Shown here: positions 1 through 64,000 of the stretch, piece by piece
Numbering within the stretch: position 1 is the stretch's first letter
Layout: every line of letters starts with the position of its first letter
From: a virus
DNA length: 64,000 nt
Direction: 5' to 3' (one strand)
Virus record (IMG/VR): IMGVR_UViG_3300025319_000005
Coordinates: 1 to 64,000 of that record
Translations under genes and position numbers: made by a program
The notes under the pieces: generated by a model
What the model was told of the DNA's origin: nothing
What the model saw: the letters and a program-made list of their open reading frames with translations, nothing else
Databases searched by the model: none

Positions 1-16
1 TTATTGATTCTTTCAT
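1..16 (-). CDS. start of a gene cut by the window edge
   Basis: Only five codons (MKESI) from an ATG at 16 are inside the window. The open frame runs off the left edge and the spacing fits the next gene of the minus-strand run. Function cannot be judged. Confidence 0.3.
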
Positions 17-30
17 ATTAAACGTTTTTA

Positions 31-291
31 TTAATGTATTTGTTTAAACCATCCGGCATTTTCCGCATTTGTGAAATCCATATCCGGATGATAAGTATGG
101 AAAACACATCCATAAATGATAGACTTTACCCTGAGTCTATGTTGAATTTCGTACAAAGACCTATCTTGTGATTGACATCTCTTCTTCCTAAGGTTACGAT
201 AGCTGGCACTAAACTCTTTTCCAGACATAGGAATAGCCTGCAGGTAGATAATTGTCTTTTCTTCTTTAGTTAGTGTTATGACCTTATTCAT
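31..291 (-). CDS. hypothetical basic protein, 86 aa
   Basis: Unrecognised protein with a basic Arg/Lys stretch (RNLRKKRCQSQDR) near its middle. The internal Met (MNKVITLTKEEK) is preferred to the Met four codons upstream because it reduces overlap with the stop of the upstream gene at 284. It belongs to the left-end minus-strand series. Confidence 0.6.
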   Translation of the reverse strand: MNKVITLTKEEKTIIYLQAIPMSGKEFSASYRNLRKKRCQSQDRSLYEIQHRLRVKSIIYGCVFHTYHPDMDFTNAENAGWFKQIH

Positions 292-646
292 AAGTAAAAA
301 CAAATGTGTTATTTTTTATTTTAGCCTCAACAAGTCCATATGGCTCTTCATGAAAATAAGAATCACCGAGCTTGACATAATTTTTTTCATTTAATCCCAT
401 AATTAAAGACACAACTGATGTATTTGATAAAGCTGTAATTGTTTCTTTAATACAGATTCCTTCTTTATTAAATTCAAACAAACAAATGCAACCACTAACA
501 TTATTTAAAAGAATGTATTTATCTTCTTCATATGAGAAATCCACCTTTTGATTTTTTAAAACAGTGGATATATATTCTTTTGACTGGCTCAAATATTGAG
601 CTGATACATTCAAAGATATTAGCAAGAAAAAGATTATTGTTTTCAT
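284..646 (-). CDS. secreted hypothetical protein with signal peptide
   Basis: A 120-aa protein starting with a clear Sec signal peptide (MKTIIFFLLISLNVSAQ) and the Bacteroidota-style cleavage context SAQ, so it is probably exported to the periplasm. The mature part has two cysteines in a GCIC motif and no family I recognise. Its 3' end overlaps the next gene by a few bases. Confidence 0.75.
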   Translation of the reverse strand: MKTIIFFLLISLNVSAQYLSQSKEYISTVLKNQKVDFSYEEDKYILLNNVSGCICLFEFNKEGICIKETITALSNTSVVSLIMGLNEKNYVKLGDSYFHEEPYGLVEAKIKNNTFVFTYE

Positions 647-666
647 AATAATTATATTTAAAGTTG

Positions 667-981
667 CTATTGAATTTTTATTTTTTTATTTCCTTTTGTA
701 TCAATATGAGGTTTTAGAATGTCTAATGATTTGTCGCGCAATCCGATTCTTATTGCTGTATCCATTTCTCCTTCGCTAATTTTAGAATGGTTACAACTTT
801 TATCAGTACATCTCCACCTTATCCAAGCACGTTTCTTTAAAGAGCCTTTTATGTGTTTTTCAATAATCATCGGTTGTGAACAAACATCACAAGGCGTTTC
901 TAAATGAACTCTCGTAATTGGCTTCGTAACACCATTTTTACATAGTGTTGGAGTTGTTACATAAACTTTTTCTGTTTTCAT
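667..981 (-). CDS. small zinc-ribbon-like protein
   Basis: About 104 aa from MKTEKVYV; an upstream in-frame Met at 999 would overlap the preceding gene. CDVC and a later C-x4-C (CTDKSC) form a plausible four-cysteine zinc site flanked by a basic segment (KKRAWIRWR), which suggests nucleic-acid binding. Specific role unknown. Confidence 0.65.
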   Translation of the reverse strand: MKTEKVYVTTPTLCKNGVTKPITRVHLETPCDVCSQPMIIEKHIKGSLKKRAWIRWRCTDKSCNHSKISEGEMDTAIRIGLRDKSLDILKPHIDTKGNKKIKIQ

Positions 982-985
982 TATT

Positions 986-1234
986 TTAGTATTTTTCAAT
1001 CATTACTATTTTTGTTGACAAATTATTAGTTTGACGTCTCCAAAAATACATTTTGCTTTTATCAACATTAAGTGTTCCATCATATGAATAGTAATTTCCG
1101 CATCCTAAATATTCAATATTTTTAACATCTTCATAAGAATTTTTATACTTAGATGCATAATCTATTTCTAATATTTCCCCTTTTATTGTGGCGAATACTG
1201 GCCGTTTAGTTGAGATAAGTTCAAATACATTCAT
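986..1234 (-). CDS. hypothetical protein ending in a variant EK motif
   Basis: An 82-aa protein of unknown function. Its last residues, TKIVMIEKY, look like a diverged copy of the R-x-V-L-x-E-K peptide found in dozens of proteins here. Start and stop are tightly coupled to its neighbours (stop of the upstream gene at 1234). Confidence 0.65.
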   Translation of the reverse strand: MNVFELISTKRPVFATIKGEILEIDYASKYKNSYEDVKNIEYLGCGNYYSYDGTLNVDKSKMYFWRRQTNNLSTKIVMIEKY

Positions 1235-1554
1235 TATTTTAATTTTCTTCTTTTCTTTTGTTTTACCTTTAAAAAATTAATTTCTTCCTTGAGAGATATA
1301 ATTAAATTGCTTTTATTTTCAATTAAAATAGAAATATCATTTACATCGTTCCACGCTTTTATTATTCCGCCTTCTGTGGTATTTTGCTTTATTTCATTAT
1401 TACACTTTTTACAAGTTGCAGTTGATATAAAGCCATATTTATCTTCATATTCTTCTATTTTTATATCATCATTGTCGCATTTTATACAGCTCGAAACAAA
1501 TAGCTCTACTATTTTTTCAGAAGATGGAATGTGTATTTTTTGTTTGTGTATCAT
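1234..1554 (-). CDS. Lar-like zinc-ribbon protein (possible restriction alleviation)
   Basis: A 106-aa protein with two CxxC knuckles (CIKC near residue 23, CKKC near 48) followed by a Gly-rich turn and AWNDV. This order, two knuckles then an A-W-N motif, is the pattern of the phage Lar restriction-alleviation family. It then continues into a Lys-rich coiled-coil-like tail that Lar proteins usually lack. The assignment rests on motif order only. Confidence 0.45.
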   Translation of the reverse strand: MIHKQKIHIPSSEKIVELFVSSCIKCDNDDIKIEEYEDKYGFISTATCKKCNNEIKQNTTEGGIIKAWNDVNDISILIENKSNLIISLKEEINFLKVKQKKRRKLK

Positions 1555-1585
1555 TTTCCAAAGATAATAATATTTTCTTTATTTA

Positions 1586-1864
1586 CTAATTTTTTTCATT
1601 AAATTTATCAGTATTTTTTAAAAGGCTTATACTTTCATAGCTAAATTTTTCAGGTGAGCTCTTTTCAATTAAAACGCTACGAGTTAAAACATCTACACCT
1701 AATCTTTTTCTGTAATTGCATATTTTATAACCCATCTCACATTGTTCTTCTGTGTAATCATAAAACAATCCAAAAATATTATAAACATCATTTTTAAAAA
1801 CCGAATTATTTCCACAAATAGGACATTCTTTACCAGTGGATGATATTTTTTGTAAAGTTATCAT
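1586..1864 (-). CDS. zinc-knuckle protein with R-x-V-L-x-E-K motif
   Basis: 92 aa. An N-terminal CPIC and two later cysteines may bind zinc. LTRSVLIEK follows near residue 60 and is one of the shared window-wide peptides. The gene precedes a run of four paralogs that carry the same peptide near their N-termini. No family recognised. Confidence 0.7.
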   Translation of the reverse strand: MITLQKISSTGKECPICGNNSVFKNDVYNIFGLFYDYTEEQCEMGYKICNYRKRLGVDVLTRSVLIEKSSPEKFSYESISLLKNTDKFNEKN

Positions 1865-1873
1865 TTTTTACAA

Positions 1874-2179
1874 TTAAACGGATTTTTTATTTATTTGTTT
1901 GCAGTGCTTTTTTAGAATTACATAATTTTTGTGTTTGACTTCATCCACAACTGTATAAAAATCTGAAAACTTATAATATAAAAGCCAACTATATTCTGCA
2001 AATTCTCCATTATAACACTCTCTTACATGAAATATTTTTCCTATAAAATTTGTATACCACCAAGAAACGACCACCTCAACATCATTTTCAAATCTAAAAT
2101 CAGCGATTTCTATTCTGATGGGATATTTTTCTATTAATACACTTCTTGTTAAAATGCTGTATGATAAAAATTTATTCAT
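1874..2179 (-). CDS. WWY-family paralog 1 with R-x-V-L-x-E-K motif
   Basis: First of four tandem paralogs. Shared layout: the peptide LTRSVLIEKYP near the N-terminus, a central WWY, then G-x-x-FHV, then a C-terminal V-I-L-K-K-H-C-K. Starting at MNKFLSYS gives a short stop/start overlap with the upstream paralog. Function unknown; the repeated duplication suggests a host-interaction or accessory role. Confidence 0.75.
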   Translation of the reverse strand: MNKFLSYSILTRSVLIEKYPIRIEIADFRFENDVEVVVSWWYTNFIGKIFHVRECYNGEFAEYSWLLYYKFSDFYTVVDEVKHKNYVILKKHCKQINKKSV

Positions 2180-2445
2180 ATCTTCTTTGTACAATGTCTT
2201 TTTAAAATTACAGCTCCTATTATATTTCTTCCATAAAATTCTTCCAGAAATATTTGTTCTCCAATAAATTTTTTAAAAATATAAAGTTCATTATCATTCT
2301 GATAATCAGCAACCTGAAAAACCTCTCCAACAAATTCAGAATACCAATATAAGTTTAATAAATGAAAATCATCATGCGGTAATATTCTTACCTTTATAAA
2401 AGCTTTTTCAGTTAAAACTTCTCTTGTTGCTATATTGTTTTTCAT
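2176..2445 (-). CDS. WWY-family paralog 2 with R-x-V-L-x-E-K motif
   Basis: Same architecture as its neighbours: TREVLTEKAF near the N-terminus, YWY in place of WWY, G-x-x-FQV, and C-terminal VILKRHC. The start MKNNIATREV overlaps the preceding stop by four bases, the spacing used throughout this block. Function unknown. Confidence 0.75.
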   Translation of the reverse strand: MKNNIATREVLTEKAFIKVRILPHDDFHLLNLYWYSEFVGEVFQVADYQNDNELYIFKKFIGEQIFLEEFYGRNIIGAVILKRHCTKKI

Positions 2446-2738
2446 ACTGGTTTTTTGCAATGTTTCTTTAAAATATAGTCTCCTTCATTTTTTCCTTTTG
2501 TTGATACTGTATAAAAGTTGTTATAATTTGTTTTTGCAATCCATTCTTTATTAAAACTTGCAAAATCTTCTTTTGTACAATTATTCACATGAAAAATCAT
2601 TCCATTAAATTTTTCTTTAACATACCACCAAGTTCTAAATGGATGCTCAATATCTTCTCTGTTTGGTAAATATATTCTAATCCTAATTGGATATTTTTCA
2701 ACTAATACCTCTCGAGACGCTACATCTTCGTTTTTCAT
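2442..2738 (-). CDS. WWY-family paralog 3 with R-x-V-L-x-E-K motif
   Basis: Paralog with SREVLVEKYPIRI at the N-terminus, TWWY, IFHV and YILKKHCK. MKNEDVASREV is chosen as start because it overlaps the upstream stop by only four bases. Function unknown. Confidence 0.75.
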   Translation of the reverse strand: MKNEDVASREVLVEKYPIRIRIYLPNREDIEHPFRTWWYVKEKFNGMIFHVNNCTKEDFASFNKEWIAKTNYNNFYTVSTKGKNEGDYILKKHCKKPV

Positions 2739-3007
2739 ACCGGTTTTTTGCAATGTTTTTTTAAAATGATACTACCTTCTTCGGCTCCTCCTGAAACTTT
2801 ATAAAAATCTAAAGTGTTCCTACCTGTCCATGCTACACGTTTTGTGTCACTCAATTCTGTGACATGAAAACTTTCACCAATGCGTAGTTGATACCACCAA
2901 GATATATTGGCATCTGCATCACTTTCTAAAGAATAGTCAGACACGGTTATTCTTTTAGGGAATTTTTCAAACAACACTTCTCTATTTAAGGAGGGAGAAT
3001 TATCCAT
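2735..3007 (-). CDS. WWY-family paralog 4, first gene of the block
   Basis: 90 aa with NREVLFEKFP, SWWY, SFHV and ILKKHCK. It is the promoter-proximal copy: two palindromes at 3046-3075 lie directly upstream and may control this gene and the three paralogs behind it. Confidence 0.75.
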   Translation of the reverse strand: MDNSPSLNREVLFEKFPKRITVSDYSLESDADANISWWYQLRIGESFHVTELSDTKRVAWTGRNTLDFYKVSGGAEEGSIILKKHCKKPV

Positions 3008-3045
3008 GAGCCTTGAGTATGTTTAAATTAATTTTAGGGAGAATT

Positions 3046-3075
3046 ATACCAAAAGGTATGTATACCACTTGGTAT
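3046..3075. promoter_or_regulatory. tandem palindromic operator candidate
   Basis: Two palindromes follow each other: ATACC-AAAA-GGTAT at 3046-3059 and ATACCA-CT-TGGTAT at 3062-3075, centres 16 bp apart. They sit just upstream of the four-paralog block and lack the standard promoter of this genome. A dimeric repressor or activator site is the simplest reading. Confidence 0.45.
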
Positions 3076-3084
3076 AAAAATATT

Positions 3085-3825
3085 TCACAATTCATTAAGT
3101 TCTCTGTTTAAATTATTCTCTTTATTCATTTCTCCCCACATTCCTTTGTTATACATTGAAACGTATGTTTTGAATATATCCAATTCTTCTCTATGACTCA
3201 TTGAAAGTAATTTGCCAGCAGTTGTATATGAAAGTGCTTTAAATTTTGGATTTAATTCTTCTAAAAAAGTCCCATCTTCTAATTTATTCTGACTAAAATA
3301 TCCAGGAAATTTAAAAACAGGGAAAGACTCCATACAAAGACCATTCCTGTCTAATAAATCATAATTTAAACATGATTTAATAAATTCGTGCTTTGCACTT
3401 GCGGGTATTGCCAATAGCATAGAAAAAGAAAATTGATTACCGGAAACAAAAAGTTGATTATAATGACTTTTATTAATAAGTGGATTAATGTTGTAGACGT
3501 TATGAAAAATTTCTGATGATTCATTTAATATTATTTGAAGAATAATTATTCTTGCTATTATAATATTTGAAGACTTTTTTCTAAATATAATAGAAGATAG
3601 CTTTTTGCTTTCTTGATAAACTAAAACTATATTTTTATTTTCTTTAAAAGAAGTGCCAATGTATTTCTTTTCCTCTTTTGATAATGGTATTACCTCAGTT
3701 GATAAAAATTTTGTACGAGTTATAAAACCCATAATTAAATCCAGTCTTCTATTTGATTTTTCGACAAGAACAACTCTTGAAGAAGTATAATCATTATTTT
3801 TTATATGTGAGCTGGGCTTTTTCAT
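3085..3825 (-). CDS. 246-aa protein with N-terminal R-x-V-L-x-E-K motif
   Basis: Starts with a short Lys/Ser-rich segment, then SSRVVLVEKSNRR near residues 15-27, then about 210 residues of a mixed domain I do not recognise. A hydrophobic helix (IIIARIIILQIIL) sits near residue 90. If the peptide marks a cleavable N-terminal targeting sequence, this would be the long cargo of the set. Confidence 0.7.
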   Translation of the reverse strand: MKKPSSHIKNNDYTSSRVVLVEKSNRRLDLIMGFITRTKFLSTEVIPLSKEEKKYIGTSFKENKNIVLVYQESKKLSSIIFRKKSSNIIIARIIILQIILNESSEIFHNVYNINPLINKSHYNQLFVSGNQFSFSMLLAIPASAKHEFIKSCLNYDLLDRNGLCMESFPVFKFPGYFSQNKLEDGTFLEELNPKFKALSYTTAGKLLSMSHREELDIFKTYVSMYNKGMWGEMNKENNLNRELNEL

Positions 3826-3844
3826 CTTATATATTAAACGAAAA

Positions 3845-4264
3845 TTATGATTTGAAGTTGTATTTTAAATCTGTAGCATCAATTAATTTAAAAAATTTTT
3901 CATCAAAAGTTGAACGTCCAAAATATAATTTTTTTTTAGTTGTAAATTCTTTTAACTTTTCAATGTGCTTTATTCCATTTAAAAATTTGATCACTTCCGT
4001 ACGCTTCATTTTAAACTTTCTTTCAAAGCCAATCCATATTAAATCATCAAACCAAAATATATCACCATAGTCTAAATTTGGCTCTCTAATTTCATATTGA
4101 AACAGAATCTTACCAGCCTTAACATAAAAATAAAAGTTTGGATATTCTTCACATGTATTAATTTCACATCCTTCCAAAAACGAAAGAAAAAACACTTCCA
4201 TATCATTTTTTAGTGAGAATTTTTCAGTTAGTACTTTCCGAGTTATGGACAATTTTACTTTCAT
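3845..4264 (-). CDS. family E paralog without array (FFLSF family)
   Basis: 139 aa. Shares the N-terminal layout of the array-linked family: V-x-L-S-I-TRKVLTEKF, then EVFFLSFLEGCEI, then FYVKAGKILFQ and a W/F-rich centre. Its C-terminal tail no longer shows the 22-residue repeat pattern and no 36-bp repeats follow it, so it is either an ancestral form or one that has lost its array. Confidence 0.75.
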   Translation of the reverse strand: MKVKLSITRKVLTEKFSLKNDMEVFFLSFLEGCEINTCEEYPNFYFYVKAGKILFQYEIREPNLDYGDIFWFDDLIWIGFERKFKMKRTEVIKFLNGIKHIEKLKEFTTKKKLYFGRSTFDEKFFKLIDATDLKYNFKS

Positions 4265-4280
4265 AATTTACAAATATAGC

Positions 4281-4306
4281 AAAAAACCTCAATTAAGAGG
4301 GTTTTT
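4281..4306 (-). terminator. intrinsic terminator hairpin
   Basis: AAAAACCTC and GAGGGTTTTT form a stem with a six-base loop, followed by a T-run. It lies just past the stop of the lipoprotein gene ending at 4316. The stem is A/T-flanked on both sides and could act in both directions. Confidence 0.7.
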
Positions 4307-4315
4307 GTTTGAAAT

Positions 4316-4843
4316 TTATATCGTTCTCCCCTTCACCAATCGCTCTTTAGCTTTGAGCTTATTAAGCTTCTTAGCTTCAATTAAAAGGAACACGTTTCCA
4401 TCTTGTGTAACGTAATTCTTATTTGCGTACTGTATTGTTCCAACTCCTCCTGCCCATTCTTTTGACATTAAACTATAGCAACCCTCCCCACCATTATTTC
4501 CAAATAGAATAAACTTTCCATCGCCAACCTCAAAACTGAATAAAAATCTATTATCATCAAGAACTTGTTCCACAATACATTTTGTGTTTCTGGGTATAAT
4601 GACAGTTTCTATGTCATTTTTATTTATCATAAGGAGCATGCCATCAGAAATTTTTGCCTCGCCATCTTGATTGGCTTTTACTAAAACGATTTTCCCAGAA
4701 GTATAGAATTGTATCTTCTTTAGTTTTTCTTCAGAAAATTGGTATTCCTTTTGAATGCTTGACGTGTAGGCTATTTTCTTCGAAACACAAGAAGAAAATA
4801 AAAGGGAGATTAATACTGACAATATTAAAATTAAATTTTTCAT
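4316..4843 (-). CDS. lipoprotein, 175 aa
   Basis: Signal peptide with lipobox LLFSSC at residues 15-20, so the mature N-terminal Cys is probably lipidated and the protein membrane-anchored. The mature domain starts with KKIAYTSSIQKEYQFSEE and has a Gly-rich GDGKFILFGNNGGEG turn. Similar lipoproteins are common in Bacteroidota. Second to last in the operon that begins at the promoter at 5821. Confidence 0.75.
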   Translation of the reverse strand: MKNLILILSVLISLLFSSCVSKKIAYTSSIQKEYQFSEEKLKKIQFYTSGKIVLVKANQDGEAKISDGMLLMINKNDIETVIIPRNTKCIVEQVLDDNRFLFSFEVGDGKFILFGNNGGEGCYSLMSKEWAGGVGTIQYANKNYVTQDGNVFLLIEAKKLNKLKAKERLVKGRTI

Positions 4844-4870
4844 AACGTTGTTTTTAAGTGAATTTATGTT

Positions 4871-5203
4871 TTATTGAATTGCTCCAGCTGCTTTTGTGGT
4901 TTTGACGTATATTACTCCGGCAATAGCCGTCATAAATATTCCCACAACCATTCCAATATTCCTTTTGACTTCCTGGGTTATTGGACCGGCTACTTTATTT
5001 GAAACTTGATTATTACTTTTATTTCTGAATATGGGCTGTGAAATTCCATTTCCATAACTTGATGAACTTCTCCAGTTTTCTGCTGATTCTGGAGAGGCTG
5101 TATAACTTTCGTAAGTTTTCTTGTTATCTTCCCTGATGTTTTTTTGAGCAAAACAAAAAGTTGAGATACAAATAATTGATAAAATTAAAATTTCTTTTTT
5201 CAT
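4871..5203 (-). CDS. exported protein with C-terminal membrane helix
   Basis: 110 aa. N-terminal Sec signal (MKKEILILSIICISTFCFAQ), a Ser/Asn-rich low-complexity middle, and a C-terminal helix (GMVVGIFMTAIAGVIYV). Probably a small envelope protein. Four-base overlap with the upstream gene shows translational coupling. Confidence 0.7.
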   Translation of the reverse strand: MKKEILILSIICISTFCFAQKNIREDNKKTYESYTASPESAENWRSSSSYGNGISQPIFRNKSNNQVSNKVAGPITQEVKRNIGMVVGIFMTAIAGVIYVKTTKAAGAIQ

Positions 5204-5463
5204 GGCGTTTGTTTTGTGGTTTTTAACTTACTTTTTTCTTTTATTTCACCCATAGCTTGATAAATATACAATTTACCAAAATAACTTCTTGGCATCTTAT
5301 CAACAAGATTACTCAGTCCTTTTTCGTCTTTTCGTTTTAAACAATCGGAAATATAATCTTTAATTAAATTATCCATTTTACGCTCTTCTTTAATTTGAGC
5401 CAAATGTGCTTCCTCTATCTTTTTGGATAGGTTTTTAATTTTTAAATCTGAAGGAGGTTCCAT
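5200..5463 (-). CDS. hypothetical helical protein
   Basis: 87 aa, strongly charged and helical (KKIEEAHLAQIKEERK), no membrane segment, no recognised family. It lies between a cytosolic-looking gene and an envelope protein gene in the operon from the promoter at 5821. Confidence 0.65.
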   Translation of the reverse strand: MEPPSDLKIKNLSKKIEEAHLAQIKEERKMDNLIKDYISDCLKRKDEKGLSNLVDKMPRSYFGKLYIYQAMGEIKEKSKLKTTKQTP

Positions 5464-5487
5464 GTTGCTTGTTTTTATAATGTTAAT

Positions 5488-5799
5488 TTAATCTACCTGC
5501 ATCATCCTATTCATCACATGTTCAACAAATTTCTTCCTATTTGCTGTTTTTTCTATGAGAGTAGCTTTACTCTCTCTTTGTTCTGTTAAGTGAAGCTCTC
5601 TTACTTTACAAAACCATTCTTCAAAACCTCCAGCAAATTCCTGTGGACGTTGACGGGTTGTTTTTGAGTGTTTAGCTATAACATATTTTGGATCATAGTA
5701 AGCATCTCGTTTGATATCAAGAATGTCTTTTATTAATTTTTCTCTATCTTCATCATATAAAACTATGATTGGTTCTGAACTTGTTCTGTCTGCTAACAT
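5488..5799 (-). CDS. first gene of operon, hypothetical with ATLIEK variant
   Basis: 103 aa, charged, unknown. Contains SKATLIEKTANRK, a loose relative of the R-x-V-L-x-E-K peptide. It is the first gene downstream of the conserved promoter at 5821-5860, with a leader of about 20 nt. Confidence 0.7.
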   Translation of the reverse strand: MLADRTSSEPIIVLYDEDREKLIKDILDIKRDAYYDPKYVIAKHSKTTRQRPQEFAGGFEEWFCKVRELHLTEQRESKATLIEKTANRKKFVEHVMNRMMQVD

Positions 5800-5820
5800 T
5801 TTGTGTGTTTTATTGTTGGT

Positions 5821-5860
5821 TTATAATGTACTATACGAAATATAAAATTAAGGTGTTACA
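5821..5860 (-). promoter_or_regulatory. conserved phage promoter
   Basis: TGTAACACCT, then GTATAGTACATTATAA 15 bp further on. Heads the minus-strand operon 5799-4316. Confidence 0.8.
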
Positions 5861-5923
5861 AAAATGATATATTTATTGATAATTTTTTATTAAAAACTTA
5901 TATTTATAGGAAAGCACAAATAT

Positions 5924-6901
5924 ATGAAAAAAATAAGACAAATAATAAGAAAGTTTCTTTTTGAAGCACATGGAATTCAAATTAGCGTTCACGAATTTTC
6001 AAAAGAGATAGCAACTGATATGTTAGGTGTTATAGAAGATAATTTTATAAGAATGAATAATGGAAGAGAATGGAAATTTGAAGTAGATTTTCAGTCTCCA
6101 GAAACCATAAAAAAAGACACAAAAATAAATATAGTTAAAATTGGATTTACTTTTATTTCTTCTGAGGTGTTTAAGGTGAGTGGAAGTTTTGATCCAAATA
6201 GAACAGTGCTTTTAACTGATGATAATTATAATGTTTTTATAAAATTAGAAATAGAAACAAATACAATAGAAAACGTTTTACAACAAATAGAATCAGTTGT
6301 TTCGCATGAACTTAATCATGCATTTGTTCATATAAAAGGACTGTCAGGTAAATTAAAAGCAAAAAACTTAAATTACTCAAATAAATTCACACGAGGAGAA
6401 TTAAAAACCTTAATAGATAAAACTCCAGCACTTAAGGAATTTACAAAAATGATTTATATGGCAAATCCTTATGAAGTGCAATCAAGAGTGCAACAATCAG
6501 CGTTAGAACTTAAATATATAGACAAAAAAGAAGCAAAAGATACTATAGATGCACTACTTCAGTACGCACCATTAAGAGATGCTAAAATGATGATTTCTTA
6601 TAATTTGGATGAAATAAATAAAGTTGATGGCCAGATATTAGAAAATTTCGTTAAAAAGTTTAATGACAACATTAAGTCAGCTTCAAAAGAAGAAAATCCA
6701 AAAACAATTTATAAAGTAGATAAGTTTTTTGATTATTGGAAAGATGTAATAAATAATGCCGGCGATAAACTTGCAAGGAAAATATATAAAATTGTCGCAG
6801 ATAAACATCAAATACACGAGGGTTGTGTTTATGAATTAACGGATGGAGGAGCTTATAACATAATATTCGGAGAATCATACGGATATAATAGCCATGGCTA
6901 A
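5924..6901 (+). CDS. zinc metalloprotease-like protein (HExxH)
   Basis: 325 aa, one of only two clear plus-strand genes. VVSHELNHAFVH near residue 126 is a full HExxH zinc-binding signature, so a zincin-type peptidase is likely, though the third zinc ligand is not obvious. The N-terminus reads KKIRQIIRKFLFEAHG. This basic helix ending in L-F-E-A resembles phage capsid-targeting or prohead-cleavage peptides and, loosely, the window-wide R-x-V-L-x-E-K peptide. It is divergent from the operon at 5799 and convergent with the sigma gene, sharing a hairpin terminator with it. Confidence 0.75.
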   Translation: MKKIRQIIRKFLFEAHGIQISVHEFSKEIATDMLGVIEDNFIRMNNGREWKFEVDFQSPETIKKDTKINIVKIGFTFISSEVFKVSGSFDPNRTVLLTDDNYNVFIKLEIETNTIENVLQQIESVVSHELNHAFVHIKGLSGKLKAKNLNYSNKFTRGELKTLIDKTPALKEFTKMIYMANPYEVQSRVQQSALELKYIDKKEAKDTIDALLQYAPLRDAKMMISYNLDEINKVDGQILENFVKKFNDNIKSASKEENPKTIYKVDKFFDYWKDVINNAGDKLARKIYKIVADKHQIHEGCVYELTDGGAYNIIFGESYGYNSHG

Positions 6902-6904
6902 CAT

Positions 6905-6943
6905 AAAAAATCCTGCCCAGAATATCTGAAACAGGATTTTTAA
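6905..6943. terminator. bidirectional terminator between convergent genes
   Basis: AAAAAATCCTG pairs with CAGGATTTTT around a 16-base loop, A-run on one side and T-run on the other. It lies between the stops of the plus-strand protease and the minus-strand sigma gene. Confidence 0.8.
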
Positions 6944-6959
6944 AAATCACTTTTGAATT

Positions 6960-8066
6960 TTAAGACAACACAGATTCAAATACATTCCTATTAGCTTTGA
7001 TAATGGATTTAAGCTCTGATTTTCCACGATGTATTGTTGCTTTTATTGTTCCCAAAGGAATATTAAGCTCTTCTGCGATTTCGTTATAGGATTTCTCTTC
7101 AACAAAACGTTTATTCATAATAATACGGCAATTTTCTCCCAGTTTATTTACCGCCTTATTTATTAAAGATTTTTTTTGCTCTGTAATTAATATTTCTTCT
7201 GGATTAAGTGTTCCATCATCTTTCACATCAAATGAAGAATATTCATCCCCTTCGTTTCTCATTTTCTCAGAAGAAACTCCAGCACTCAAAGAAATTGTTT
7301 CCAATCTTTTTTTACGTGTGTAATCAATTAAAAAATTAGAAGCAATACGGCTTATCCAGCTATTAAACGTAAACGTCGGTTTGTACTGGTGAAGTTTTTC
7401 GAACACTCTAACGAATAACTCTGCAGTTAGGTCATCTGCCAAATCTTTATCAAATTTTAAACTTGAAGTATATTTATAATTTATTATAGCATAATAACGT
7501 TTATATAAAACAGAAAATTTTTCTTTTTTTCCAGATAAAATTTCATTTACAGCGTTAATATCTTCTTGATCTATTTTAGAAAAAACTTTTGTAGCAACAG
7601 AATTTTCTTTCGTTGCGACTTCTTTAATTATTTGTTCAACTTCTGTTACGGTTAAAACTTCCTCTGGTTTAGTTAAAACTTCTTTAAGAACCGGTTTAAC
7701 TTCTTTTTCAGGAGTAACAGTGCTGGATTTTGCAGGTTTAACCAATTTATTGATTTTATAATTTTTTTCTTTAGAAGAAGCAAATGTAACTTCAATCAAT
7801 TTATTTAATGAATTAATTCCTGACTTTAAACAATAACCCAAAAAAACTATGTTTTCTCCACTTAAATTTAAAATATCAACTATTCCAATTCTATCATTCG
7901 ATATTTTTTTAGCACCTGATTTTGATGGGTATGACCAATCTTTCCCTTTTCGCATAGCTTTGGTAAGTGGAAATACTCTTACGTTTAACTTATCATTTTT
8001 TACTTTCCCCATTAAAGAATATAATGGAGCCAATTTGATTGCTGAAATTTTTCCTGTGTTTTTCAT
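6960..8066 (-). CDS. ECF-like sigma factor with N-terminal extension
   Basis: 368 aa. The C-terminal half is an ECF-type sigma-70: region 2 near residues 185-255 (DLTAELFVRVFEKL, then FNSWISRIASNFLIDYTRKKR) and region 4 with its helix-turn-helix near 325-355 (YNEIAEELNIPLGTIKATIHRGKSEL). The first roughly 110 residues are a separate domain also found alone in the gene at 8672; between them is a Lys/Glu/Val-rich linker. It should direct host RNA polymerase to phage promoters. The conserved promoter here has an AAC-type -35 box (TGTAACA) as ECF factors prefer, and one copy (8627) heads this operon, so positive autoregulation is likely. Confidence 0.85.
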   Translation of the reverse strand: MKNTGKISAIKLAPLYSLMGKVKNDKLNVRVFPLTKAMRKGKDWSYPSKSGAKKISNDRIGIVDILNLSGENIVFLGYCLKSGINSLNKLIEVTFASSKEKNYKINKLVKPAKSSTVTPEKEVKPVLKEVLTKPEEVLTVTEVEQIIKEVATKENSVATKVFSKIDQEDINAVNEILSGKKEKFSVLYKRYYAIINYKYTSSLKFDKDLADDLTAELFVRVFEKLHQYKPTFTFNSWISRIASNFLIDYTRKKRLETISLSAGVSSEKMRNEGDEYSSFDVKDDGTLNPEEILITEQKKSLINKAVNKLGENCRIIMNKRFVEEKSYNEIAEELNIPLGTIKATIHRGKSELKSIIKANRNVFESVLS

Positions 8067-8100
8067 TTTTTCCGTTTTTTAAAGGTTTGTTTGCTCTTAT

Positions 8101-8607
8101 TTATAGTTCTTCTTCAAGTATTTGTTTATTATCTAAATCAGCCAAAGCCATTGCAATATTGAATTCTCCAATCAAAACCGCTTTTGCAAAATTTCCATGA
8201 TTTTTATCCCATTCTTGAGAAATTGTGCTTTCCTTATTAATAATACGTTTACACATATCTGCTATTACTAAGTTTTTAGAAAGCTGAAGCCTTTCTATCA
8301 TTTCCATGGCTGTTAACCAAATTGTTTTTGTTTTCACGTTATCTTTTTTTAAATTAAATGTTAATCTGGGTTTTATTTCTTTAATTTCTTTTTTTCCAAA
8401 TTCAAAATCAAAATAGTCTAAATCGTTAACATCATAAGAGTATTCATTATCTGCATCTAATTTTTCTTCAAGACGAACATCATTATCCTTTTTGATAACT
8501 GTTCTACGAATGCGAGAAGTTGATTTTTTCATATCTTTTTTCACATGAGTAGCCCATTCTCCATTGAGTGCTGAATTTAACTTATTTCCCGGTCTAACTT
8601 TTCCCAT
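8101..8607 (-). CDS. hypothetical protein co-transcribed with sigma
   Basis: 168 aa, charged. The N-terminal third is basic (KKDMKKSTSRIRRTVIKK), the middle acidic, and the C-terminal part helical. First gene after the promoter at 8627, immediately upstream of the sigma gene, so it could modulate sigma activity; that is inferred from position only. Confidence 0.7.
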   Translation of the reverse strand: MGKVRPGNKLNSALNGEWATHVKKDMKKSTSRIRRTVIKKDNDVRLEEKLDADNEYSYDVNDLDYFDFEFGKKEIKEIKPRLTFNLKKDNVKTKTIWLTAMEMIERLQLSKNLVIADMCKRIINKESTISQEWDKNHGNFAKAVLIGEFNIAMALADLDNKQILEEEL

Positions 8608-8626
8608 TACTTTGTGTTTATTTGTT

Positions 8627-8666
8627 TTATAATGTACTATACAAAATTTAAATGACAGGTGTTACA
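8627..8666 (-). promoter_or_regulatory. conserved phage promoter (sigma operon)
   Basis: Full match to the 40-bp element. Drives 8607-6960, including the sigma factor itself. Confidence 0.85.
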
Positions 8667-8671
8667 AAATA

Positions 8672-9058
8672 TTAAAATAATTCCTTAACTGACTTTCCTC
8701 TATTAGAAAGTATGCCATGTTTAACTTTAGCTATTTTATCATCAGCATCAAGAATGTCATCAACATGCCTTAATCTTAATTTTTCAATAAAAGATTCCAC
8801 ATCTTCTTTAAGACAAAAACCAAAATACTTATTAAACAAAGTGTCAGATTTAAATCTTTCATCATCTATTTTGCCTAAATCTTCAATCCATACATGCCTA
8901 AATCCAACCATTATTTGTTTAGGAAATGACCAGATTTTTTCTTTCTTAACTGCAAGCGGTAGAGCTTTTACTTTAATACTAATTCCAGACTTTACATCTA
9001 AAGAACTGGAAACTAAATAAAGCTGAGCGTCTGTTATATCTAAATCGTCGATTTTCAT
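8672..9058 (-). CDS. stand-alone paralog of the sigma N-terminal domain
   Basis: 128 aa. Aligns by eye with the first 110 residues of the sigma factor: a basic K-x-K/R-x-L/F-PL segment, K-x-W-S-F/Y-P, a central I-x-D-L region, then FGFCLK against LGYCLK. The domain is unknown to me. As a separate copy next to the sigma operon it may compete for the same partner, for example as an anti-sigma or co-activator. Confidence 0.7.
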   Translation of the reverse strand: MKIDDLDITDAQLYLVSSSLDVKSGISIKVKALPLAVKKEKIWSFPKQIMVGFRHVWIEDLGKIDDERFKSDTLFNKYFGFCLKEDVESFIEKLRLRHVDDILDADDKIAKVKHGILSNRGKSVKELF

Positions 9059-9447
9059 TTTAGATTGTTTTGAAGTTTACAATTTATAATTTCTCTTGTT
9101 TCTACATTTTTTTGAACAATTTGTATATGAATTCTTGCGTTATCCTTTCCATTCCATTTAACCTTCAAACCATTTCTTTCAAGTACATCAACAATTTCTT
9201 TACCTTTACCAGACCAAGATAGATAACATCCTTGACTTTCTTTTAAAGAATCTAAATCTTGATTATGATAAAAAATCACTTTATCATATTGTACATCTGG
9301 GACATCTGACCACCCACAAGAATTACAACAAGTATGATTCTCTTTAGCAAAATAACCCAAAGCTCTTAATTCATTAAAAGCATTTTTAATTGGAGCCCGG
9401 AATGAAAATTCTTTTTTTTCTGATTTAACTTTACCTTTTTTAATGAT
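9055..9447 (-). CDS. DUF6891-like protein, start codon unclear
   Basis: The reading frame encodes FRAPIKNAFNELRALGYFAKEN, then CCNSCGW, then FYHNQDLD and YLSWSGKG, a pattern I associate with the DUF6891 family (Cys-rich, GYFA, SCGW, YHxQD). No in-frame ATG exists. A TTG at 9360 would cut off conserved residues, while an ATT or ATC near 9444-9447, just after the promoter at 9461, would keep them. Unusual initiation, a small indel or an assembly error are all possible. Overlaps the next gene by four bases. Confidence 0.65.
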   Translation of the reverse strand: MIKKGKVKSEKKEFSFRAPIKNAFNELRALGYFAKENHTCCNSCGWSDVPDVQYDKVIFYHNQDLDSLKESQGCYLSWSGKGKEIVDVLERNGLKVKWNGKDNARIHIQIVQKNVETREIINCKLQNNLK

Positions 9448-9460
9448 GTATAATTTCTGT

Positions 9461-9500
9461 TTATAATGTACTATACAAGAAAAAATTGAGAGGTGTTACA
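9461..9500 (-). promoter_or_regulatory. conserved phage promoter
   Basis: Full 40-bp element; heads the genes from about 9447 to 8672. Confidence 0.85.
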
Positions 9501-9518
9501 AATTCACTAATTTTTTAA

Positions 9519-10001
9519 TTATGCTATTGATAATTTGCCATTCATTGTTTTTACTATTTGTTCCAACGGAGATTCTATTTTTTGAATTATAGTATTATTA
9601 ATTAAACTTTGAGATTTTATGTAATCATTCTTTTTATTTTGATAATATATTTTTTGCTTATTATTTAAAATTAATCTTTTTTCTTTAATTTTTTCTCTTT
9701 GTTGTTTTAATACTAATCCACAAACTCCTTTGTATAATAAATTTAATCCACTATTTAAACAATCAAATAATTTTATGTAATATGATTCAGCATCATCCAA
9801 TTTTTCTTTTTCGCAAATATGTATTATTTCAAAAATGTGGTTCTCGTATTTATATTTTTTTAAAGAGTTATATAGTTGCCTTTGACCTTTACAATTATAT
9901 AACTTATAAGCATTCCATCTTTTTTCTATATTTATAGATTTACCTATATAAATTTTTCCGTTTGGTGATGTTATTTTATAGATTCCACAAGTTTGTTTCA
10001 T
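9519..10001 (-). CDS. GIY-YIG endonuclease
   Basis: 160 aa. N-terminal GIY-YIG domain: CGIYKITSPNGKIYIGKS at residues 5-22, then R at 28 and an E near 71 that fit the catalytic pattern. The C-terminal half is Lys/Asn-rich, as in homing endonuclease DNA-binding tails. The start overlaps the stop of the integrase gene by four bases, so the two are probably translated together. A selfish homing role or a part in mobility of the adjacent cassette region is plausible. Confidence 0.85.
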   Translation of the reverse strand: MKQTCGIYKITSPNGKIYIGKSINIEKRWNAYKLYNCKGQRQLYNSLKKYKYENHIFEIIHICEKEKLDDAESYYIKLFDCLNSGLNLLYKGVCGLVLKQQREKIKEKRLILNNKQKIYYQNKKNDYIKSQSLINNTIIQKIESPLEQIVKTMNGKLSIA

Positions 10002-10855
10002 AAATGAATATTACTAATAGGAGACGCAATTTTACTTATTAAATTATGTGAAATATGAGTGTAAATTGAAGTTGTTTTTACAGAAGAATGACCTAACAAT
10101 TTTTGAATAAGATTTATATCGACACCATTTTCAACCATATGAGTAGCTGATGTGTGTCTCATTAAGTGAGTATAAACTCTTTTGTTATCTATCCCGGCTT
10201 TCTTTGCCAATTGTTTAATTACATTACCAACGCTGTGTTCGGAATATTGTTCAGCATTATTTTGTCCAGTTAAAACATAAACAAACTGGTCTTTTTTTAT
10301 ATTGTACTCTTTGCAATAGTCTTTTAATATTATAATCAATTGTTCATTTAATCCAACTTGACGGTCTTTATTTCCCTTTGCTTGAATTACATTTATAATC
10401 ATTCGGCTCCGGTCAATGTGTTCCCATTTTAAATTTAATAATTCTGAAACCCGGAGGGAACAAGAATAAAGTAGGGCAAGAATCACTTTATGCTTTTTGT
10501 TTTCGCAGGCGTCAAACATTCGTTGGATTTCATTTACAGATAAAACAATCGGCAGTTTTTTGTTTTTCCTTGGACGTTCTATGTATTTGAATTTTTCAAT
10601 TCCGACCCTTGCAATTTTTTCATAATAAATTTTAATAGCTGAATGGTATCCTGAATGTGTTGATGGTTCCTTAAACTGACCAAGAAACTCAATTATCATT
10701 GTGGTATTAATTCTGTCTGGGTGCGTTACCCCTTTCTTTTCAAAATAAGCAAGAAATCCAGTGAAGTTGCTACAATAGTTAGAAACTGAATTTGGCGAGT
10801 AATTTCGGAACTCCATATAATTTCGGAGCTTCTGTACTGGGTCTGAAATTTCCAT
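9998..10855 (-). CDS. tyrosine recombinase / integrase (XerD-like)
   Basis: 285 aa. N-terminal SAM-like core-binding domain (residues 5-85) and a C-terminal catalytic domain with the expected residues: R in CSLRVSELLNLKW, K in the beta-hairpin (AKGNKDRQV), HLMRHTSATHM, LGHSSVKTTSIYTH with the nucleophilic Tyr. Length and motifs are those of a simple XerC/D-type recombinase; the extra helix typical of integron integrases is not evident. It abuts a stretch of gene cassettes separated by attC-like palindromes (11-13.9 kb), which makes it the obvious candidate for moving them. Confidence 0.9.
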   Translation of the reverse strand: MEISDPVQKLRNYMEFRNYSPNSVSNYCSNFTGFLAYFEKKGVTHPDRINTTMIIEFLGQFKEPSTHSGYHSAIKIYYEKIARVGIEKFKYIERPRKNKKLPIVLSVNEIQRMFDACENKKHKVILALLYSCSLRVSELLNLKWEHIDRSRMIINVIQAKGNKDRQVGLNEQLIIILKDYCKEYNIKKDQFVYVLTGQNNAEQYSEHSVGNVIKQLAKKAGIDNKRVYTHLMRHTSATHMVENGVDINLIQKLLGHSSVKTTSIYTHISHNLISKIASPISNIHL

Positions 10856-10964
10856 GTCTAAATGTATTGATTTTATTAATACTTCAATAAGTGTGCCACA
10901 TATATAATGTTATGTTCAATTGTTTGTTGTTTAATTTTAAAAGCCACCGCACTCCTTTGTTTTT
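10856..10964. other. non-coding junction with inverted-repeat end
   Basis: Separates the methyltransferase stop from the integrase start. It holds one arm of the 26-bp inverted repeat (10917-10942) preceded by GTTATGTT, the same bases found at the border of the attC-like site at 12138 in the opposite orientation. Confidence 0.5.
10917..10942 (+). repeat. 26-bp inverted repeat, left arm
   Basis: CA(A/G)TTGTTTGTTGTTTAA continuing TTTTAAAA, present here on the plus strand and at 12088-12113 on the minus strand with a single mismatch. The two arms bracket the methyltransferase cassette. Confidence 0.7.
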
Positions 10965-11795
10965 TCAAAACAATAAAAGGTTTGGTTTGTACTCATTAAT
11001 TCTGTTTGTCGCTAATTCAAAATATTCCTGTTTCTTTTCCATAATAATATAATTCCGCTTTAAGTTTTTACACACAACTCCAACCGTTCCACTTCCGCCA
11101 AACGGGTCCAACACAACATCGTTTTCATTAGTAAATGTTTTCACAAAAAACTCAACCAACTTTTCGGGGAATACTGCACTATGTTCCATCTTTGAAGTAA
11201 ATTGGTTTGTTACATTATTTGCGTTAATAACATTTGAAGGTCGTGCAAATTCAATGTCCTTAAAATTATCTCTATCCACTACCATTCCGCTTCCGTTGGT
11301 TGGTGTTTTACAATTCTTTCTAAATGCCCTGCTTTTTGTTTCCTCACTTACAGTTGTTCCACAAGCAAGTGCATTAAATGTAATTTGGTTTGGATTGTCT
11401 TTTGTAAAATGATACACAGGCTCAAATCCGTTTTTCATTCTCCCTTTCGTTCCAGTTGGGAAAGCATTTTTTGTCCAACAATATTCTTCCACAAACATAA
11501 ATCCCGTTTCTCTTTTCAGTCGGCAAATCAAATCATAAACATACAGGCTTCGTTCTCCTTTATTGGTGTGTGGCTTTATATTTAAAAAGAAACTTCCAGT
11601 AGGTTTTAAAATCCTTTTTATCTCTGCTCCAATAGGTAAAAACCAATCAATATATTCATTCTCGTTTGTACCTTCGTATGTTGCCTTTCTGCGTTCAGCA
11701 TAAGGCGGTGATGTAAAAACCAAATCAATACTATTAGTATCAATGGTTTTCATCAATTCTAAACAATCTCCTAAATAAACTTTATTGCTTTCCAT
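10965..11795 (-). CDS. site-specific DNA methyltransferase (beta class)
   Basis: 276 aa. Catalytic motif IV TSPPY at residues 29-33 precedes the SAM-binding motif I DPFGGSGT near residue 233, the permuted order of beta-class N4-cytosine/N6-adenine methyltransferases. Full-length for the class. No cognate restriction gene is beside it, so it is an orphan modifier, as common in phages for protection against host restriction. Overlaps the small gene upstream by one base and shares its cassette. Confidence 0.9.
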   Translation of the reverse strand: MESNKVYLGDCLELMKTIDTNSIDLVFTSPPYAERRKATYEGTNENEYIDWFLPIGAEIKRILKPTGSFFLNIKPHTNKGERSLYVYDLICRLKRETGFMFVEEYCWTKNAFPTGTKGRMKNGFEPVYHFTKDNPNQITFNALACGTTVSEETKSRAFRKNCKTPTNGSGMVVDRDNFKDIEFARPSNVINANNVTNQFTSKMEHSAVFPEKLVEFFVKTFTNENDVVLDPFGGSGTVGVVCKNLKRNYIIMEKKQEYFELATNRINEYKPNLLLF

Positions 11796-12037
11796 TAATC
11801 AACCGATATTGAAAGTATGCCCTTTCTTCCGTGTTTCACAAGTTCTTCTCCATCTTCATAAGCAACGGATAAGTGATGATTTTCATCAAGTATTTCTTCC
11901 TTATCAAAATCAATTATTCCATCAGGCAATTCATAAATATCATCTTCTTTGATAATATCTAACTGTTCCTGAGTTAATGGTTCTTTCAATTCGTAACGAA
12001 CCTTTACTGTTTTTGTAACATCAATGTAATTTTTCAT
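11795..12037 (-). CDS. small acidic partner of methyltransferase
   Basis: 80 aa, acidic, unrecognised. Directly precedes the methyltransferase with a one-base overlap and lies inside the same inverted-repeat-bounded cassette. The two genes have probably moved as a pair. Confidence 0.7.
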   Translation of the reverse strand: MKNYIDVTKTVKVRYELKEPLTQEQLDIIKEDDIYELPDGIIDFDKEEILDENHHLSVAYEDGEELVKHGRKGILSISVD

Positions 12038-12087
12038 ATTATATTTATTTTATAGTTATTAATAAAAAGCCAACACACGCCACCTTT

Positions 12088-12113
12088 TTTTAAAATTAAA
12101 CAACAAACAACTG
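12088..12113 (-). repeat. 26-bp inverted repeat, right arm
   Basis: Partner of 10917-10942 in the opposite orientation, about 1.2 kb apart, bracketing the methyltransferase pair. Confidence 0.7.
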
Positions 12114-12137
12114 CCCCTCGCTCGAAAACCCTACGCA

Positions 12138-12222
12138 CCAACATAACACAGGCTACACGCAATAGCCCCACAAGCCCTCACACATCCAAAGCTACTGCAA
12201 GTGTAGCCCCGTCCGTTAGTTG
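12138..12222 (-). repeat. attC-like imperfect palindrome A
   Basis: On the minus strand CTAACGG...GGCTACAC opens and GTGTAGCC...GTGTTATG closes a long imperfect hairpin; the arms pair over GGCTACACxxGCAxTAGC with a few unpaired bases on one side. This asymmetry, with AAC at one end and GTT at the other, is the layout of integron attC sites. Local GC is clearly higher than the surroundings. Confidence 0.55.
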
Positions 12223-12288
12223 CTATTTGTTTTCTTAAAATTAAAAGGCTCACGCTCGCTTAATTTTTTGCAAAAATTTAAAAGGTTA

Positions 12289-12780
12289 CTAACCTCCACT
12301 CATTGGTGTTGTATCAACTGAATAAAATCTCGGATAAGGTGATGTGTTCAAATCTAGCATGAACTTTAAATCAACTAATTTGTCTGGCAAAGTGGAAGGT
12401 ATAATTAAATAAAATTTCCATTTATCTTCTTCATTTATACTTCCTCGTTGCAAAAATAACTCACGTAAATTCCCAATATTTATAAATTGTATTTCTGTAA
12501 TAATTAACTTTTGGTCAATTTCTATTTTAAATTTTGTTTTAAATTTTGTATTCTTTATGTTTTTTTGAACACATACAAATTCCAAATTTTGACAATCTGG
12601 CTGAGAAAGGTCTATAAATTCATTCTCAGCAACTACTTTATCTTCCCACCTTTTAGGACGATTAATGCACTCTATTGTGTAATAGTCGTTATCAGCACCT
12701 ATTATTCTTTTCAATTGTGCAATCGTTATAATTGGCTTCACAAAGTAATTATTTCCATCAATTTTTATTCTAATATCCAT
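12289..12780 (-). CDS. ubiquitin-like (multiubiquitin-type) protein ending in Gly-Gly
   Basis: 163 aa from MDIRIKIDG. The first half matches the pattern of bacterial multiubiquitin-type beta-grasp domains: I-x-I-DG-x-x-Y-x-V, then TIAQLKRIIG, then E-x-x-IDLSQP and a final hydrophobic strand. A second, more diverged domain follows from about residue 80 (FKIEIDQKLIITE ... NLRELFL). The protein ends TTPMSGG: a terminal di-glycine, as required for activation of ubiquitin-like modifiers. Two-domain proteins of this type act with E1, E2 and JAB partners in bacterial anti-phage operons, but no such partners are visible here. Lies in a cassette between attC-like sites A and B. Confidence 0.55.
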   Translation of the reverse strand: MDIRIKIDGNNYFVKPIITIAQLKRIIGADNDYYTIECINRPKRWEDKVVAENEFIDLSQPDCQNLEFVCVQKNIKNTKFKTKFKIEIDQKLIITEIQFINIGNLRELFLQRGSINEEDKWKFYLIIPSTLPDKLVDLKFMLDLNTSPYPRFYSVDTTPMSGG

Positions 12781-12952
12781 AGTATCTTTTCCATCCTTTA
12801 ATTTGTTTATAATTATCAATGTAGTGAAATCCGTTATCTCGTTTTTTCACTAACTGTTTTTTTTCGTTTCCATTTTCATAAATAGCTATAAACTCAAACC
12901 CTTCATCGTTCGGTAAATAACTAACTGGATAAAATTTGCTAACACACGCCAT
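12770..12952 (-). CDS. small cassette protein upstream of Ubl gene
   Basis: 60 aa, unrecognised; aromatic-rich (FHYIDNYKQIKGWKRYYGY). Its ATG lies in ATGGCGTGTGTTAGC, a sequence also found at the same place in the two neighbouring cassettes, so start and leader are part of the cassette border. Overlaps the Ubl gene start by 11 bases. Confidence 0.55.
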   Translation of the reverse strand: MACVSKFYPVSYLPNDEGFEFIAIYENGNEKKQLVKKRDNGFHYIDNYKQIKGWKRYYGY

Positions 12953-13003
12953 CTCTTTTTGTTTATTTATTTTTTACTGCCTCACGCTCGAAGGGCTTAC
13001 GCA

Positions 13004-13088
13004 CCAACCTAACACCATGTTGGTCGTAAGTTTGCAACGTACTAACCGCTTAGGCAAACCTACGCCAACATTTGTACGTTGTACGCAA
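13004..13088 (-). repeat. attC-like imperfect palindrome B
   Basis: Arms 13008-13034 and 13055-13081 pair over ATGTTGG-CGTA-GTTTG with unpaired bases on one arm. The outer box on the minus strand is GTTAGGT, an exact GTTRRRY. The 70 bp that follow (GGTGCGTA, CTTCGAGCG, GGCGTGTGTT) are shared with site A. Confidence 0.6.
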
Positions 13089-13134
13089 GGTTTAAAAATA
13101 AAGGATCACGCACTTCTTAAAGTTTTTCAAACTT

Positions 13135-13443
13135 TTAAGAGATTTTAATCCGTTTACGTTTTGTTTCCCAATCTTTCTCTCCAATTATTTTAGCCGATTT
13201 ATAAATTCGGTTTTCTTTGTCAGCGCAAACATACATTCTGCAATGTGGTTTATCCGAATAATGCCCCTTTACAGCCATCACAGGAAAGTATTGCGTTTCT
13301 TCCATTACAACAACGTGATACATATATTGTTTTCGTTTTCCAATCATAAAATGAAACACTTTTAATAAATCACCAATCAATATCTGTTTACCAGTTTGGT
13401 CGTAGTACGTATTATCTTTCAACTTTTCTAAATATTCTTTCAT
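13135..13443 (-). CDS. hypothetical cassette protein, 102 aa
   Basis: Basic C-terminus (WETKRKRIKIS). The segment GDLLKVFHFMIGKRKQYMYHVVV suggests a small all-beta fold. MKEYLEKL is chosen as start, avoiding overlap with the neighbour that stops at 13446. Second gene of the cassette between attC-like sites B and C. Family not recognised. Confidence 0.65.
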   Translation of the reverse strand: MKEYLEKLKDNTYYDQTGKQILIGDLLKVFHFMIGKRKQYMYHVVVMEETQYFPVMAVKGHYSDKPHCRMYVCADKENRIYKSAKIIGEKDWETKRKRIKIS

Positions 13444-13445
13444 AA

Positions 13446-13667
13446 TTAGTTCCATTTAAAAGGGTTTGTATAATCAATCTCTTTCCAAAAACCAACAACG
13501 CCAAACATCACAATACCTACTATTATTATCAAAACAATAGTAATGTAACTAAGTGGATTATATGGATTAAATCTTCTTGCTGTTGAATATCCTTTACCTA
13601 AGTGAGGTGTTCTTTTTTTATTTGATACTTCCTGTAGAATGAAAAGGAATTTTAATATATTTTTCAT
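13446..13667 (-). CDS. small membrane protein in cassette
   Basis: 73 aa from MKNILKF. One strong transmembrane helix (YITIVLIIIVGIVMFGVVGF) near residues 40-60. A longer frame from 13718 (MVACGGRK) would begin in the conserved cassette border and is less likely. Function unknown. Confidence 0.6.
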   Translation of the reverse strand: MKNILKFLFILQEVSNKKRTPHLGKGYSTARRFNPYNPLSYITIVLIIIVGIVMFGVVGFWKEIDYTNPFKWN

Positions 13668-13732
13668 AATTTGTTTTAAAATGTAAGTACTATGTTTTCT
13701 GCCTCCACACGCCACCATTTATTTTTAAACCC

Positions 13733-13822
13733 AGCGTACAACACCAAATAGGACGCAAGGCTACCTAACTGCTTACTATTCATTACGCTTATACGCCCTG
13801 TCGCCTATTTTTGTACGTTAAA
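13733..13822 (-). repeat. attC-like imperfect palindrome C
   Basis: Arms 13735-13760 and 13796-13821 pair as CGTACAA-AATAGG against CCTATTT-GGTGTTGTACG with extra unpaired bases on one arm. It starts 14 bp after the stop of the gene ending at 13836, as expected for a cassette recombination site. Confidence 0.6.
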
Positions 13823-13835
13823 AATCTCCAACTCA

Positions 13836-14009
13836 TTATTTATATGGTGTTTTCGCCAATACTCTTTTTATCATTTTAATACTTTTCATCACTTGCCTGT
13901 CTGCACAAGTTTGTCCTTCAACTTTTCTGCTTCCAAGAATATTGGCAACTATCCTCAAAGTATCTTCTATTTGTTCGGCTTCAAACTTGTGTATTATTAA
14001 TTCTTCCAT
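13836..14009 (-). CDS. hypothetical helical protein
   Basis: 57 aa from MEELIIHKFEAEQIEDTL, mostly helical, basic C-terminus. An upstream Met at 14057 would overlap the preceding gene by 40 bases. Its stop lies right beside attC-like site C, so it may be the first cassette of the series. Confidence 0.6.
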   Translation of the reverse strand: MEELIIHKFEAEQIEDTLRIVANILGSRKVEGQTCADRQVMKSIKMIKRVLAKTPYK

Positions 14010-14017
14010 TTTTTGTT

Positions 14018-14332
14018 TTAAATCAATCCAGCTTTCTTTTTTGTTGAATATAACCATGATTCAAAATTGTTTTCCGCATTTATATCACGCTTAATCAGAT
14101 ATTCAACATATTGCCTTTTGCTCATTGCTGTAGTTTCAATTTTTTGATCTTTATTTTTAAAGTAACCTTCAGTCAAATAATGAACTTCTTGACCCCATTT
14201 CGCATCAAATATAAATACTAATTTAGTATCTAAATAATTTCGTATTTCATCTGATAGCTTCCAGTCTTTACTAACTCTCGCTTCTTTTCTGTCCTCAATC
14301 AATTTATCAATATATTTACCTTCAAAGTCCAT
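14018..14332 (-). CDS. CysRS C-terminal-domain-like small protein
   Basis: 104 aa from MDFEGKYIDKL. IDKLIEDRKEARVSKDW followed by SDEIRNYL is the helix pattern near the C-terminus of cysteinyl-tRNA synthetases (x-R-x-x-AR-x-x-KDW-x-x-AD-x-IR). No catalytic domain is present, so it is a stand-alone relative, perhaps RNA binding; function is not implied. Confidence 0.55.
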   Translation of the reverse strand: MDFEGKYIDKLIEDRKEARVSKDWKLSDEIRNYLDTKLVFIFDAKWGQEVHYLTEGYFKNKDQKIETTAMSKRQYVEYLIKRDINAENNFESWLYSTKKKAGLI

Positions 14333-14648
14333 AGTTATATATTTTGTTAAGTTGAGCAGTATTATTGAAGTTTCTATGAACAACTCTCATGCAAACAAGA
14401 GGGAAATAATTAGTATTAATATTATACCCAGTATCTTTACCATCTTCAAAAATAATTTGACCGGTTTCAATTTCTCCATTTGTACCATACGCCATTCCGT
14501 CAGAATCAAAGCCAGCTGGATATATTTGTCCACTTTCATCGTATACGCCTTTAACTAAATCAACAAATCCGTTTTTATACAGGATTTTCCCATTTTCAGA
14601 TAATAATCTGACCAATTTTTTCTTACTGTTATCTATTTTCGTAGCCAT
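14322..14648 (-). CDS. hypothetical protein, 108 aa
   Basis: Basic N-terminus, then a Gly/Asp-rich beta-type body (YDESGQIYPAGFDSDGMAYGTNGEIETG). Unrecognised. Overlaps the following gene by about 10 bases; preceded by 70 bp of AT-rich leader without the conserved promoter. Confidence 0.65.
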   Translation of the reverse strand: MATKIDNSKKKLVRLLSENGKILYKNGFVDLVKGVYDESGQIYPAGFDSDGMAYGTNGEIETGQIIFEDGKDTGYNINTNYFPLVCMRVVHRNFNNTAQLNKIYNYGL

Positions 14649-14719
14649 AATGTTAATTTTTCACAAATGTAGAAAAAAAGTAGAAATTGTATATTTTTTC
14701 TTTAAAAAGTTATTAACAA

Positions 14720-14905
14720 TTATTCATCATCTTTAATTCCATCAAGTCTTTCTCCTGTATTATCCCAATATGGAGCCGTTGTAGAGTCATAAAAACCAAC
14801 ATATTCTGAATCTATACAATAATCCACTGTTTCAAGTAGAATTTTTTTCATTTGCTCAGTAGATAGTGTTTCAATCCATTTTTTTAATCTTTCTGTCCGA
14901 TTCAT
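14720..14905 (-). CDS. hypothetical acidic protein, 61 aa
   Basis: An N-terminal helix (TERLKKWIETLSTEQMKKILLE) and an acidic tail ending KDDE. Unknown. Part of the three-gene run starting at 15532. Confidence 0.65.
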   Translation of the reverse strand: MNRTERLKKWIETLSTEQMKKILLETVDYCIDSEYVGFYDSTTAPYWDNTGERLDGIKDDE

Positions 14906-14928
14906 TTTTATTGAGATTTGTTGATTAG

Positions 14929-15303
14929 TTAATGATTATAGCTAATTGTATTATAAGCTGCATCAATCGCAAGTCCTTGTTCAATCCAACCATTGACATC
15001 TATGTGTAAAAGTGTTAGAAAGTCAATTATTTCAGCATCTAATTGAATACTATCGAATAATGTACGCTTGATATTTTCTTTAGGCCAAAGTTTGTTTAGT
15101 TGCTCTATTTCGTTTCTGGATAAACTGTCAAATTTTCTCAATATTAACTTGACTAAACTTGGGTTATAGTTTATTTTATTGATGACAACCACATTTAGTT
15201 TAATATCAATACCTTCAATAATTGAAAAGTCTGAGTTACCTTTAATATGGCAGGAACATCCAATAAAGAACCTGAAATCAATTGCACTTAATGTGGTTTT
15301 CAT
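14929..15303 (-). CDS. hypothetical protein, 124 aa
   Basis: Mixed alpha/beta protein beginning MKTTLSAIDFRFFIGCSCHIKG, ending in an acidic helical part. No recognised domain. Four bases separate it from the zinc-finger gene upstream, so the two are co-transcribed. Confidence 0.65.
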   Translation of the reverse strand: MKTTLSAIDFRFFIGCSCHIKGNSDFSIIEGIDIKLNVVVINKINYNPSLVKLILRKFDSLSRNEIEQLNKLWPKENIKRTLFDSIQLDAEIIDFLTLLHIDVNGWIEQGLAIDAAYNTISYNH

Positions 15304-15307
15304 GTTG

Positions 15308-15532
15308 TTAAGCGTCTAATTCTTTGTCGGCTTGCAGTAATTTTTCTCCAAGAGCATTTTTATCAAGCTCCTTATTTAATAATGAAGTAGTGTAACATCC
15401 AGCAGAACAATATCCTAGATAAAAAGGATTTCCTTCTCCATATACACGTTTTACTTCTTTTGCTGAGTGGATTTTACCACATTCTTGGTTTTTACATACT
15501 CTTTTGTCTGTATCTACTTTTGATTTTTTCAT
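15308..15532 (-). CDS. small zinc-finger protein
   Basis: 74 aa. CKNQEC and CSAGC place four cysteines for a treble-clef-like knuckle; the C-terminus is a Lys/Asp/Glu-rich helix. First gene after the conserved promoter at 15559. Confidence 0.7.
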   Translation of the reverse strand: MKKSKVDTDKRVCKNQECGKIHSAKEVKRVYGEGNPFYLGYCSAGCYTTSLLNKELDKNALGEKLLQADKELDA

Positions 15533-15558
15533 GATGTTTTAATTTAATGTTAAATTTC

Positions 15559-15598
15559 TTATAATGCACTATACAAGAAAAAAATGAGAGGTGTTACA
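15559..15598 (-). promoter_or_regulatory. conserved phage promoter
   Basis: 40-bp element with GTATAGTGCATTATAA as -10 block; drives 15532-14720. Confidence 0.85.
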
Positions 15599-15605
15599 GA
15601 TTCAA

Positions 15606-16343
15606 TTATCTTTTATTAATTACAATAATCACAGATGCAGTGTTTGTTCCACTTTCTTTAAATTCACCTTCAGGCAATTCCTGTATTTCTGCACCAACTT
15701 CTTTGAGCCAATTTTGAAAGTTCACTTCTTTTTTGTTGGTTGATATTTGAGAATGCTTTGAAGCAATGGTTACAATTCTTCCTTCATCTTTCAGACAATC
15801 CCACATTTTCATAATGTGCTGGATATCTTGGTTTTTATTAAAAGGAGGATTTGCAACTATTTTATCGAATTTTTTCGTGCAAGTTAAAAAATCTTCACCA
15901 AGCAAAACAAAATTTTTTATATCTTTTAGAACTTTTTGATTTTCAGGCATTAATTCATAGCCAAAAACTTTTTTATCGTTACCCAAAACTCTTTGAATGG
16001 ATTTTATTATTGAACCTTGTCCGGCTTCTGGTTCGCAAATTTCATCATCTTTTTGTACATCTGCCAATTCAACAAGTCTATCAGCCAAACCTGCAGGTGT
16101 AGCATAAAATTGAAACTCTTTTTTGATATTGCGTTTTTCTCCGCCGGCAATTTGAGTAAGTAACTCAGTTGGGTCTTCGTTGAAGGTGAAACCCTGGATT
16201 TTGCCACCTGTCCATTTTCCTCCAATCAAATTAAGTGATTTCGCAACATCCATGTAAAGTTTGCGGTCAAGAGGAATAGAAGGTAGTTTTACTATTTTTC
16301 CTTCTACTGTGCACTTTTGTAGTATTTGTTCTTTCGTTTCCAT
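15606..16343 (-). CDS. SAM-dependent DNA methyltransferase (N6-adenine type)
   Basis: 245 aa. SAM-binding motif CEPEAGQGSII near residue 103 and catalytic NPPF near 165, the gamma/alpha order of N6-adenine methyltransferases. The N-terminal 80 residues are a separate domain (LYMDVAKSLNLIGGKWTG) of a kind seen in phage adenine methyltransferases. No endonuclease nearby, so probably protective. Single-gene unit under the promoter at 16361. Confidence 0.8.
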   Translation of the reverse strand: METKEQILQKCTVEGKIVKLPSIPLDRKLYMDVAKSLNLIGGKWTGGKIQGFTFNEDPTELLTQIAGGEKRNIKKEFQFYATPAGLADRLVELADVQKDDEICEPEAGQGSIIKSIQRVLGNDKKVFGYELMPENQKVLKDIKNFVLLGEDFLTCTKKFDKIVANPPFNKNQDIQHIMKMWDCLKDEGRIVTIASKHSQISTNKKEVNFQNWLKEVGAEIQELPEGEFKESGTNTASVIIVINKR

Positions 16344-16360
16344 TATATATTTTGTTTTGG

Positions 16361-16400
16361 TTATAATGTACTATACAAAAAATAATTGAGAGGTGTTACA
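16361..16400 (-). promoter_or_regulatory. conserved phage promoter
   Basis: 40-bp element upstream of the methyltransferase at 16343. Confidence 0.85.
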
Positions 16401-16412
16401 AGTAAAGCGTAA

Positions 16413-16700
16413 TTAAATTTTTGAAAAATATTTTTTAGCTTTCGTTTTCACAATTCGCCTTTTCACAATCTTACTTTTCAATCGTATTGAAGTAACTGGC
16501 GGGAATAAATTTGTCGGTCTGCATTTAAACACTCGGCACAAATTATATAAGTAAATTGTTTGCCAGTTTTGCCTTCCCGCTTCCATATTTACATAATTCA
16601 CCCTTGTTACACCAAGCATATCCGCAATATTCTCTTGTGAGTATTTCAGTTGCTTGCGGTATTTTTTCGCTCTTATTCCTATTTCTTTATTTATGTTCAT
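16413..16700 (-). CDS. XRE-family helix-turn-helix regulator
   Basis: 95 aa. Cro/C1-type HTH at residues 10-65 (AKKYRKQLKYSQENIADMLGVTR, then MEAGRQNW). The tail is strongly basic and has no dimerisation domain. No conserved phage promoter precedes it, so it may belong to the host-sigma-dependent early set. Targets unknown; the palindromes at 3046 are one candidate. Confidence 0.85.
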   Translation of the reverse strand: MNINKEIGIRAKKYRKQLKYSQENIADMLGVTRVNYVNMEAGRQNWQTIYLYNLCRVFKCRPTNLFPPVTSIRLKSKIVKRRIVKTKAKKYFSKI

Positions 16701-16783
16701 CGTAAAATATTTTTCAAAAACTTAACTGACATTTAACATAGTATTGTAGACTGTACGAAAAGCACAGCTACAATACTTTTTCG

Positions 16784-16945
16784 TTATTTTTTTAATTTAC
16801 AAGACATTTTTTCCTTCAACACTACAGCAAGTCTATTTCTATCATCATCGTCCGGAACTAATCCATTCCATAATTTAAGTTCATTACAAGTTTTTCTTAC
16901 TGCTTCGTTCCAGATTTCTTTTTCTTTTTTAGTTAAAATTTTCAT
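16784..16945 (-). CDS. small charged protein, 53 aa
   Basis: MKILTKKEKEIWNEAVRKT, then a DDDD acid patch and a basic C-terminus. Its ATG overlaps the stop of the upstream gene by ATGA, good evidence that it is real. Function unknown. Confidence 0.65.
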   Translation of the reverse strand: MKILTKKEKEIWNEAVRKTCNELKLWNGLVPDDDDRNRLAVVLKEKMSCKLKK

Positions 16946-17262
16946 AATTTATATTTTTTAATTTTAGAACCACGTTCCCCTTTTAATGCTATTCCGAGAG
17001 ATTTTGCCACAGATTCTATTGGTGCAACATGGTGATGATTATCACATTTATCCCACATATCCTGTAATCTTTCAGTATACACATCAATAGATTCTTCAAT
17101 GGGTTCGATAGTAACTTTGTATTTTTTGATTTTTACCATTCCGTTAAAACATGTTGGAATAGTTCTTGTCATATTGGTTATTTCGTGAGCTCCAAATGTA
17201 TTGAACGTTTCAAATGAAATAGTCTTATTTGTTTCTTCCGGTATTTTTTTATTTTTGGCCAT
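16942..17262 (-). CDS. hypothetical protein, 106 aa
   Basis: Lys-rich at both ends with a central beta-type segment. A DNHHHV motif might bind metal. Coupled to the next gene by an ATGA overlap. Unrecognised. Confidence 0.65.
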   Translation of the reverse strand: MAKNKKIPEETNKTISFETFNTFGAHEITNMTRTIPTCFNGMVKIKKYKVTIEPIEESIDVYTERLQDMWDKCDNHHHVAPIESVAKSLGIALKGERGSKIKKYKL

Positions 17263-17274
17263 TGTATGTGTTTT

Positions 17275-17517
17275 TTATTTAAAGTATTTTTTAAATTCTG
17301 GAACTTCTCTTTCTGCATCAGAAATTTCTGCCCATTTAATCACAAAACAAGATTTTGGATCTTTATCCATAATCAACCACCTTCCTTCATCTAAAAAATG
17401 TTTTCCCATTCTATATGAACCATAGTATTCATTTTCCGTTGCGGTTAATACATGGACAGCACCACATCCATAAGGAAGTTTTTCCTCTACTGAAATCCAG
17501 TTTCTATCTTTTTTCAT
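17275..17517 (-). CDS. DUF551-like small protein
   Basis: 80 aa from MKKDRNWISVEEKLPYGC. W-I-S-V-E-x-x-LP at the start and a C-terminal VIKWAEI match the pattern of the DUF551 proteins common in phages. Function of the family is unknown. Confidence 0.65.
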   Translation of the reverse strand: MKKDRNWISVEEKLPYGCGAVHVLTATENEYYGSYRMGKHFLDEGRWLIMDKDPKSCFVIKWAEISDAEREVPEFKKYFK

Positions 17518-17525
17518 TGATAATT

Positions 17526-17888
17526 TCAATCAGTTAACATTTCAGCAAGAACTCTGTATCTTCCTGTTAAATCTATGCTTCTTATTGACAGGTCTGTCGC
17601 TTTTAGATTTCTATTGAATTTTAACTCTCTTGAATAAAAAGCTTCAAGCGATACATCACCTATGATATAAGCACATTCATCATTCAAAATAAACTGAGCA
17701 CAACGCCTGGCTATATCCATAGCTGTTTCCCTATCGCACTCTAAAATTTCCAAGATAGTTTTATATCCTTTCTGTAATCTATTCGCAGGAACCGGATTTC
17801 CCATTGCGTTCCATCCAGAAAGATTTTGTTTATTAATGGATGTTGGAACGATTGGTCTTTGTCTTTCAATGTGTTTATTGTTTCTCAT
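17526..17888 (-). CDS. hypothetical protein, 120 aa
   Basis: Helical C-terminal two thirds; the N-terminus is basic and Asn/Gln-rich. Nothing recognised. First gene after the promoter at 17900; operon runs through DUF551-like and two small genes to 16784. Confidence 0.7.
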   Translation of the reverse strand: MRNNKHIERQRPIVPTSINKQNLSGWNAMGNPVPANRLQKGYKTILEILECDRETAMDIARRCAQFILNDECAYIIGDVSLEAFYSRELKFNRNLKATDLSIRSIDLTGRYRVLAEMLTD

Positions 17889-17899
17889 GATGTTTTGTT

Positions 17900-17939
17900 T
17901 TATAATGTGCTATACGAAATTTAAATGGGAGGTGTTACA
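17900..17939 (-). promoter_or_regulatory. conserved phage promoter
   Basis: 40-bp element; drives 17888-16784. Confidence 0.85.
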
Positions 17940-17945
17940 AATATA

Positions 17946-18191
17946 CTAAAAAACCGTAAACTTCAAATCAAATAAATCTGATTGGTTGATTTTTTCAAAT
18001 GTTTTTAAGTTTTCAAACATTTTAATAGCATCACTTTCTTTTTCAAAATCACGGCCAATACCAAAATCATCAGTACTCCAGACAGCTACTCGAAATTTAC
18101 CATCACTTAGCTCGCCAATGTATTTTAATTCTAATTGGCTATTTCCGTACAAACCATCATCGGTATTTTTTGAAATATTTGTTCTTTTCAT
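17946..18191 (-). CDS. hypothetical protein, 81 aa
   Basis: Small alpha/beta protein (LELKYIGELSDGKFRVAVWSTDDFGIGRDF) with an ankyrin-like or ferredoxin-like feel but no firm match. Follows the WGR-ligase frame by one base, in the same transcript from 19327. Confidence 0.65.
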   Translation of the reverse strand: MKRTNISKNTDDGLYGNSQLELKYIGELSDGKFRVAVWSTDDFGIGRDFEKESDAIKMFENLKTFEKINQSDLFDLKFTVF

Positions 18192-18192
18192 T

Positions 18193-19289
18193 TTAATCCT
18201 CCGTTTCTTCTTGTCCTTGTTTGTAAATAATTTGGCTCATTAAACATTCTTCAACATCTACGTCTGTACGCTCTTCTTTGAATACAGGCTGTGCAATAGC
18301 ACCTCCCAAGTACGCATATAAATATTTCACCTCAACAACAGCTCCAATTTCCGGCAATTTTTTATTGGTAGGCACAGAGCATTTTCCCATAAAAATTCTA
18401 TTTCCATTGGTATCAATCAATTCTAAGCCGATAGAACGTTTTGATTTCGTATGATCTTTTACAATGAAAGATGCCTCCTTGATGAATTTGAATTTGACCT
18501 GGTTCCCGCCAGAATTGGGACGACCGGCAGCATATTTACCATCTTTTCTTTTGAAAACAATTCCCTCGGCATTGCTTTTAACTAACTCATCATACATCTT
18601 TTGTTTTTCTTCTTTGGTATAAGCTGTCTTAACAACTTCAAGTGCAGTTCCAAAATGTAATGAATCAAGAACTTTTAATCTTTCCACAAGTGGAATGTTA
18701 GTTAAATCTTTTCCATTATTAGAAAGGATATCAAAGATATACACTTTTTCTCCGACACTCTCTCCGTCAATGATACATTTAAAATATACAATTGCATCAT
18801 TAATAATTTCAGAAAGCTGTATTACTATTCCTTTCTTATTTAGTCCTACAGGTTTTATGGAAGTATCCCCTTCTGATTTAATCATTCTTCTAACGCCGTC
18901 AAATTTCATTTGTCCAACCCATTCATCATCATTAATATACTTTTGAACTTCACTTTCTTCAATTACATTCAAAAGTTGAGGATAAATCCCAAGTGTCTTT
19001 TTTTCAGTTATTACCGGACCTGAAAAATTTAATTTTTTTTTTCATTAGGGAGTTCTTTTTCTTTATAGCCCTTTCCCTTTTTATCTTTTATAAGTTTATC
19101 GTAAACTTTATTTGCTTCTGCTTCATCTACCGGGATCAATGTTTTTGTTCCGGATGTTAGCGTATTCCCAACACGACCGTATTGAAATAGTACAGAAAAT
19201 TTGTCCGAGAATTTCACAATTTGAACGTTGTATTACTTATCGCTCGTCCCTTCTTTAAAAAATAACGAAATTGATTTTACTGTTTCCAT
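18193..19289 (-). pseudogene. WGR-domain ATP-dependent DNA ligase, interrupted by a stop and a frameshift
   Basis: The three pieces together match the WGR-ligase family of bacterial proteins. From ATG 19289: METVKSISLFFKEGTSDK, then in-frame TAA, then YNVQIVKF...FQYGRVGNTL...TLIP (WGR domain). The frame ends at an A10 run near 19032-19041. One base back (-1), KLNFSGPVIT leads into the ligase core: K42 nucleophile-like WVGQMKFDGVRRM, later VFDIL, GIVFKRKDG and QVKFKF. A single extra A, or -1 slippage on A-AAA-AAA, would join WGR and ligase. It may be a decaying gene, a recoded gene (stop readthrough plus frameshift) or carry a homopolymer sequencing error. The ligase half stays open to its end (TTG start at 18972 if expressed alone). 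Confidence 0.75.
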
Positions 19290-19326
19290 GATGTTTAATT
19301 TTTAAATTTATAATTAAATTGTTTGT

Positions 19327-19366
19327 TTATAATGTACTATACGAAATTTAATTGATAGGTGTTACA
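19327..19366 (-). promoter_or_regulatory. conserved phage promoter
   Basis: 40-bp element ahead of the WGR-ligase frame starting at 19289; an intact promoter argues the locus is still expressed. Confidence 0.85.
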
Positions 19367-19760
19367 AATTATGTGTTTTAGCGAATTTTTCATTTTGTTC
19401 TTTCAATATATCACCTGTACGGCTTTTTGAATTTTTTAAATACCAATCAAATTGAGATTTTAATTTTTCCTCAAATGTTTTAGAAACTTCATCATCACAA
19501 CAATTTGGGTACATTTCTTTTTTAATATATTCATGATTAGTTACTCCAGTTGTTGACCAAACTTCATATTTTCCACCTACATTAAACTTGAATTCGGGTT
19601 TATTAAAAGTTACTCCAGCATATGTGTTTACTGCAAAATGATGAGATTTTACTTCATCGCCCTCCTTAAAGCGAGTTCCAAAAAAAGGTCTTGAAATCCA
19701 ACTTCCTGCCGTAACATACAAACCTAAGTGGTCTTTTTTTATTTTAGTTTTCTGTGCCAT
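19362..19760 (-). CDS. hypothetical protein, 132 aa
   Basis: Begins MAQKTKIKKDHLGLYVTAGSWISRPFFGT, contains CCDDEV, ends in a Lys-rich helix. Its last codons overlap the promoter at 19327. No family recognised. Confidence 0.7.
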   Translation of the reverse strand: MAQKTKIKKDHLGLYVTAGSWISRPFFGTRFKEGDEVKSHHFAVNTYAGVTFNKPEFKFNVGGKYEVWSTTGVTNHEYIKKEMYPNCCDDEVSKTFEEKLKSQFDWYLKNSKSRTGDILKEQNEKFAKTHNL

Positions 19761-19769
19761 AATTACAAA

Positions 19770-20246
19770 TTATTTACAAAATTTGAACTTTTCTCCTTTT
19801 AAATTGTATTCCTTATCATGTATTACTTTAATTGAATCAGCTATGGATTTTTGTTTTGCATATTCTTTTTCTTGAATTGGCGCTAATATGTTTAAATTTA
19901 TAGCTTTATAAACCTCATATGAATCATCTAAATTAAGCAGGAGTGTATCTTTTAAATTAAATAAAGAAACAGATACAGCATTATCACAACGAATTTTCAC
20001 ATTACATGTTTTATTCTCTATTGTTATTTTGTATAAATCTATTACACTGAAAATAAGCGAATCTGGAGTTTGAATTCTTTTCCAATCGCTTGAGTGCCAT
20101 ACAATGTTTTGACATATAGACTCTACAAATGTAAGAGGTTCATTTTTTAAGGATTTTAATTGTCCATTGTAATATAACACAAAAATTATGGTAGAAGGAA
20201 TTGAAATTGCGATTATAATTAATCTTATTAGAGGTATGCGTTTCAT
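19770..20246 (-). CDS. membrane-anchored hypothetical protein
   Basis: 158 aa with an N-terminal membrane anchor (LIRLIIIAISIPSTIIFVLYY) and a soluble remainder, presumably periplasmic. Two cysteines may form a disulfide. First gene after the promoter at 20262. Confidence 0.7.
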   Translation of the reverse strand: MKRIPLIRLIIIAISIPSTIIFVLYYNGQLKSLKNEPLTFVESICQNIVWHSSDWKRIQTPDSLIFSVIDLYKITIENKTCNVKIRCDNAVSVSLFNLKDTLLLNLDDSYEVYKAINLNILAPIQEKEYAKQKSIADSIKVIHDKEYNLKGEKFKFCK

Positions 20247-20261
20247 GGTTTTAAGTTTTGA

Positions 20262-20301
20262 TTATAATGTACTATACGAAATTTAAATGAGAGGTGTTAC
20301 A
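20262..20301 (-). promoter_or_regulatory. conserved phage promoter
   Basis: 40-bp element; drives 20246-19362. Confidence 0.85.
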
Positions 20302-20308
20302 AAAATCA

Positions 20309-20542
20309 TTAAGACAATACAATAATACTTCCGCGATGAAATCCGCCATCAGAAAATTTGTAATCATGTCTTTCTAATACTTTTATAACAATATCCTTCA
20401 TTGTTTTTGAATGACCTGTTATTATTACAATAGGAGGAGTTCTAAGTAAAACAAATTCTTCAACAAGAACTTCTGCATCTGCATGTTTTATTCCATGCAA
20501 ATCTAACTCTGGCGTTGAATTATTTGATTTATGTTTTTTCAT
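20309..20542 (-). CDS. Smr-domain protein
   Basis: 77 aa, essentially a lone Smr domain: ELDLHGIKHADAEVLVEEF (LDLHG signature), then IVIITGHSKTMKDIVIKVLE (the T-G-x-S/G loop), ending GSIIVLS. Small Smr proteins nick branched DNA or cleave RNA; which applies here cannot be told. Confidence 0.85.
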   Translation of the reverse strand: MKKHKSNNSTPELDLHGIKHADAEVLVEEFVLLRTPPIVIITGHSKTMKDIVIKVLERHDYKFSDGGFHRGSIIVLS

Positions 20543-20549
20543 TTATAAT

Positions 20550-21041
20550 TTAAAAACTAATTACTTTATCAAATTCTAATGTTGCTCCAGTAATTTTCAT
20601 TTTGTCCATAATTCCTTCAGCAACAATTATATTGGGAGCTGTAATTTTATCATAAAGACTTCCTTCTCGGATTACTCTATAAATATTTTTTCCTTCATCT
20701 GATGCTGGAACAAATTCACTGTCAAAATAAACATGTTTTACTCCACCGATTAACTGAATAATTTCTTCAGGTTGTGCGTTGAATCCACTTCTATTTTTTT
20801 TAATGAATTTTGCAAGGTTAGCCATTTTTTGAATATACTTAGCATTATCCGTATTGACGACGAAGTTCATTGCATACCAAAGATAATTGTCTTTATCTAC
20901 GACATTCATTTGGAAAGTTATTTCACCTATAGGTTCAAGGTATCTTGCACCTTTATAACGTTCAGTTAAAATTTGGATACACATGTGCTTGTATACTTCA
21001 TTTTTATTGGTCGATTCCTGAATTCTGATTTTAGTTTTCAT
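20550..21041 (-). CDS. hypothetical protein, 163 aa
   Basis: Mixed alpha/beta; YLEPIGEITFQMNVVDKDNYLWYAMNF suggests a curved sheet. Located between the Smr gene and a beta-rich small protein in one transcript from 21359. Family not recognised. Confidence 0.7.
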   Translation of the reverse strand: MKTKIRIQESTNKNEVYKHMCIQILTERYKGARYLEPIGEITFQMNVVDKDNYLWYAMNFVVNTDNAKYIQKMANLAKFIKKNRSGFNAQPEEIIQLIGGVKHVYFDSEFVPASDEGKNIYRVIREGSLYDKITAPNIIVAEGIMDKMKITGATLEFDKVISF

Positions 21042-21052
21042 CTGTAAGTTTT

Positions 21053-21313
21053 TTAATTTAATCCCGCAACAGGAATATATATTTTAATCATATCCTCAGA
21101 AATAATCACCGGCATCATTTTATGTTCTTTGTACCATATGTTTGTAATGTAAATCTTTTTATCTTCAATTTCTTCTATAGAAACAATTTTATATGTTTCG
21201 GATGGCAATTCATAAGGAACGCTAACTGATTTTCCATAAGAAACCTTCATTTTTATAACCTTAGTTATGAGGGTTCCAATTACCGGCATTTTTGTTACAT
21301 CCTTGTTTTTCAT
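21053..21313 (-). CDS. hypothetical beta-rich protein
   Basis: 86 aa of alternating strands (YKIVSIEEIEDKKIYITNIWY), likely an SH3-like or OB-like small barrel. First gene of the operon from the promoter at 21359. Confidence 0.65.
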   Translation of the reverse strand: MKNKDVTKMPVIGTLITKVIKMKVSYGKSVSVPYELPSETYKIVSIEEIEDKKIYITNIWYKEHKMMPVIISEDMIKIYIPVAGLN

Positions 21314-21358
21314 AAGTAATTATTTTGTTGTAATGTACTGCCATTAGGCATATGTTAT

Positions 21359-21398
21359 TTATAATGTACTATACAAAAAATAATTGGAAGGTGTTACA
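21359..21398 (-). promoter_or_regulatory. conserved phage promoter
   Basis: 40-bp element driving 21313-20309. Its upstream end overlaps a perfect 16-bp palindrome (CACTTTTTAAAAAGTG at 21397-21412). Confidence 0.85.
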
Positions 21399-21411
21399 CT
21401 TTTTAAAAAGT

Positions 21412-21556
21412 GGTAATAAGATTGCTGTTAATTGCGGCGTCGAACCGCCCCTCTGAACTTATGAAACGTCAAAACAGAAGAAAAAACGTTAGGCTTATAG
21501 CGACAAACTCTCAGCGGAAACCTACCCCTTTCCTATCTCAACAGCAACTTATTACC
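21412..21556 (-). ncRNA. candidate structured RNA between 17-bp closing arms
   Basis: No ORF covers this stretch. The ends 21412-21429 and 21540-21556 are complementary over 17 bp with one bulge. Inside, on the minus strand, are GGCGGTTCGACGCC (hairpin with a tRNA T-loop-like GTTCGAC) close to the 3' arm and GGAAA-GGGGTAGG-TTTCC, a D-arm-like hairpin, close to the 5' arm. The layout is tRNA-like with an 80-nt insert between the arms, but I cannot fit an anticodon arm or a standard tmRNA. Local GC is higher than the surroundings. Confidence 0.4.
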
Positions 21557-21608
21557 GATATCTTTGTTTAATTGTTTAAAAGTACGTTTAAAATACAAAA
21601 TCAGCATT

Positions 21609-21872
21609 TTATTGCTGTTTTAAATGCTTCAAATTCCAATTTCTGCAAAATGAACAATTTCCTTTGTGCGTTAATGAACGTATGTCAGAACTTAGCATAA
21701 GATATTCACAACTATCTACAGTAATCACATCAAAACCCATTCCAGAGTACAAGTCACTTTTTACTCTTTTGTTTGGAACATTTGTTTCACAAGACATAAA
21801 TAATGAAGAGTACAAAACAATGCTTGCGAGAATTTTAAATTTAATTTTCGTTTCAATTTTTATAATTTTCAT
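21609..21872 (-). CDS. small lipoprotein
   Basis: 87 aa. Basic N-terminus, hydrophobic core and lipobox SLFMSCE, so a lipidated Cys near residue 29 is expected. The mature part has CSFC and ends KQQ. Last gene of the run from 23724; followed by the RNA-like stretch. Confidence 0.65.
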   Translation of the reverse strand: MKIIKIETKIKFKILASIVLYSSLFMSCETNVPNKRVKSDLYSGMGFDVITVDSCEYLMLSSDIRSLTHKGNCSFCRNWNLKHLKQQ

Positions 21873-21873
21873 A

Positions 21874-22362
21874 TTATTTGTTTGTTTTTATTATTTTATT
21901 GATTGTATTATTTAAATCATTAATGTCAACATTTTTTTGAGCCAAAATATAAAATTCATAATCTCCAGAAACTTTGCTTTCGTAGTTATATTTATATTTT
22001 CTCCTTATTTTGTTGCAAAATCTATCATAAAATATTTTCCTTGAAGTTGAGCTATCTAAAGCACAAAACAAAAAAGCTTCCGGCATTGTTTCTTTTATAA
22101 AATTCTCCGCAGCTTTATCAATTGTTGGAATAACTGTAAACGCCTTTTTTAAATCATTTTTTAAGTTAAAGCTATTATCTGCAGTAAATTTAAACAGAAA
22201 ATGTCTTTGTTTCTTTGAAAAGTTTTTTATAAAAATTTCATATTTTATTGTTTCAATATTAAATTTTCCAACCCATTTATTTGGTTTTTTATTCCACAAA
22301 ATTGAAGCAGGCTTATTTAACCCTTCAAATATTTTCTTCATAAAATTTTGTTCTTCGTTCAT
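21874..22362 (-). CDS. hypothetical protein, 162 aa
   Basis: Alternating strands and helices (KWVGKFNIETIKYEIFIKNFSKKQRHFLFKFT). No recognised catalytic motif. Tightly packed between neighbours, same transcript as the genes to 23708. Confidence 0.65.
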   Translation of the reverse strand: MNEEQNFMKKIFEGLNKPASILWNKKPNKWVGKFNIETIKYEIFIKNFSKKQRHFLFKFTADNSFNLKNDLKKAFTVIPTIDKAAENFIKETMPEAFLFCALDSSTSRKIFYDRFCNKIRRKYKYNYESKVSGDYEFYILAQKNVDINDLNNTINKIIKTNK

Positions 22363-22364
22363 AA

Positions 22365-22679
22365 TTATTTTTCTAATATTTTTATTGTTGCAAGTTCGTC
22401 ATTCCAAATACGTTTTTCTAATTCTCCGGGCGTTCCATCTTTTTTAATTGAACGATAATATGGATAAGAAACTTCATGGTCGTAGCTATTAAAATCTAAT
22501 TTTGAAAAAATACCAATGATTTCTTTTTTCCCAGAGGTGAAAGATATTTTATCGCCAATAGTAAGTCCGTGCTCTTTCTGCCACTCTTCAGAATGAAAAT
22601 TTTGTTGAGCTTCCTGGTTTTCCAATAAAGATTTTTTTAAAGAAATCTCTTCGTTTTTCAATCCTTCAAGTGTTTTCAT
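22365..22679 (-). CDS. hypothetical protein with KOW/SH3-like stretch
   Basis: 104 aa from MKTLEGLKNEEIS; the longer frame from 22724 would overlap the upstream gene. A helical start is followed by GDKISFTSGKKEIIGIFSKLDFN, typical of a small beta-barrel. Unknown role. Confidence 0.65.
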   Translation of the reverse strand: MKTLEGLKNEEISLKKSLLENQEAQQNFHSEEWQKEHGLTIGDKISFTSGKKEIIGIFSKLDFNSYDHEVSYPYYRSIKKDGTPGELEKRIWNDELATIKILEK

Positions 22680-22695
22680 TTTATGTTTTTTAATG

Positions 22696-23118
22696 TTAAT
22701 ATTTTTTATATTCATCCAAATCAAAACAAACTAACTTACCTTCTTTTGTCCATCCAACTTCGTTTCTACAAGAAGAAGCAAACATCATTTGAGGAATTGT
22801 TAATTTTCTTTCATCAAACTTTATTGGATTACAAAATTCCTGTTCAATTATTGAACCATTATAAGTAAGCTCTGTTTTTGCTAATTCTTTTCTCTTTTCT
22901 TCAGAAGCGTTTTTGTAAATTTGTTCTTCTTCCAAGTTATAATCAACAGAATCTTTATTAATAAGCAACTTAATCACTTTTGTTTTATCCTTATTAGTAA
23001 AAACAAATCTTGTTAGCCCAGTGTCAAAGAAAGTGAAAGCCTCACCCTTGTATATAATAGCTTGTTTCGTTATAGACGAATCAATTTTATCTTGTTTTAT
23101 GACTTGCTCGATTTTCAT
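22696..23118 (-). CDS. kinase-fold-like small phage protein
   Basis: 140 aa. FDTGLTRFVFTNKDKTKVIKLLIN followed by D-Y-N-L-E-E-E-Q-IY resembles the N-lobe of the small kinase-like proteins found in many phages (strand, V-x-K, then N-x-x-E). The catalytic loop is not evident, so a pseudokinase or truncated fold is more likely than an active enzyme. Weak, motif-level call. Confidence 0.5.
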   Translation of the reverse strand: MKIEQVIKQDKIDSSITKQAIIYKGEAFTFFDTGLTRFVFTNKDKTKVIKLLINKDSVDYNLEEEQIYKNASEEKRKELAKTELTYNGSIIEQEFCNPIKFDERKLTIPQMMFASSCRNEVGWTKEGKLVCFDLDEYKKY

Positions 23119-23708
23119 AATTCTATTTTTTGTACACTTTTAACTATACTTAAACAGTGTTTGCAATCAACTTTTTCATCTGTTGGTTCTGTATCTCCAG
23201 CCATGCTTCCTTCAAATAGAATACTACACAAAGCATAATCAGAATTGATATTTGATACAATATGAACACTTTTTTCTATTTCGCTGGTACCAAGTATTTT
23301 TATTTTGTCAGTTTTATATGTCTTTTTTACTTTTGTTTGAACAACTTTTGAAGATTCAATAGATGAGTGATTAATATTTCTAAACCGGTTAAAAGCCAAA
23401 TTTAACAATGCTTGTTTTATACCGTCAATCATTTCTCTTTGACTCCCGGAAGATTTTAACCACATTGCGTCAGCTCCTCTTACATAATCAATCATATAAT
23501 TACAATAAGCAAGTTCTAATTCATTATCTTTTAAGAATTTTTCAATTAATTTGCTTGTGTTTGAATTTCTATCAGTTATTGGTTGATGATAAACAAATGA
23601 TTCAATAAACGCAACGAGTGTTTTATTATCAGTATCTTTAAAATACTCAATTATAAGGTCTTGTAGCATTTTTTGCTGTGATTGCTCTTTTGCTTTTATT
23701 GGTTTCAT
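23115..23708 (-). CDS. hypothetical protein with C-terminal CxxC
   Basis: 197 aa. Helical N-terminal two thirds, then a segment with C-x6-C and CKHC that could hold a zinc ion. Start overlaps the next gene by four bases. First gene after the variant promoter at 23724. Confidence 0.7.
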   Translation of the reverse strand: MKPIKAKEQSQQKMLQDLIIEYFKDTDNKTLVAFIESFVYHQPITDRNSNTSKLIEKFLKDNELELAYCNYMIDYVRGADAMWLKSSGSQREMIDGIKQALLNLAFNRFRNINHSSIESSKVVQTKVKKTYKTDKIKILGTSEIEKSVHIVSNINSDYALCSILFEGSMAGDTEPTDEKVDCKHCLSIVKSVQKIEL

Positions 23709-23723
23709 TTGTTTGTTGTTTGT

Positions 23724-23763
23724 TTACAATGTAAAATACGAAATTTAAATGAGAGGTGTTACA
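23724..23763 (-). promoter_or_regulatory. conserved phage promoter (variant -10)
   Basis: Upstream half intact (TGTAACACCTCTC); the -10 block reads GTATTTTACATTGTAA rather than GTATAGTACATTATAA. Heads 23708-21609. Confidence 0.7.
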
Positions 23764-23766
23764 TTT

Positions 23767-24186
23767 TTAAACACGGTTAAATTCAGCTCTAATTTTATCG
23801 CCAACGTTTTTTTCATATCGCTCCAATCCTTCTTTGTAAACGCTTTCATTTTTTGTGGTTCCAAAAAGATGTAGCAATAATTCCTTTGCAAATTCATCAG
23901 AAGAAATCAATCCACAAAAATCAATGCTTGTTTTACCTTGAATTTCAGATATTGCTGACCTTCTTGTATCGTGTGAGCCGGAAAGAATTTTAACTCTATC
24001 ATCACCGGCTGGACCAACACTTAATGTAATTGCAGAATACCAATAAACCAATCCGCCATAATTTCCATAACAAATTGGTTTAATAAACCAAATATCATCT
24101 ATAATAGGAAAATGATATGATAACTCCGGATATTTTGATATTGGTTCATATCCGTGTTTTAAAGGATCAAATTTATATTTTGCCAT
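23767..24186 (-). CDS. hypothetical protein, 139 aa
   Basis: Starts MAKYKFDPLKHGYEPISKYPELSY. PICYGNYGGLVYWYSAITL and a later charged helix show a compact enzyme-like domain I cannot name. The upstream Met at 24243 would overlap the preceding gene by 70 bases. Confidence 0.65.
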   Translation of the reverse strand: MAKYKFDPLKHGYEPISKYPELSYHFPIIDDIWFIKPICYGNYGGLVYWYSAITLSVGPAGDDRVKILSGSHDTRRSAISEIQGKTSIDFCGLISSDEFAKELLLHLFGTTKNESVYKEGLERYEKNVGDKIRAEFNRV

Positions 24187-24379
24187 CTGCTGTATTGTTT
24201 TTTTGTTTAATGTCTGAAAATTTTCTTTCAAACTCTTCTTCATCAGCTATGTTGATTAATGTTTTTTCTAAAGACAAAAGCTCTTCTTCTATTTCTTGTC
24301 TATTCAATGCACCTTTTATTTGTAGCGCAAGTTTTCGCTGAGCTATTTCTTGCTTTATTATTTTTTTTGCTTTTTCCAT
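24173..24379 (-). CDS. small coiled-coil protein
   Basis: 68 aa, almost all charged helix (KAKKIIKQEIAQRKLALQ), no cysteines. Coupled by overlap to the next gene. Confidence 0.6.
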   Translation of the reverse strand: MEKAKKIIKQEIAQRKLALQIKGALNRQEIEEELLSLEKTLINIADEEEFERKFSDIKQKNNTADGKI

Positions 24380-24398
24380 TTTTGTTTAAATATTGTTT

Positions 24399-24617
24399 TT
24401 ATTCAGCATAGTCACGGCAAACACATTCATAATCATACATCGTTGCATATAGAAGTTCAAACTTCTCTGGATCTTCGTTTGTTTTACCTGTTTCAAGATA
24501 TGAAATAGTTATATCATGTTCAAAAGTATCTTGATTTCTTTTCGAAAACAAATCCCTTTCTTTTTTTAAAGCAATAATCAATTTTGCTTTTTTTTCGTCA
24601 ATTACTGAGTTTTCCAT
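24399..24617 (-). CDS. hypothetical protein, 72 aa
   Basis: Helical, acidic, ends YECVCRDYAE. First gene after the promoter at 24633. Unknown. Confidence 0.65.
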   Translation of the reverse strand: MENSVIDEKKAKLIIALKKERDLFSKRNQDTFEHDITISYLETGKTNEDPEKFELLYATMYDYECVCRDYAE

Positions 24618-24632
24618 AATATTGATTTGATG

Positions 24633-24672
24633 TTATAATGTACTATACGAAATTTAAATGAGAGGTGTTACA
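24633..24672 (-). promoter_or_regulatory. conserved phage promoter inside a 3' coding end
   Basis: 40-bp element driving 24617-23767. Its first half encodes the last residues (VTPLI) and stop of the upstream gene ending at 24654. Confidence 0.85.
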
Positions 24673-25052
24673 ATTTTTGCTTTCTCATGATTAATCTGAA
24701 AATAAGTTGTTAAAAGAAGTTCTATTTCTTTTGCCTTGTCGAGTATTTTTTCTTGAATAATTTGTTGAAATTTATCATAATTTTCCGGAATAACTTCATT
24801 ATGCCAGCTATGCTTCCACTGACCCATATCAATAGCCATTTTAATTAAATCTTTTAATGGGTCACTATTATTTAATTTGTTGGAATAACTCAATTTAAAA
24901 CCATCAATTATAAGTTCATCTTTACCAGTAAAAAAAATATTTATCTCAATTTTCTTTACCTTTCCTTCAACGTTGTTACTTCTGATAGAAATTCCAAGCT
25001 CGTTAAGTTTGTCTGTGAATTCTAAGTGTTTCATAAATTCTGGATTTTTCAT
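24654..25052 (-). CDS. hypothetical protein ending in promoter-encoded VTPLI
   Basis: 132 aa; the N-terminal part is alpha/beta (EKIN-type strands around KKIEINIFFTGKDELIIDG), the C-terminal part helical. The final IVTPLI is read from the promoter at 24633, so gene and promoter share sequence. No family recognised. Confidence 0.65.
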   Translation of the reverse strand: MKNPEFMKHLEFTDKLNELGISIRSNNVEGKVKKIEINIFFTGKDELIIDGFKLSYSNKLNNSDPLKDLIKMAIDMGQWKHSWHNEVIPENYDKFQQIIQEKILDKAKEIELLLTTYFQINHEKAKIVTPLI

Positions 25053-25054
25053 AA

Positions 25055-25270
25055 TTATTTTTTTAAATCAAAATGATTTACAAAAAATTCTGTACTTAAT
25101 ATTCCTTTAGCAATATCGTAAGATTTTTTCGGACAAATTAATTTACCGTTTCTTTTTATGCAAACCTCTGCTGTGCTTTTCCAACCAAAAACTCCACCCT
25201 CACCAAGAACATTAATAACTTGCTGAAAATATTTCTCATTTTCTTTAATTTGTTGCGTAGTTAAATTCAT
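25055..25270 (-). CDS. hypothetical protein, 71 aa
   Basis: Compact protein (FQQVINVLGEGGVFGWKSTAEVCIKRNGKLICPKKSYD); the two cysteines could be a redox pair. Packed between neighbours with an ATGA overlap upstream. Unknown. Confidence 0.65.
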   Translation of the reverse strand: MNLTTQQIKENEKYFQQVINVLGEGGVFGWKSTAEVCIKRNGKLICPKKSYDIAKGILSTEFFVNHFDLKK

Positions 25271-25362
25271 GATTTTTTGTTTTTAGGATTATAGTGAGTC
25301 CCATCAACCAAAGACACGCCATGCTTTATTCCGGCAATAAAATCATCAAGACTATAACCCAT
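25267..25362 (-). CDS. tiny protein, 31 aa
   Basis: MGYSLDDFIAGIKHGVSLVDG, basic tail. The stop TGA overlaps the ATG of the next gene. Supported only by that coupling and by fitting the gap; overlaps the neighbouring small ORF by 11 bases. Confidence 0.45.
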   Translation of the reverse strand: MGYSLDDFIAGIKHGVSLVDGTHYNPKNKKS

Positions 25363-25510
25363 CTTTTTTTTTACTTATGTGCTTTCCAATTAAAAAGCCT
25401 ATTTCATTACCAATGTCCGATAAGTCCAGATTGACGTCACCATCAAATTTTTTATTAAAAGCAGATAGTCCCTTTATTATTTCTGTTGTTGTATCTTTGT
25501 GATTTTCCAT
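25352..25510 (-). CDS. small protein, 52 aa
   Basis: MENHKDTTTEIIKGLSAFNKK, then DVNLDLSDIGNEIGFLIGKH and a Lys run. Fills the gap behind 25513 with tight spacing. Unknown. Confidence 0.55.
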   Translation of the reverse strand: MENHKDTTTEIIKGLSAFNKKFDGDVNLDLSDIGNEIGFLIGKHISKKKDGL

Positions 25511-25512
25511 GT

Positions 25513-25725
25513 TTATTCTTTTTTTGACATTAATTTCATATTGTCGTTTATTGCCTCAGTCATATCCAGAATAGCCTGGTTATAAGCAATGCACGCTCTA
25601 CGATATTTGATGTTGTTCTCGATTATCTTATCAGAGTTATCAGCTACGTTCTTAAAAGCCTCCATTATCTCAAAAGGATTATTGAACATATTCATGTTGC
25701 TGAATTTTTCGAAAGTATTTTCCAT
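25513..25725 (-). CDS. small helical protein
   Basis: 70 aa; Asn/Met-rich helix-forming protein (NMFNNPFEIMEAFKNVADNS). No motif. Same run as its neighbours. Confidence 0.6.
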   Translation of the reverse strand: MENTFEKFSNMNMFNNPFEIMEAFKNVADNSDKIIENNIKYRRACIAYNQAILDMTEAINDNMKLMSKKE

Positions 25726-25744
25726 GGTTAATTATTTTTTGTTT

Positions 25745-25936
25745 CTATATTTTATTTGTTTTATGTTCTTTAGACTTTAAACGTTCCAGCTTTTGAGCAA
25801 TTTCAATACAATCGTCATTTAAGATGTTATAATACATAGCACCTCCCATTTTATTCCTTTGTAAAATAGCTTCAGCCAAGTTTTTTTCACCATCTTCTAC
25901 AGTCGTAAAGTTGGCCAAATTTTGTAAGTAGTTCAT
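25745..25936 (-). CDS. hypothetical protein, 63 aa
   Basis: From MNYLQNLANFTTVEDGEKNLAEAIL; the longer frame from 26023 would overlap the family G gene. Helical, basic C-terminus. Unknown. Confidence 0.55.
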   Translation of the reverse strand: MNYLQNLANFTTVEDGEKNLAEAILQRNKMGGAMYYNILNDDCIEIAQKLERLKSKEHKTNKI

Positions 25937-25955
25937 GTCGTTTAGTTTTAAATAA

Positions 25956-26288
25956 TTATCTATAATATCGTAATGCGTGTGCGGCAAATAAAAATTGATT
26001 CCCTTCTTTATCTTCAATTCCACATATTAATTCTCCTGTAATATCATGAAGAGATCTTGAAAAAACTTCAAATTCCAACAATTTTCTATCTACATATTCT
26101 CCATATAAACCATAAGTAAAATAGTGTCTTTTTGTTGGTTCTCTAAACTCCATTTCATGAAATTTAACATTATAAGTTGAATAATGAAATCCAGAATTTG
26201 TAATATTTACAACATCTCCTATGTTTATCAATGTATATTTCTCTACGAGAACCCGGCGTGTTAATTTGTTTTTTTCAACAATTTCCAT
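25956..26288 (-). CDS. family G paralog 1 with R-x-V-L-x-E-K motif
   Basis: One of three tandem paralogs: MEIVEKNKLTRRVLVEKY, then a G-D/A-V-V-x-V strand, YxxYxxKFxEMxF, an EFExFSxS turn, and ICGIEDKEGNQFLF near the C-terminus. Start chosen at the Met just before EIVEK, as in the neighbouring copy. Function unknown. Confidence 0.7.
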   Translation of the reverse strand: MEIVEKNKLTRRVLVEKYTLINIGDVVNITNSGFHYSTYNVKFHEMEFREPTKRHYFTYGLYGEYVDRKLLEFEVFSRSLHDITGELICGIEDKEGNQFLFAAHALRYYR

Positions 26289-26289
26289 G

Positions 26290-26625
26290 CTATTCAATAT
26301 AACTTAATGCGCTTTGGTTAAATAAAAATTGATTTCCTTCTTCATCTTCAATTCCGCACAATAATATATCCTCTCTTTGAAATCCAAGTATATTACTGTG
26401 AAATTCAGATTTAGAAAAAATTTTAAATTCTTTTTTTTTAAAAAATTTGGGTGAAATTCTACCTTGTATTTCACAGTTTTTAAACATCATTTCTTTGAAT
26501 TTTTGTGTATAACTCGCATATCTCTCACCTGGATATTTAACTTTCACTATAGTGCCAATTCCCATAAATTCAAATTTTTCTACGAGAACCCTGCGTGTTA
26601 ATTTTGTCTTTTCAACAATTTCCAT
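26290..26625 (-). CDS. family G paralog 2 with R-x-V-L-x-E-K motif
   Basis: MEIVEKTKLTRRVLVEKFEF, GIGTIVKVKYPGERY, then LCGIEDEEGNQFLF. The N-terminal 20 residues are nearly identical to those of paralog 1, but the middle differs. Confidence 0.7.
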   Translation of the reverse strand: MEIVEKTKLTRRVLVEKFEFMGIGTIVKVKYPGERYASYTQKFKEMMFKNCEIQGRISPKFFKKKEFKIFSKSEFHSNILGFQREDILLCGIEDEEGNQFLFNQSALSYIE

Positions 26626-26629
26626 ATTA

Positions 26630-26944
26630 TTAAATATAACTTAACCCAGTTTGACCAAACAAAAACTGATTCCCTTCCTCATCTTCAATTCCGCAAATTA
26701 ACTCTCCGTTTCTATGGTTAGTAGATTTGGAAAAAATTTCAAATTCTTTATCATAAAAAATTAGTGACGAATAATTTAATCTTGATGCAATCGATTTAAA
26801 ACCCATTTCTATAAATTTAACACGATAATTTGAATAATGCATTCCAGAATGTACAACTTTTACGACAGCTCCAATCCCCATAAATTCAAATTTCTCTATG
26901 AGAACCCGGCGTGTTAATATGGTTTTCTCCTTATCATTCACCAT
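26630..26944 (-). CDS. family G paralog 3 with R-x-V-L-x-E-K motif
   Basis: KTILTRRVLIEKFEFMGIG at the N-terminus and ICGIEDEEGNQFLFGQT at the C-terminus. Overlaps the next gene by 11 bases. The three copies sit head to tail, consistent with recent tandem duplication. Confidence 0.7.
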   Translation of the reverse strand: MVNDKEKTILTRRVLIEKFEFMGIGAVVKVVHSGMHYSNYRVKFIEMGFKSIASRLNYSSLIFYDKEFEIFSKSTNHRNGELICGIEDEEGNQFLFGQTGLSYI

Positions 26945-27239
26945 TTACAACTTTAATAAGTTTAGTGTCGTTATTTCCATAAGTTGAGCCTCTTTCTCCG
27001 CTTTTCTTTGGAGTTAAATCCTTTCTTAGTTCAAATCCATGATAAACCGGATCAACCACACCAAAAGAAACAGAAACAGTAATTTTATCAATTAACATTG
27101 TCCTTATGGTATCATTAATTATATCACCAACTTTATAAATGGCTTTGCTTAAACCATACTCTTGATAAAGAGCTCTCTTAGCCGATTCGTAATCAACATT
27201 AATCTGTTGTAATTTTTTATTATATTCTGCTTCTTCCAT
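26934..27239 (-). CDS. hypothetical protein, 101 aa
   Basis: Helical start (EYNKKLQQINVDYESAKRALYQEYG) followed by a beta segment with VGDIINDTIRTMLIDKITVSV. Resembles small phage proteins that couple a coiled coil to a barrel; no firm family. Confidence 0.65.
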   Translation of the reverse strand: MEEAEYNKKLQQINVDYESAKRALYQEYGLSKAIYKVGDIINDTIRTMLIDKITVSVSFGVVDPVYHGFELRKDLTPKKSGERGSTYGNNDTKLIKVVNGE

Positions 27240-27241
27240 TT

Positions 27242-27421
27242 TTAACTAATTAAAATTATTCCTGCTATTAAAATATATAATCCTTGTAACCACATTGGGA
27301 TGAAACAGGTTGGAGTATCCTCATTAATAGTGAAAATGTTATAACCGAACACAATCCAAAGTAAATGAATTATAAATCCTACAAAAGGAATGAATGGTGA
27401 ATAATAAAGTAATTTTTTCAT
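27242..27421 (-). CDS. small two-helix membrane protein
   Basis: 59 aa: MKKLLYYSPFIPFVGFIIHL and LQGLYILIAGIILIS are both strongly hydrophobic. Too short to recognise a family. Fills the gap behind 27239. Confidence 0.6.
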   Translation of the reverse strand: MKKLLYYSPFIPFVGFIIHLLWIVFGYNIFTINEDTPTCFIPMWLQGLYILIAGIILIS

Positions 27422-27470
27422 GTTTTAATTTTTCTATTTTATGTGTAAATGATTTAAAGCAAATTCTAAA

Positions 27471-27653
27471 TCATCGTACAAATACTAATTTATAGCTCAT
27501 TACCTTCGGTACAGAAACATATTTATTATCAGGACCGGAAACGACAATTTTCTCTCCATATCTCCTTTTATGTTCTGCTTTAAGTGCAAGTATGATTTTT
27601 TTAACCAATTCCTTATCTAAAGGCTTTGGCTCAGTATTTTCAGGATTTTCCAT
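27471..27653 (-). CDS. hypothetical protein, 60 aa
   Basis: Acidic N-terminus, a Lys-rich helix (KELVKKIILALKAEHKRR) and a C-terminal beta pair. After its stop another frame continues YDDLEFALNHLHIK, so a small indel near 27471 may have shortened it. First gene after the promoter at 27664. Confidence 0.6.
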   Translation of the reverse strand: MENPENTEPKPLDKELVKKIILALKAEHKRRYGEKIVVSGPDNKYVSVPKVMSYKLVFVR

Positions 27654-27663
27654 GGTATTTGGT

Positions 27664-27703
27664 TTATAATGTACTATACAAATTAAAATCGAGAGGTGTT
27701 ACA
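27664..27703 (-). promoter_or_regulatory. conserved phage promoter
   Basis: 40-bp element; drives 27653 and probably the genes down to 25055. Confidence 0.85.
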
Positions 27704-27704
27704 A

Positions 27705-28013
27705 TTATTTCTTCTTTGCAGGTTTTTTCTTCTTTAATTTTGCATCTATTTCACTTGAGGTCATATATAAATAAATTCGCCTTACAAATTCACCATGTCG
27801 CACTTGTCCGTGTTTATCTACTGGACAAGTCAAATCAATTAGTCTTGATATTAAATCCCTATCTTGATTTTTTAAAGCTATCTTATTGTATTTATCCATC
27901 TTATCGCCCAACTTAACTGATAAGGCTTCAAATACTGCATAAGCATCTGCCACCGCATTTACTTGTGAAATGATACTGGCTTCCGTTTTTTTAGATAGTT
28001 TCATAGTTTTCAT
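27705..28013 (-). CDS. hypothetical protein with Lys-rich tail
   Basis: About 102 aa from MKTMKLSKK; helical, ends KKKKPAKKK, so nucleic-acid or membrane-surface contact is possible. Unknown. Confidence 0.65.
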   Translation of the reverse strand: MKTMKLSKKTEASIISQVNAVADAYAVFEALSVKLGDKMDKYNKIALKNQDRDLISRLIDLTCPVDKHGQVRHGEFVRRIYLYMTSSEIDAKLKKKKPAKKK

Positions 28014-28020
28014 TTTATTG

Positions 28021-28287
28021 TTAAGCATGTCGTTTTTGATTTTTAGAAGGAGTTTTAGAATTTTCAGTTAAAAATTGCTCCAACTCATTAAGTAGTTCAT
28101 CACAATCGCATTTGTCTGATAATGCATCGTCTAATTCTTTCTGAGCATATTTTTCATCCTCGTCACTCTCTGGCTCTGCCAATGTTTTTATAAAAGGCAT
28201 AGTTGTTTCATCAAGCTCAGTATTGAGCTCTTCTCTTTTGTTTTTAATAAACGAAAGAATTTCTTCGTGCAAGTCTTCTACTTCCAT
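28021..28287 (-). CDS. hypothetical acidic helical protein
   Basis: 88 aa, very acidic middle (EPESDEDEKYAQKELDDALSD) with a CDCDE cluster. Unknown. Confidence 0.65.
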   Translation of the reverse strand: MEVEDLHEEILSFIKNKREELNTELDETTMPFIKTLAEPESDEDEKYAQKELDDALSDKCDCDELLNELEQFLTENSKTPSKNQKRHA

Positions 28288-28299
28288 ATTTTTAGGATT

Positions 28300-28623
28300 T
28301 TATAGTGCTTCAAATTTTTTAATCCACTCTGCTTGTCTTTTCCTATCAACCTCATCTATACCATCTTTGTCAAGCGTCAATAATTCTTCAAGAGTATATC
28401 TTAATTTTCCATTTTTTTCGTCAATTTTGCATTGACATACAGACACTTCAATCGCTTCTTCAATACTCCTCGGATTTAAAGCTTGCAGTGTAGGTTCATA
28501 CTTGCCGGTTTTCTTATTAAAATAAGTCAAACCTTTTTCCCAAACAATTTGACGCTCAGCATTAAGCTTTATCCAAAGCTGCCGGTCAGATTCTGAATTA
28601 AAAAGTGATTTCTCTGTTTCCAT
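28300..28623 (-). CDS. hypothetical protein with start codon inside its promoter
   Basis: 107 aa, Trp- and Glu-rich. The only Met upstream, at 28623, is the ATG inside the promoter's final CATTATG. If transcription starts about 7 nt past the GTATAG box, this mRNA would be leaderless or nearly so. Confidence 0.65.
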   Translation of the reverse strand: METEKSLFNSESDRQLWIKLNAERQIVWEKGLTYFNKKTGKYEPTLQALNPRSIEEAIEVSVCQCKIDEKNGKLRYTLEELLTLDKDGIDEVDRKRQAEWIKKFEAL

Positions 28624-28659
28624 AATGTACTATACGAAAAATTAATATCAGGTGTTACA
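28620..28659 (-). promoter_or_regulatory. conserved phage promoter overlapping a start codon
   Basis: TGTAACACCTGATATTAA, then GTATAGTACATTATG, whose last three bases are the start of the gene at 28623. Last copy before the promoter-poor paralog region. Confidence 0.8.
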
Positions 28660-28661
28660 AA

Positions 28662-29087
28662 TCACTTAAAGTATATTTTTTTTGCCACTTTACCAAATGA
28701 TTTTTGTACTATACAAGATGTATAATCAGATATCAAGCCAACTTCTAATTCATCTAAATAAATACCGAATAGTAAACAAACATTTTCAACTTTAAAATTT
28801 TTATTAATAAGATTTTTTATAAAAGTTTGTATCTGCATATTTGATATTAAATATTTTTCTTTAAACATAAGCCATACTAAATTATATCTAACTCTAAAAA
28901 TATTTGGGACACATTCATATGTAAATAATATTTTATCATTTTTCAAATAAAAAATAGAGCCTGGATATGAATCTAATATTTTAATATCACATCCATCAAG
29001 AATTGAAAGAAAAAAATATTCTATTTCATTCTGAATAGAATATTTTTCAAACAATACTTTCCTAGTTATATGTAATTCTATTTTCAA
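28662..29087 (-). CDS. family E paralog (array-less)
   Basis: 141 aa. LHITRKVLFEKYSIQNEIEYFFLSILDGCDIKI and F-Y-L-KNDKILF match the family E N-terminus. The tail NKNFKVENVCLLFGIYLDELEVG keeps only a trace of the 22-residue periodicity; no DNA-level repeats follow. Ends against the promoter at 28620. Confidence 0.75.
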   Translation of the reverse strand: MKIELHITRKVLFEKYSIQNEIEYFFLSILDGCDIKILDSYPGSIFYLKNDKILFTYECVPNIFRVRYNLVWLMFKEKYLISNMQIQTFIKNLINKNFKVENVCLLFGIYLDELEVGLISDYTSCIVQKSFGKVAKKIYFK

Positions 29088-29089
29088 TA

Positions 29090-29413
29090 TTAAATGCCAC
29101 TTAAATTTTTAAATTTTGTTATCTCTGCCCAGTTATTTTCATCTAAATAATACTTTAAAGCTCTATTTTCCGTGTATTTTTCAACCAACACTCTACGGGT
29201 TTCTTTTCTCATTTGCTCTTTAAGACGTTGAGTATTATAGAATTCCTCATCTTTTCGCCAATATCCATATACACAGTAATCACAAGCACATTCATCATAT
29301 CGTTCTTTTGTACATGAAATAGCACTTATGCCATAACGTTTACCTTTTTTCATTTTATGAATTCCAAGGAAGCATAAAATCCTTCCTATTATTTGCAATA
29401 ATCTATTCATCAT
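29090..29413 (-). CDS. family C zinc-knuckle paralog 1
   Basis: First of six tandem genes sharing: a hydrophobic start with C-F-x-G-I/Y-H, KGK-x-Y/W, R-x-D-x-C-x-x-C, a W/Y-x-x-D segment, then ETRRVLVEKY. The two Cys plus upstream Cys/His could form one zinc site. Here the metal cluster is CACDYC. Confidence 0.7.
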   Translation of the reverse strand: MMNRLLQIIGRILCFLGIHKMKKGKRYGISAISCTKERYDECACDYCVYGYWRKDEEFYNTQRLKEQMRKETRRVLVEKYTENRALKYYLDENNWAEITKFKNLSGI

Positions 29414-29780
29414 TTTTCGTAAATGTAACGTTTTCATCAACTATGTAATGAATTCTCAATAACTTCCCATCATCATGCACTGTATTAATACGTTTTAATG
29501 ATTTAACACGATTTTGCTGAAAAACATCAGAATAATCAGATATGTCGTATTTTTCTGGTTTTGATTTTTCTACCAACACTTTCCGGCGCTCTTTATTTAT
29601 TCTTGATTGGAATTTCATTAGATTATATCCATCTTCATCAGGAACCCATTCTGTATAATTAAACTTACCGCGAATACATACATCGTATCTATTATGTTTT
29701 GACCACGCGACACCTTTAAGCTTTTTGTGATAACCAAAAAAACATAAAATTTTGTTATACAAATATACTATTTTTTTCAT
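29403..29780 (-). CDS. family C zinc-knuckle paralog 2
   Basis: MKKIVYLYNKILCFFGYHKKLKG, NRYDVCIRG, EWVPDEDGYNLMKFQSRINKERRKVLVEKSK. The second knuckle Cys is missing, so zinc binding may be lost. The 45-residue tail after the peptide is unique. Confidence 0.7.
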   Translation of the reverse strand: MKKIVYLYNKILCFFGYHKKLKGVAWSKHNRYDVCIRGKFNYTEWVPDEDGYNLMKFQSRINKERRKVLVEKSKPEKYDISDYSDVFQQNRVKSLKRINTVHDDGKLLRIHYIVDENVTFTKNDE

Positions 29781-29788
29781 TATATTTC

Positions 29789-30127
29789 TTAAATTTCGTA
29801 ATGATTCCAAGCTCTATTAATTCCGATTTTTCTTGCAAAACGCCTACTACTTTCTCTTGCTATTTCTTTAAAATCACCATTTATATGTTTGACACTTCGA
29901 CATTCATTATGCATCTTCTCAAATAATACCCGGCGAGTTTCATCTAAAGTCTGTATTTTAAATAACCAAAGTTTATATCCTTTATTGTCTTCTTTATAGC
30001 GAGAATAGGTACAGTTTTTACATACGTCATATCTCATTTCAGCACACCAAGAAATTCCTTTAATCATGTTATGGATACCATGATAACATAAAAACTTGTT
30101 CCAAAATTTATTAAACCGGCTTTTCAT
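29789..30127 (-). CDS. family C zinc-knuckle paralog 3
   Basis: FWNKFLCYHGIHNMIKG, MRYDVCKNC, LWLFKIQTLDETRRVLFEKMHNE. Tail of 35 residues with no counterpart in the other copies. Confidence 0.7.
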   Translation of the reverse strand: MKSRFNKFWNKFLCYHGIHNMIKGISWCAEMRYDVCKNCTYSRYKEDNKGYKLWLFKIQTLDETRRVLFEKMHNECRSVKHINGDFKEIARESSRRFARKIGINRAWNHYEI

Positions 30128-30134
30128 AATCCAA

Positions 30135-30485
30135 TTAAAAATATTCTATTCTATTTGCTGTTTCTTTAAAGGATATTGCTCCAATAGATTTCATCGCTTC
30201 TTTATATTCCAAAAAAGATTTAATATCATCTTTCATTTTAGGAGCCTTTTCAAACAACACTCGTCTTTTCTCTTGAAATAATTTAAGCCTAAATTTTATT
30301 AATTTTGAATGTTCTAAATCAAGAACCCAATAACTAAATTTACAACCCTTACGCTTACAAGCATCATATCTCATATCGTTTGACCAGGTTATACCCTTTA
30401 CAATGTCGTGCTTTTCATAATGACATAAAATCATATAATATAAACTCTTGCCCCAAAGAAATATTTTAAAAAGTAGTTTTATCAT
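30135..30485 (-). CDS. family C zinc-knuckle paralog 4
   Basis: YYMILCHYEKHDIVKG, MRYDACKRKGC (spacing C-x4-C), KFRLKLFQEKRRVLFEKAPK. Tail unique. Hydrophobic N-terminus may be a membrane anchor or a buried helix. Confidence 0.7.
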   Translation of the reverse strand: MIKLLFKIFLWGKSLYYMILCHYEKHDIVKGITWSNDMRYDACKRKGCKFSYWVLDLEHSKLIKFRLKLFQEKRRVLFEKAPKMKDDIKSFLEYKEAMKSIGAISFKETANRIEYF

Positions 30486-30490
30486 GTTTT

Positions 30491-30745
30491 TTAATGATAA
30501 TCAATTTCCCAATCAGGTTCTTTAAATTTTTCAATTAAAACCTTTCTTGTTTCACGCTGTATTTGTTCTTGGTAAAGTATTAAATTATGCCCTTTAATAT
30601 CTAATTTCCAGAACGTTTTACCACATTTTATACATAAATCCTGTCTGGAGTGAATATACCAATAACAACCTTTCTGTATCTTATGAATACCAAAGAAACA
30701 TAAAATATTTTTTATGTTTAATCTATATAAAAAATTGATTCTCAT
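30491..30745 (-). CDS. family C zinc-knuckle paralog 5
   Basis: NILCFFGIHKIQKG, SRQDLCIKC, LILYQEQIQRETRKVLIEKFKEPDW. The shortest copy, ending 10 residues after the peptide, so it shows the minimal domain. Confidence 0.7.
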   Translation of the reverse strand: MRINFLYRLNIKNILCFFGIHKIQKGCYWYIHSRQDLCIKCGKTFWKLDIKGHNLILYQEQIQRETRKVLIEKFKEPDWEIDYH

Positions 30746-30754
30746 ATTTAAAAT

Positions 30755-31084
30755 TTACCAACATATTTCCCATTCAGAACTTTCATTTAAACCTTGCATT
30801 TTTCTTACTTTTCTTAATATTATATCCTCGTTAATTTGTTTTACAAAAACACTTAATGAATTATCGGTTTTTTCAATTAACACTTTCCTGGTTTGCCTTT
30901 GTGCATTCACACTATACCAAAAAACCTCATATCCATCTTTATCAAATACGTATACCGGCATACCACAATGCTTACACATATCTTTTCTTTGAAATTCGCT
31001 ATTCCAAATATAACCTTTTTTAATATTATGTATGTTGAACCAATAGCACTTAATCCAAAGAAAAATATTTCGAATACGTTTCAT
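30755..31084 (-). CDS. family C zinc-knuckle paralog 6
   Basis: IKCYWFNIHNIKKGYIW, RKDMCKHC, VFWYSVNAQRQTRKVLIEKTDN, then a 35-residue tail. Farthest upstream copy of the tandem. Confidence 0.7.
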   Translation of the reverse strand: MKRIRNIFLWIKCYWFNIHNIKKGYIWNSEFQRKDMCKHCGMPVYVFDKDGYEVFWYSVNAQRQTRKVLIEKTDNSLSVFVKQINEDIILRKVRKMQGLNESSEWEICW

Positions 31085-31092
31085 TATATGTT

Positions 31093-31605
31093 TTATATGT
31101 CAAATACAATATTTTCTGGAAAATCTTTTTCTATTAGAGTGTGCAATCCTAAATAATTATACTCTTCCCATTCTGATTGAGCCAATTTTGCACAAGGTGT
31201 ATATTCTTTTAATCTACAATTCTGAAATTCTTTTTCCAATGTTGAATTCGATTCAGTTAAACTTTCATCAAGTCCCTTCCAGCCAATATAAGGCATGTAA
31301 TTATTCAAATTAATGTAGTTATATATTATACTTTTTATAAACTCTTGAATTTCTTTATGAGCCATTTGATACTCTTTTTCAAAAACAAACCAGATCATTT
31401 TATACCTTACATAAAAATTCTTGGTTGCTGTTCCTTGTTGAAAAAATATAAAACCATCCTTTATATAAAAAATATTACCCGGATACATATCAGAAACTTT
31501 AAGCTCACATCCATCCAAAAAAGAAAGAAAAAACCCTTCCATATCACTTTTAATGGAAAACTTCTCCGTAAGGACTTTCCTGGTTATAATTAATTCTACT
31601 TTCAT
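31093..31605 (-). CDS. family E paralog with decayed C-terminal repeats
   Basis: 170 aa. VELIITRKVLTEKFSIKSDMEGFFLSFLDGCELKV and YIKDGFIFFQ define the family. The tail retains INLNNYMP and RLKEYTP about two repeat periods apart, relics of the LETHVKLEGYTP unit, but DNA repeats are no longer recognisable. A second motif-like peptide, HTLIEKD, lies near its C-terminus. Sits directly downstream of array 1. Confidence 0.75.
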   Translation of the reverse strand: MKVELIITRKVLTEKFSIKSDMEGFFLSFLDGCELKVSDMYPGNIFYIKDGFIFFQQGTATKNFYVRYKMIWFVFEKEYQMAHKEIQEFIKSIIYNYINLNNYMPYIGWKGLDESLTESNSTLEKEFQNCRLKEYTPCAKLAQSEWEEYNYLGLHTLIEKDFPENIVFDI

Positions 31606-31624
31606 ATATTTTTAATAAAAATGT

Positions 31625-31921
31625 GGTGTATAGCCTCTAATTTTATATATGTTTCCAACTTACCGCCTTTTTTACCTACAACAGCGTTTGGTGTATAGCC
31701 CTCTAATTTTATATGTGTTTCCAATTGCCACACAATAAGCACCTCATCAACTTGGGTGTATAGCCCTCTAATTTTATATGTGTTTCCAATCAGAAAGGGT
31801 TTTACTTTTTTGTGTAATGGGTGTATAGCCCTCTAATTTTATATGTGTTTCCAATTTAAAAAGGTGTACGGAATCACCAAAGCATGGTGTATAGCCCTCT
31901 AATTTTATATGTGTTTCCAAT
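31625..31921 (-). CRISPR. CRISPR-like array 1: five 36-bp repeats, four spacers
   Basis: Repeats at 31625-31659 (35 bp, terminal and diverged), 31690-31725, 31755-31790, 31820-31855 and 31886-31921; the last four are identical. Spacers are 30, 29, 29 and 30 nt and unrelated to each other. On the minus strand the repeat starts ATTGGAAACACATATA and ends AGGGCTATACACC. The 5'-most repeat encodes the C-terminus of the family E gene at 32199. The two 29-nt spacers break the protein frame, which argues that the array is kept as nucleic acid rather than as protein. Confidence 0.8.
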
Positions 31922-32199
31922 ATATCCTTTATAAACAATTGTGTTTCAGCATAGTTAAGCTCATATTTACTTTCAAAAACTGACCAAATCAAGTCATATT
32001 TAACCCAGAAATACCTATTTTTTAATTCCTGCTGAAATAAAATTAAGTCATTTTTTACATAAAAAACAAAATCCTGATACTTGTCTGAAATTTTAATTTC
32101 ACATCCCTCAAGAAAAGAAAGAAAAAATACATTCATTTCGTGTTTGATGTTAAATTTTTCAAACAACACTTTTCTTGTTATAATTAGTTCTATTTTCAT
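31774..32199 (-). CDS. family E gene fused to array 1
   Basis: 141 aa. IELIITRKVLFEKFNIKHEMNVFFLSFLEGCEIKI, FYVKNDLILFQQ, FWVKYDLIWSVFE, then FIKDI leading straight into LETHIKLEGYTP, the translation of the first array repeat. It then reads one spacer, a second repeat and part of a spacer before a frame shift caused by a 29-nt spacer ends it. The natural protein may end anywhere in the array; the conserved body is residues 1-105. Confidence 0.75.
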   Translation of the reverse strand: MKIELIITRKVLFEKFNIKHEMNVFFLSFLEGCEIKISDKYQDFVFYVKNDLILFQQELKNRYFWVKYDLIWSVFESKYELNYAETQLFIKDILETHIKLEGYTPCFGDSVHLFKLETHIKLEGYTPITQKSKTLSDWKHI

Positions 32200-32387
32200 A
32201 TATTTTTAACAGAATGTGGTGTATAGCCATCATCTAATTTTATATGCGTTTCCGGCTCGTTTTTGGTGTCATAAAAATAAAAATCAGGTGTATAGCCCTC
32301 TATTTTCACATGTGTTTCCAGCCCGTAAGCGTTATTTTTTGTATAAGCTGAAGGTATATAGCCCTCCAACTTTACATGTGTTTCCAA
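32196..32387 (-). CDS. open frame across array 2 (translated repeats)
   Basis: 63 codons that are three array units: L/METHVKLEGYIP and variants separated by 10-residue variable pieces. It has no independent body or plausible start other than a TTG in a repeat. Probably a readthrough segment of the family E gene at 32798, cut off by a stop in one spacer. Confidence 0.25.
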   Translation of the reverse strand: METHVKLEGYIPSAYTKNNAYGLETHVKIEGYTPDFYFYDTKNEPETHIKLDDGYTPHSVKNI

Positions 32388-32520
32388 TCAATTGCTATTT
32401 CTTTTATAAACATCAAACGGTATATAACCATCTGACTTTACGTGTGTTTCCAATTTTGTTGTGACGGCTAAGAGAGCAGCTGAAGGTGTGTAGTCTTCTA
32501 ATTTCACATGTGTTTCCAAC
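32218..32520 (-). CRISPR. CRISPR-like array 2: five repeats, four 30-nt spacers
   Basis: Repeats at 32218-32256 (39 bp, diverged), 32287-32322, 32353-32388, 32419-32454 and 32485-32520, each differing by several bases; all four spacers are exactly 30 nt. The variants keep the reading ETHxKxxxYxP, so protein-level constraint or shared ancestry is visible even as the DNA diverges. The leader-proximal repeat is the C-terminal codons of the gene at 32798. Confidence 0.75.
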
Positions 32521-32798
32521 CTATCTTTTATAAAAGATTGAATATCATTATGGTTAAATTTGTATTTCATTTCAAAAACTGACCAAATTAAGTCATACCT
32601 TACATAAAAATGCCTATTTTTTATTTGCTGTTCGAATAAAATCAAGTCATTTTTTACATAAAAAATTGAATATATATATTTTTTACTTAATTTTATTTCA
32701 CATTCATCCACAAAAGAAAGAAAAAAATCTTCCATTTCGTGTTTTATGTTGAATTTCTCAAAAATAACTTTTCTGGTGATTATTAATTCTACTTTCAT
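32388..32798 (-). CDS. family E gene fused to array 2
   Basis: 136 aa from MKVELIITRKVIFEKFNIKHEMEDFFLSFVDECEI; body as in the other family E genes (FYVKNDLILFEQ, VRYDLIWSVFEMKY). From FIKDR it runs into LETHVKLEDYTP and a second repeat, stopping in the following spacer. An upstream Met at 32819 adds seven residues but overlaps the gene before it. Confidence 0.75.
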   Translation of the reverse strand: MKVELIITRKVIFEKFNIKHEMEDFFLSFVDECEIKLSKKYIYSIFYVKNDLILFEQQIKNRHFYVRYDLIWSVFEMKYKFNHNDIQSFIKDRLETHVKLEDYTPSAALLAVTTKLETHVKSDGYIPFDVYKRNSN

Positions 32799-32800
32799 TT

Positions 32801-33172
32801 TTATCTTACCTTTTGACAATACCTTTCATCATCAGCAAATTTTTCAATTAAAACAACCCTTTTTTCTAAACTGATTTTATAAACCTTTTTTAAATGCAAA
32901 ATTCTCTGCAACGTTTCTTTACTTATTGGATTATAAGAGCTAACATGAAAAGAATCGCAATTTTGGCAATCGTAATAACTACATATATCACCTAATGAAT
33001 CATTGTCCCAATTTATCGTGTAACCTTCTAATCCTGAATTTTCAGATTCTTCCTCCAGCCCATAGTTATTTTTAATATACACATGCCGGTTAAAGATATG
33101 ACATTTTATCCACTGTAGAATTTTTTGAGCTTTAGATTTCATTTGTTGTTTTTTACCAAAAATTCCATTCAT
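32801..33172 (-). CDS. C-terminal R-x-V-L-x-E-K protein with zinc-like cysteines
   Basis: 123 aa from MNGIFGKKQQMKSK. Long relative of family C: W-I-K-C-H-I-F-N-R-H, later CSYYDCQNC, ending SLEKRVVLIEKFADDERY. Function unknown. Confidence 0.65.
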   Translation of the reverse strand: MNGIFGKKQQMKSKAQKILQWIKCHIFNRHVYIKNNYGLEEESENSGLEGYTINWDNDSLGDICSYYDCQNCDSFHVSSYNPISKETLQRILHLKKVYKISLEKRVVLIEKFADDERYCQKVR

Positions 33173-33311
33173 GACCTTTAACAATCCAATTAGGCATAGG
33201 AATGTATTTCTCTATAAGCACTTTTCTTGTATTTTCTGCTATAATTTTTATCTTTTTAGTTGCTTCAATTTCTTTTATTGAGCTATAAAATGGTGAACAT
33301 TTTCTTAACAT
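33153..33311 (-). CDS. small R-x-V-L-x-E-K protein N1
   Basis: 52 aa: MLRKCSPFYSSIKEIEATKK, then AENTRKVLIEKYIPMPNW. One of at least seven very small proteins here in which a charged helix leads to the shared peptide near the C-terminus. Overlaps the next gene's start region by about 20 bases. Confidence 0.65.
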   Translation of the reverse strand: MLRKCSPFYSSIKEIEATKKIKIIAENTRKVLIEKYIPMPNWIVKGHEWNFW

Positions 33312-33332
33312 AGTTTTTTTAATTAGATGAAG

Positions 33333-33509
33333 TTAATTTATATACTTTTCTATTAACACTGTTCTGGTGTTCTCTTTTATAATTTTATTTCTTTCTATAA
33401 ATTCCATAATAAGTCTTTTCTTGAGCCTAAACTCTTCTATGCGTTTCAAAGAGGCTTCTTTGTTTGATTTTCTAAAATCTAACGAATTATAATATGAATT
33501 TTTTCCCAT
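33333..33509 (-). CDS. small R-x-V-L-x-E-K protein N2
   Basis: 58 aa: MGKNSYYNSLDFRKSNKEAS, a basic helix, then KENTRTVLIEKYIN at the very end. Helix plus terminal peptide is the whole protein, so the peptide is likely its functional part. Confidence 0.65.
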   Translation of the reverse strand: MGKNSYYNSLDFRKSNKEASLKRIEEFRLKKRLIMEFIERNKIIKENTRTVLIEKYIN

Positions 33510-33524
33510 TGGATTTCTTATTTT

Positions 33525-33671
33525 TTAACTTTGCATTTTTTCTACCAGAACTTTACGAGTATTCTCTTCTAAAAATTCTTCTCTTAGTTTATTCTTTTTC
33601 CATTTGTATATCTCCGACCTCTTTTGAGCTGCATATTTCTGTTTATCAGGATTATAATTTCTTTGTTTCAT
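33525..33671 (-). CDS. small R-x-V-L-x-E-K protein N3
   Basis: 48 aa: MKQRNYNPDKQKYAAQKRSE, then EENTRKVLVEKMQS. Same layout as N2, one of the shortest carriers of the peptide. Confidence 0.65.
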   Translation of the reverse strand: MKQRNYNPDKQKYAAQKRSEIYKWKKNKLREEFLEENTRKVLVEKMQS

Positions 33672-33682
33672 TTATTTTCTTT

Positions 33683-33844
33683 TTAAAAATAAATTGAAAT
33701 CAATTTCCATTTTTCTATTAGGACTTTACGTGTGTTCTCTTCTATAAATTTTCTCTGAGCATGCCTTTCTTTAGCAATTTTTCTATAATATTCAATATAT
33801 TCATCAAAAGAAATATCAGAAGCGGTTTTAATTCCAGTTTTCAT
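33683..33844 (-). CDS. small R-x-V-L-x-E-K protein N4
   Basis: 53 aa: MKTGIKTASDISFDEYIEYY, then EENTRKVLIEKWKLISIYF. ATG overlaps the stop of the upstream gene. Confidence 0.65.
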   Translation of the reverse strand: MKTGIKTASDISFDEYIEYYRKIAKERHAQRKFIEENTRKVLIEKWKLISIYF

Positions 33845-34062
33845 ATAAATTTAATGTAATTTTTTTTTAATTTAAATTTTTCTATTAAAACCGTTCTCGT
33901 ATTCTCTTCTATGAATTTTTTCTGCTTTTCCTCTGCTTCTTTTTCAAATCTACACTTTTTTAACCATAAATAAGCTTCATCAGCTCTGGTTCTTCGTATC
34001 TGAGCATCGCTTTTTTCATTAGTGAACATGGTTGTAAAATATGCTATTTTTGGCTCTTCCAT
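33841..34062 (-). CDS. small R-x-V-L-x-E-K protein N5
   Basis: 73 aa; RRTRADEAYLWLKKCRFEKEAEEKQ helix, then EENTRTVLIEKFKLKKN. Overlaps the start region of the next gene by about 19 bases, as elsewhere in the block. Confidence 0.65.
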   Translation of the reverse strand: MEEPKIAYFTTMFTNEKSDAQIRRTRADEAYLWLKKCRFEKEAEEKQKKFIEENTRTVLIEKFKLKKNYIKFI

Positions 34063-34457
34063 TTTTCTATAAGGACTTTACGTGTATTTTGAATTTTGTA
34101 CCAGGCTTTCTCATTTGGATAAATTGGAACCCATTCTAATATTTCTCCTTTAAATCTCAAATTCAATTCTCTTTCAGCTACACCCATAAGAAATAAAAAC
34201 TTATTTGTCAATTCTAATAATACAGGTTCATCAATTTCATCATCCCAACGAATAAACTCATAGTGCTTCTTACTAGTTTCAAATATGTACCGGTGATACC
34301 AATAAATATTTGACCAATGTTGTTGTGTTACCTGAGAAAATGGAATTTTAACCCCATCTTTAGTTGTCCAAACTTCCTCAAATACTCCAGCCTCAGTTTC
34401 TTCTAAAAACGGCTTATATTCGAATATCGTCTTTAAATTGTTTTCAACTTTTTCCAT
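34044..34457 (-). CDS. R-x-V-L-x-E-K protein N6, 137 aa
   Basis: Trp/Tyr-rich body (WSNIYWYHRYIFETSKKHYEFIRW) ending IQNTRKVLIEKWKSQK. First gene after the variant promoter at 34472. Unknown domain. Confidence 0.7.
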   Translation of the reverse strand: MEKVENNLKTIFEYKPFLEETEAGVFEEVWTTKDGVKIPFSQVTQQHWSNIYWYHRYIFETSKKHYEFIRWDDEIDEPVLLELTNKFLFLMGVAERELNLRFKGEILEWVPIYPNEKAWYKIQNTRKVLIEKWKSQK

Positions 34458-34471
34458 GACTTAATTCATTG

Positions 34472-34509
34472 TTATATCACTATACGAGAAATAATTGATA
34501 CGTGTTACA
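34472..34509 (-). promoter_or_regulatory. diverged copy of the conserved promoter
   Basis: TGTAACACGTATCAATTATT then CTCGTATAGTGATATAA; two bases shorter in the -10 block. The only copy between 28.7 and 48.9 kb. Confidence 0.6.
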
Positions 34510-34705
34510 ACTTTATTGGTATTCGACACAATTTTAGCAATTTTTGACTCAAATATGTTTTTTCTATTAAAACCCTCCTAATGTATATTATATCTGGCAC
34601 AGTCATCATTGCCCGACCGTACTTAATAATATCAAATGCCTCTTCTTCGCTTATTCTAAAACGAGCCAGCATCTCTTTTATCTCAAAATCATATAGATAC
34701 CTCAT
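34505..34705 (-). CDS. R-x-V-L-x-E-K protein N7
   Basis: 66 aa; helical, MARFRISEEEAFDIIKYG-like body with YIRRVLIEKTYLSQKLL near the C-terminus. Its 3' end overlaps the variant promoter. Confidence 0.6.
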   Translation of the reverse strand: MRYLYDFEIKEMLARFRISEEEAFDIIKYGRAMMTVPDIIYIRRVLIEKTYLSQKLLKLCRIPIKL

Positions 34706-35210
34706 TTTTCTTTGAAAGTTCTTTAAATGATGTTGTAGCTAAATTTAAGCTAGAAGGATGATATTCACCTAAACTTTTAAATTCTATTATTTCTTTAGCA
34801 AGTATAAATGAACCTCTTACCGGCATACAATCATTTTTTATTTCATTTTCCAATATCATCCAATCTTTAGAATTCTTAATAGAACCCATTGAATATGGTG
34901 AATAACCATTAAGTTTTATACTGTTCTTTAGTAAACCTTTTATAAGTATTTGTGTTTTAGCATAGCTAAACCCAAATTTCATTTTAAAAACTGACCATAT
35001 GATGTCATATCTGACATAAAAAAACTTATATTTAATTTGTTGATGAAATAAAATCATATCTTCTTTTACATAAAAATAAAGCTCCGGATATTCTTTACTC
35101 GTTTTAATTTCACATCCTTCGATAAAAGACAGAAAAAACTCTTTTGCACCTTCTGTAGAAGAATATTTCTCGGTTAGGACTTTTCTCGTTATGACTAATT
35201 CTATTTTCAT
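34689..35210 (-). CDS. family E paralog with decayed repeats
   Basis: 173 aa. VITRKVLTEKYSSTEGAKEFFLSFIEGCEI, FYVKEDMILFHQQ, VRYDIIWSVFKM. The tail keeps a faint 22-residue rhythm (SIKLNGYSP, EIKNDCMP, FKSLGEYHP), what an array would look like after long drift in frame. Downstream neighbour of array 3. Confidence 0.75.
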   Translation of the reverse strand: MKIELVITRKVLTEKYSSTEGAKEFFLSFIEGCEIKTSKEYPELYFYVKEDMILFHQQIKYKFFYVRYDIIWSVFKMKFGFSYAKTQILIKGLLKNSIKLNGYSPYSMGSIKNSKDWMILENEIKNDCMPVRGSFILAKEIIEFKSLGEYHPSSLNLATTSFKELSKKNEVSI

Positions 35211-35767
35211 TTATCAAATAAGTTTATAGTGCTCCATAAATCACCAAGTATTACTGGTGTATAACCCTCCAATTTCACATGTGTTTCCAACAAAGATTTA
35301 GGACTAGGAAATACTTCTTTAGGTGTATAACCCTCCAATTTCACATGTGTTTCCAACCAAGCCCAGGATTGTATTGCACCACCAACAGGTGTATAACCCT
35401 CCAATTTCACATGTGTTTCCAACTTTTTTTGCAGAATATTAATTCTCCCAACAGGTGTATAACCCTCCAATTTCACATGTGTTTCCAACCTATCCTTTAT
35501 AAAAGATTGAATATCACTATAGTTAAGTTTATATTTGTTCTCAAAAACTGACCAAATTAAGTCAAATCTCATATAAAAATACTTAATTTTTGTTTCCTGT
35601 TCAAACAAAATCAAGTCATTTTTTACATAAAAAATAAAATTCGGGTATTTTTTACTTAATCTTATTTCACATCCATCAATAAAAGAAAGAAAAAAATCTT
35701 CCATTTCGTGTTCAATGTTAAATTTCTCAAAAATAACTTTTCTGGTTGGAATTAATTCTATATTCAT
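35207..35767 (-). CDS. family E gene fused to array 3
   Basis: 186 aa. IELIPTRKVIFEKFNIEHEMEDFFLSFIDGCEIRL, FYVKNDLILFEQ, MRFDLIWSVFENKY, FIKDR, then four perfect LETHVKLEGYTP units separated by 10-residue variable pieces, ending 15 residues after the last. All spacers are 30 nt, so the array stays open in this frame. The peptide after each repeat is different; whether the tail is made and used as protein is unknown. Confidence 0.75.
   Translation of the reverse strand: MNIELIPTRKVIFEKFNIEHEMEDFFLSFIDGCEIRLSKKYPNFIFYVKNDLILFEQETKIKYFYMRFDLIWSVFENKYKLNYSDIQSFIKDRLETHVKLEGYTPVGRINILQKKLETHVKLEGYTPVGGAIQSWAWLETHVKLEGYTPKEVFPSPKSLLETHVKLEGYTPVILGDLWSTINLFDK
35256..35489 (-). CRISPR. CRISPR-like array 3: four identical 36-bp repeats, three 30-nt spacers
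   Basis: Repeats at 35256-35291, 35322-35357, 35388-35423 and 35454-35489 are base-for-base identical; spacers are exactly 30 nt and unrelated. Minus-strand repeat: begins GTTGGAAACACATGTG, ends TTGGAGGGTTATACACC. The 36+30 geometry, GTTGGAA start, central GGAGGG and A/C-rich end are those of type VI-B (Cas13b) direct repeats in Flavobacteriia and relatives; in that type the array is read in this orientation. No cas gene is in the window. A further spacer-length stretch follows the last repeat. Confidence 0.85.
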
Positions 35768-35803
35768 TTTTATAATACTTAAACGAAAAATCCTGTTATT
35801 TGT

Positions 35804-36019
35804 TCATATTTTGTCTCCTGTTTTCTGTCCAGATTCGTCATTTATTTTATTAAAAACAAGCAACTGGCCATTTATATTAAACCCAAATTCAGAAAAATGA
35901 CAATCATTGCATTGATAAATCTCATGTATTGTTCCTTGGTTTATACATAAACCATTATCTTTCGGTGTAATTTCATAATCACATTGAAAACATATTTTAT
36001 GCCCGGTTTTGTCTTTCAA
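35804..36019 (-). CDS. small zinc-ribbon protein
   Basis: 71 aa with CFQC and CNDC about 30 residues apart, a classic four-Cys ribbon; last 12 residues repeat the theme KTGHK/KTGDK. Lacks the R-x-V-L-x-E-K peptide although surrounded by carriers. Confidence 0.65.
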   Translation of the reverse strand: MKDKTGHKICFQCDYEITPKDNGLCINQGTIHEIYQCNDCHFSEFGFNINGQLLVFNKINDESGQKTGDKI

Positions 36020-36444
36020 TGTTTTATTTTTACCAAATTTAATATTCTCCTATTATTATTTAATGTTCTCCTATTATTCCATGTTCTACATACAAATTCT
36101 CTAAACTCAATATAATTATCCAATTCCTCATAAGAAATATAAAATTCTGATACATCATAAAATATGATTTTTCTCATAGGAATAAATGTTGTCGGGTGAT
36201 AAAGATTTTCACCTATAACATAATTCGTGTTGTTTCCCATCATTGGAGATAGAACTTTACTGGCTATGTAATTAATGCCGTTTATATTTTCTGTTCCCCA
36301 AATACAAGACTTTTGATTTATAACAAACATCTCTTTATAAGCCTTTTTCCATAACTCATAAGAAATAAGCATCAAAAGACCATGCTCTGAAAAATTAGAA
36401 AAGGATAAATACTTTTCAGTTAAAACCCGGCGTGTTAATTTCAT
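36016..36444 (-). CDS. family S paralog 1 with N-terminal motif
   Basis: 142 aa: KLTRRVLTEKYLSFSNF at the N-terminus, then ELWKKAYKEMF and ASKVLSPMMG, shared in outline with four downstream-numbered paralogs. Low-complexity NNRR repeats near the C-terminus. Function unknown. Confidence 0.7.
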   Translation of the reverse strand: MKLTRRVLTEKYLSFSNFSEHGLLMLISYELWKKAYKEMFVINQKSCIWGTENINGINYIASKVLSPMMGNNTNYVIGENLYHPTTFIPMRKIIFYDVSEFYISYEELDNYIEFREFVCRTWNNRRTLNNNRRILNLVKIKH

Positions 36445-36866
36445 TAAAGTATTCGTAAATAATTAACTAATCCAAGTGTATGCAAATAATCAATTACAAG
36501 TGTTCTTAAATTAACACCATTCTTTAAAAAAGAAGAAATATCTTCAGTGTAACAATAAGTTGTAATGTGATAAAATGGATTCAGCTCACCCATATTTTTA
36601 TTTTTTAAAGTTAAAGTTATTATCCTGTTTTCCATGCTATCACCAATTCTATTTAATTCGCTTATGTGATATAAATCAATTTTTTGTCCAGTAACAGGAC
36701 AAATAATTTTTGAAACAATGAATACAATCCGTTCTAAATTATTTTTATTCTCAATTCTTTTAAACGTAATATCCCATAATTTATCCGGAACATCTTCTAT
36801 GTTCGTATATCTCCAAAATGGCGAGGATTTCTCTATCAGGACTTTACGAGTTAAAGTATTGCTCAT
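36444..36866 (-). CDS. family S paralog 2
   Basis: 140 aa from MSNTLTRKVLIEKSSPFWRY; VPDKLW, VSKIICPVTG. A longer frame from 36917 would overlap the neighbour. Shares SSPFWRY directly after the peptide with two other copies. Confidence 0.7.
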   Translation of the reverse strand: MSNTLTRKVLIEKSSPFWRYTNIEDVPDKLWDITFKRIENKNNLERIVFIVSKIICPVTGQKIDLYHISELNRIGDSMENRIITLTLKNKNMGELNPFYHITTYCYTEDISSFLKNGVNLRTLVIDYLHTLGLVNYLRIL

Positions 36867-36879
36867 CTTGTATTTTCCA

Positions 36880-37284
36880 TTAAGATGTTTTGTGCTTGTT
36901 CCTCCAGAATATGTCAATAATATCTCTTAAAAATTCACCAGTTGAAAAATCAGATACCATTGTGTTTAACGTTGAAAATGGCATGTTAAAATAATAGTGG
37001 TTGAAAATTATCTTTCTTTTGCTATCAGAAAGTGATAAATATAACATTTCTACTTCTGAAATTGTAAAATCCTTTTCATGCATTAGTGGCGATAAAATTT
37101 CATAAGCCAGGTATTCTATTATTTTATCCGCTCTTTGAGATTCTACTACAGTATCCGATATTTTAAGCATAGAATCTCTAACCTTATTCCAGATATGCTC
37201 CGGAACCTCAAGTGGGAAATTGTATTTCCAAAAAGGTGAGGATTTTTCTGTCAAAACTCGACGTGTTAAACTTTGATGTTCCAT
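36880..37284 (-). CDS. family S paralog 3
   Basis: 134 aa: SLTRRVLTEKSSPFWKYNFP, VPEHIWNKV, YLAYEILSPLMHEKDFTIS. The conserved I-L/I-x-P-L/M-x element after a helix is typical of this family. Confidence 0.7.
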   Translation of the reverse strand: MEHQSLTRRVLTEKSSPFWKYNFPLEVPEHIWNKVRDSMLKISDTVVESQRADKIIEYLAYEILSPLMHEKDFTISEVEMLYLSLSDSKRKIIFNHYYFNMPFSTLNTMVSDFSTGEFLRDIIDIFWRNKHKTS

Positions 37285-37307
37285 TTAAATCATTAAATTA
37301 CAATTGT

Positions 37308-37541
37308 TTAGCTCAACATTACATTACTACATTCTATACATAATCCCATGTCAGGATTATTAGGATAGTCTTTTTCATATCCTATTTTCGTAAACGTCTT
37401 TTCTCCACAACAATCACAAGAAGTTAAACATTCACTCACAAACATACTACCTGAAATCCTAATATGATAACCTTTCTTTTTTAATGTACCTATAGAGCTG
37501 CCTTTTTCTATTAAAACATGACGTGTTAATGTGTTGTTCAT
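37308..37541 (-). CDS. family D zinc protein 1
   Basis: 77 aa: NTLTRHVLIEKGSSIG, LKKKGY, then CDCC, KIGYE, DMGLCIEC. Two CxxC knuckles around K-I-G-Y-E; paralogous to 38399. Confidence 0.7.
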   Translation of the reverse strand: MNNTLTRHVLIEKGSSIGTLKKKGYHIRISGSMFVSECLTSCDCCGEKTFTKIGYEKDYPNNPDMGLCIECSNVMLS

Positions 37542-37960
37542 GTTATTTCTCTCCTTAAAAATTTTGAACTACATTTCATTGAATATTCCCACAGTATCTC
37601 AATAGTTTCTTTTAACATAAAAGAACTCTGATAGTGACGCTTATTACATAACAAATTCATAGACACTTCAAAATAACAATCGTTGTCGAAAATTATATCC
37701 CTATAAGAATAAGCGAAATTGTTATTTACGAATTTTATAGGTGAAATAGTAAAATCCTCTTTTATGAGCGGTGATAGAATTTGACCGGCAATGTAGTGTA
37801 TTAATTTATCAGCTATTTTTGTTTCACCCGTATCATTAAACATGTCTTGAATTATATTAAAATGCTTCAGCCACAATTTCTCTGGAACCAAACTTGGATT
37901 CGGATATCTCCAAAAATGTGAGGATTTCTCTATCAGGACTTTACGAGTTAAAGTGTTCAT
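37538..37960 (-). CDS. family S paralog 4
   Basis: 140 aa from MNTLTRKVLIEKSSHFWRYPNP; VPEKLWLKHF, AGQILSPLIKEDFTIS. Four-base overlap with the zinc gene that follows. Confidence 0.7.
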   Translation of the reverse strand: MNTLTRKVLIEKSSHFWRYPNPSLVPEKLWLKHFNIIQDMFNDTGETKIADKLIHYIAGQILSPLIKEDFTISPIKFVNNNFAYSYRDIIFDNDCYFEVSMNLLCNKRHYQSSFMLKETIEILWEYSMKCSSKFLRREIT

Positions 37961-37961
37961 G

Positions 37962-38399
37962 TTATTTTCCATTTAAAATATATTCTATATTATACTTTAA
38001 TCCAATGTAACTATATATATCTGATAAGTCTACTAATGTTTCACGCTCAACTTTTAACGACTTTATTTTTCTATTGATTCCAGCAAACTCTATTAAATGA
38101 TGTGCCGGACGAATCATAGTTGTGGGTCGTATATTTGGATGTTTTGTTGTTGTTATTGCATAAGGAACATAAGTTATATTGTAATTTCTCATTTTTAGCA
38201 TAGGAGATATGATTTTTTCTATAACGAATTCCAATACTATGATACCATTATTTAAATTTCCTTTACTGGCTAAAATTTCAAAATTAAGTTCTTCTGCGAC
38301 TTTTATCCACATAATCCAAGGCACGTCATCCACATTTGAATAACGCTCGAAAAGTGAGGATTTCTCTGTAAGGACTTTCCTGGTTAAAATATTATTCAT
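37962..38399 (-). CDS. family S paralog 5
   Basis: 145 aa: NNILTRKVLTEKSSLFERYSNVDDVP, ASKGN, VIEKIISPMLKMRNYNI. Most diverged copy of the five. Confidence 0.7.
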   Translation of the reverse strand: MNNILTRKVLTEKSSLFERYSNVDDVPWIMWIKVAEELNFEILASKGNLNNGIIVLEFVIEKIISPMLKMRNYNITYVPYAITTTKHPNIRPTTMIRPAHHLIEFAGINRKIKSLKVERETLVDLSDIYSYIGLKYNIEYILNGK

Positions 38400-38656
38400 C
38401 ATAAAGATAAAAATTTATCAAATCCCATACTACATCTTTCACATAATCCAATATCGGTAATTCCAAAAAAAAATGACTCATAACCAATTTTTACTTGTGT
38501 TCTTCTTTTGCAGAAATCACAAAATTCCAACTCAGCTCTTGAAAAAATTTTTGTACCAAAAGGATGTATTTTTTGAAAATAACCTCTATTCTTTAATTCA
38601 CCTACAAAAGAATAAGATTTTTCAATTAAGACTTGACGTGTTAAGGTGTTGCTCAT
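38399..38656 (-). CDS. family D zinc protein 2
   Basis: 85 aa from MSNTLTRQVLIEKSYSFVGELKNRGY; CDFC, KIGYE, LCERC. Start chosen where the family consensus begins; the longer frame from 38716 has an unrelated hydrophobic extension. Outermost gene of the S/D cluster. Confidence 0.7.
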   Translation of the reverse strand: MSNTLTRQVLIEKSYSFVGELKNRGYFQKIHPFGTKIFSRAELEFCDFCKRRTQVKIGYESFFFGITDIGLCERCSMGFDKFLSL

Positions 38657-38872
38657 TTTTATGTTTCTATGCGTGTTTTTTAAATGCAAAGGTAGAAAAA
38701 TTATTGCACAAAACATCGAAAATAACCCAGCAAATTTATATGAAATATATCCGGTTTTTTGGGAGCGCTGGAGTAACAGGAGAGTGGTAGGATTTTATAT
38801 TAAATAAAAATTAAACCCAAGTTGATGTTGTGGAAAATGTTATATAGTTAAAATGATATAAAACTACATTTA
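38657..38872. other. non-coding stretch upstream of family S/D cluster
   Basis: About 215 bp without a supported gene. It should hold the promoter of the S/D cluster but no copy of the conserved phage promoter. One GGTAGGATTTTATA copy of the window-wide repeat lies near 38787. Confidence 0.5.
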
Positions 38873-39262
38873 TTAATGAAAACATATATATTTAGCAAAT
38901 TCATCGCCATAAAATCCGGTATCCATACACTTTTTACACTCTATATGGGAAGTACTATTGCTAATGTTTTTTAGATTATGTTTCTCATTAAAATATTCTA
39001 AACTTTCTAAACTTTTCTGTAAAAATTCTTTTATCGGAACAATATTTTCTCTCATTTCTTCTAGTTCTTCCTGTAAAATTATTTTCACTTTTTCGGTATC
39101 ACTGTTTTGGCAATTAACGTAATGCCTTCCATAGCAATTTGAATCGCTAAAACAAGTATTATTTTCTCCTATTTCTAATGGTAAAATTTCATGAATAATT
39201 GTCATTAGGTGATTTAGCAACTCTGTTTTAGTGTCGCAAATTATTTCAATTTCTGTTTTCAT
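38873..39262 (-). CDS. hypothetical protein with C-terminal CxxC
   Basis: 129 aa, helical centre (EELEEMRENIVPIKEFLQKSLE) and a C-terminal ECKKCMDTGFYGDEFAKYICFH, a possible zinc site of the DnaJ-knuckle type (C-x-x-C-x-G-F/Y). Unknown. Confidence 0.65.
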   Translation of the reverse strand: MKTEIEIICDTKTELLNHLMTIIHEILPLEIGENNTCFSDSNCYGRHYVNCQNSDTEKVKIILQEELEEMRENIVPIKEFLQKSLESLEYFNEKHNLKNISNSTSHIECKKCMDTGFYGDEFAKYICFH

Positions 39263-39288
39263 AATTTTTTAGTTTTTATAATTGTTTT

Positions 39289-39537
39289 TTAGTTAGCAAA
39301 CGCTAAATTTATTTCACCAGTTAAGTAACACCACGTATCATCAATTATTTCTATTGAATAAGTGTATAAAAACTTCTTACACATCATTTCTATTTGCTCC
39401 TTATTGTTAATATGGAACAAATATTTATCAAACTTCTTGTTTGATTTCATTTGTTCCCAAATTTGACCACATTCAAATCCGTGTGTGAACGAATTAGATT
39501 GGTCATTAAATGACATTACAAGATTAAAGTCTTCCAT
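39289..39537 (-). CDS. hypothetical protein, 82 aa
   Basis: MEDFNLVMSFNDQSNSFTHGFECGQIWEQM; short alpha/beta protein resembling immunity-type small proteins but without firm match. One base upstream of the stop of the GNAT gene. Confidence 0.65.
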   Translation of the reverse strand: MEDFNLVMSFNDQSNSFTHGFECGQIWEQMKSNKKFDKYLFHINNKEQIEMMCKKFLYTYSIEIIDDTWCYLTGEINLAFAN

Positions 39538-39538
39538 A

Positions 39539-40099
39539 TTAGTGAAATCTTTTTTTGTTTGTTCTTATTGTTTTATTTTTTTCGTTAATTATTTCATTAT
39601 ACATAGGCAAATCCACCACTTTGCAATACATGAAATATGATTGTTCATTCTCGTTTTTAAAATCAAATGAATGTTTGAAATTTAACGCTTCAAAAAACTT
39701 TGGTCTTCTTGATGATGTGACAACTACTGAATCAGAATTACTTTTTTCAATAATTTCTTTCAATCGTAAATACGTTAGATACTTTCCAATACCTTTTCTT
39801 TGATAATCATGGTGAACTGTGCCAAATGATAATTCTAATACATTAGAAGATGTATGCGACCATAGCCAGCTCCCGCATCCAATTATTTTACCGTCAAGTA
39901 ATGCAATGTAATATGTTGGTCGATAATTAATATTCGTGAACGAACAGATTAATTCTTCTTCAATATCTGCTTTCGAATAAGTAAGCCAAATACCTTCTCT
40001 TTGGTATGTATTCCATATTAAATCAGTTAACTCATTTATTTTTCTTATTGTAAGTTTTTCAAAATTAACATCTCCTACATTTTTAAAATTCTTTGTCAT
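39539..40099 (-). CDS. GNAT-family N-acetyltransferase
   Basis: 186 aa. YIALLDGKIIGCGSWLW (strand before the CoA site), then FGTVHHDYQRKGIGKYLTYLRLKEI, the R/Q-x-x-G-x-G/A acetyl-CoA loop at about residues 112-118, then VTSSRRPKFFEALNF. Acetylates an amine substrate that cannot be predicted; phage GNATs can modify host or anti-phage proteins. Confidence 0.85.
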   Translation of the reverse strand: MTKNFKNVGDVNFEKLTIRKINELTDLIWNTYQREGIWLTYSKADIEEELICSFTNINYRPTYYIALLDGKIIGCGSWLWSHTSSNVLELSFGTVHHDYQRKGIGKYLTYLRLKEIIEKSNSDSVVVTSSRRPKFFEALNFKHSFDFKNENEQSYFMYCKVVDLPMYNEIINEKNKTIRTNKKRFH

Positions 40100-40110
40100 A
40101 ATAAAAACTT

Positions 40111-40740
40111 TTATTTATTCCTTGATTCGCCTTTTCCATCGTATTTACCATTAGACGAATTGAGAGCCCAGCCAACTCGTTCAATTTCATTAAATTCCCA
40201 AGGCCTATTTATCTTACCATCTTCTGATATTGTCAAGTATTCTCCATTACGTCTCATCGGTGCTTCTATTAACCAAGGAGTAGGTTCCGGCTCACAAACA
40301 AAAAAATCATTTTCATCCATACCTATAGGATTAGTTCCAGACATTGTTATTGCTCCTTCTGGTATTGGTCTTAGGTTTTCTGGTTTTTCCCATTTAATTC
40401 GTGTATCTTTAAATAATTCATTAACGACACTAATATCTTTATTTGACCAAGGCGTTAATTCTTTTTGATGTTCATATCTTTTTGATAACCAGTATTCATC
40501 ATTATTTGTTTCTAATACATATTTTTGATGGAGAATTTTTTTACATGCCGTGCTGTATTCATCTATAGTGTTTTGAGTATCTTGCTGTGCTGATTTATAT
40601 TGTTCTTCGCCAACATAACGACCGTGTCGTGTTTCATGAACATTTTTTTGAATATCTAAGTATGCTAATAGTGTTTTGAATGAATTTTCGGAAATAATTA
40701 TATTACCAGTACCGTCTTTTATTGCTTCTATTTTTTTCAT
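40111..40740 (-). CDS. hypothetical protein, 209 aa
   Basis: Mostly helical N-terminal half and a Pro/Gly-rich C-terminal half (PIPEGAITMSGTNPIGMDENDF). Lies between two acetyltransferase genes; co-transcription is likely, function unknown. Confidence 0.65.
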   Translation of the reverse strand: MKKIEAIKDGTGNIIISENSFKTLLAYLDIQKNVHETRHGRYVGEEQYKSAQQDTQNTIDEYSTACKKILHQKYVLETNNDEYWLSKRYEHQKELTPWSNKDISVVNELFKDTRIKWEKPENLRPIPEGAITMSGTNPIGMDENDFFVCEPEPTPWLIEAPMRRNGEYLTISEDGKINRPWEFNEIERVGWALNSSNGKYDGKGESRNK

Positions 40741-40741
40741 T

Positions 40742-41707
40742 TTATATTTTATTTAAATTTATGTTTTTCATTATTACAAAGTCATTTTTATCTTCAAAAT
40801 CACCGCCATCTATATTGCCAAGACAATTTTTATCACAATATTCACCAACTGTTCCTATTATTTCAAATCCTTCTCGCTTATAAAAATTAAGAGGCCTACC
40901 ATCTTTATCTACATATGAATAAATTCGTTCACAACCAACACTTTTAGCAAATGCATATAAATGTTCCATCACCTGCGTTCCTAATTTAAGGTTTCTTAAT
41001 TCAGGCACAATTCCCAACCATCCAAGCCATAACTCCTTAGTATCGGTTGCTCCATTAAGTGTATATAAACCACAGACACCAACTTGTTTGTTTCCAAGTT
41101 TGATTAACCATACTTCCCATAGTCTATCGCTTTGTGCGTTATCAGATGGGATAATTTCACACCAAACAAGCATAGTTTGATAAAATATTGGGGTAAAATC
41201 TTCTGCAAGAGGCTTTAACACCTGAGAGTAATCGTAAATATTTCTTGTTTTAAAAAAAGATAGTTTATTATTCAGAACTTTTTGCATTATTGAATAGTTT
41301 TCGCCATTGTGCGTTAATTTTTTATTCAGAATCCACCCTCTTTTATTATGATAATCGTAAGCATCTATTGTATCTAAGTAAATTACTTTATAATTATGGT
41401 CAATAGCCCATTTATATCGTATTTTAGATAAAAGTTCACCATATCCGTTCCCCCGATATTGTGGCTCAACCCAAAGGAGTGTATTATAAGGGGATATATC
41501 TAATCCTTCTCCATCTCTTTCTGTATCAAATACACCAGTCGCCATTGGCATATTATTAATTAATCCGACATAACAAATAGAATCTTTGTCATTAATTAAC
41601 CATCTATCAAATTCAACATTAGCTTCTTCGTTCTGCACATTCCAACGCAGTTGAATTATAGAAGTAACATATGACCTATGAGATTCGTTTATTTCAATTA
41701 TTTTCAT
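40742..41707 (-). CDS. double GNAT-domain acetyltransferase
   Basis: 321 aa with two GNAT domains: the first has VEPQYRGNGYGELLSKIRY near residue 94, the second LGIVPELRNLKLGTQVMEHLYAFA near 250. Both have the Q/R-x-x-G/K-x-G/L CoA-binding turn, though the second is atypical (R-N-L-K-L-G). Fused tandem GNATs occur in aminoglycoside and peptide-modifying enzymes; substrate unknown. Confidence 0.8.
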   Translation of the reverse strand: MKIIEINESHRSYVTSIIQLRWNVQNEEANVEFDRWLINDKDSICYVGLINNMPMATGVFDTERDGEGLDISPYNTLLWVEPQYRGNGYGELLSKIRYKWAIDHNYKVIYLDTIDAYDYHNKRGWILNKKLTHNGENYSIMQKVLNNKLSFFKTRNIYDYSQVLKPLAEDFTPIFYQTMLVWCEIIPSDNAQSDRLWEVWLIKLGNKQVGVCGLYTLNGATDTKELWLGWLGIVPELRNLKLGTQVMEHLYAFAKSVGCERIYSYVDKDGRPLNFYKREGFEIIGTVGEYCDKNCLGNIDGGDFEDKNDFVIMKNINLNKI

Positions 41708-42113
41708 TTTTTATAAATTTTAAAATATAATCTGGTTTTGGTAAATCATTGTAATTTCTTATTCTGAGCTTCGTTCCTTCGTCATTATACCAACCATTAT
41801 CTGATACCATATTATTTTTTTCAAAAACACCACAATGTCCATAGTCAAACCGCTTAATACTTATTATTTGACCGTCTTCTGTTATTTTATGTGGTTGCCA
41901 ATACCCTTCAGTTGAGCTTTTACCTTTACCTGTCCAAATTAATATACAACCTATTTCTGGCTCTTTTAAATGTTCAAAATCTTTGCTTTCATATAAATCT
42001 TTTATTGTTGGAGTTGCATTGTCCCAATTGATTAAATGAGCCAGACCAATCCTTTTTAATGGATATGTTTTACAACTATCTCTATGAGTTATGGTTACTT
42101 CAAATAATTTCAT
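41694..42113 (-). CDS. hypothetical protein, NlpC/CHAP-like pattern
   Basis: 139 aa. GCILIWTGKGKS followed by GHCGVFE is the order of strand and catalytic-His segments in NlpC/P60 or CHAP hydrolases, but no cysteine nucleophile is evident upstream, so activity is doubtful. Overlaps the double GNAT start by 14 bases. Confidence 0.5.
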   Translation of the reverse strand: MKLFEVTITHRDSCKTYPLKRIGLAHLINWDNATPTIKDLYESKDFEHLKEPEIGCILIWTGKGKSSTEGYWQPHKITEDGQIISIKRFDYGHCGVFEKNNMVSDNGWYNDEGTKLRIRNYNDLPKPDYILKFIKNENN

Positions 42114-42119
42114 TAATTA

Positions 42120-42455
42120 TTAGTTTTTAATAGGTGTTATTATTCCATCTTTAATTTCAAACTTATGATTTTCTTCTTTTGAAACTTCAATATACACTGA
42201 TTCATAATTTAATATTTGTCCTTGTTCATTAACAGGTGTGAAATATTTTGCATCGTAACCTACTAAATTACCATGATTTAATTCTTCAAAATGCATTGCA
42301 TATTTGCAATCTTTGATTCTATATCCGACATGATAGAAACACTTTGCCAGCGTGTATATCGTACCATGCTGCGGAACATCAGCTTTATTACATAATAAGT
42401 TAACATCAATCTTTCCTATGTTTGTATTACATATAAATTTGTTTATTTCTTTCAT
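42120..42455 (-). CDS. hypothetical protein, 111 aa
   Basis: Beta-rich protein with three cysteines (CNT, LLCNKADVP, KDCKYA). First of the acetyltransferase run, preceded by 140 bp of AT-rich DNA in which I see no conserved promoter. Confidence 0.65.
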   Translation of the reverse strand: MKEINKFICNTNIGKIDVNLLCNKADVPQHGTIYTLAKCFYHVGYRIKDCKYAMHFEELNHGNLVGYDAKYFTPVNEQGQILNYESVYIEVSKEENHKFEIKDGIITPIKN

Positions 42456-42597
42456 ATTGTTTTATTTAATCATAGAAGTGATTTTGCTAGTTCTTTGAAA
42501 TAATTATATTTTTCACAATAGACATAAATATAACTTAAACAGCCAGAAATATAAAAAATCAAAAGTTCAATATTATACATTCTGTGTCAGTCATTTG

Positions 42598-43077
42598 TTA
42601 TTTTTGAATAGTTCTTATGTATTGTACTATCTCTTCTTCAAAAGAAGGTTGTATTGTTGTATATATATTCATTGATAGTCCGGTTGTGTTTAAAAAATCT
42701 ATAAAATTTAAAAAATCTTTATGTAATTCGGTTGGATTACTTTTTAAATTATAAAAATAAATTCCGTCGCCATTTTGAGAATCCTTATGAATAAATTCTA
42801 CTCCTTCAGAAACAATATCTGGTGCTATAATTTTTAACGTTTTTAAAATATCTGGGAAGTTATCATTAAATTTATCATTAAATTCATATAATTTTGTGTA
42901 ATAATCATTATTAATAATTTTAATAACAATATTTGCTCCACTAAGAATACGATTAACGTATGTCTTTAATGATTTTTCATTTTTAACAACACTGTTTTCT
43001 CTTGTTTTAAAAGAAAAATAATCAGAAAAATTATTATAGAATCTTCCATTTTTTAGATAAATTACATCTGTTTTCAT
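42598..43077 (-). CDS. hypothetical protein, 159 aa
   Basis: MKTDVIYLKNGRFYNNFSDYF; alternating strands and helices, no cysteines or catalytic motif. Unknown. Confidence 0.65.
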   Translation of the reverse strand: MKTDVIYLKNGRFYNNFSDYFSFKTRENSVVKNEKSLKTYVNRILSGANIVIKIINNDYYTKLYEFNDKFNDNFPDILKTLKIIAPDIVSEGVEFIHKDSQNGDGIYFYNLKSNPTELHKDFLNFIDFLNTTGLSMNIYTTIQPSFEEEIVQYIRTIQK

Positions 43078-43113
43078 TTTATTTCTATATTAGTTAATAC
43101 TTTTTTCTAAATT

Positions 43114-43911
43114 TTACATTTTTCCATCAATAAGATTTTTATCTTTTTCTGAATTCAGCTCTCTATATGTTTCAAATATTTGAAAATTCATCCAAGCCAT
43201 TATCTCTAGTAAATTACATATTCCATATTTTTGAATATGCTTTTTTAATTCAATAGAGTTGAAACCACCTTCAACATCACCTATTTTCTCTTGTCCTGTT
43301 TCAGTATCAATCACAATAGATATTTTATTTGTTTCTGTATTATATTTATATTGTAATAATTCTTTCATTTTATTTTCAATAAATTTAGATTTATTAATCG
43401 CCAGTTTATCAGCTAAAATATTAAATTTTTCAAAAATTTCTTCTGTTATTGTAAATGTAACTTTTTTCTTCCTAAGATTACATTCCATAAATGATAACTC
43501 AATAACACGATATGGTTCAGAAAGTGTTTTAACCCATAAAACACAAACAGAAACAATATACAAAAATGGAAAACTTTGTATTTTTTCTAAATCATATGGA
43601 CAAGTAATAGTCATAGTTCTAATAGGTGATAATTTATGACGAGTTGCATCATCAGCCTCTTCTTCGTAAATATCTAACTCACCCCTATCATTAACTGATC
43701 GATTTTCAGTAGACCCTAACCATATTGTTTGTTTTAAGTCAAATAATCTTTGAATATTATTTCTAATAGAATCTGACTCTTCTAAGTTGTAAGAAGTGTC
43801 TTTATGTATTTCTGTATAACATTCTCTGTCTTCAAGTATATTAAGTAATTTTTCAAAAGCTTGTTCTTTTTCATTTGAATCTTTATAAGGTTCGTGTTTT
43901 TCTGTTTTCAT
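43114..43911 (-). CDS. 265-aa protein with ribbon-helix-helix-like segment
   Basis: Helical; MECNLRKKKVTFTITEEIFEKFNILADKLAINKSKFIENKMKELL (about residues 142-188) reads as a ribbon-helix-helix DNA-binding unit (basic strand, then two helices). The rest is unrecognised. A transcriptional or partition role is plausible from that segment alone. Confidence 0.55.
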   Translation of the reverse strand: MKTEKHEPYKDSNEKEQAFEKLLNILEDRECYTEIHKDTSYNLEESDSIRNNIQRLFDLKQTIWLGSTENRSVNDRGELDIYEEEADDATRHKLSPIRTMTITCPYDLEKIQSFPFLYIVSVCVLWVKTLSEPYRVIELSFMECNLRKKKVTFTITEEIFEKFNILADKLAINKSKFIENKMKELLQYKYNTETNKISIVIDTETGQEKIGDVEGGFNSIELKKHIQKYGICNLLEIMAWMNFQIFETYRELNSEKDKNLIDGKM

Positions 43912-44029
43912 TTTTTTTTCTAAGTAATATAATTATTTATTTGCAAGTATATATATTATTTATATTATTGTCAAGTAAATTTATAATTATTTTTAATAAT
44001 ATTAGTAAATTCCAAAATCCAGTTGAAAG

Positions 44030-44581
44030 TTATTTGATTTGTAAAAAATTTGTGAGCACTGGATGGTCAAGGTTTGGTTTTACCAATTTTAGATGTGCGT
44101 TAGATAAACGACCCATTCTCCATTTACCAGCACCAGGTGTATAGTCCTTAAGTTTTATATTTGTTTCCGATATGTTTACACCATTACCAGAAGATGTATT
44201 TGGCGTGTATCCATTCAAATTTATAAGTGTTTCCAACGTTTGTGCCGCATTGGCGATTGGAATTATTGGTGTATATTCATCCAATCTTATATGTGTTTCT
44301 AATACGTCTTTTATAAACGACTGAGTTTTAGAATAACTAAATTTATATTTGTCCTCAAAAACCGACCAAATTAGATCGAATCTCACATAAAAATACCTGT
44401 TTTCTGTTTCCTGTTGAAATAATAATAAGTCATTTTTCACATAAAAAATATAATGTGGATGTTTGTCTGAAATTTTTAATTCACACCCCTCTATAAAAGA
44501 CAGGAAGAAATCCTCCATTTCGTGTTTGATGTGAAATTTCTCAAATAGGACTTTCCGAGTTATGGATAGGGTCGTTATCAT
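44030..44581 (-). CDS. family E gene fused to decayed array 4
   Basis: 183 aa. LSITRKVLFEKFHIKHEMEDFFLSFIEGCELKI, FYVKNDLLLFQQ, VRFDLIWSVFEDKY, FIKDV, then LETHIRLDEYTP, LETLINLNGYTP, SETNIKLKDYTP and a fourth, SNAHLKLVKPN. All in frame at 22-residue spacing, but the DNA repeats have diverged strongly. An isolated copy 9 kb from the other family members. Confidence 0.75.
   Translation of the reverse strand: MITTLSITRKVLFEKFHIKHEMEDFFLSFIEGCELKISDKHPHYIFYVKNDLLLFQQETENRYFYVRFDLIWSVFEDKYKFSYSKTQSFIKDVLETHIRLDEYTPIIPIANAAQTLETLINLNGYTPNTSSGNGVNISETNIKLKDYTPGAGKWRMGRLSNAHLKLVKPNLDHPVLTNFLQIK
44071..44303 (-). CRISPR. CRISPR-like array 4, degenerate
   Basis: Diverged repeats at 44136-44171, 44202-44237 and 44268-44303 with exactly 30-nt spacers, plus a very degenerate fourth at about 44071-44106. 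66-bp periodicity is strict. Substitutions fall so that E-T, K/N-L and Y-T-P survive in translation, the signature of a relic array retained as protein. Confidence 0.6.
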
Positions 44582-44851
44582 ATTTTATCATATTACCAGC
44601 AAATGTAAGAAAATTATGTTAATATCTTGGATTTGTGGAGACAGAAAAAACCATACTTGAATTTTGTGACAGGATTTTACGTTTTACGTGAAATAAATAA
44701 AAGTGGACATTATTAGAATTTTTTGTGTTAATGTTTACTTTTCTTATTACTGTTTTCAATATTCTCAATAGTCTTTGAATAATTTCATTTGTTTTGAGTT
44801 TTAAATTCTTTTTTCTTTCGTTTCTTTAATCCCATAAATTACTTGTTCTAT
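44582..44851. other. non-coding spacer with GGATTTTAC copy
   Basis: About 270 bp with no gene I can support. Contains one GACAGGATTTTACGT copy (about 44670) of the window-wide repeat and T-rich tracts. Confidence 0.5.
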
Positions 44852-46375
44852 TTATAAATTTTTTAATAGGAATTCTTTTTTAGATAATTTTGCATTTAAC
44901 TCACTTTCAATTTCAGCTTCCAATCCTTGAATTAATTCTCCGATATTAGGTAGTTTATCTTTAATGACATTCAAACTACCCAATTCTTCTATCTCCGGAA
45001 TTCCGTTTACCATAGATGAGGAAATAATGTCTTCAGATGGATTAAAACCATATTGTCTTAACTCTGTAATTAATTGAATTAGATTTTGCTTGTCATCCTC
45101 ATTGTCGTGTATGATATTTGGAATAATAATATAAGCATATGGCTTGTTCAATTTTTCCAATTCATGAGGTAGAATTTCACCAGACTCAATTCTTTTTCTA
45201 TCTTCCTTGTCAAGTCTAGCAGCTCTTCCAAAAGTTTGTAAAAACTTGCTCTTATTTAAAGTACGTAAAGGCATAATTCCGGTAAAACCACTAACATCTA
45301 TTCCTTCGGCCAATATATCATAATGTAATACAATAAGCTCTTTTTCAATATCTGAGCCATCTGATTTCAAACGCTTTAAAAATTCTTGCCTACTTACTTT
45401 TTCACCATTAATATCATTACCAATTTCGTCATTTGAAGCAACAGCATAAACATTAACTCCACTATTTCTCAAATTTACATACTCAACACTTTCAAGAAAT
45501 TTCTTAATATCTTGAGTTCCTTTTACTGAAATAAGAATTTTTGGTTTTAATTTCGTTAATACTTTTTTATGCTGGTAAAATGATTCCGATATAATCAAAC
45601 TCAAACTCTTATTATAATCATCCGAATGATAAAACCCATCTGTTTTTACAACATGGAGCCTCGGTCTAACCATTTTACCAAGTTCTATAGCTTCTCTTGG
45701 AGTCATTGAATATAAAACATTCCCATATAAGTCTATATTATTCATTCCACGTCCTTTATCTGAAGGAGTGTGAATAGTTGTAGCTGTAAAGAAATAACTC
45801 CTTGGAGAAGTTAAAGTATGAAGAATATCGTGAAACTGCTCTTGGACAAGATAGTGTGCCTCATCATTTAAAACTATTGAAATAGGTTGTTTTTGACTTT
45901 TCCTCGCATCTTCTATCTTGTCGGCTGAATTATATGTAGAAAAGAATATAAGCGGTAAATCTTGCGATTTTGATTTTTCTATCATGTATTTAATTCCTTG
46001 AACAGATGTTCCGGAACCAATCTCTGAAAAAGGAATGTTGTTTCCATCTAAATTAGAATGAATACGCATTTCTTCTAATTCATTTTCTTCTGTCTTTCCT
46101 CCTGAGTGTACAAACATATAACGAGCTTCAATACCATTAGAAATTAAGAACCCATACACTTCTTTTAATAATTGATAAGTAAGAATAATGCGCGGAGCAT
46201 TTACAACATACATTCTGAACTGATTAGGGTTCATTATTATATCATTTGCTATAATTGCAGCTTCACAATAAGTTTTTCCTACTCCAGTAGGTAAACAGAT
46301 AATTCCTTTTGAATTATAAAATGTCATCGTTACTGAATCTTTTTGATATCCATATAGTTTCTCTAATACATTCAT
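44852..46375 (-). CDS. SF2 helicase (restriction-type translocase)
   Basis: 507 aa. Walker A PTGVGKT near residue 31, DEAH-box NDEAHYL near 163, FFTATT (motif III) and QTFGRAARLDKE (motif VI) near 384, so a complete two-RecA-domain SF2 motor. Located in one operon with a nuclease and an adenine methyltransferase, so it probably drives DNA translocation for a restriction-like system; a repair helicase is the alternative. Confidence 0.85.
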   Translation of the reverse strand: MNVLEKLYGYQKDSVTMTFYNSKGIICLPTGVGKTYCEAAIIANDIIMNPNQFRMYVVNAPRIILTYQLLKEVYGFLISNGIEARYMFVHSGGKTEENELEEMRIHSNLDGNNIPFSEIGSGTSVQGIKYMIEKSKSQDLPLIFFSTYNSADKIEDARKSQKQPISIVLNDEAHYLVQEQFHDILHTLTSPRSYFFTATTIHTPSDKGRGMNNIDLYGNVLYSMTPREAIELGKMVRPRLHVVKTDGFYHSDDYNKSLSLIISESFYQHKKVLTKLKPKILISVKGTQDIKKFLESVEYVNLRNSGVNVYAVASNDEIGNDINGEKVSRQEFLKRLKSDGSDIEKELIVLHYDILAEGIDVSGFTGIMPLRTLNKSKFLQTFGRAARLDKEDRKRIESGEILPHELEKLNKPYAYIIIPNIIHDNEDDKQNLIQLITELRQYGFNPSEDIISSSMVNGIPEIEELGSLNVIKDKLPNIGELIQGLEAEIESELNAKLSKKEFLLKNL

Positions 46376-46398
46376 AATGATTGTGTTTTTAAATGAAT

Positions 46399-47010
46399 TT
46401 AAGGTTTTACTTCTTTTAACTTATTATCAATGGATTTTACCAATTCACGAACTTTGTTCCAAAATGGTAGATTATTATCCAATAGTCCTTTTAAATCTTT
46501 ATACCCGATACACTTAACTTTCCTTTTAAACATTTCCTGGTCAGTGTAAAAATGTAAACCATCTGCAGTTGTAAAAACAAAGTGCCGGTAGTTATTAGAA
46601 TCTGTATTGTCGGTTATTACGTTATGCGTTAACATTCCATCTGAAAACATATTTGATAAACTGTCCTTACTGGCCGTTAAAAGTTCTGACGTGTCTGTTC
46701 TGTATTTTACCTGAACAACACATTTTTCCATTTTGATGTTTAATCCGGTCCCGTCCACACCATTATCGTTTTCTTGTACAGGAACATAATCATAAACTCC
46801 AACACGATTATCACAAGGATGCAAAGAAAGGAATATTTCAATAAAGAACTCAAATCCATCACCCAAATACTTAAGAGAGTCATAACGTGTTGGGTCAATA
46901 AGAGATTGACGCTCAAGACTACGCATAAACTTTGACATGGTATTAACTTTATCACTGAATAGGTCAGATAGATTGTGACATTTTGTTTGAAACTGGTGAT
47001 GGATTTTCAT
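46399..47010 (-). CDS. PD-(D/E)xK (Mrr-like) nuclease
   Basis: 203 aa. NGVDGTGLN then CVVQVKYRTD at about residues 88-106 is the D-x(n)-Q-x-K catalytic pattern of Mrr-type restriction nucleases. The N-terminal 80 residues are helical. Sits between the helicase and methyltransferase genes, matching the nuclease / ATPase / methyltransferase set of single-chain type ISP restriction enzymes in split form. Confidence 0.7.
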   Translation of the reverse strand: MKIHHQFQTKCHNLSDLFSDKVNTMSKFMRSLERQSLIDPTRYDSLKYLGDGFEFFIEIFLSLHPCDNRVGVYDYVPVQENDNGVDGTGLNIKMEKCVVQVKYRTDTSELLTASKDSLSNMFSDGMLTHNVITDNTDSNNYRHFVFTTADGLHFYTDQEMFKRKVKCIGYKDLKGLLDNNLPFWNKVRELVKSIDNKLKEVKP

Positions 47011-47022
47011 GGCTTTTGTTTT

Positions 47023-47430
47023 TTAATGTCCAAATTTTATTTTTCCAGTAAAAGTATTTTTTAATTTTTCTATAGTTTCTGCCGAAAAATACCAATAACA
47101 GTTTTCTTGTCCGTTTAATCCTGCGTTTCTTAAAATTTTAATATCAGGTCTCATTACTGGTCCAGCTAATGTTTGATTTTCATTATCTGCGACTGCATTA
47201 ATTTCAATAGCTGGGTTATTTACTATTGCAATGGCAGTAATTTTACCGCCTATTGATTCATAAAGAGGCAAGCCTTCGTGTTCACCTCTTAATTCTAAAA
47301 AATTTTCAATTAATTCAATAGAAAATCCCACTTCTGTGTTTATTAGCATTTTTTTGTTTTTTAAAACAACTGAATTGTTGTCTTTAATTATAGATATGCT
47401 TTTTTGTCTAATTAATAAATTATTTTTCAT
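47023..47430 (-). CDS. XkdF-like prohead-associated protein
   Basis: 135 aa. ITAIAIVNNPAIEINAVA, then LAGPVMRPDIKILRN and CYWYFSAETIEKLKNTF: the pattern (V/I-G-P-V-x-x-P-D-x-x-I-x-R, then Y-x-x-F-S-x-E-T-I) of XkdF-type phage prohead protease or scaffold proteins. Shorter than usual and ending at KFGH. Odd to find inside a restriction-like operon. Best single piece of evidence for phage origin. Confidence 0.5.
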   Translation of the reverse strand: MKNNLLIRQKSISIIKDNNSVVLKNKKMLINTEVGFSIELIENFLELRGEHEGLPLYESIGGKITAIAIVNNPAIEINAVADNENQTLAGPVMRPDIKILRNAGLNGQENCYWYFSAETIEKLKNTFTGKIKFGH

Positions 47431-47448
47431 TTTGTTTGAAAATATTCT

Positions 47449-48924
47449 TTAATCTAAAAACTCTTTCCAAAAGTCTTTGCGGAATGTGGATATGACCTTA
47501 CGCTTATATCTATGTCCCATTGTTCCGTCACAAAAACTCATTAATTTAATAAATTTCTCATTTAACATAGATTTCTGGATGTTTTCAAAATTTATAGGTT
47601 CATCAACAATGGCATAAGCAAATTGAGTTAAACCGTATTCTCCTGTTTTATCTATTATTGGTTTTGAAATTCCATTACTCCATATTACCTTAGGTGTATT
47701 AAAATGACCATTTTTAGATAATGACCAAAATAGATTTACCGTTCCATCTTTTAATATAGTATAGACACAAGGGTATTTAAAATCTTCTGTTTTTTCTTTT
47801 GACATGTGTTTTTTGTCACTACCATAAGCAGACCGACTATACAACACCTCAACTTTTTCTTCTCCCTCTTTTGCTATTAACTTTTGTATTTCATTAAACA
47901 TTCCATTAGGAATAAATTCCATATTTGAAATATCTAATTTTTCAATAATTCCATCTTGACATTTAATTGTTGTTATTGTATTATTTGAGGGAGAGTTTTT
48001 AATGCAATAAAAATCAAAAGTAGTTTGTACGCCAAACATTTTAACACCATCTTCTCTGTTGTGTAAATTTAAACTTAATATTTTCTTTGACCTTAATAAA
48101 GTTTGAATTGTTTTAAATCCACCATCAAAATCTCTCCAATTGCTAGGGTGAACACCAACAAAATAACCAGCTTCAACCAAACAACTTTCAATTGATTTTT
48201 TAACGAATTTATCCCAAAGTGGTTGTGACTTTTTATTTCCTTCTTTAAGCTCTTGATACGGAGGATTCATCACAATAACATCAAATTTTTCAATTCCCCA
48301 TATCTCTCTCGTGTGTTCATCAAATTTTTCATCCAAAAACGAACCATTATATATATTCAAAGAATATTCATCATTAGGATCAAAAGCACAAAGGAATAGA
48401 AACATATTTTTAGCTTGAAGTTCACCAACGTATAATTGATTTTCTACTATGTGTTTATATCTTAATTCCTCATCTGGTTCAAATTCCTTAAGACCATACA
48501 TAAGTCTATTTACAATAACACTTGAAAAAATACCACAACCGTTACAAGGGTCTAAGAATTTCAATTTAGGATTTGACCAAACTTCTTTAGGTAAAGTATC
48601 AAGCATATCCTGTACAAGAGAAATTGGCGTCATAACCTCTCCGAAGGCTTTTTTCTCCACTTCTCCTACTTTAACGTATTCACGTAGCATTTTGACTATT
48701 TCTTTGCTGTAATGATATTTTCCAATACTTTCATCCTTCATCATGTTTTTTACCTTGATGAATAAATCTCTATCACCATCCAAAATAGATAAAATAGCCA
48801 TTCTTTTCTTGCTGGTACTTAAACCCTCAAGTGTTATTTTAATGTCTTTATCAATTCCTGACACTTCATCAATCATCATTTGGTCGATTAATGTTTCAAA
48901 TTGATTTTTCTTTGCGTTTGTCAT
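47449..48924 (-). CDS. N6-adenine DNA methyltransferase (type I/IIG-like)
   Basis: 491 aa. N-terminal helical part, then FGEVMTPISLVQDML (motif X), LDPCNGCGIFSSV (motif I) and VIVMNPPYQ (motif IV) near residue 225. The C-terminal 200 residues fit a target-recognition domain. First gene after the promoter at 48954 and ahead of the XkdF-like, nuclease and helicase genes. Confidence 0.85.
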   Translation of the reverse strand: MTNAKKNQFETLIDQMMIDEVSGIDKDIKITLEGLSTSKKRMAILSILDGDRDLFIKVKNMMKDESIGKYHYSKEIVKMLREYVKVGEVEKKAFGEVMTPISLVQDMLDTLPKEVWSNPKLKFLDPCNGCGIFSSVIVNRLMYGLKEFEPDEELRYKHIVENQLYVGELQAKNMFLFLCAFDPNDEYSLNIYNGSFLDEKFDEHTREIWGIEKFDVIVMNPPYQELKEGNKKSQPLWDKFVKKSIESCLVEAGYFVGVHPSNWRDFDGGFKTIQTLLRSKKILSLNLHNREDGVKMFGVQTTFDFYCIKNSPSNNTITTIKCQDGIIEKLDISNMEFIPNGMFNEIQKLIAKEGEEKVEVLYSRSAYGSDKKHMSKEKTEDFKYPCVYTILKDGTVNLFWSLSKNGHFNTPKVIWSNGISKPIIDKTGEYGLTQFAYAIVDEPINFENIQKSMLNEKFIKLMSFCDGTMGHRYKRKVISTFRKDFWKEFLD

Positions 48925-48953
48925 GAGAAATGGTTTTTGTTTAATTAATTATG

Positions 48954-48993
48954 TTATAACGTACTATACGAATTTTAAAAGAGAGGTGTTACA
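48954..48993 (-). promoter_or_regulatory. conserved phage promoter
   Basis: 40-bp element with GTATAGTACGTTATAA; drives the operon 48924-44852. Confidence 0.85.
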
Positions 48994-50139
48994 AATTTCA
49001 TTGGTCTTCGGCACAAGTTAATGATAAATCATAATATAAAACACAAATATATAAATTTCTGATTGGTTTTTACTGGATTTTACTATAGTATATTTTTACA
49101 CTTTTTTAAACATAAACAGAAGTATGATTTACTATCATTTTCCATGAGAGAAAAGTAGATACTTTTATTGAGCTTTTTAATACTAAAATTAAAGAGGATG
49201 AAATGGGATTTATGTAGGATTTTACGTGAATGTCTACTTTTTCTAAATTTGTAAGAGGTTGGTTGTCAGGATTTTACATATAATTATATAACTTTAATAA
49301 AAACACGTAAAATAATATTAAAACATTGATACTGGTTCGGTTCACATTGTGAGGTTGTAGCTCTGTCCATTTATCAACCAACGAAATTGAACTGATTTAT
49401 GGGATTTAATAGAAATACGATAAATCGTATAAGTAAAATCCTGACATACTTTTCACAAATCCTATCACACTCCACAACGTCCTATCTAAAGACATTTCAG
49501 AACATTTAAAAAAATTTTAAAAATATAAACGTTAAAAGTGGGTTTTTGTGGTAAAAAGTGGGAGCCATAATTTAGCAGGACAATAGTAGGATTTTACTTG
49601 AGCTGAAAGTGAATAAAAGCTCTGGTCGGTAAAATCCTAATTATCCTCGTGTAGTCGTTTGTTGTCGGATAGCACAGTACTTTCCTTTCGTACCATAGGA
49701 TTTTACCATTCTGGGAGAAATTATTTACTTGTAGTCGGATAAATTGTTGATAACTTTATTTTTATCAATATCGGTAGGATTTTACGAGTACAAAATTGTT
49801 GATAACTATTTCTATTAAACAAAATGCTGGTTATAAGACAAGTAAAATCCTGGCACGATTTTATCTGGCACGTAAATTGATATTAGTAAAATCCTGCTAC
49901 CAATTCCCAAAGTGAATCTTATTCGTTTTCTTGTGATAAGTGTTAATAACTTTGTTAATAGAATGCAACATTTTGTAGGATTTTACGTTTAACTGTATAT
50001 GAACGTGTTTCCATCGCGTTTGGTTTTGGCCTACTGAGTTTAAATTAAAGAGGTTCCTGGTTTTGTTTTGTTTGCTCCTTCACCGTGTCCGCTACTCTTA
50101 ATTTACTCAGTGGGCTTTTTTATTGTTATATTTGTGAAA
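48994..50139. other. long non-coding block, candidate replication origin
   Basis: Over 1.1 kb with no supported gene. Eleven copies of GTAGGATTTTAC or its reverse complement occur between 49075 and 49986 in both orientations. Two TTGTTGATAAC elements (49744, 49796) resemble DnaA boxes. AT-rich tracts lie between. Dense short repeats in a gene-free, AT-rich stretch fit an origin or a centromere/packaging-type site. Confidence 0.45.
49075..49986. repeat. GTAGGATTTTAC short repeat cluster (11 copies)
   Basis: Copies begin near 49075, 49214, 49267, 49433, 49586, 49629, 49696, 49774, 49842, 49886 and 49975. Core GGATTTTAC is exact; flanks prefer GTA before and GT/CC after. Orientation is mixed. 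More copies lie outside (44670, 50546, 54352, 54381, 58757, 60600, 61183, 61270, 61391). Confidence 0.75.
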
Positions 50140-50550
50140 ATGATAAAAAGTCTTGAATATATTAAAATTCACATATTAAAAGAAGGAGAAAAGCCTGTTT
50201 TATTATCTGAGTTAGAAAACAAGATAGTTGCTTGGGCATTACATCTCCCTGAAAAAATACAAATTTCTCATTGCAACTCTAAAGAAAATTCAAATCCAAT
50301 AAAATTCATTGGAGGGAGAGAATACCGTTCCCTTGGAGATACCTGCAGAATGTTTTGTAAAATGAGACTACAAAATAGAATGTTTGATTACTTTTTCTGG
50401 GATGGAATTGTAAAAGTAATACATAATGATTATGATTACTTTAGTGAAGAATACTATGCTTTTAAAAATAGTTTTTATTATTATATTGTCACAGGAAGTT
50501 ATAATCACCGGATGGTGTTAATAGAAAAATTCAATAGGGAGAAATGGTAG
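50140..50550 (+). CDS. plus-strand R-x-V-L-x-E-K protein beside repeat cluster
   Basis: 136 aa from MIKSLEYIKIHILKEGEKPV; an upstream frame from 50068 is an artefact of extension. Body GGREYRSLGDTCRMFCKMRL unknown; C-terminus YNHRMVLIEKFNREKW carries the shared peptide. It is the only plus-strand carrier and is flanked by GGATTTTAC repeats. Confidence 0.65.
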   Translation: MIKSLEYIKIHILKEGEKPVLLSELENKIVAWALHLPEKIQISHCNSKENSNPIKFIGGREYRSLGDTCRMFCKMRLQNRMFDYFFWDGIVKVIHNDYDYFSEEYYAFKNSFYYYIVTGSYNHRMVLIEKFNREKW

Positions 50551-50593
50551 GATTTTACCGGTTAATAATTATAAAACTTATTTTTGGGATATC

Positions 50594-50800
50594 TTAAAAA
50601 CTACCAGCATCATGTAAGTGATTACCAGAATCGTCATAAACGTGTGTCTTCAACATTGAGCCACCTTTTGTATTTGCTTCTTTAAATGCTTCTTCTTTGG
50701 TTTTAAAATCTCCCTCTATCCAATCTGAGCCATCGAATGTATCAACTCCTACAACTCTGAATTTACCTTTTGGTGCTTTGAAATCTTTTATAGTTAACAT
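50594..50800 (-). CDS. small conserved phage-type protein
   Basis: 68 aa: GKFRVVGVDTFDGSDWIEGDFKTKEEAFKEANTKGG then KTHVYDDSGNHL. A pattern familiar from short phage and bacterial proteins (V-V-G-V-D-T-F-D-G), but the function is unknown. Confidence 0.7.
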   Translation of the reverse strand: MLTIKDFKAPKGKFRVVGVDTFDGSDWIEGDFKTKEEAFKEANTKGGSMLKTHVYDDSGNHLHDAGSF

Positions 50801-50850
50801 AAGGATAAGTTTTAAATTTATGATATATATTATATTTTATTTAAGGAATC

Positions 50851-50875
50851 AGGATTTTGCCCAGAGGAAAATCCT
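50851..50875. terminator. hairpin terminator candidate
   Basis: AGGATTTT and AAAATCCT pair around a short GC-rich loop, with a T-run on the right. Lies just past the stop of the gene ending at 50912 (minus strand). Confidence 0.55.
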
Positions 50876-50911
50876 TTTTATCTATCTCAACTATGATACA
50901 TGTCATTATAA

Positions 50912-51175
50912 TCAGATATTTACCACCGTACAAAAAACAAGTCCCTCACAATCATTAAGATGATGTAGAACATTGGCTGAAGATTCTTCTAACAATGACC
51001 TGGTTCTTCCAACTGAAAGATGAGGTAAAGTACATAAAGTGGTTGTAAAAGAAACCTTTTTCCCAATTGAATGCATTTCATCCCAATCATTGGGGCATTT
51101 CTTTTTTAACTTAGTTACTGCACTAAGCATTTGTTTCTTTTGTGTAAAATGAGCTGTTACGCGAATTGCTTCCAT
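50912..51175 (-). CDS. hypothetical protein, 87 aa
   Basis: Lys-rich N-terminal helix (FTQKKQMLSAVTKLKKKCPNDW); Cys- and His-bearing C-terminal half. Unknown. Last gene of the minus-strand run from 52827. Confidence 0.6.
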   Translation of the reverse strand: MEAIRVTAHFTQKKQMLSAVTKLKKKCPNDWDEMHSIGKKVSFTTTLCTLPHLSVGRTRSLLEESSANVLHHLNDCEGLVFCTVVNI

Positions 51176-51176
51176 G

Positions 51177-51410
51177 TTATTCCAAGTTTAAGGTTCCTAA
51201 CAATGACAGGTTTTTACATACCTCTTCTGTTTTAATGTAAAATCCATCTTTACCTTTTTTAAATATCCCAAGTTTTGTGGACATCTTATTTATTAAATCA
51301 ATGAAGACCGGCTTTTTAATGTCGTCATATAAGCTCTCTAATAAAACAATCCCTTCTTCATTATTTGAAATTGAAATTACATCTTCGATATTGTTATATT
51401 TAAATTTCAT
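51177..51410 (-). CDS. hypothetical protein, 77 aa
   Basis: Helix-rich small protein (VLLESLYDDIKKPVFIDLINKMSTKLGIF). Separated from the next gene by one base. Unknown. Confidence 0.6.
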   Translation of the reverse strand: MKFKYNNIEDVISISNNEEGIVLLESLYDDIKKPVFIDLINKMSTKLGIFKKGKDGFYIKTEEVCKNLSLLGTLNLE

Positions 51411-51422
51411 AGTTAAGAATAT

Positions 51423-51629
51423 CTAATTTAAAAATATTGGATACAAATCATTATCTGACTCAGGGATATATAAAAACACATTTTGCATGCCAGTATCTTT
51501 ATTTATCTCGTCGATGTCATTATCAATACATTTATATGCTTCTTTGGTACCTTCTCCGGTTCTATCAAAGAACCTTTCGGCATTTTTGATATCTCTTACT
51601 AATTCGATTTCAATTTTTTTGTTTTCCAT
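51423..51629 (-). CDS. hypothetical protein, 68 aa
   Basis: From MENKKIEIELVRDIKNAERFFDR; the long frame from 51728 overlaps the membrane protein gene. Acidic alpha/beta protein, unknown. Confidence 0.6.
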   Translation of the reverse strand: MENKKIEIELVRDIKNAERFFDRTGEGTKEAYKCIDNDIDEINKDTGMQNVFLYIPESDNDLYPIFLN

Positions 51630-51879
51630 TTGTTTTAATGTTTTTGTTCTTGTCGTTTTTATTTTCAGTTCTGCCGGACCATTGAGTCGTTCCATCGTTT
51701 CTTTGTGTGAATTTTGGTTTTGTATCAAGACTGGTCATCTCACCTAGGTGAAAATCGTTATATTTATCATCCAGAACCTGGTTCTTTCTCTCATCCGCTT
51801 TTCGAATTCGTCTAGAAATTAACACACCGACTAATCCTGCAATAGCCATCATTGCGATTAATATTATATTTGTGTTCAT
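51610..51879 (-). CDS. small membrane-anchored protein
   Basis: 89 aa. N-terminal membrane helix (NIILIAMMAIAGLVGVLI) followed by basic RRIRK, so the C-terminal, charged and Asn/Lys-rich half should be cytoplasmic. Resembles spanin or holin-sized proteins only in topology. Confidence 0.65.
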   Translation of the reverse strand: MNTNIILIAMMAIAGLVGVLISRRIRKADERKNQVLDDKYNDFHLGEMTSLDTKPKFTQRNDGTTQWSGRTENKNDKNKNIKTNGKQKN

Positions 51880-51980
51880 TACATGTTCTTGATTTGGTTG
51901 GTTTATATATTAAACGTATTGTACCAGGTTGAATGTTGCATAAATATAAAAAGTTTTTTATTGAAGTTAAAAAATAATAT

Positions 51981-52352
51981 TTATGACCCGCTGGACATTC
52001 GTTTCAATAATAGCGAATTGTCAACCATAAAAGACTGAAAATCAGAAGTATCAAAGTCATCTTTCAATTGTGGTATATCATAAGTGTCATTCACGTTGTT
52101 TTTGATGTAATCAATCAACACTTCGAATGTATTTGATTGACATGTTGCCTTAATTGCTGTCAGTCGTTGTTCAACTTCTAAAAACCATTTAGGTTTCTTT
52201 TCTTTTAAATAGTTCATAGCTACAGGTAAGTGATGTGTCATCAAGTTGTCATCGCAAATATGATTTAACATTAAATAGACATCATCTATTTTTGTTGATA
52301 ATCTCCCATCTACTATGGAAAATAATTGAAGTAAATTAAATTGTTTTGTCAT
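51981..52352 (-). CDS. hypothetical helical protein, 123 aa
   Basis: Helical throughout with HICDDNLMTHHL. Unknown. Spaced normally before the next gene. Confidence 0.65.
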   Translation of the reverse strand: MTKQFNLLQLFSIVDGRLSTKIDDVYLMLNHICDDNLMTHHLPVAMNYLKEKKPKWFLEVEQRLTAIKATCQSNTFEVLIDYIKNNVNDTYDIPQLKDDFDTSDFQSFMVDNSLLLKRMSSGS

Positions 52353-52380
52353 TTTATTGTTGTTTTTAGGTTTATATATT

Positions 52381-52827
52381 CTAATTTATGTTTTCACGTC
52401 CTGTTTTTTCCAATTGCTCAGCGAAATGTCCTGAATAGGTTCCATCCTTGGCCGGTAAAATAATCCGAATAACGTTCCGGCCAAGTTCTCTAGCTAAAAT
52501 TGCTTTTACTTTGTATCCGGTTAGGATATCATTATATTCTTTTCCGGGTTCTAATTTTGTCCCGGATTTGATAAGTCTGAAAGCTGCCCACATTATTCCA
52601 TTAGCTATTTCTGGAGATACTCTCATACAAAACTGTAAATCGAGATGATCAAAGTTTTCAGCAATACCATGGGTATGGATGTTGGTACCATATGGGAATT
52701 CATCCGGACTTTCATTAAAAACGAAATGAGTATACCATCCAACTTTTTTGATTGAGTCACTCTCAAGTTTATTAAAGATTCGCTGGTCACTTGGGAATTT
52801 ATATACTTTCTCTTTTTTCTTTTTCAT
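52381..52827 (-). CDS. DUF4262-like protein
   Basis: 148 aa: VGWYTHFVFNES, then FPYGTNIHTHGI, LDLQFCMRVSPEIANGIMWAAF and VKAILAREL. The order (G-W, FPYxxxxHTxGI, P-E, N-G-x-x-x-A) fits the DUF4262 pattern. Function of the family unknown. Confidence 0.55.
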   Translation of the reverse strand: MKKKKEKVYKFPSDQRIFNKLESDSIKKVGWYTHFVFNESPDEFPYGTNIHTHGIAENFDHLDLQFCMRVSPEIANGIMWAAFRLIKSGTKLEPGKEYNDILTGYKVKAILARELGRNVIRIILPAKDGTYSGHFAEQLEKTGRENIN

Positions 52828-52895
52828 GGTTATATTTTTTCAGTTAAAGTTATTCTTCAATAAGCTACTTTAAAATCAAATAGTTATGAATTTAA

Positions 52896-53795
52896 TTATA
52901 CTACAATCAATTCAAACATATCAAATAACTCAATTTCTGCCATGCTCCATTCTATATCAAATTTTTCTAATATTGATTTAGGAATGCTAATATTTTTCCC
53001 ATTAAAATATTTTAACAGTTTATCTCTAAAGTTTTTATCTTTTATTAAGTCAAAAGATAAATTTGGTACTAATGCAGCTGTTTTTTTAAGTGCATCATTT
53101 TTTTTCGATTTAGGGAGAAATAATAATTTTTCACGATTGTTTAAGGATTTATTTTCTTTGTTAAAAATTAAATTTTCGTCAATATCTGTTATAATGTAGC
53201 TATCTTCTCCAGATAATTTCAAAAACAACTTTGTTTTATTTGTTGTGCTCTGTTTTTGAACTCCAATTAGTCTTTCTAAATAACTTATTTTAAAAGTTTT
53301 GATTTTGTTATTTAATTCTATAATTTTTTTTTCAACTTCTTTTGTTATTAATAATCCGTCAAGATAAAACGAACTTTCTTTCTTTGTAACTAAGTGAAAT
53401 CCCATTAATTCAAAGTCTGTGAGTGTTCCATCTTCGAGAAGTGTTCCGGCTCCAAGTGGAAGTAAAGAAAATTCATCAAGTTTTTCTTTCGTTATGTTAT
53501 TTTTTGTAATGTAATCATTATTTATCTCAACTTCAAGGATTAAAATATCTTCTTTGGATAAGTGGGCAGAAATGATTTCACCAACTACATCTCCTATAAA
53601 TTTAACTTCTTCCTGAACTTCACCAGCATCTTCAAAAATAGATGTGTTTAGTTTTCTTTGATTTATATTATAAATAAATTTCTCAACTTCATTTTTAGGA
53701 AATTTCCTTTCGTTTAAATTAGCAACATCACATGTTAAAACTTCAAAGTAATGAAGTAAAACTTGAGTTTGTGTTTCTTTTGCTGAGTTTTTCAT
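52896..53795 (-). CDS. hypothetical protein, prohead-protease-like N-terminus
   Basis: 299 aa. N-terminal VANLNERKFPKNEVEKFI recalls the N-x-N-G-R-x-Y/F-P element of T4 gp21-type (S80) prohead proteases and scaffold-protease fusions; LGAGTLLEDGTLTDFELMGFHLV follows. The catalytic Ser/His pair is not convincing. If real it would be the protease for the L-x-E peptides discussed elsewhere, but this is a weak match. Confidence 0.4.
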   Translation of the reverse strand: MKNSAKETQTQVLLHYFEVLTCDVANLNERKFPKNEVEKFIYNINQRKLNTSIFEDAGEVQEEVKFIGDVVGEIISAHLSKEDILILEVEINNDYITKNNITKEKLDEFSLLPLGAGTLLEDGTLTDFELMGFHLVTKKESSFYLDGLLITKEVEKKIIELNNKIKTFKISYLERLIGVQKQSTTNKTKLFLKLSGEDSYIITDIDENLIFNKENKSLNNREKLLFLPKSKKNDALKKTAALVPNLSFDLIKDKNFRDKLLKYFNGKNISIPKSILEKFDIEWSMAEIELFDMFELIVV

Positions 53796-54098
53796 GGTTA
53801 TATTTTTTTTAGTTAAAGTTTTACTTTAAGTTACCCTCCTCTTGACCCGTTAGAAATCAATAGATTATCAGTTTTAATTTCCTTCGCTTAGTAAAATGTA
53901 AAATCCTAATTATATGCAAGTTCAGGTACCTTCAATATCAAGTAGTTATAAAGAAGTTGTAAAAATGAATACTCATTATCAATTAGTTACGAGCTAAAAA
54001 TTTTCAATAATCATTCCTATGTTAAAAATCAATTAGTTACGCAACACTGCCAGCTGTACATTCATCATATTGTTTTATTCATAATGTGATATTTTGTT

Positions 54099-54138
54099 CT
54101 ATAACGTACTATACGAATTTTAAATCTTAGGTGTTACA
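54099..54138 (-). promoter_or_regulatory. conserved phage promoter with distant gene
   Basis: 40-bp element ending CGTTATAG. The next gene downstream starts 300 bp away at 53795, the longest leader of the set. Confidence 0.8.
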
Positions 54139-54184
54139 AGAAAAGGATATGTTAAATATTTAAGGTAAAACCCTAAGTATTTAG

Positions 54185-54240
54185 ATATACGTAAAATCCA
54201 ATTGAATTTCTGTCACGAAAAAGAATTAAATTAGTGACAG
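54185..54240 (+). repeat. inverted repeat copy 1 with internal hairpin
   Basis: ATACGTAAAATCCAATT followed by CTGTCAC-17 nt-GTGACAG. A closely similar 55-bp sequence lies at 61227-61282 in the opposite orientation. Confidence 0.7.
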
Positions 54241-54387
54241 GATTTTAGATTTATATTTCGTATATCAATAATTTTTAAAAAACGGTTTGAGAAACGCCAG
54301 GTCAAAAAAAATCCCTGGCAGAAATTACCAGAGAAAAAGTATCATATATCAGGATTTTACATTTAGATTAGTATGAGTATCAGGATT

Positions 54388-54870
54388 TTACGCTCTTGAG
54401 TCGAGTTCCTTTTTAATTTTAGCAGCTTCTTCGAAGGCTTCAGTTGAGACCATTATGTTCATGTGACGTATTAGTTTGTCTGTGGAAATGTTTTTATAAT
54501 CAAATGCGTTGATTTGTAATTGGTCGGTATCACGATATAATAGATTATCTATTTCATTATCTTCCGGGTCTTCGTCATCATAATACTCATCTTCTTCGCT
54601 TCCATCTTTAGAAGGTTCACCTGGTTGTAATCCAAAGTTTATCTCCTTCATACCTATATCTATAAGTATTTGGCGTCCTAATTGTGGTTCTTTATTATAT
54701 TCGTATGTAGACTCAGCGAGTTCAGAAAAACCTTCCGGAAGTATTCCGTCAGCTATTCCGGATTCGTCTGATAGGCATCCTTGGGAATCGTAATAGGTAC
54801 GTGGAGTGATTAGAAAAAAATAATCTCCATCATTATTTGATAATTGAAAATAAAAATCTGATGCTTTCAT
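54388..54870 (-). CDS. acidic protein with UVR-like C-terminal helix pair
   Basis: 160 aa. A long Asp/Glu stretch (EEDEYYDDEDPEDNE) precedes LIRHMNIMVSTEAFEEAAKIKKEL, matching the UVR motif (L-x3-M-x3-A-x-x-E-x-F-E-x-AA-x-I) found in UvrB/UvrC. A stand-alone UVR helix pair could bind UvrA/UvrC-like partners; otherwise unknown. Confidence 0.65.
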   Translation of the reverse strand: MKASDFYFQLSNNDGDYFFLITPRTYYDSQGCLSDESGIADGILPEGFSELAESTYEYNKEPQLGRQILIDIGMKEINFGLQPGEPSKDGSEEDEYYDDEDPEDNEIDNLLYRDTDQLQINAFDYKNISTDKLIRHMNIMVSTEAFEEAAKIKKELDSRA

Positions 54871-54876
54871 GTAAGA

Positions 54877-55215
54877 TTAAACGGAAAATCCTGCAATTTG
54901 TTTCTTTAGCTTTTCCTCTCCCTTAGTTTTAATATCGCTTCTCCCTATAAATTTCCTATTAGTCATTGTTTTATTTTCTTTCTTTTCAGATTGTGTAACT
55001 TTTTTGCTTGGAGTGAGGTTGTTATTAAACTTATCTTCTGCAGGCGTTTCTGGTTTATGTTTCTTATTATCAATGATATAACAGTCCCAACAACAGTATA
55101 AGTTTCTCCCTGATTTAACCGGTTTTCCACAAGCTGAATTGTGACAGGTTGGAATTATTTTGTCTAATGCTTTCTTATATTTTTTTGAGTTCTTCTGTTT
55201 GGTTTTGGTTTCCAT
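54877..55215 (-). CDS. zinc-finger protein, 112 aa
   Basis: CHNSACGKPV, then CCWDC: four cysteines for one zinc knuckle, between strongly basic ends. Overlaps the aminopeptidase start region by 41 bases. Confidence 0.65.
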   Translation of the reverse strand: METKTKQKNSKKYKKALDKIIPTCHNSACGKPVKSGRNLYCCWDCYIIDNKKHKPETPAEDKFNNNLTPSKKVTQSEKKENKTMTNRKFIGRSDIKTKGEEKLKKQIAGFSV

Positions 55216-56158
55216 TGTCGGTGGTAATAATTGGTTTTTTGGTTATATTAAATAGGAACTTGGTAAAGTTTTCCATGTCTGTCCCATTACATTTTTCTAT
55301 AGTATCATCTATTGAGTGACAGATTCTCCATGTGTCATGTTTTTTCATATCGTATTCAGGAAGGATTCCTATACAAAGTACTGGATATTTGTATCTACGA
55401 AATGCGATAGCATCACTTGGTGGGGTTCTTAATTTTTGGATGTTATGTCCTAGGGTTGTTTCTAATGAGATATGAAGCTCGTCTTCTGATTTATTTTTCT
55501 CACAGTCTGACCAGATTATTGTCCCGTTACCGGTAAGCTCTAAATTAATAACAGCGGATATTTCTCCGTATATTTCATGAGAAATGTTTCTACTTCCTTT
55601 TATAGATGAAGATTTTTTAGCGAATCTGTTGGCTCCTTTTGCACTTATCTCTTCGGAATCTGAGAAAAGTATAATGGTTCTTTGATGTTCATCTTTGGAT
55701 GTTTTAATTAGAGATGAGAGCCTGAGAAGATTACAGACGCTGGCAGAATTGTCTTGTGCGTTTTGGCTATGAACGTTCATGACGTCATGGTGTGCACAAA
55801 AAACAATAGCTGGACCGGTTACTTGAGGATTTGGTTCAGCAATTATATTAACAAGCTTGTGACTCGAGTAGCTACTATTTCCCCAAGTGATGTCGTTCCC
55901 TCCTTGGGCTTCGAAAATATCTAATGAGTATTTTACACCAAGTTTGTTAAGTGTGTCTATAATATACATCGCACGGTTAGTTATAGGATTGGGCTGAGGT
56001 ATATTAGCAGAATAAAGATTATGAACTGATGATAAGTCAACCAAAAATTCATATGATGTGTTAGATTTCTCGAGTGCAGCTAATTGCTGGAGAAAAAACA
56101 GATTTCTCCAGTTTTCTTCGAATTCATAATCATCATATTTATATTCCTGGTCTTTCAT
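55175..56158 (-). CDS. M28-family zinc aminopeptidase
   Basis: 327 aa. VFCAHHDVM (first His and Asp ligand), NSASVCNLLRLSSLI (Asp/Asn region), FSDSEEISAKGA (Glu-Glu) and a late HSIDDT form the co-catalytic M28 metal set in order. No signal peptide, so cytoplasmic. May degrade host peptides during infection; a phage-borne M28 enzyme is unusual. Confidence 0.8.
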   Translation of the reverse strand: MKDQEYKYDDYEFEENWRNLFFLQQLAALEKSNTSYEFLVDLSSVHNLYSANIPQPNPITNRAMYIIDTLNKLGVKYSLDIFEAQGGNDITWGNSSYSSHKLVNIIAEPNPQVTGPAIVFCAHHDVMNVHSQNAQDNSASVCNLLRLSSLIKTSKDEHQRTIILFSDSEEISAKGANRFAKKSSSIKGSRNISHEIYGEISAVINLELTGNGTIIWSDCEKNKSEDELHISLETTLGHNIQKLRTPPSDAIAFRRYKYPVLCIGILPEYDMKKHDTWRICHSIDDTIEKCNGTDMENFTKFLFNITKKPIITTDNGNQNQTEELKKI

Positions 56159-56198
56159 ACGTTTGCAAATGTAGTAAATAATTATTTAGTTTAAACAA

Positions 56199-56232
56199 AA
56201 AGTCCAGTGATTATAATTTTTCACTGGACTTT
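56199..56232. terminator. strong intrinsic terminator
   Basis: AAAGTCCAGTGA pairs perfectly with TCACTGGACTTT around a 10-base loop, with T-runs outside. Ends the transcript of the gene at 56244 (minus strand). Confidence 0.85.
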
Positions 56233-56243
56233 CGTAGGGAGAA

Positions 56244-56555
56244 TTAATCCTTCATCTTTTTGACTTTAACCTTTTCTTCGTCATCGTCATTTAAATAATC
56301 TTCCGCATCTTCGGTGTCATGACCATGTTTGTTCAGGCAGAAGAATTCTGGACCAGAACCAACTGCGAATAATCTTTCTACACAGGTTTTTACATCCATT
56401 ATTTCACTATCTGTTGTGATTGTAACGTCTCCAACATTATGACCTTCAGTTATGTCATAATTGATTTTTTCAAGGTCAGTTGAAGAATAAGGCTCCTCAG
56501 ATAAAATTTCAATTTGAACTACCGTCCGGTAGAATTTACGTTTACTTAATGACAT
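56244..56555 (-). CDS. hypothetical acidic protein, 103 aa
   Basis: Beta-rich N-terminal half (FYRTVVQIEILSEEPYS), GHNVGDVTITTDSE, then an acidic tail (EDAEDYLNDDDEEK). The pattern recalls small phage proteins of the DUF-type 'conserved in tail-less operons'; no firm family. Confidence 0.65.
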   Translation of the reverse strand: MSLSKRKFYRTVVQIEILSEEPYSSTDLEKINYDITEGHNVGDVTITTDSEIMDVKTCVERLFAVGSGPEFFCLNKHGHDTEDAEDYLNDDDEEKVKVKKMKD

Positions 56556-56580
56556 GATGTTTTGTTTATTTGTGTTTAAT

Positions 56581-57210
56581 TTATTTTTCTACTTCCTGTT
56601 TATAAATTTCAAGCATTTTATCTATTGCTTTATTCTCAACAGCATTTTTATTTGAGGATTTGTCAAAAATTCCTTTCAGAGCTATCTCTCCAACTTTTTT
56701 GCAAGGATAATATGTATCTTCACCTTTCGCAAGTTTTTCTCCGAACCGGTTTCCTTTTTGAGGCTCTTTTTGAAATCCTTTATACAATTCAAGAACCATT
56801 TTATCAAGATCAATTACATATGCGTATTCGCAAAAAAGAGAGTCTTTAATAAAATTAGTTCCATCCAGCATATGCTCAACTTTTCCTGACATTATTTCCG
56901 GTATATATTTTGCACCTTGTAATTCTCTTAATAAGGCATACCATTCTTCTGATTTGCCGGTTGATACACCACTATTAAAAAACTTATTGTATTTTTCCTG
57001 AATTAACTTTGATGGCTTTTTATTTTCATCTACAAGTTCAACTTTTTTACAATTCTTTTTGAACTGGTCCCAGCCATTGATTTCATCAATTTTCTGCAAT
57101 TCTATTACAACTTCTTCACCAACACCGCCGTCTGGATATCCATCAAATTGATTGTAAAATCCTTTGGCTTTTTCATCCTCAATGATTATAACTGCGCTTC
57201 TTGTTCCCAT
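56581..57210 (-). CDS. phage protein of the MGTRS/YNQFDGYP type
   Basis: 209 aa. Starts MGTRSAVIIIEDEKAKGFYNQFDGYPDGGVGEEV. The N-terminal pattern (MGTRS, then Y-x-x-F-D-G-Y-P-x-G-x-G) is shared by a widespread set of small phage and bacterial proteins of unknown role. First gene after the promoter at 57235. Confidence 0.75.
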   Translation of the reverse strand: MGTRSAVIIIEDEKAKGFYNQFDGYPDGGVGEEVVIELQKIDEINGWDQFKKNCKKVELVDENKKPSKLIQEKYNKFFNSGVSTGKSEEWYALLRELQGAKYIPEIMSGKVEHMLDGTNFIKDSLFCEYAYVIDLDKMVLELYKGFQKEPQKGNRFGEKLAKGEDTYYPCKKVGEIALKGIFDKSSNKNAVENKAIDKMLEIYKQEVEK

Positions 57211-57234
57211 TTTATTTATGTGTTTTGGTTTATT

Positions 57235-57273
57235 TTATAATGTACTATACGAAAATTAAATTAAGGTGTTACA
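57235..57273 (-). promoter_or_regulatory. conserved phage promoter
   Basis: One base shorter than the standard 40; drives 57210-56244. Confidence 0.8.
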
Positions 57274-57363
57274 AAATCAGAAGTAATGGGTGCGATTTTT
57301 TTGGTTATCGTTATCATTTATTTTGTGCAGTGAACCACTACTACATCTCACGTACTTCTTTTT

Positions 57364-57918
57364 TTAGTTGTTATTAAATTGATACTCAACATCTTCCTCG
57401 TCATAGAAAAATCCTTGATGTTCACAATCTTCCGGGTAAGGTAAAGAATCCCAAACTTTCTTCCAATTTTCTTTTGAAGGGAGATTCTCGACAAGTTTAG
57501 GAACTTTAAAGCCTCTATTTGCTACAACTGTTAAATTACATCCTCCATAGTCTTTCCATCCTTCTTTTATAAGTTGGTTTGCGGTTTTTCCTCCTTGAGA
57601 TGAAATTGGAGTCTCATAATTGTGAAAATCTTTTATATAAGCCAATTTAACTTTTCCATCTGTGATACCTCTTTCTGTAATTTTGCCGGAGAACACTTTT
57701 TTTCTTATATCGTCTGAGTTTTTACCGGTGATTCCATTCATTTCTCCAATGAGTGTATAAATATCTTTACCTCCAAACTCACCATAACCTCCATAATCTT
57801 CTTCTGTAAAAACCTGACCATCTTCTGTGATCATATGAACTTTAAAAGTTTCTCTAATTGATCCGGCATTAGGAATACTCTTTTGAGTATCCGATGTTTT
57901 AAAACTGAAATATCCCAT
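57364..57918 (-). CDS. hypothetical protein, 184 aa
   Basis: MGYFSFKTSDTQKSIPNAGS, then GGYGEFGGKDIYTLIGEMNG and TVVANRGFKVPKLVEN. A repeated Gly/aromatic pattern suggests a beta-rich binding domain. First gene after the promoter at 57939. Confidence 0.7.
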   Translation of the reverse strand: MGYFSFKTSDTQKSIPNAGSIRETFKVHMITEDGQVFTEEDYGGYGEFGGKDIYTLIGEMNGITGKNSDDIRKKVFSGKITERGITDGKVKLAYIKDFHNYETPISSQGGKTANQLIKEGWKDYGGCNLTVVANRGFKVPKLVENLPSKENWKKVWDSLPYPEDCEHQGFFYDEEDVEYQFNNN

Positions 57919-57938
57919 AATATGTTTTTGTTTTTGAT

Positions 57939-57978
57939 TTATAATGTGCTATACAAATTTTAAATGAGAGGTGTTACA
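57939..57978 (-). promoter_or_regulatory. conserved phage promoter inside a 3' coding end
   Basis: 40-bp element; drives 57918. Encodes the terminal VVTPLI and stop of the upstream gene. Confidence 0.85.
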
Positions 57979-58967
57979 ACTTTGGATAATTTATTCGCAA
58001 ATACTTCATTGATTATTTCTTCAATGTATTCTTCTTCTTTTGTTAATGTTTCTTTACCGGATAGTTTTTGTTTGGCAACAATAAGCTTTTTTAAGTGTTC
58101 TTTGCTATTGTATTTTCCACCAATAGGGAGAAGTATGCCGAATCCTCCAAAAAGTATTTCTAATTCGTGTGTTGAACTCATTGTTCCTTCGTGAAATGAA
58201 GCTCCGTAAAGAATACAACAATTATATATTCCATTTAGATAATTCTCAATAGAAATCTTTTGTTCTTTTTTTGTACTTCCCTCAAGAGAATCTCCAAAGT
58301 GTCTTCCGTCAGAAGATGAAATCCAATTAAACATTCTATGGGAAGGAATCCCTCTTTTTCTTAATCCGGCTTCAATTTGTTTATCATTTACTGCAGTTCT
58401 CCCTGAAGAATGTCCAATCCATCCGTGAGCATATCCTTTTGAAACGTATTCTTTTAATTTTGGTGAGTTAAAAACTTCATCTGAAAACCCACCTTGATAT
58501 AATTTCGGATTTGCCGTTAAAATATCTAAATCCATCCAAAGAACCAATTTTTGTTTCTTTGCTTCCTTTTGAGATTTAATTTTTTCTCTTTCCCAGAAAG
58601 CTTTTTGTGCTGGTATGTTTCTGTCTTTTTTAAAACCTTTATCGTAATAGGATTTTACAAGAGAAATGAACTCTGAAGTGCTTTGAAACTCAGCATCCCG
58701 TCCGAATATCTTATTACTATGTAACCCTTTGTTATAGAACGTTTTATCAGCCTCAAGGTAAAATCCTACATATTTTGAGTCACCGTATATTTCAGCTATT
58801 GTTTCTCCGTTAAGTCCTGGAAATTTTTTGGATACGATTATTGAATTCAGTTCTATTTTGAAATCAATTTCTTTTGTATCGGTAACAATAACAAGAAATT
58901 CATCCATAGATGATGAAGACGCGAAACAAGAGTGAATGTGTTTAGTTATTACGATTGGCTTTTTCAT
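57960..58967 (-). CDS. hypothetical protein, 335 aa, VTPLI tail
   Basis: The largest unrecognised protein of the right part. HIHSCFASSSSMDEFLVIVTDTKEID, GFYLEADKTFYNKG, then a middle AHGWIGHSSGRTAVND and SSDGRHFGDSLEG. No domain I can name. Its last codons are read from the promoter at 57939. Confidence 0.7.
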   Translation of the reverse strand: MKKPIVITKHIHSCFASSSSMDEFLVIVTDTKEIDFKIELNSIIVSKKFPGLNGETIAEIYGDSKYVGFYLEADKTFYNKGLHSNKIFGRDAEFQSTSEFISLVKSYYDKGFKKDRNIPAQKAFWEREKIKSQKEAKKQKLVLWMDLDILTANPKLYQGGFSDEVFNSPKLKEYVSKGYAHGWIGHSSGRTAVNDKQIEAGLRKRGIPSHRMFNWISSSDGRHFGDSLEGSTKKEQKISIENYLNGIYNCCILYGASFHEGTMSSTHELEILFGGFGILLPIGGKYNSKEHLKKLIVAKQKLSGKETLTKEEEYIEEIINEVFANKLSKVVTPLI

Positions 58968-58972
58968 TGTGT

Positions 58973-59185
58973 TTAGTTTTTAACCGGTTTGAATTCACAA
59001 AAATCTTCAAGGTCTCTTAAATCAATTCGACCAAATTTGACTGAGCTATAATAGCCTTGTCTTTCAAATCTCTTAACCCAATTTTTAAAAGCTTCAAGAG
59101 TTGCTTTTAACCCTGTGTATGTTTTACCCATATCAATAGAGATTCCATCTGGGGAGATTACATCATATTTTTTTGAGTTTTCCAT
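58973..59185 (-). CDS. hypothetical protein, 70 aa
   Basis: From MENSKKYDVISPDG. An earlier ATG at 59194 lies inside the promoter's last bases and would make a leaderless message, so the second Met is preferred. Short alpha/beta protein, unknown. Confidence 0.65.
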   Translation of the reverse strand: MENSKKYDVISPDGISIDMGKTYTGLKATLEAFKNWVKRFERQGYYSSVKFGRIDLRDLEDFCEFKPVKN

Positions 59186-59190
59186 TGTTT

Positions 59191-59230
59191 TCATAATGTA
59201 CTATACGAATTTTAAATCTTAGGTGTTACA
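59191..59230 (-). promoter_or_regulatory. conserved phage promoter overlapping an ATG
   Basis: TGTAACACCTAAGATTTAA, then GTATAGTACATTATG; the last three bases are an in-frame ATG of the gene below. Confidence 0.85.
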
Positions 59231-59277
59231 CTTTTAATGAATGTTTGTAACAAAATAGTTATAAACTTGTTACAAAA

Positions 59278-59532
59278 CTACAACCAACCTTCTTTAAATT
59301 TTTCAGGCTTACCTTCTGTTATTCTCCATTTTTCAAACCATTCACCCCATTCTCCCCTTCTTGTTCTTGTGATTGTTACTTCATTATCATCCACAGTATT
59401 TTCCTCAATAAGACTTTTTAAATTCTTTTTGAGCTCTTGGTATGTTTTGAAGCTTTTATATTCTGCTGAAACATAGAAACTTTTTCTTACCCAGCAACCT
59501 GGTTTTTTACCTCTTCTTCTTTGTTGTGCCAT
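59278..59532 (-). CDS. small basic protein with WGE motif
   Basis: 84 aa: MAQQRRRGKKPGCWVRKSFYVSAEYKS, ending EWGEWFEKWRITEGKPEKF. Highly basic N-terminus suggests DNA or RNA contact. Shares a one-base overlap with the GP88-like gene. Unknown family. Confidence 0.6.
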   Translation of the reverse strand: MAQQRRRGKKPGCWVRKSFYVSAEYKSFKTYQELKKNLKSLIEENTVDDNEVTITRTRRGEWGEWFEKWRITEGKPEKFKEGWL

Positions 59533-60326
59533 TATGCTGCTTTTTTAAGTTTAATGATAATTGACTTTGAAACTTCATTGGATTTTACGTTTGTTTTAAT
59601 TGCAAAGCCAGTTTTAAAAGCAAGTGAATTATCAAATCCTTTGAAAATTACTTTCTTATATCTCAAGCCAACAATAACTCCTTTTGGATCTAAGTGTCTT
59701 AAGTCATTTATATCGCCATCAATTACTTTATATCCCAAATGTGATTTAGGAACAACATCAAACACCATTGCAACATTCACTTTATTTCTAAGCATATCCA
59801 TAGCAATGGAATCATTTGTTTCTGACCGGCTGAAAACTAAGTTATAGTTTTTAGGGAGAACTGAATTAAACCTTGTATGATTTTTTGTATAATCATAGAA
59901 AATTACTTTTGGAAACAATTGAAAAATGTTTTTCCCATCTTTGATTTTAAGTTTTTCATAAGGGATATCAGAAGTTCCATTTAGCCGAATGACAAAGTTT
60001 CCTCCTTCAATTTTGTGTTTTACTTCTATCTGAGCTATTTCAGAATAAAGCGTTTTAAGAAATAGGGGTTGGTCGTGTAGAAATAATTCAGTTTTATTCG
60101 TTCTCCCCTTTTGAACTTGTGTTAATCCACCTTTACCGGAACCATATAAACACGACTTTGAACATCCTGCCGTTGCCATAGGACAAACAGTTTTACCTAA
60201 ACTATTTTGTTTATGGGGAGAAAGATATAAAATATATGTTTTCCAACCTAATTTTTCTCCCTTCATCGTTTTTATGTTTCGGGTAGTTAATAAAGAATTT
60301 GGAATGTAATATGGCAAAGTTTCCAT
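59532..60326 (-). CDS. GP88-family phage protein
   Basis: 264 aa. LGWKTYILYLSPHKQNS then VCPMATAGCSKSCLYGSG near residue 46: the C-P-x-x-x-x-x-C-x-x-x-C-x-Y cysteine pattern of the phage GP88 family. Further conserved RLNGTSDIP and FYDYTKNH, and R-Y-K-x-V near the C-terminus. Family function is not established; the cysteines suggest a metal or Fe-S site. Confidence 0.8.
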   Translation of the reverse strand: METLPYYIPNSLLTTRNIKTMKGEKLGWKTYILYLSPHKQNSLGKTVCPMATAGCSKSCLYGSGKGGLTQVQKGRTNKTELFLHDQPLFLKTLYSEIAQIEVKHKIEGGNFVIRLNGTSDIPYEKLKIKDGKNIFQLFPKVIFYDYTKNHTRFNSVLPKNYNLVFSRSETNDSIAMDMLRNKVNVAMVFDVVPKSHLGYKVIDGDINDLRHLDPKGVIVGLRYKKVIFKGFDNSLAFKTGFAIKTNVKSNEVSKSIIIKLKKAA

Positions 60327-60369
60327 AGATAAATAGTTTAATTGGTTTGTAATGTGATATTTTGTTTAT

Positions 60370-60409
60370 TTATAATGCACTATACAAAATTAAATTGAGA
60401 CACGTTACA
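60370..60409 (-). promoter_or_regulatory. conserved phage promoter, variant
   Basis: TGTAACGTGTCTCAATTTAA then GTATAGTGCATTATAA. The -35-side triplet differs (CGTGT for CACCT). Drives the GP88-like gene and 59278. Confidence 0.8.
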
Positions 60410-60410
60410 A

Positions 60411-60587
60411 TTATTTAAACAAACGTAATGTTTTATATAATTCTCCAATCTGAGCTTTTAGAATACGTTGTTCGTGTGCAATAGTATTTATTTGACGCTT
60501 ATTTGCGGAAAGTTTATTCTGAGCAGTTAATAACTCTCTGGAAACCATTTGCTTACACTTGTCGAAAACTTCTTTCTTTACATTCAT
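60411..60587 (-). CDS. small helical protein, 58 aa
   Basis: MNVKKEVFDKCKQMVSRELL followed by NKLSANKRQINTIAHEQRIL, an amphipathic coiled-coil-like helix. Its stop is right against the promoter at 60370. Unknown. Confidence 0.6.
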   Translation of the reverse strand: MNVKKEVFDKCKQMVSRELLTAQNKLSANKRQINTIAHEQRILKAQIGELYKTLRLFK

Positions 60588-60600
60588 TTTGTTCAGGATT

Positions 60601-61100
60601 TTACCGGTTTATTTTTGGTGGAGTTGTTTTAAAAGCTTTTTTATATATTTCTTTTGCTTGTTTCCAATCCTCTGCACCTCCGTCACATGAAATTTCAGTT
60701 TGTGGAAAATGGTGTTTTAATCTTAACATTGAAATTTTAACCATTAAATCGTATGGTTTACGTGCACTTTTACAGAACTCAAATATTAGTCCATTTTCTG
60801 CACGTCCTTCACTCTGTCTTTCTATCACAAAAGTTTCGTGGCTCATATCATCTTTGTTTTCGCCGTTGAATATAATAATATCATCGGTAAATTTAGGTTC
60901 TCCGGTTCCATCTCCGCCGGCCAATACAATTGATTTATCAATTTGATAATCAGCTGATTTTGAGCGGTCTGGTAAAAGTCCGGCTACTGTTTTTAATTCC
61001 TCTGATAGAATTTTGAATTTTTCGCTGTCCAGTTTTGCTGGAGTTTTGTAGTAGTTCGTATATCCGATAATTTCTAACGCCCTTTTGGGTGCGCCCTCAT
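60601..61100 (-). CDS. hypothetical protein, probable -1 frameshift near the start
   Basis: The conserved-looking frame (E-I-I-GYTNYYKTPAKLDSEKFKILSEELK, VAGLLPDRSKSADYQIDKSIVLAGGDGTGEPKF ...) is open from 61098 to 60601 but has no ATG. An ATG at 61100, well placed after the promoter at 61116, enters the other frame and stops after eight codons. The frames meet at C-CCA-AAA, a perfect X-XXY-YYZ slippery heptamer, so -1 frameshifting, or a one-base error, would join them. Protein about 165 aa; the TTG at 60924 would remove the conserved first third. Confidence 0.6.
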
Positions 61101-61115
61101 TTAGTTAATACTGAT

Positions 61116-61155
61116 TTATAATGTACTATACAGAATTTAATTGATAGGTGTTACA
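61116..61155 (-). promoter_or_regulatory. conserved phage promoter
   Basis: 40-bp element; drives 61100-60411. Confidence 0.85.
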
Positions 61156-61226
61156 AAAACAGAAAACAAACATATCTGGTGTAAAATCCTAAAGCAAATA
61201 TATATACGCAAATTAAAACTATATTT

Positions 61227-61282
61227 CTGTCACTAATTAATTCTTTTCGTGACAGGAAATGAATTGGATTTTACGTATATCC
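61227..61282 (-). repeat. inverted repeat copy 2 with internal hairpin
   Basis: CTGTCAC-15 nt-GTGACAG followed by GAATTGGATTTTACGTATA; the reverse complement matches 54185-54240 with few differences. The copies face each other 7 kb apart. Confidence 0.7.
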
Positions 61283-61348
61283 TTATTAGGTAAAATCCTT
61301 CAGCTGGTGCCTGCTGGCCAGGGATTTGGATTTGAGTTAAAAAGAAAA

Positions 61349-61375
61349 GAGCCGAACATTTAATGCCCGGCTCTA
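61349..61375 (-). terminator. intrinsic terminator
   Basis: AGAGCCG pairs with CGGCTCT around a 13-base loop, followed on the minus strand by TTTTCTTTTT. Directly behind the lipoprotein gene ending at 61400. Confidence 0.85.
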
Positions 61376-61399
61376 AGCTCGTCGTGTTTAAATAGGATT

Positions 61400-61591
61400 T
61401 TACTTCTTTGCAGATGTAGTATCCACTTTTACTTTAGTAGAATCAACAGCACCAGTGCTACCTGTTGATACAGGAGCTACAATAATGGTGCTATCAACTG
61501 CTGTTGCTGTTACTTCTTCAGTCTTAGCGGTGTTGCAAGAGGAAAAAATAAACGCTGCTAAAACGGCTGTTAATATCAATGTTTTTTTCAT
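61400..61591 (-). CDS. small flavobacterial-type lipoprotein
   Basis: 63 aa. MKKTLILTAVLAAFIFSSC gives a lipobox with Cys19; the mature part is only Thr/Val/Ser/Asp-rich low complexity (APVSTGSTGAVDSTKVKVDTTS). Short lipoproteins like this are typical of Flavobacteriia. It has its own terminator; no conserved promoter lies directly ahead. Confidence 0.75.
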   Translation of the reverse strand: MKKTLILTAVLAAFIFSSCNTAKTEEVTATAVDSTIIVAPVSTGSTGAVDSTKVKVDTTSAKK

Positions 61592-61615
61592 GGCTGTAAA
61601 TATAGATTAAAAAAC

Positions 61616-61646
61616 AAAAAATCCAAGATTAACTCCCGGATTTTTT
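61616..61646 (-). terminator. intrinsic terminator
   Basis: AAAAATCC and GGATTTTT pair around a 13-base loop with a T-run out on the minus strand. Ends the gene at 61668. Confidence 0.75.
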
Positions 61647-61667
61647 ATTAACAATTTGTTCGATAAA

Positions 61668-61892
61668 TTAGAATATTTCTTTTAAGGTTTTAAATCCAAG
61701 ACTATCATCAACTTTGATAGATATTTCTTCGATTTCACTATCTGGATTTATTTCAGCTTTTACGTGGTACATGAACTCGATAAGAGCTGTGAACGTATCC
61801 AAGTCCATTTGCTTTACATCATTAATTATGCGTTCTTCCATTTCTGCCACCGAAGTAGTTGCGCTTGCAGTGTCTACACTTAGTTTGTCCAT
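61668..61892 (-). CDS. hypothetical acidic protein, 74 aa
   Basis: SVAEMEERIINDVKQMDLDTFTALIEFMYHVKAEINPD; acidic, helical. Sole gene between the variant promoter at 61912 and the terminator at 61616. Confidence 0.65.
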   Translation of the reverse strand: MDKLSVDTASATTSVAEMEERIINDVKQMDLDTFTALIEFMYHVKAEINPDSEIEEISIKVDDSLGFKTLKEIF

Positions 61893-61911
61893 GAGATATT
61901 TTGTTTTTGAT

Positions 61912-61949
61912 TTGTAATGTACTACAAAATTAAATTCTTTGGTGTTATA
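61912..61949 (-). promoter_or_regulatory. conserved phage promoter, damaged -10
   Basis: TATAACACCAAAGAATTTAA then TTGTAGTACATTACAA; the -10 block lacks the AT of GTATAG (two bases missing). Weak or inactive. Confidence 0.6.
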
Positions 61950-61951
61950 TT

Positions 61952-62413
61952 TTAATTCATCGTTATCATTACATAATCAGTATCAACCAATTGAGCGAGC
62001 TCATTTATTTGATTAATTACTTTTTTAGGAACAAGCTCATACAATTTGCCTTTTAATTCACTTTTTTCTACTTCTGCAATTTCTCCTGAAATTTCTGCAA
62101 ATATATCACCCTGAAATATACGCTCACTCATATCGGTAACATCTTTAAATGCTTCACGACCTTTTAAAAGTTTAACTACATCATCCAGTAAAACATTTTC
62201 CGGCATGGTCATAATTGACATTTTGTGCATTGATTTTAATATATTATGCTTAACAAGTTCTATTTCCCCGCCAAATGCTCTTGCTTTTTTAATAGCTTCT
62301 CCCCTTGTGTATTCTTGTATTACTCCATAAGATGCTAAATATCCATTTCGTTTTTGGTCAGCTCTTGCATGGTTGTTTTCTTTTAAAACAACTCTGTATA
62401 ATTTCTTTTCCAT
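61952..62413 (-). CDS. hypothetical protein, 153 aa
   Basis: Basic N-terminus (MEKKLYRVVLKENNHARADQKRNGY), helical C-terminus. Unknown. Single gene under the promoter at 62433. Confidence 0.65.
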   Translation of the reverse strand: MEKKLYRVVLKENNHARADQKRNGYLASYGVIQEYTRGEAIKKARAFGGEIELVKHNILKSMHKMSIMTMPENVLLDDVVKLLKGREAFKDVTDMSERIFQGDIFAEISGEIAEVEKSELKGKLYELVPKKVINQINELAQLVDTDYVMITMN

Positions 62414-62432
62414 GAGATATTTTGTTTTTTGG

Positions 62433-62472
62433 TTATGATGTACTATACAATATTTAATTCTTTGGTGTTACA
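62433..62472 (-). promoter_or_regulatory. conserved phage promoter
   Basis: TGTAACACCAAAGAATTAAA then TTGTATAGTACATCATAA; heads 62413. Confidence 0.8.
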
Positions 62473-62704
62473 AGGCAGTTATTAAAAATTTAGCTATGGC
62501 TTCCAATTCTTCTGCATGAATTAAAATCGAGCCATTACCTTCTGCTTTATCTACTTCCAAGCCAGTAGAACTTAAATGTCCTATTCGACTTCGTTGTCCA
62601 TCAATTGTTCTGAATATCCAGAAGTTTCCAACACCATCATCAATAAATTCAAGTTTATGATTTTTGAATACAGGGTTTTCTATTATTTTGGTTATTGTTT
62701 TCAT
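62468..62704 (-). CDS. hypothetical protein, 78 aa
   Basis: HKLEFIDDGVGNFWIFRTIDGQRSRIGHLSSTG: beta-meander, then an acidic helix. Its stop overlaps the promoter at 62433. Unknown. Confidence 0.65.
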   Translation of the reverse strand: MKTITKIIENPVFKNHKLEFIDDGVGNFWIFRTIDGQRSRIGHLSSTGLEVDKAEGNGSILIHAEELEAIAKFLITAL

Positions 62705-62707
62705 GGC

Positions 62708-62893
62708 TTATTTTCTTTCGTTGATTACCTGATAAATTAAATCCTCAACCACAAGACTCCAATTTGCTGTTTCATCCTGGTTTTGAGCTGCCGGATACCT
62801 TTTTAATACTTCTTGAATTTCCGCGTCAGTCAGTTCTTTTTTTAATGAATCGGCGATTGTTTCGACATCTAAGTCAATTATTTCGTTTTCCAT
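62708..62893 (-). CDS. hypothetical acidic protein, 61 aa
   Basis: Acidic helical protein (DLDVETIADSLKKELTDAEIQEVLKRYP). Unknown; middle of the three-gene run from 63132. Confidence 0.65.
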   Translation of the reverse strand: MENEIIDLDVETIADSLKKELTDAEIQEVLKRYPAAQNQDETANWSLVVEDLIYQVINERK

Positions 62894-62897
62894 GTTG

Positions 62898-63116
62898 TTA
62901 AGGTATTGAAATTATAACTTTTGCTTCAGGGAGAAACTGAGGCGTTACTTCAACTTTGGTTGTGTAAAATTCAGCATCATCAGGAGCAAGTCCTTGATGG
63001 TCAGCAACATCCTGCAACCCTCCTGCAATGTTGTTAGTAATTGTTTTTATATCTTCATCAGATGTGATTTTATCTGAAAAGGTAAGTGTTACTAAAAATG
63101 TGTGTGTCTTACTCAT
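62898..63116 (-). CDS. hypothetical protein, 72 aa
   Basis: HTFLVTLTFSDKITSDEDIKTITNNIAGGLQ; ferredoxin-like beta-alpha pattern. First gene after the promoter at 63132. Confidence 0.65.
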   Translation of the reverse strand: MSKTHTFLVTLTFSDKITSDEDIKTITNNIAGGLQDVADHQGLAPDDAEFYTTKVEVTPQFLPEAKVIISIP

Positions 63117-63131
63117 GGCGTTATGTTTTGT

Positions 63132-63171
63132 TTACAATGTACTATACAAGAAATAATTGAATGGTGTTACA
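63132..63171 (-). promoter_or_regulatory. conserved phage promoter
   Basis: 40-bp element with ACATTGTAA at the end; drives 63116-62468. Confidence 0.8.
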
Positions 63172-63175
63172 AATA

Positions 63176-63373
63176 TTATTCGACTTGTAAAATCCTATCA
63201 AGAATCATTCTCTCAACATTCCCATTCTTTATTTTGTTCGCCCACATACCGGCAATTGCTATAAACTCATCCAATGTATCGGCTTCATCAATTTCTTCTG
63301 TTATTTGTTCTAAATCATCTCCCTCTAAGGTGATGGATTTTTTGTATTCTGATTTCAATTTGTCTAATGTCAT
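63176..63373 (-). CDS. hypothetical protein, 65 aa
   Basis: MTLDKLKSEYKKSITLEGDD, acidic, helical. Same transcript as 63379 from the promoter at 63572. Unknown. Confidence 0.65.
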   Translation of the reverse strand: MTLDKLKSEYKKSITLEGDDLEQITEEIDEADTLDEFIAIAGMWANKIKNGNVERMILDRILQVE

Positions 63374-63378
63374 AGCGT

Positions 63379-63555
63379 TTAGTTTTTTACGTTAATTTCA
63401 GTCATTAATATAAAGTCTTCAAGTTCAGCTCCGTCAAGTGATTTACCACCGTCAGCATAAAATGAAGCAAGCATCATTTCACTTAACTCTTTGAGTTTTG
63501 TTGCAATTTCAACGGCTGTTCCACTTCCTGTTATTTTAATTTCTAATTCTTCCAT
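63379..63555 (-). CDS. small protein, 58 aa
   Basis: MEELEIKITGSGTAVEIATK, then SEMMLASFYADGGKSLDGAE. Starts right after the promoter and is tightly coupled to the next gene. Unknown. Confidence 0.65.
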   Translation of the reverse strand: MEELEIKITGSGTAVEIATKLKELSEMMLASFYADGGKSLDGAELEDFILMTEINVKN

Positions 63556-63571
63556 GATATTTTGTTTTTGT

Positions 63572-63611
63572 TTACAATGTACTATACAAGAAATAATTGA
63601 ATGGTGTTACA
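63572..63611 (-). promoter_or_regulatory. conserved phage promoter
   Basis: 40-bp element identical in its 5' part to that at 63132; drives 63555-63176. Confidence 0.8.
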
Positions 63612-63629
63612 GATACGTGAATATATTTG

Positions 63630-64000
63630 TTACGCTTCCACCGCAATTTTACTGTTTTCTATTCGGGCGTTTTTCATTTCCTCCCTGTTTTGTGGGAAAA
63701 TATCCCCAAGTTCCTCAACAGTTAAAGTTTTAAATCCTTTAAAACGTTCAAGAAATTTTTTATTGATTGAAATGTTTTGTTCAAATTCAATTGGTTTTTT
63801 ATCTTCTTTTGCACTCTTCAATTCATCTTTTGAACAATCGTTTTTGCTTTCAGGATAGTATGCTTTCAAATAAGTAGAAGCATCAACAGGTGTCATACGT
63901 TTTAGTTTTTCAACTGTGCTATCTCCACCGATATTAACAAAGCAGTATTTTGGATTTTTAAGTGTAAAATCCATAATTAACACGCCATCATTATTATCTC
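63630..64000 (-). CDS. hypothetical protein, 5' end cut by the window edge
   Basis: At least 117 residues; NNDGVLIMDFTLKNPKYCFVNIGG is open to the right edge, so the internal GTG (63983) or ATG (63974) need not be the start. Lys/Glu-rich C-terminal half (ELKSAKEDKKPIEF). Unknown. Confidence 0.55.
   Translation of the reverse strand, partial: DNNDGVLIMDFTLKNPKYCFVNIGGDSTVEKLKRMTPVDASTYLKAYYPESKNDCSKDELKSAKEDKKPIEFEQNISINKKFLERFKGFKTLTVEELGDIFPQNREEMKNARIENSKIAVEA

Follow-up and report, generated by a model that had tools for sequence, protein, structure and literature searches.

The 64-kb window analyzed here (the whole stretch of viral DNA, 64,000 nucleotides) contains 39 matches to R.[VI][LI].E[KA], every one of which ends in EK and lies within an open reading frame (ORF); 38 are on the minus strand and one, at 50509, is on the plus strand. 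The earlier note had placed the peptide in at least 39 proteins of the window, near the N-terminus, mid-protein or at the extreme C-terminus. Both statements are borne out, as the 39 sites fall in 39 open frames and all three placements occur. The tagged ORFs, and a gene carrying a second kind of peptide (class-1), are as follows.

1586..1864, minus strand: tagged ORF, LTRSVLIEK mid/C-terminal
1874..2194, minus strand: tagged ORF, family of 4, LTRSVLIEK close to N-terminus
2176..2460, minus strand: tagged ORF, same family of 4 as 1874..2194, ATREVLTEK close to N-terminus
2442..2753, minus strand: tagged ORF, same family of 4, ASREVLVEK close to N-terminus
2735..3007, minus strand: tagged ORF, same family of 4, LNREVLFEK close to N-terminus
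3085..3825, minus strand: tagged ORF, SSRVVLVEK close to N-terminus
3845..4264, minus strand: tagged ORF, W family, ITRKVLTEK at residue 9
5924..6901, plus strand: 325-aa protein with class-1 peptide MKKIRQIIRKFLFEAH and an HELNH (HExxH) stretch
25956..26297, minus strand: tagged ORF, family of 3, LTRRVLVEK close to N-terminus
26290..26625, minus strand: tagged ORF, same family of 3 as 25956..26297, LTRRVLVEK close to N-terminus
26630..26944, minus strand: tagged ORF, same family of 3, LTRRVLIEK close to N-terminus
28662..29087, minus strand: tagged ORF, W family
29090..29440, minus strand: tagged ORF, C family, ETRRVLVEK mid-protein
29403..29810, minus strand: tagged ORF, C family
29789..30127, minus strand: tagged ORF, C family
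30135..30485, minus strand: tagged ORF, C family
30491..30745, minus strand: tagged ORF, C family, motif 11 residues before C-terminus
30755..31084, minus strand: tagged ORF, C family
31093..31605, minus strand: tagged ORF, W family
31774..32199, minus strand: tagged ORF, W family
32388..32819, minus strand: tagged ORF, W family, RKVIFEK
32801..33184, minus strand: tagged ORF, KRVVLIEK close to C-terminus
33153..33311, minus strand: small tagged ORF, NTRKVLIEK close to C-terminus
33333..33509, minus strand: small tagged ORF, NTRTVLIEK 3 residues before C-terminus
33537..33557, minus strand: motif site in a 48-codon open frame, NTRKVLVEK 3 residues before the stop
33683..33844, minus strand: small tagged ORF, NTRKVLIEK close to C-terminus
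33841..34062, minus strand: small tagged ORF, NTRTVLIEK close to C-terminus
34044..34457, minus strand: tagged ORF, NTRKVLIEK 5 residues before C-terminus
34505..34705, minus strand: tagged ORF, YIRRVLIEK close to C-terminus
34689..35210, minus strand: tagged ORF, W family
35207..35767, minus strand: tagged ORF, W family, LETHVKLEGYTP repeats at C-terminus
36016..36444, minus strand: tagged ORF, S family, LTRRVLTEK at residue 5
36444..36917, minus strand: tagged ORF, S family
36880..37284, minus strand: tagged ORF, S family
37308..37541, minus strand: tagged ORF, LTRHVLIEK close to N-terminus
37538..37972, minus strand: tagged ORF, S family
37962..38402, minus strand: tagged ORF, S family
38399..38716, minus strand: tagged ORF, LTRQVLIEK
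44030..44581, minus strand: tagged ORF, W family, AlphaFold model built
50068..50550, plus strand: tagged ORF, HRMVLIEK 6 residues before C-terminus

Across the ORF set of the 212.6-kb record, R-x-[VI]-[LI]-x-E-K occurs at 59 sites, compared with a mean of 0.64 in shuffled proteins (200 shuffles, maximum 4 sites). The record-wide pattern MGNNNNGTNYTNNNNGARAAR matched 56 times and its reversed control not at all; a MGNNNNGTNYTNNNNGARAAR match at 11160 is not the motif, as AGT encodes Ser there. By contig, reversed controls gave no matches for G000, G001 and G028, and one against 21 real matches for G022. These site counts exclude chance or composition as the source of the motif, an explanation with a negligible probability despite an AT-rich genome (29.6 percent GC) in which K and E codons are plentiful.

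The refined consensus, [T]-R-x-V-[L/I]-[F/I/V/T]-E-K, is stricter than first described. When single positions were relaxed, the motif residue was kept in 123 of 133 matches at R (position -5 relative to E), 123 of 128 at V, 123 of 126 at L/I, 123 of 125 at F/I/V/T, 123 of 123 at E and 123 of 124 at K (+1). As in T4-type head peptides, the core is anchored on E, with V-[L/I]-x-E fixed. The L-x-E previously taken for the core is present, but it is not the whole of it: R, V and the K after E vary about as little as E itself. At the 31 window sites of the form T-R-x-V-[LI]-x-E-K, all four Thr codons, all four Val codons, five Arg codons and six Leu codons are used. The peptide is thus selected at the protein level, as the codon variation had initially suggested, and it is kept while the bodies evolve fast.

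Overall, the tagged set comprises 125 proteins on ten contigs, forming 83 families, and the tag is specific to a single group of large T4-like phages. The full motif had no match in 641,184 aa of relatives, and related phages stood at background level. The earlier note's reading is supported in that one tag is shared by a large repertoire, which evolves fast. Its description of the bearers as otherwise unrelated went too far: with the motif masked, 37 of the 39 proteins in the window fell into 17 families, the largest with 8, 6, 4, 4 and 3 members (the other two sites lie in ORFs dropped by the gene picker). No W-family homologue was found in the genome collection, or among named phages when a single member was searched, and no W-family fold was found in the PDB (best E 0.39). 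Tagged proteins are mostly 50-250 aa long, and many of their genes are short, tandem, overlapping ORFs. Contigs G000 and G001 have few other detected genes in common, yet both are heavy users of the tag. We found no published account of the tag in the open-access literature (PMC).

Of 127 sites, 43 fall in the first 25 aa of their protein, 49 in the last 20 aa and 35 in between; in unrelated proteins the tag can thus occupy either end or the space between domains. One AlphaFold model and two homologue comparisons suggest a position outside folded domains. In the modelled W-family protein (44030..44581), residues 1-14 have a pLDDT below 50, the core is at about 80, and the motif spans residues 9-15. 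The tag is separable from its bearers: the tagged protein at 110680 has a homologue in a Paenibacillus phage with no tag at the aligned loop, and in a 627-aa helicase of G034 the tag forms a C-terminal tail that is missing from the G000 orthologue. Few fixed residues and unrelated bodies are traits of a short linear motif, which the tag may be.

A new observation of this analysis is that several tagged proteins are truncated relatives of structural and packaging proteins. The 125 include relatives of the major capsid protein (MCP; four proteins), portal, terminase (TerL), head maturation (prohead) protease, tail tube and tail fibre; other bodies include a helicase and a homing endonuclease. 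Resemblance to virion proteins by PHROGs/Pfam covers only about 9 of the 125, a count over tagged ORFs alone, without a size-matched untagged baseline. None of the tagged capsid, terminase and protease relatives has a complete domain with its catalytic residues. For example, the protease-like piece has both serines of the SSRG site replaced, including the catalytic one, and the TerL-like piece has the Walker B aspartate replaced and no nuclease domain. Pieces resembling MCP and portal are found again in two or three phages but change quickly, with pN/pS of 0.43-0.67 compared with 0.05-0.09 for the real TerL and portal. Tagged genes adjoin the TerL and portal genes, and a tagged MCP-like protein of G027 carries the MCP propeptide stretch three times. 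A structure model of an MCP-like piece reached a pLDDT of 34.6, too low to be of use, and a pattern search of viral_contigs found no relative of the MCP-like protein at 171024. A split capsid protein was rejected: the middle of MCP is missing from the tagged pieces, and G047 has an intact MCP. Among the matches listed from a defence-library search, 25 families appear with one member each, mostly as helicases.

Two further peptides are of note. Class-1 peptides of the same genomes, I-R-K-x-L-x-E-[A/S/G] or more narrowly I-R-K-[IF]-L-x-E-[A/S/G], have the same R/hydrophobic/L/E spacing as the tag and already look like canonical head signals. One of them stands at the N-terminus of a polyvalent-type ADP-ribosyltransferase (ART-PolyVal) of G001 (PF18760, 5e-18); T4 packages the ADP-ribosyltransferase Alt. 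The IRKFLFEAH at 5924, earlier linked to the tag, is present and belongs to this second class; on the 325-aa protein, which has no Pfam match, it is possibly a T4-type head peptide distinct from the tag. The other peptide, R-M-x-x-L-A-G-I, is found both at the C-terminus of the scaffold and at the ends of 13 other proteins; as a candidate core-binding signal it is better than the tag.

The peptide could be a mere cleavage site of the phage's T4-type prohead protease, and such a site requires only (L/I)-x-E. In favour of this are the L-x-E core, the (L/I)-x-E stretches in the MCP and protease of relatives, and the C-terminal processing of Alt by T4 gp21, as excerpts of two sources describe it (PMC9026906, PMC5694885). 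However, G047 has a probable intact MCP, scaffold and prohead protease, none with the motif; their ordinary (L/I)-x-E stretches, HMLNEV and LIKEA, may be the bonds that are cleaved. G047 was placed in the tagged group by four tag-like matches in 37 kb with no control matches, by a metagenome shared with G027 and by a tail-tube ORF in common, so the capsid, scaffold and protease genes of the tagged lineage probably also exist intact and without the tag, judging from sequence. The tag is then not simply a prohead-protease site. It also counts against one that R at -5 and K at +1 hardly vary, whereas T4-type sites have very few determinants according to a review (PMC9026906), and that the motif is absent from relatives, many of which have the same protease family. 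The protease-site proposal is accordingly unsupported, and we regard it as very improbable. A Peptidase S77 profile had no match in the record, which is uninformative because no control matched either. We also rejected R-G-I-L-I-E at the start of the relatives' proteases as the motif, taking it for a conserved strand because R changes to K or F while D-A-G always follows.

The tag might instead dock its bearers to one non-head hub of phage or host, such as a protease or a defence sensor pathway, with the truncated copies acting as decoys for bacterial sensors of the corresponding intact proteins, or as dominant negatives against co-infecting kin. We consider this somewhat unlikely. The recurrent, fast-evolving and catalytically stripped pieces would suit it, and there are bacterial systems that recognise structural components of phages, according to the accessible portions of three papers (PMC11364771, PMC11087589, PMC12847820). 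Against it stand the small share of virion-like proteins, the majority of tagged bodies being of no recognised kind, and the lack of any reader or hub among the genes found; the Clp ATPase of G001 was discarded as a reader, since a search of G000 did not find it while G013 and LR756508, neither of them tag-enriched, do have it. In a specific form, which seems rather unlikely, the truncated pieces with their eight-residue tag would be copies of the phages' own or related structural and packaging genes, with catalytic residues lost; they would make up a set of harmless mimics of the kinds that bacterial sensors recognise (capsid, portal, terminase, tail tube), all sent by the tag to a single fate. 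A purely regulatory hub (polymerase, ribosome, clamp), with no head or decoy role, is in our view improbable: the short, tandem, overlapping genes resemble early gene arrays and the heavy tagging of both G000 and G001 fits, but the tagged head and packaging pieces would be left unexplained.

The peptide is probably a sorting label on dozens of proteins, with the head as their putative destination; it may then be cut after E, ahead of the invariant K. Our tentative preference, which we place slightly short of an even chance, is a short linear sorting tag with a single partner, tolerated at both termini; in its likeliest form it would direct proteins to the head, as the T4 capsid-targeting sequence (CTS) does. 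The tag would be recognised by one partner and would draw any attached body into the prohead core, as the CTS of T4 internal proteins does, and the packaged bodies would be delivered into the next cell. V (-3) and L (-2) relative to E would occupy the place of F7 and I8, which we take to be the corresponding letters of the T4 peptide. Such a tag would explain bodies ranging from helicase and homing endonuclease to dead capsid, protease, portal and terminase pieces. The class-1 spacing, the tagged head and tail relatives, the TerL and portal neighbours and the propeptide copies of G027 would all point to the head. Against head targeting, the probable intact MCP, scaffold and protease are motif-free, which is not decisive because the T4 targeting signal sits on internal proteins; R and K are far stricter than in a T4-type site; C-terminal sites outnumber N-terminal ones, whereas T4 signals are N-terminal; and the R-M-x-x-L-A-G-I and class-1 peptides fit head roles.

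Known systems resemble the tag in part. The CTS has a hydrophobic residue followed by (L/I)-x-E, as has the tag. PEXEL, the RxLxE export motif of malaria parasites, is also a short R...L-x-E peptide on unrelated effectors; its spacing, organism and machinery differ, and it is an analogy only. As the available text of the review describes it, the CTS of T4 internal proteins (IPI-III, Alt) is short, is shared by unrelated, fast-evolving small proteins and works on any fused body, foreign proteins being packaged; in the 10-residue signal, residues 4 and 7 serve targeting and residues 8 and 10 processing (PMC9026906). Unlike the tag, it is an N-terminal propeptide of 10-19 residues on a handful of proteins, whereas the tag occupies both termini and inner positions, at about 59 sites in one partial genome, and has the near-invariant R and K. 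The inner-body and ejection propeptides of phiKZ and SPN3US are found on a large number of proteins inside the head, of which some are cleaved behind a glutamate, and SPN3US gp117 is a diverged protease paralogue; the site there is A-X-E or S/A/G-X-E, and the excerpted account describes no common eight-residue tag (PMC5694885). The class-1-headed protein of G001 and a tagged SNF2-type helicase of G034 resemble the polyvalent and antirestriction proteins that enter the cell along with phage DNA (P1 DarB, ART-PolyVal), but those known are multidomain in the part of the source at hand (PMC5512222), in contrast to the mostly short tagged proteins.

With one defined peptide, every protein that a phage group delivers or recruits could be listed from sequence alone, and the question of which proteins a large phage sends ahead of its DNA would become directly testable. 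The peptide would also be a new tag for packaging or recruitment, one that may function at both ends of a protein. That capsid, protease, portal and terminase proteins exist as tagged, catalytically dead copies was not expected, and it points to interference, either with assembly or with sensing by the host.

The peptide R-x-[VI]-[LI]-x-E-K, hereafter the tag (fuller form [T]-R-x-V-[L/I]-[F/I/V/T]-E-K), occurs at 39 sites within the window, every one in an open frame and 38 on the minus strand, which bears out the earlier note's claim of a peptide shared by at least 39 proteins. Across the whole record (G000; 212,632 bases), the DNA form of R-x-V-L-x-E-K gave 56 matches, one of them with Ser in place of Arg, versus none with the reversed pattern. 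The ORF set of this record comprised 436 ORFs of at least 40 aa (63,067 aa), chosen by length alone with no trained gene finder, spurious ORFs included; it held 59 sites, whereas 200 shuffles averaged 0.64 and never exceeded 4. When one position at a time was relaxed over 146,666 aa from the tagged group (the phage contigs rich in the tag), the fixed residues accounted for 123 of 133 matches at R, 123 of 128 at V, 123 of 126 at L or I, 123 of 125 at F/I/V/T, 123 of 123 at E and 123 of 124 at K. T precedes R in 71 of 123. All four codons are used for Thr and for Val, so the protein sequence is what is kept, as the earlier note had proposed. A small ORF at two loci (L106 4025-4189; L111 3170-3334) carries SKTVLVEK, a rare variant in which K replaces the near-invariant R.

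Searching with the W family, one family of tagged window ORFs, led to G001 (IMGVR_UViG_3300025319_000008), another phage contig, which has 29 matches in 106 kb. Among the first 17 records tested, enrichment was confined to G001 and G002, the latter with an RNR identical to that of G000. A codon-restricted motif scan of viral_contigs returned 23 stretches; these pointed to 19 additional records, among which G022, G027, G028, G034 and G036 had at least 3 matches, and a second motif scan brought in G046 and G047. The earlier note had proposed a motif search of the complete genome and of related phages. The latter did not exceed background, with 2 sites in the 80 loci picked for a true Gp23-type capsid gene (934,273 bases) and 1 in 78 loci (1,070,029 bases). 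A looser pattern applied to 14 additional records gave, in 12 of them, 0-7 matches versus 0-11 in the reversed control; the exceptions, G044 and G045, are members of the tagged group. The tag is thus a property of one phage group, not of T4-like phages generally. All contigs of this group are metagenomic fragments, and among the genome parts compared, G000 and G001 have few other genes in common. Despite this, their strongest untagged match (1e-52) is a 106-aa protein (G000 184395-184715) that contains a GNSMVP stretch and, judged by eye, resembles an S24 peptidase.

The 125 tagged proteins (128 before removal of near-duplicates from G018) align at the motif only; with the motif masked, they fall into 83 families, 65 of them singletons. 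Few received PHROGs or Pfam names: major head protein (4 of 125, a share counted in the tagged set only), terminase large subunit (TerL), head maturation protease, tail tube and tail fibre, together with a SNF2-type helicase and a LAGLIDADG endonuclease. W-family C-termini (window 35207-35767) contain near-identical LETHVKLEGYTP units with variable stretches between them, and these units also occur in small stand-alone ORFs (window 31602-31742 and 32196-32387). The virion-type tagged proteins, including relatives of the major capsid protein (MCP), are truncated:

G000 125505-126176: TerL-like; matches TerL residues 43-167 and annotated Vibrio and Aeromonas phage TerLs; without the Walker B aspartate or anything past the ATPase part; C-terminal end is the tag variant RFVIVEK
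G028 8194-8658: prohead-protease-like; F-R-I-R where active proteases have I-S-S-R, with the tag ahead of it
G028 29859-30485, G036 7923-8273 and a third orthologue: MCP C-terminus-like; capsid C-terminus kept, tag inside a segment substituting capsid residues ~393-503; match annotated capsid proteins of Flavobacterium and Microcystis phages; the G028 protein additionally retains residues 347-393
G000 171024-171842 and G027 9946-10896: MCP N-terminal-part-like; capsid residues ~17-107 kept, two tags each; propeptide stretch in three copies in the G027 protein
G036 1443-1766: portal-like; final 27 residues are portal, 56 percent identical to G036's own
L195 9098-9409: portal-like orthologue; similar portal end kept
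G028 22035-22541: weakly tail-tube-like (phrog_4542, 2e-4); no match in named phages by tblastn

The pN/pS of the MCP- and portal-like tagged genes is 0.43-0.67, versus 0.05 for TerL and 0.09 for the portal of the same contigs; these genes are under weak constraint, and the tag is nonetheless retained. In an untagged 238-aa protein (G013 205987-206703, locus L056), a short fragment from the capsid N-terminus, VVYPSIRRVKAQ...PTDMVFYSDY, is embedded in unrelated surroundings; the occurrence of capsid fragments within other proteins thus extends beyond the tagged group.

G000 is a fragment in which its own capsid gene was not seen; an intact one comes from G047 (3300032046_000094). Four tag-like matches (two being TRxVLFEK, none in the control), a metagenome in common with G027 and a tail-tube ORF resembling that of the tagged contig L107 lead us to infer that G047 belongs to the tagged group. 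Its MCP is intact and shares 48 percent identity with the G013 MCP (E 9e-135); the contig also has an ORF in the scaffold position and a protease retaining HP...SSRG, and the likely cleavage sites are LNE/V and IKE/A. Judged by this contig, the tagged virion-type proteins are probably not the phage's real head proteins. The G028 portal and TerL (L087 10945-15462 and 15516-18422) measure 1505 and 968 aa versus 618 and 561 aa in G036, and the G013 portal (L055, G013 182371-184971) has an intein-like insert by eye; the extra length and the insert are probably inteins.

Two further peptides recur. Among 878 tagged-group ORFs, 14 have R[LM]xxL[AS]G[ILV] right at one terminus, N or C; none of 1028 ORFs from relatives has it, and the scaffolds of these relatives end in RM[KR][DE]LM instead. 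R[LM]xxL[AS]G[ILV] may be the true core-binding tag. ART-PolyVal, LigT-like (weak) and GNAT-like proteins carry class-1 peptides, of the form I-R-K-x-[IF]-L-x-E-[A/S/G] or close to it, at the N-terminus.

R[LM]xxL[AS]G[ILV] ORFs: G000 101621, 128660, 129339, 141542, 141825, 147357, 193689, 196982, 201915
R[LM]xxL[AS]G[ILV] at the scaffold C-terminus: G047 34722-36176
Class-1 peptides: window 5924; G000 171890, 172395, 180038, 181419; G001 43009, 44013; G027 8932

The tag and the proteins bearing it can be separated, as read from two alignments: a Paenibacillus phage homologue of the G000 protein at 110680 has the aligned loop without it, and in the G034 helicase it forms a terminal extension missing from the G000 orthologue. 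The site lies near a protein end in 92 of 127 cases. Several near-fixed residues on arbitrary bodies fit a peptide that would be recognised by a single partner. (Of two AlphaFold models, one of a W-family protein resting on 11 sequences and one of the MCP-like piece resting on 5, only the first was usable.) That partner could be a hub on which decoy or interference proteins dock through the tag, the main alternative to the head though less likely than it, or, with considerably less probability, a regulatory hub. A bare protease site is the least probable of these readings, and the MCP, scaffold-position ORF and protease of G047, all three checked, argue against it in being without the tag.

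We tentatively favour the phage head as the partner. Against this, T4 rules leave the tag's R and K unexplained, C-terminal sites outnumber N-terminal ones, and the scaffold C-terminus shares a different peptide, RMxxLAGI. The tag may act like the T4 capsid-targeting sequence, but the N-terminal placement that helps to define the latter does not hold for the tag as a whole, so the tag, known here from its sequence alone, is not classed as a member; a search of open-access papers turned up no description of a tag of this kind. In favour of the head, a 10-residue T4 peptide is reported to target internal proteins, and any fused protein, to the head (PMC9026906); class-1 peptides of the same genomes have the R, V/I, L, E spacing in common with the tag, and one starts an ADP-ribosyltransferase of polyvalent type; and some tagged genes adjoin, or derive from, head genes. 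By analogy, the tag may sort the bodies attached to it into the head of these phages.

Follow-up and report, generated by a model that had tools for sequence, protein, structure and literature searches.

To our knowledge, integrons are bacterial platforms, and reports of them from phages concern mainly fragments or IntI copies. In canonical integrons, such as the class 1 integron of R388 and that of Shewanella phage M16-3, attI lies by the 5' end of the integrase gene, which is transcribed away from the array, and each cassette carries its attC at the integrase-distal end; crossover is at AAC/GTT, and the R boxes match within the cassette. Recombination of single-stranded attC is considered to have arisen through acquisition of the I2 helix, which is held to be necessary for it, and the intermediates were noted as missing (PMC7790495). 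Polaribacter phage P12002L was described as an integrase-less CALIN with one attC functional with IntI1, and its odd orientations were read as mosaicism and not tied to a dedicated phage recombinase family (Qi et al. 2023, PMC9892861). In the reverse integrons of Treponema and others, the integrase gene is inverted (PMC6557892). In Bacteroidales, rAID arrays (recombinase-associated acquired interbacterial defence) consist by definition of a tyrosine recombinase followed downstream by short genes in the same orientation (PMC12247911). A literature search, with preprints and most subscription journals outside its scope, gave no account of the phage system described here.

The window analysed in this study is the first 64 kb of the IMG/VR virus record IMGVR_UViG_3300025319_000005 (212,632 bases). 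The record encodes a phage-type sigma factor, a DNA helicase and a ligase, and probably represents a large phage of Bacteroidota bacteria. Upstream of a tyrosine recombinase gene, the window contains short minus-strand genes in three groups with hairpins between them (Table 1). We read this array as a phage-borne integron-like cassette platform in which the neighbouring recombinase recombines an attI-like site with attC-like hairpins, and give this reading a probability of about 0.88. It upholds the earlier note, which had proposed an integron-like cassette array in a phage, and refines it in three respects: the system is non-IntI, the attC is at the 5' end of the gene, and the recombinase is separated from the last cassette by an attI. 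The array shares all of the canonical features listed above. It differs in that the recombinase lacks the I2 insertion (the ALERKYP region) and scores far below the IntI cut-off, the ORFs point at the integrase with the attC 5' of the gene, and the R box is GTTANNNGYN(G/A) with asymmetric spacers. It functions like an integron but is not a canonical one, failing the membership tests for IntI and for gene orientation; it is integron-like and not a member of the IntI integrons. Reverse integrons likewise have integrase and cassette genes transcribed in one direction, but in the phage it is the ORFs within the cassettes that are inverted, the integrase having its canonical direction relative to attI and attC. 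As far as comparison of sequences can establish it, the platform has a constant architecture, a conserved attI, cassette-specific complementarity of ends, covarying stems, and base-precise gain, loss and shuffling of cassettes in relatives.

Hairpins and cassettes in the window

The earlier note had described three imperfect, GC-rich hairpins with AAC at one end, GTT at the other and unpaired bases on one arm. An independent scan, requiring only AAC, an imperfect stem and GTT, returned exactly these three from the minus strand of 9000-16000, with 0-0.2 expected in shuffles; among 500 shuffles of 10856-13900, none had three sites and one had two. The GC content of sites 1, 2 and 3 was 0.55, 0.44 and 0.42, respectively, compared with 0.30 for the window (GC 30%), and a single extrahelical base was found at sites 2 and 3. 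Folded as single-stranded DNA, the three sites were more stable than shuffles on both strands (z -2.4 to -3.2). The note had also suggested a covariance-model search. The model R1, trained on 18 sites from related phages only, had window site 1 as its best match and matched site 3 weakly, but window site 2 was not detected. Nothing in the window matched Rfam.

A fourth site (site 4 in Table 1) was graded as probable and not certain because its edge match to site 3 is weaker, at only 5/8. It would bound a 3-kb multi-gene cassette (13818-16783) of about eight genes. Besides site 4, the scan of the whole window gave two weak isolated matches, which were left uncounted. Outside the window, three weak partial matches to the attC model lie about 8 kb apart (G000 66858, 75363 and 83337).

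Table 1. Positions of the array features within the 64-kb window
Feature	Position	Strand	Evidence or content
Xer-like tyrosine recombinase, 285 aa, putative array integrase	9998..10855	-	Pfam Phage_integrase 4.9e-39
attI-like site TGCCACATATATAAT↓GTTA, minus strand TAACATTATATATGTG	10890..10912	+	Motif conserved at same place in nearly all of about 38 phages; homology breakpoint
Cassette C, integrase-proximal, 1306 bp	10910..12215	-	80-aa gene and N6/N4 DNA methyltransferase; attC 1 at integrase-distal end
DNA methyltransferase, 276 aa	10965..11795	-	Pfam N6_N4_Mtase 4.5e-44
80-aa gene, function unknown	11795..12037	-	ORF; no Pfam match
attC-like site 1	12145..12217	+	Scanner 28; covariance model 24.0 bits, E 6e-4; fold z -2.9/-3.2
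Cassette B, 863 bp	12216..13078	-	60-aa and 176-aa genes, attC 2; bounded by sites 1 and 2
attC-like site 2	13011..13080	+	Scanner 35; fold z -3.0; extrahelical T on L''
Cassette A, 739 bp	13079..13817	-	About 73-aa and 106-aa genes, attC 3
attC-like site 3	13740..13819	+	Scanner 25; covariance model 13.9 bits, E 0.3; fold z -2.4/-2.9; extrahelical A on L''
Probable attC-like site 4, AGTATTGTAG[A]CTG ... CAGCTACAATACT	16735..16785	+	Scanner 29; covariance model 20.3 bits, E 0.02 in 212-kb record

Under the proposed mechanism, the recombinase would recombine the attI-like site at its own 5' side with the attC-like hairpins. A cassette would extend from the GTT on its attI side across its one or two genes as far as the GTT of the following hairpin, and AAC/GTT would be the points of insertion, excision and reordering. 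Counted from attI, the order is canonical (attI ↓ cassette-attC ↓ cassette-attC). The ORFs are flipped within the cassettes, so that the cassette genes are read toward the recombinase and in the direction of the surrounding phage genes; attC lies in the 5' leader, with some start codons in the attC loop.

The rule that a cassette start is complementary to its own end is met in the window by GTTATGTT/AACATAAC, the ends of cassette C, and by GTTGTACGC/GCGTACAAC. The R'/R'' match is clear in 2/3 window cassettes and partial in cassette B. Cassette C has a 26-nt inverted repeat (10917-10942 and 12088-12113), and the inverted ends of cassette A (13078-13102 and 13718-13742) match at 92% over 25 nt. 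The sequences that had been noticed to recur after the hairpins were also recovered: a GGTGGCGTGTG-like sequence in 3/3 window cassettes and GGTGCGTA-N5-TTCGAGCG in two. A pattern scan of 84,980 genomes with the leader GTTGGTGCGTA-N5-TTCGAGCG gave two matches, which is about chance level and therefore uninformative on hosts; in the leader scans of viral contigs, only two were true relatives (L023 and L040).

The hairpins are intergenic and GC-rich in an AT-rich genome, as would be terminators or REP-like repeats in an ordinary variable accessory region. This explanation is barely tenable in view of the AAC/GTT borders, the cassette-specific ends, the conserved attI and the exchange at exact borders described below, and both the terminator and the REP readings were rejected on the exact cassette borders.

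Further elements were observed in and around the cassettes. The GC-rich module GGTGCGTAGGGTTTTCGAGCGAGGGGCAG lies 8 nt inside the start of unrelated cassettes (window B and C, L023, L040 and L044) and breaks the otherwise long terminal inverted repeat of cassette C. A 62-nt repeat, TTATAATGTACTATACAAGAAAAAATTGAGAGGTGTTACAA, has five copies (8627, 9461, 15559, 16361 and 17900 of the window) upstream of minus-strand genes and is probably a phage promoter or regulatory element. A GIY-YIG endonuclease gene (9519-10001) follows immediately downstream of the recombinase. The 73-aa protein of cassette A has a homologue, with 70% DNA identity, in the 636-kb phage LR756504 (L041 6011-6235), where it sits in an ordinary operon without hairpins. 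This gene is thus a phage gene carried in a cassette, and its occurrence there is not proof of a shared array.

Layout of related phage loci

A profile scan of IMG/VR with the recombinase gave 64 loci, of which 58, some of them duplicates, were scored for sites. There were 129 attC-like sites in 208 kb upstream of the recombinase gene (0.62/kb) and 14 in 300 kb downstream (0.047/kb), a density 13 times higher upstream; 105 unique sites confirmed the clustering that was seen with duplicate loci included. The same layout was found at 39 distinct viral loci bearing relatives of the recombinase. The site lengths peak at 122-127 nt; in gene direction, AAC is followed by a spacer of 4-6 nt and GTT is preceded by one of 1-3 nt. 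Nearly all of about 38 distinct phages have the attI-like motif TAAC(T/A)AYTATATGTA directly after the last cassette, some 60 nt ahead of the recombinase start. The dominant ORF points toward the recombinase in 99/104 cassettes (95%), and 36 ORFs begin inside the hairpin. The phage nature of these loci is supported, as several arrays have terminase, head protease, virion and DnaB-like genes next to them. One array (L128) belongs to an isolate genome (IMG 2511231122), where it adjoins terminase and head protease genes on a prophage-like contig.

Integron cassettes would be expected to match between start and end of the same cassette, and not between the two sides of a hairpin, and this was observed. 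True start/end pairs matched at 5.28 of 8 positions; mismatched pairs reached 2.87, and the opposite edges of a hairpin 2.86. A match of 7/8 was found in 32/67 cassettes and in 0.3% of controls. A mismatch recurs at position 11, with G at the start and A in the reverse complement of the end. Across 40 aligned sites, the stem positions paired in 60% of cases, compared with a mean of 34.5% and a maximum of 41.6% when the arms were shuffled. The R edges of one hairpin did not covary in the same alignment (37.5% versus 36.9%).

Three integron membership tests are met at these loci. A conserved motif, which is also a homology breakpoint, lies next to the integrase at the array border, its attI function being inferred. 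The hairpins have a conserved R''-L''...L'-R' structure with AAC/GTT borders, supported by the 105 unique sites, the covariation and the folding of the window sites. The cassettes are modular, with R'/R'' matching inside the cassette. The test of ORFs that point away from attI with attC at their 3' end is not met. Nor does the array qualify as a phage CALIN (an attC cluster without an integrase), since a recombinase and an attI-like site are present, or as an rAID (an immunity-gene array downstream of a recombinase), since the array is upstream and its nameable cargo is mainly DNA modification.

The array might instead be moved by a host integron integrase, by host XerCD or by homologous recombination, as for integrase-less phage CALINs, with the recombinase serving only to integrate the phage. 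P12002L gives this possibility some support. R1 finds three sites in it (35.1, 34.8 and 23.8 bits), it has no annotated resident integrase or attI, and one of its attC sites was recombined by IntI1 (PMC9892861). However, the sites cluster immediately upstream, and not downstream, of this one recombinase family, and the attI motif, array and recombinase travel together over 39 divergent loci. Homologous recombination in particular is disfavoured because the AAC joints are exact and lack flanking homology. Movement by another agent is improbable.

Recombinase and mode of recombination

The recombinase of the window adjoins the array, the cassette genes face it and it lacks the IntI-specific helix I2; all three had been claimed in the earlier note and proved correct. 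It does not meet the membership test for an IntI integrase with the additional helix. It scored 195 bits with NF040815 (XerA/'integron integrase'; cut-off 220) and 166 bits with TIGR02249 (cut-off 265), the latter match being in two pieces, with model positions 180-235 skipped in the own-record match. In an alignment with IntI1 of R388 and IntI of Shewanella phage M16-3, the ALERKYP stretch was absent from the window recombinase, whose AF2 model (pLDDT 84.8) lacks any helix in the interval from residue 183 to 206. The closest folds were XerA (Z 22.1) and IntI4 (Z 20.7). Six catalytic residues (R135, K160, H230, R233, H256 and Y265) are invariant in 20 relatives. Orthology to XerC or XerD was not met either: the scores with TIGR02224 and TIGR02225 were 166 and 180 bits, with cut-offs of 335 and 330, respectively, and the tree separates the recombinase from XerC/D.

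The tree groups 39 phage recombinases in a single clade (96/99). The recombinases of rAID and of a Chryseobacterium plasmid fall on the side of this clade, opposite XerC/D and IntI. The closest bacterial kin of the phage system are the rAID and plasmid arrays of Bacteroidota. The rAID recombinase is nearer to the phage clade than XerC/D are, but its array is 3' of the recombinase and carries immunity genes; the scanner found no AAC-stem-GTT sites in rAID plasmids of Parabacteroides and Bacteroides. The Chryseobacterium plasmid array (NZ_CP041688, L120) has attC sites of the same family (R1 41.9 and 29 bits) and cassette-matched ends. It differs in that the array is 3' of a 347-aa recombinase, the ORF direction is canonical and the attC is at the 3' end of the ORF. 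R1 did not match the R388 attC sites and matched M16-3 only weakly (E 0.19). P12002L, which R1 does match, resembles the present loci in the gene direction relative to attC and in its methyltransferase cassettes.

That the neighbouring recombinase catalyses cassette exchange is inferred, without a recombination assay. The mode of recombination is also a matter of inference. The same system and recombinase could carry out double-stranded, Xer/dif-type recombination, in which the hairpins are paired core sites and not folded single-strand substrates. The Xer-like recombinase without I2, with XerA as its best fold, would suit such a reaction, as would an attI that is a short AT-rich double-strand site. 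We regard it as possible but rather unlikely: covariation preserves the L''/L' stems in sites that have diverged, a hairpin shows no match between its own two edges, and the sites have a constant polarity (in the spacers and the G/A mismatch at position 11) and extrahelical bases. In addition, the bottom strand of P12002L_attC2 recombines with attI1 (PMC9892861), although attC2 has not been assigned among the three P12002L sites that match R1. Use of the attC as a folded single strand, inferred from the polarity, the covariation and the extrahelical bases, is the mode that we consider fairly probable.

Cassette exchange, cargo and implications

Cassette exchange was traced in relatives of the window phage. 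Two loci, L079 and L084, share a 6,856-bp stretch of 99.98% identity that runs from the attI border past the recombinase, and their homology stops abruptly at that border. L080 and L082, two closely related phages from different metagenomes, have four cassettes in common, 100% identical at exact lengths of 334, 306, 281 and 326, in permuted order (c20-c1-c2-c3-c6-c0 in L080; c67-c68-c69-c3-c21-c22-c23-c0-c2-c1-c4-c5 in L082). The same cassette precedes attI in one phage and the next hairpin in the other, indicating that the hairpin belongs to the 5' end of the following gene. The hairpins had been described as lying just past gene stops. They do follow the stop of one gene, but by these breakpoints each belongs with the gene after it. 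The relatives found include none that is close to the window phage and has a different array.

Ten isolates of Polaribacter phage Freya have been deposited, and their genome lengths fall into seven classes, from 43,978 to 48,920 bases. The paper on its isolation gives the size range and an integrase, with no mention of an integron or of insertions (PMC8776804). One isolate per length class was compared, from assemblies and not from reads. In every length compared (Freya_1, 2, 5, 6, 8, 9 and 10), the differences were whole cassettes joined at AAC/GTT. Freya_1, 2, 5 and 9 match Freya_10 until an AAC and then resume at the same attI-side sequence, Freya_8 is short of exactly one cassette, an internal one of 902 bp, and a 472-bp cassette present in Freya_6 is absent from Freya_10. 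R1, which was built without Freya, gave one match per Freya array (21.2 bits). The attC-like site of the 472-bp cassette apparently has a loop of nearly 300 nt that contains an ORF. A 43-nt stretch at the L'-R' end of an attC-like site (L151 2539-2581) is identical in Leef_1 and Freya, Polaribacter phages of different families.

Freya shows, from its genome sequences alone, that this design is active, and not that the window's own copy is. Its activity is no proof for the window recombinase because its integrase is distant (29% identical) and not firmly placed: in a tree with the Freya and Leef integrases, their placement was not resolved. Natural sequence comparison (L080/L082 and Freya) meets the membership test of cassette excision, insertion and shuffling at G↓TT, with the exact phosphodiester cut not resolved. 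The earlier note had asked for different cassettes in related phages and would have been refuted by a lack of attC matches and an identical cassette order in all relatives. Neither was the case, as cassette orders differ, identical cassettes are permuted and the Freya isolates differ by whole cassettes.

Among 93 cassette ORFs scanned against Pfam, most had no family match. The matches included five C5-cytosine and four N6/N4 methylases, two PAPS reductases, and one each of MT-A70, EcoRI methylase, Mom and TET-associated glycosyltransferase. DNA modification dominates the nameable cassette functions. The swapping of DNA-modification and other accessory genes is the inferred benefit of the platform.

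Dozens of related phages carry the putative platform with different cassettes and cultured isolates differ by whole cassettes, so phages seem to run integrons of their own kind. The platform points to a widespread resident phage version of the integron, set apart by a recombinase clade, an attI, an attC type and a gene orientation of its own. That it is an integron lineage dedicated to Bacteroidota phages and distinct from IntI, in which an I2-less Xer-like recombinase acts on folded single-stranded attC hairpins, is a tentative proposal that we hold at a little under an even chance. If true, single-strand cassette recombination would either have arisen a second time or survive here in a form that predates I2, and viruses would hold an exchangeable bank of inverted DNA-modification and anti-defence genes. 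A cassette platform with an I2-less recombinase makes the claim on I2 (PMC7790495) directly testable, and Freya, which is culturable and already varies by whole cassettes between isolates, could serve as a bench system. From the cargo, phages seem to trade methyltransferase, Mom, glycosyltransferase and similar genes through the platform, which would be a route to altered restriction resistance.
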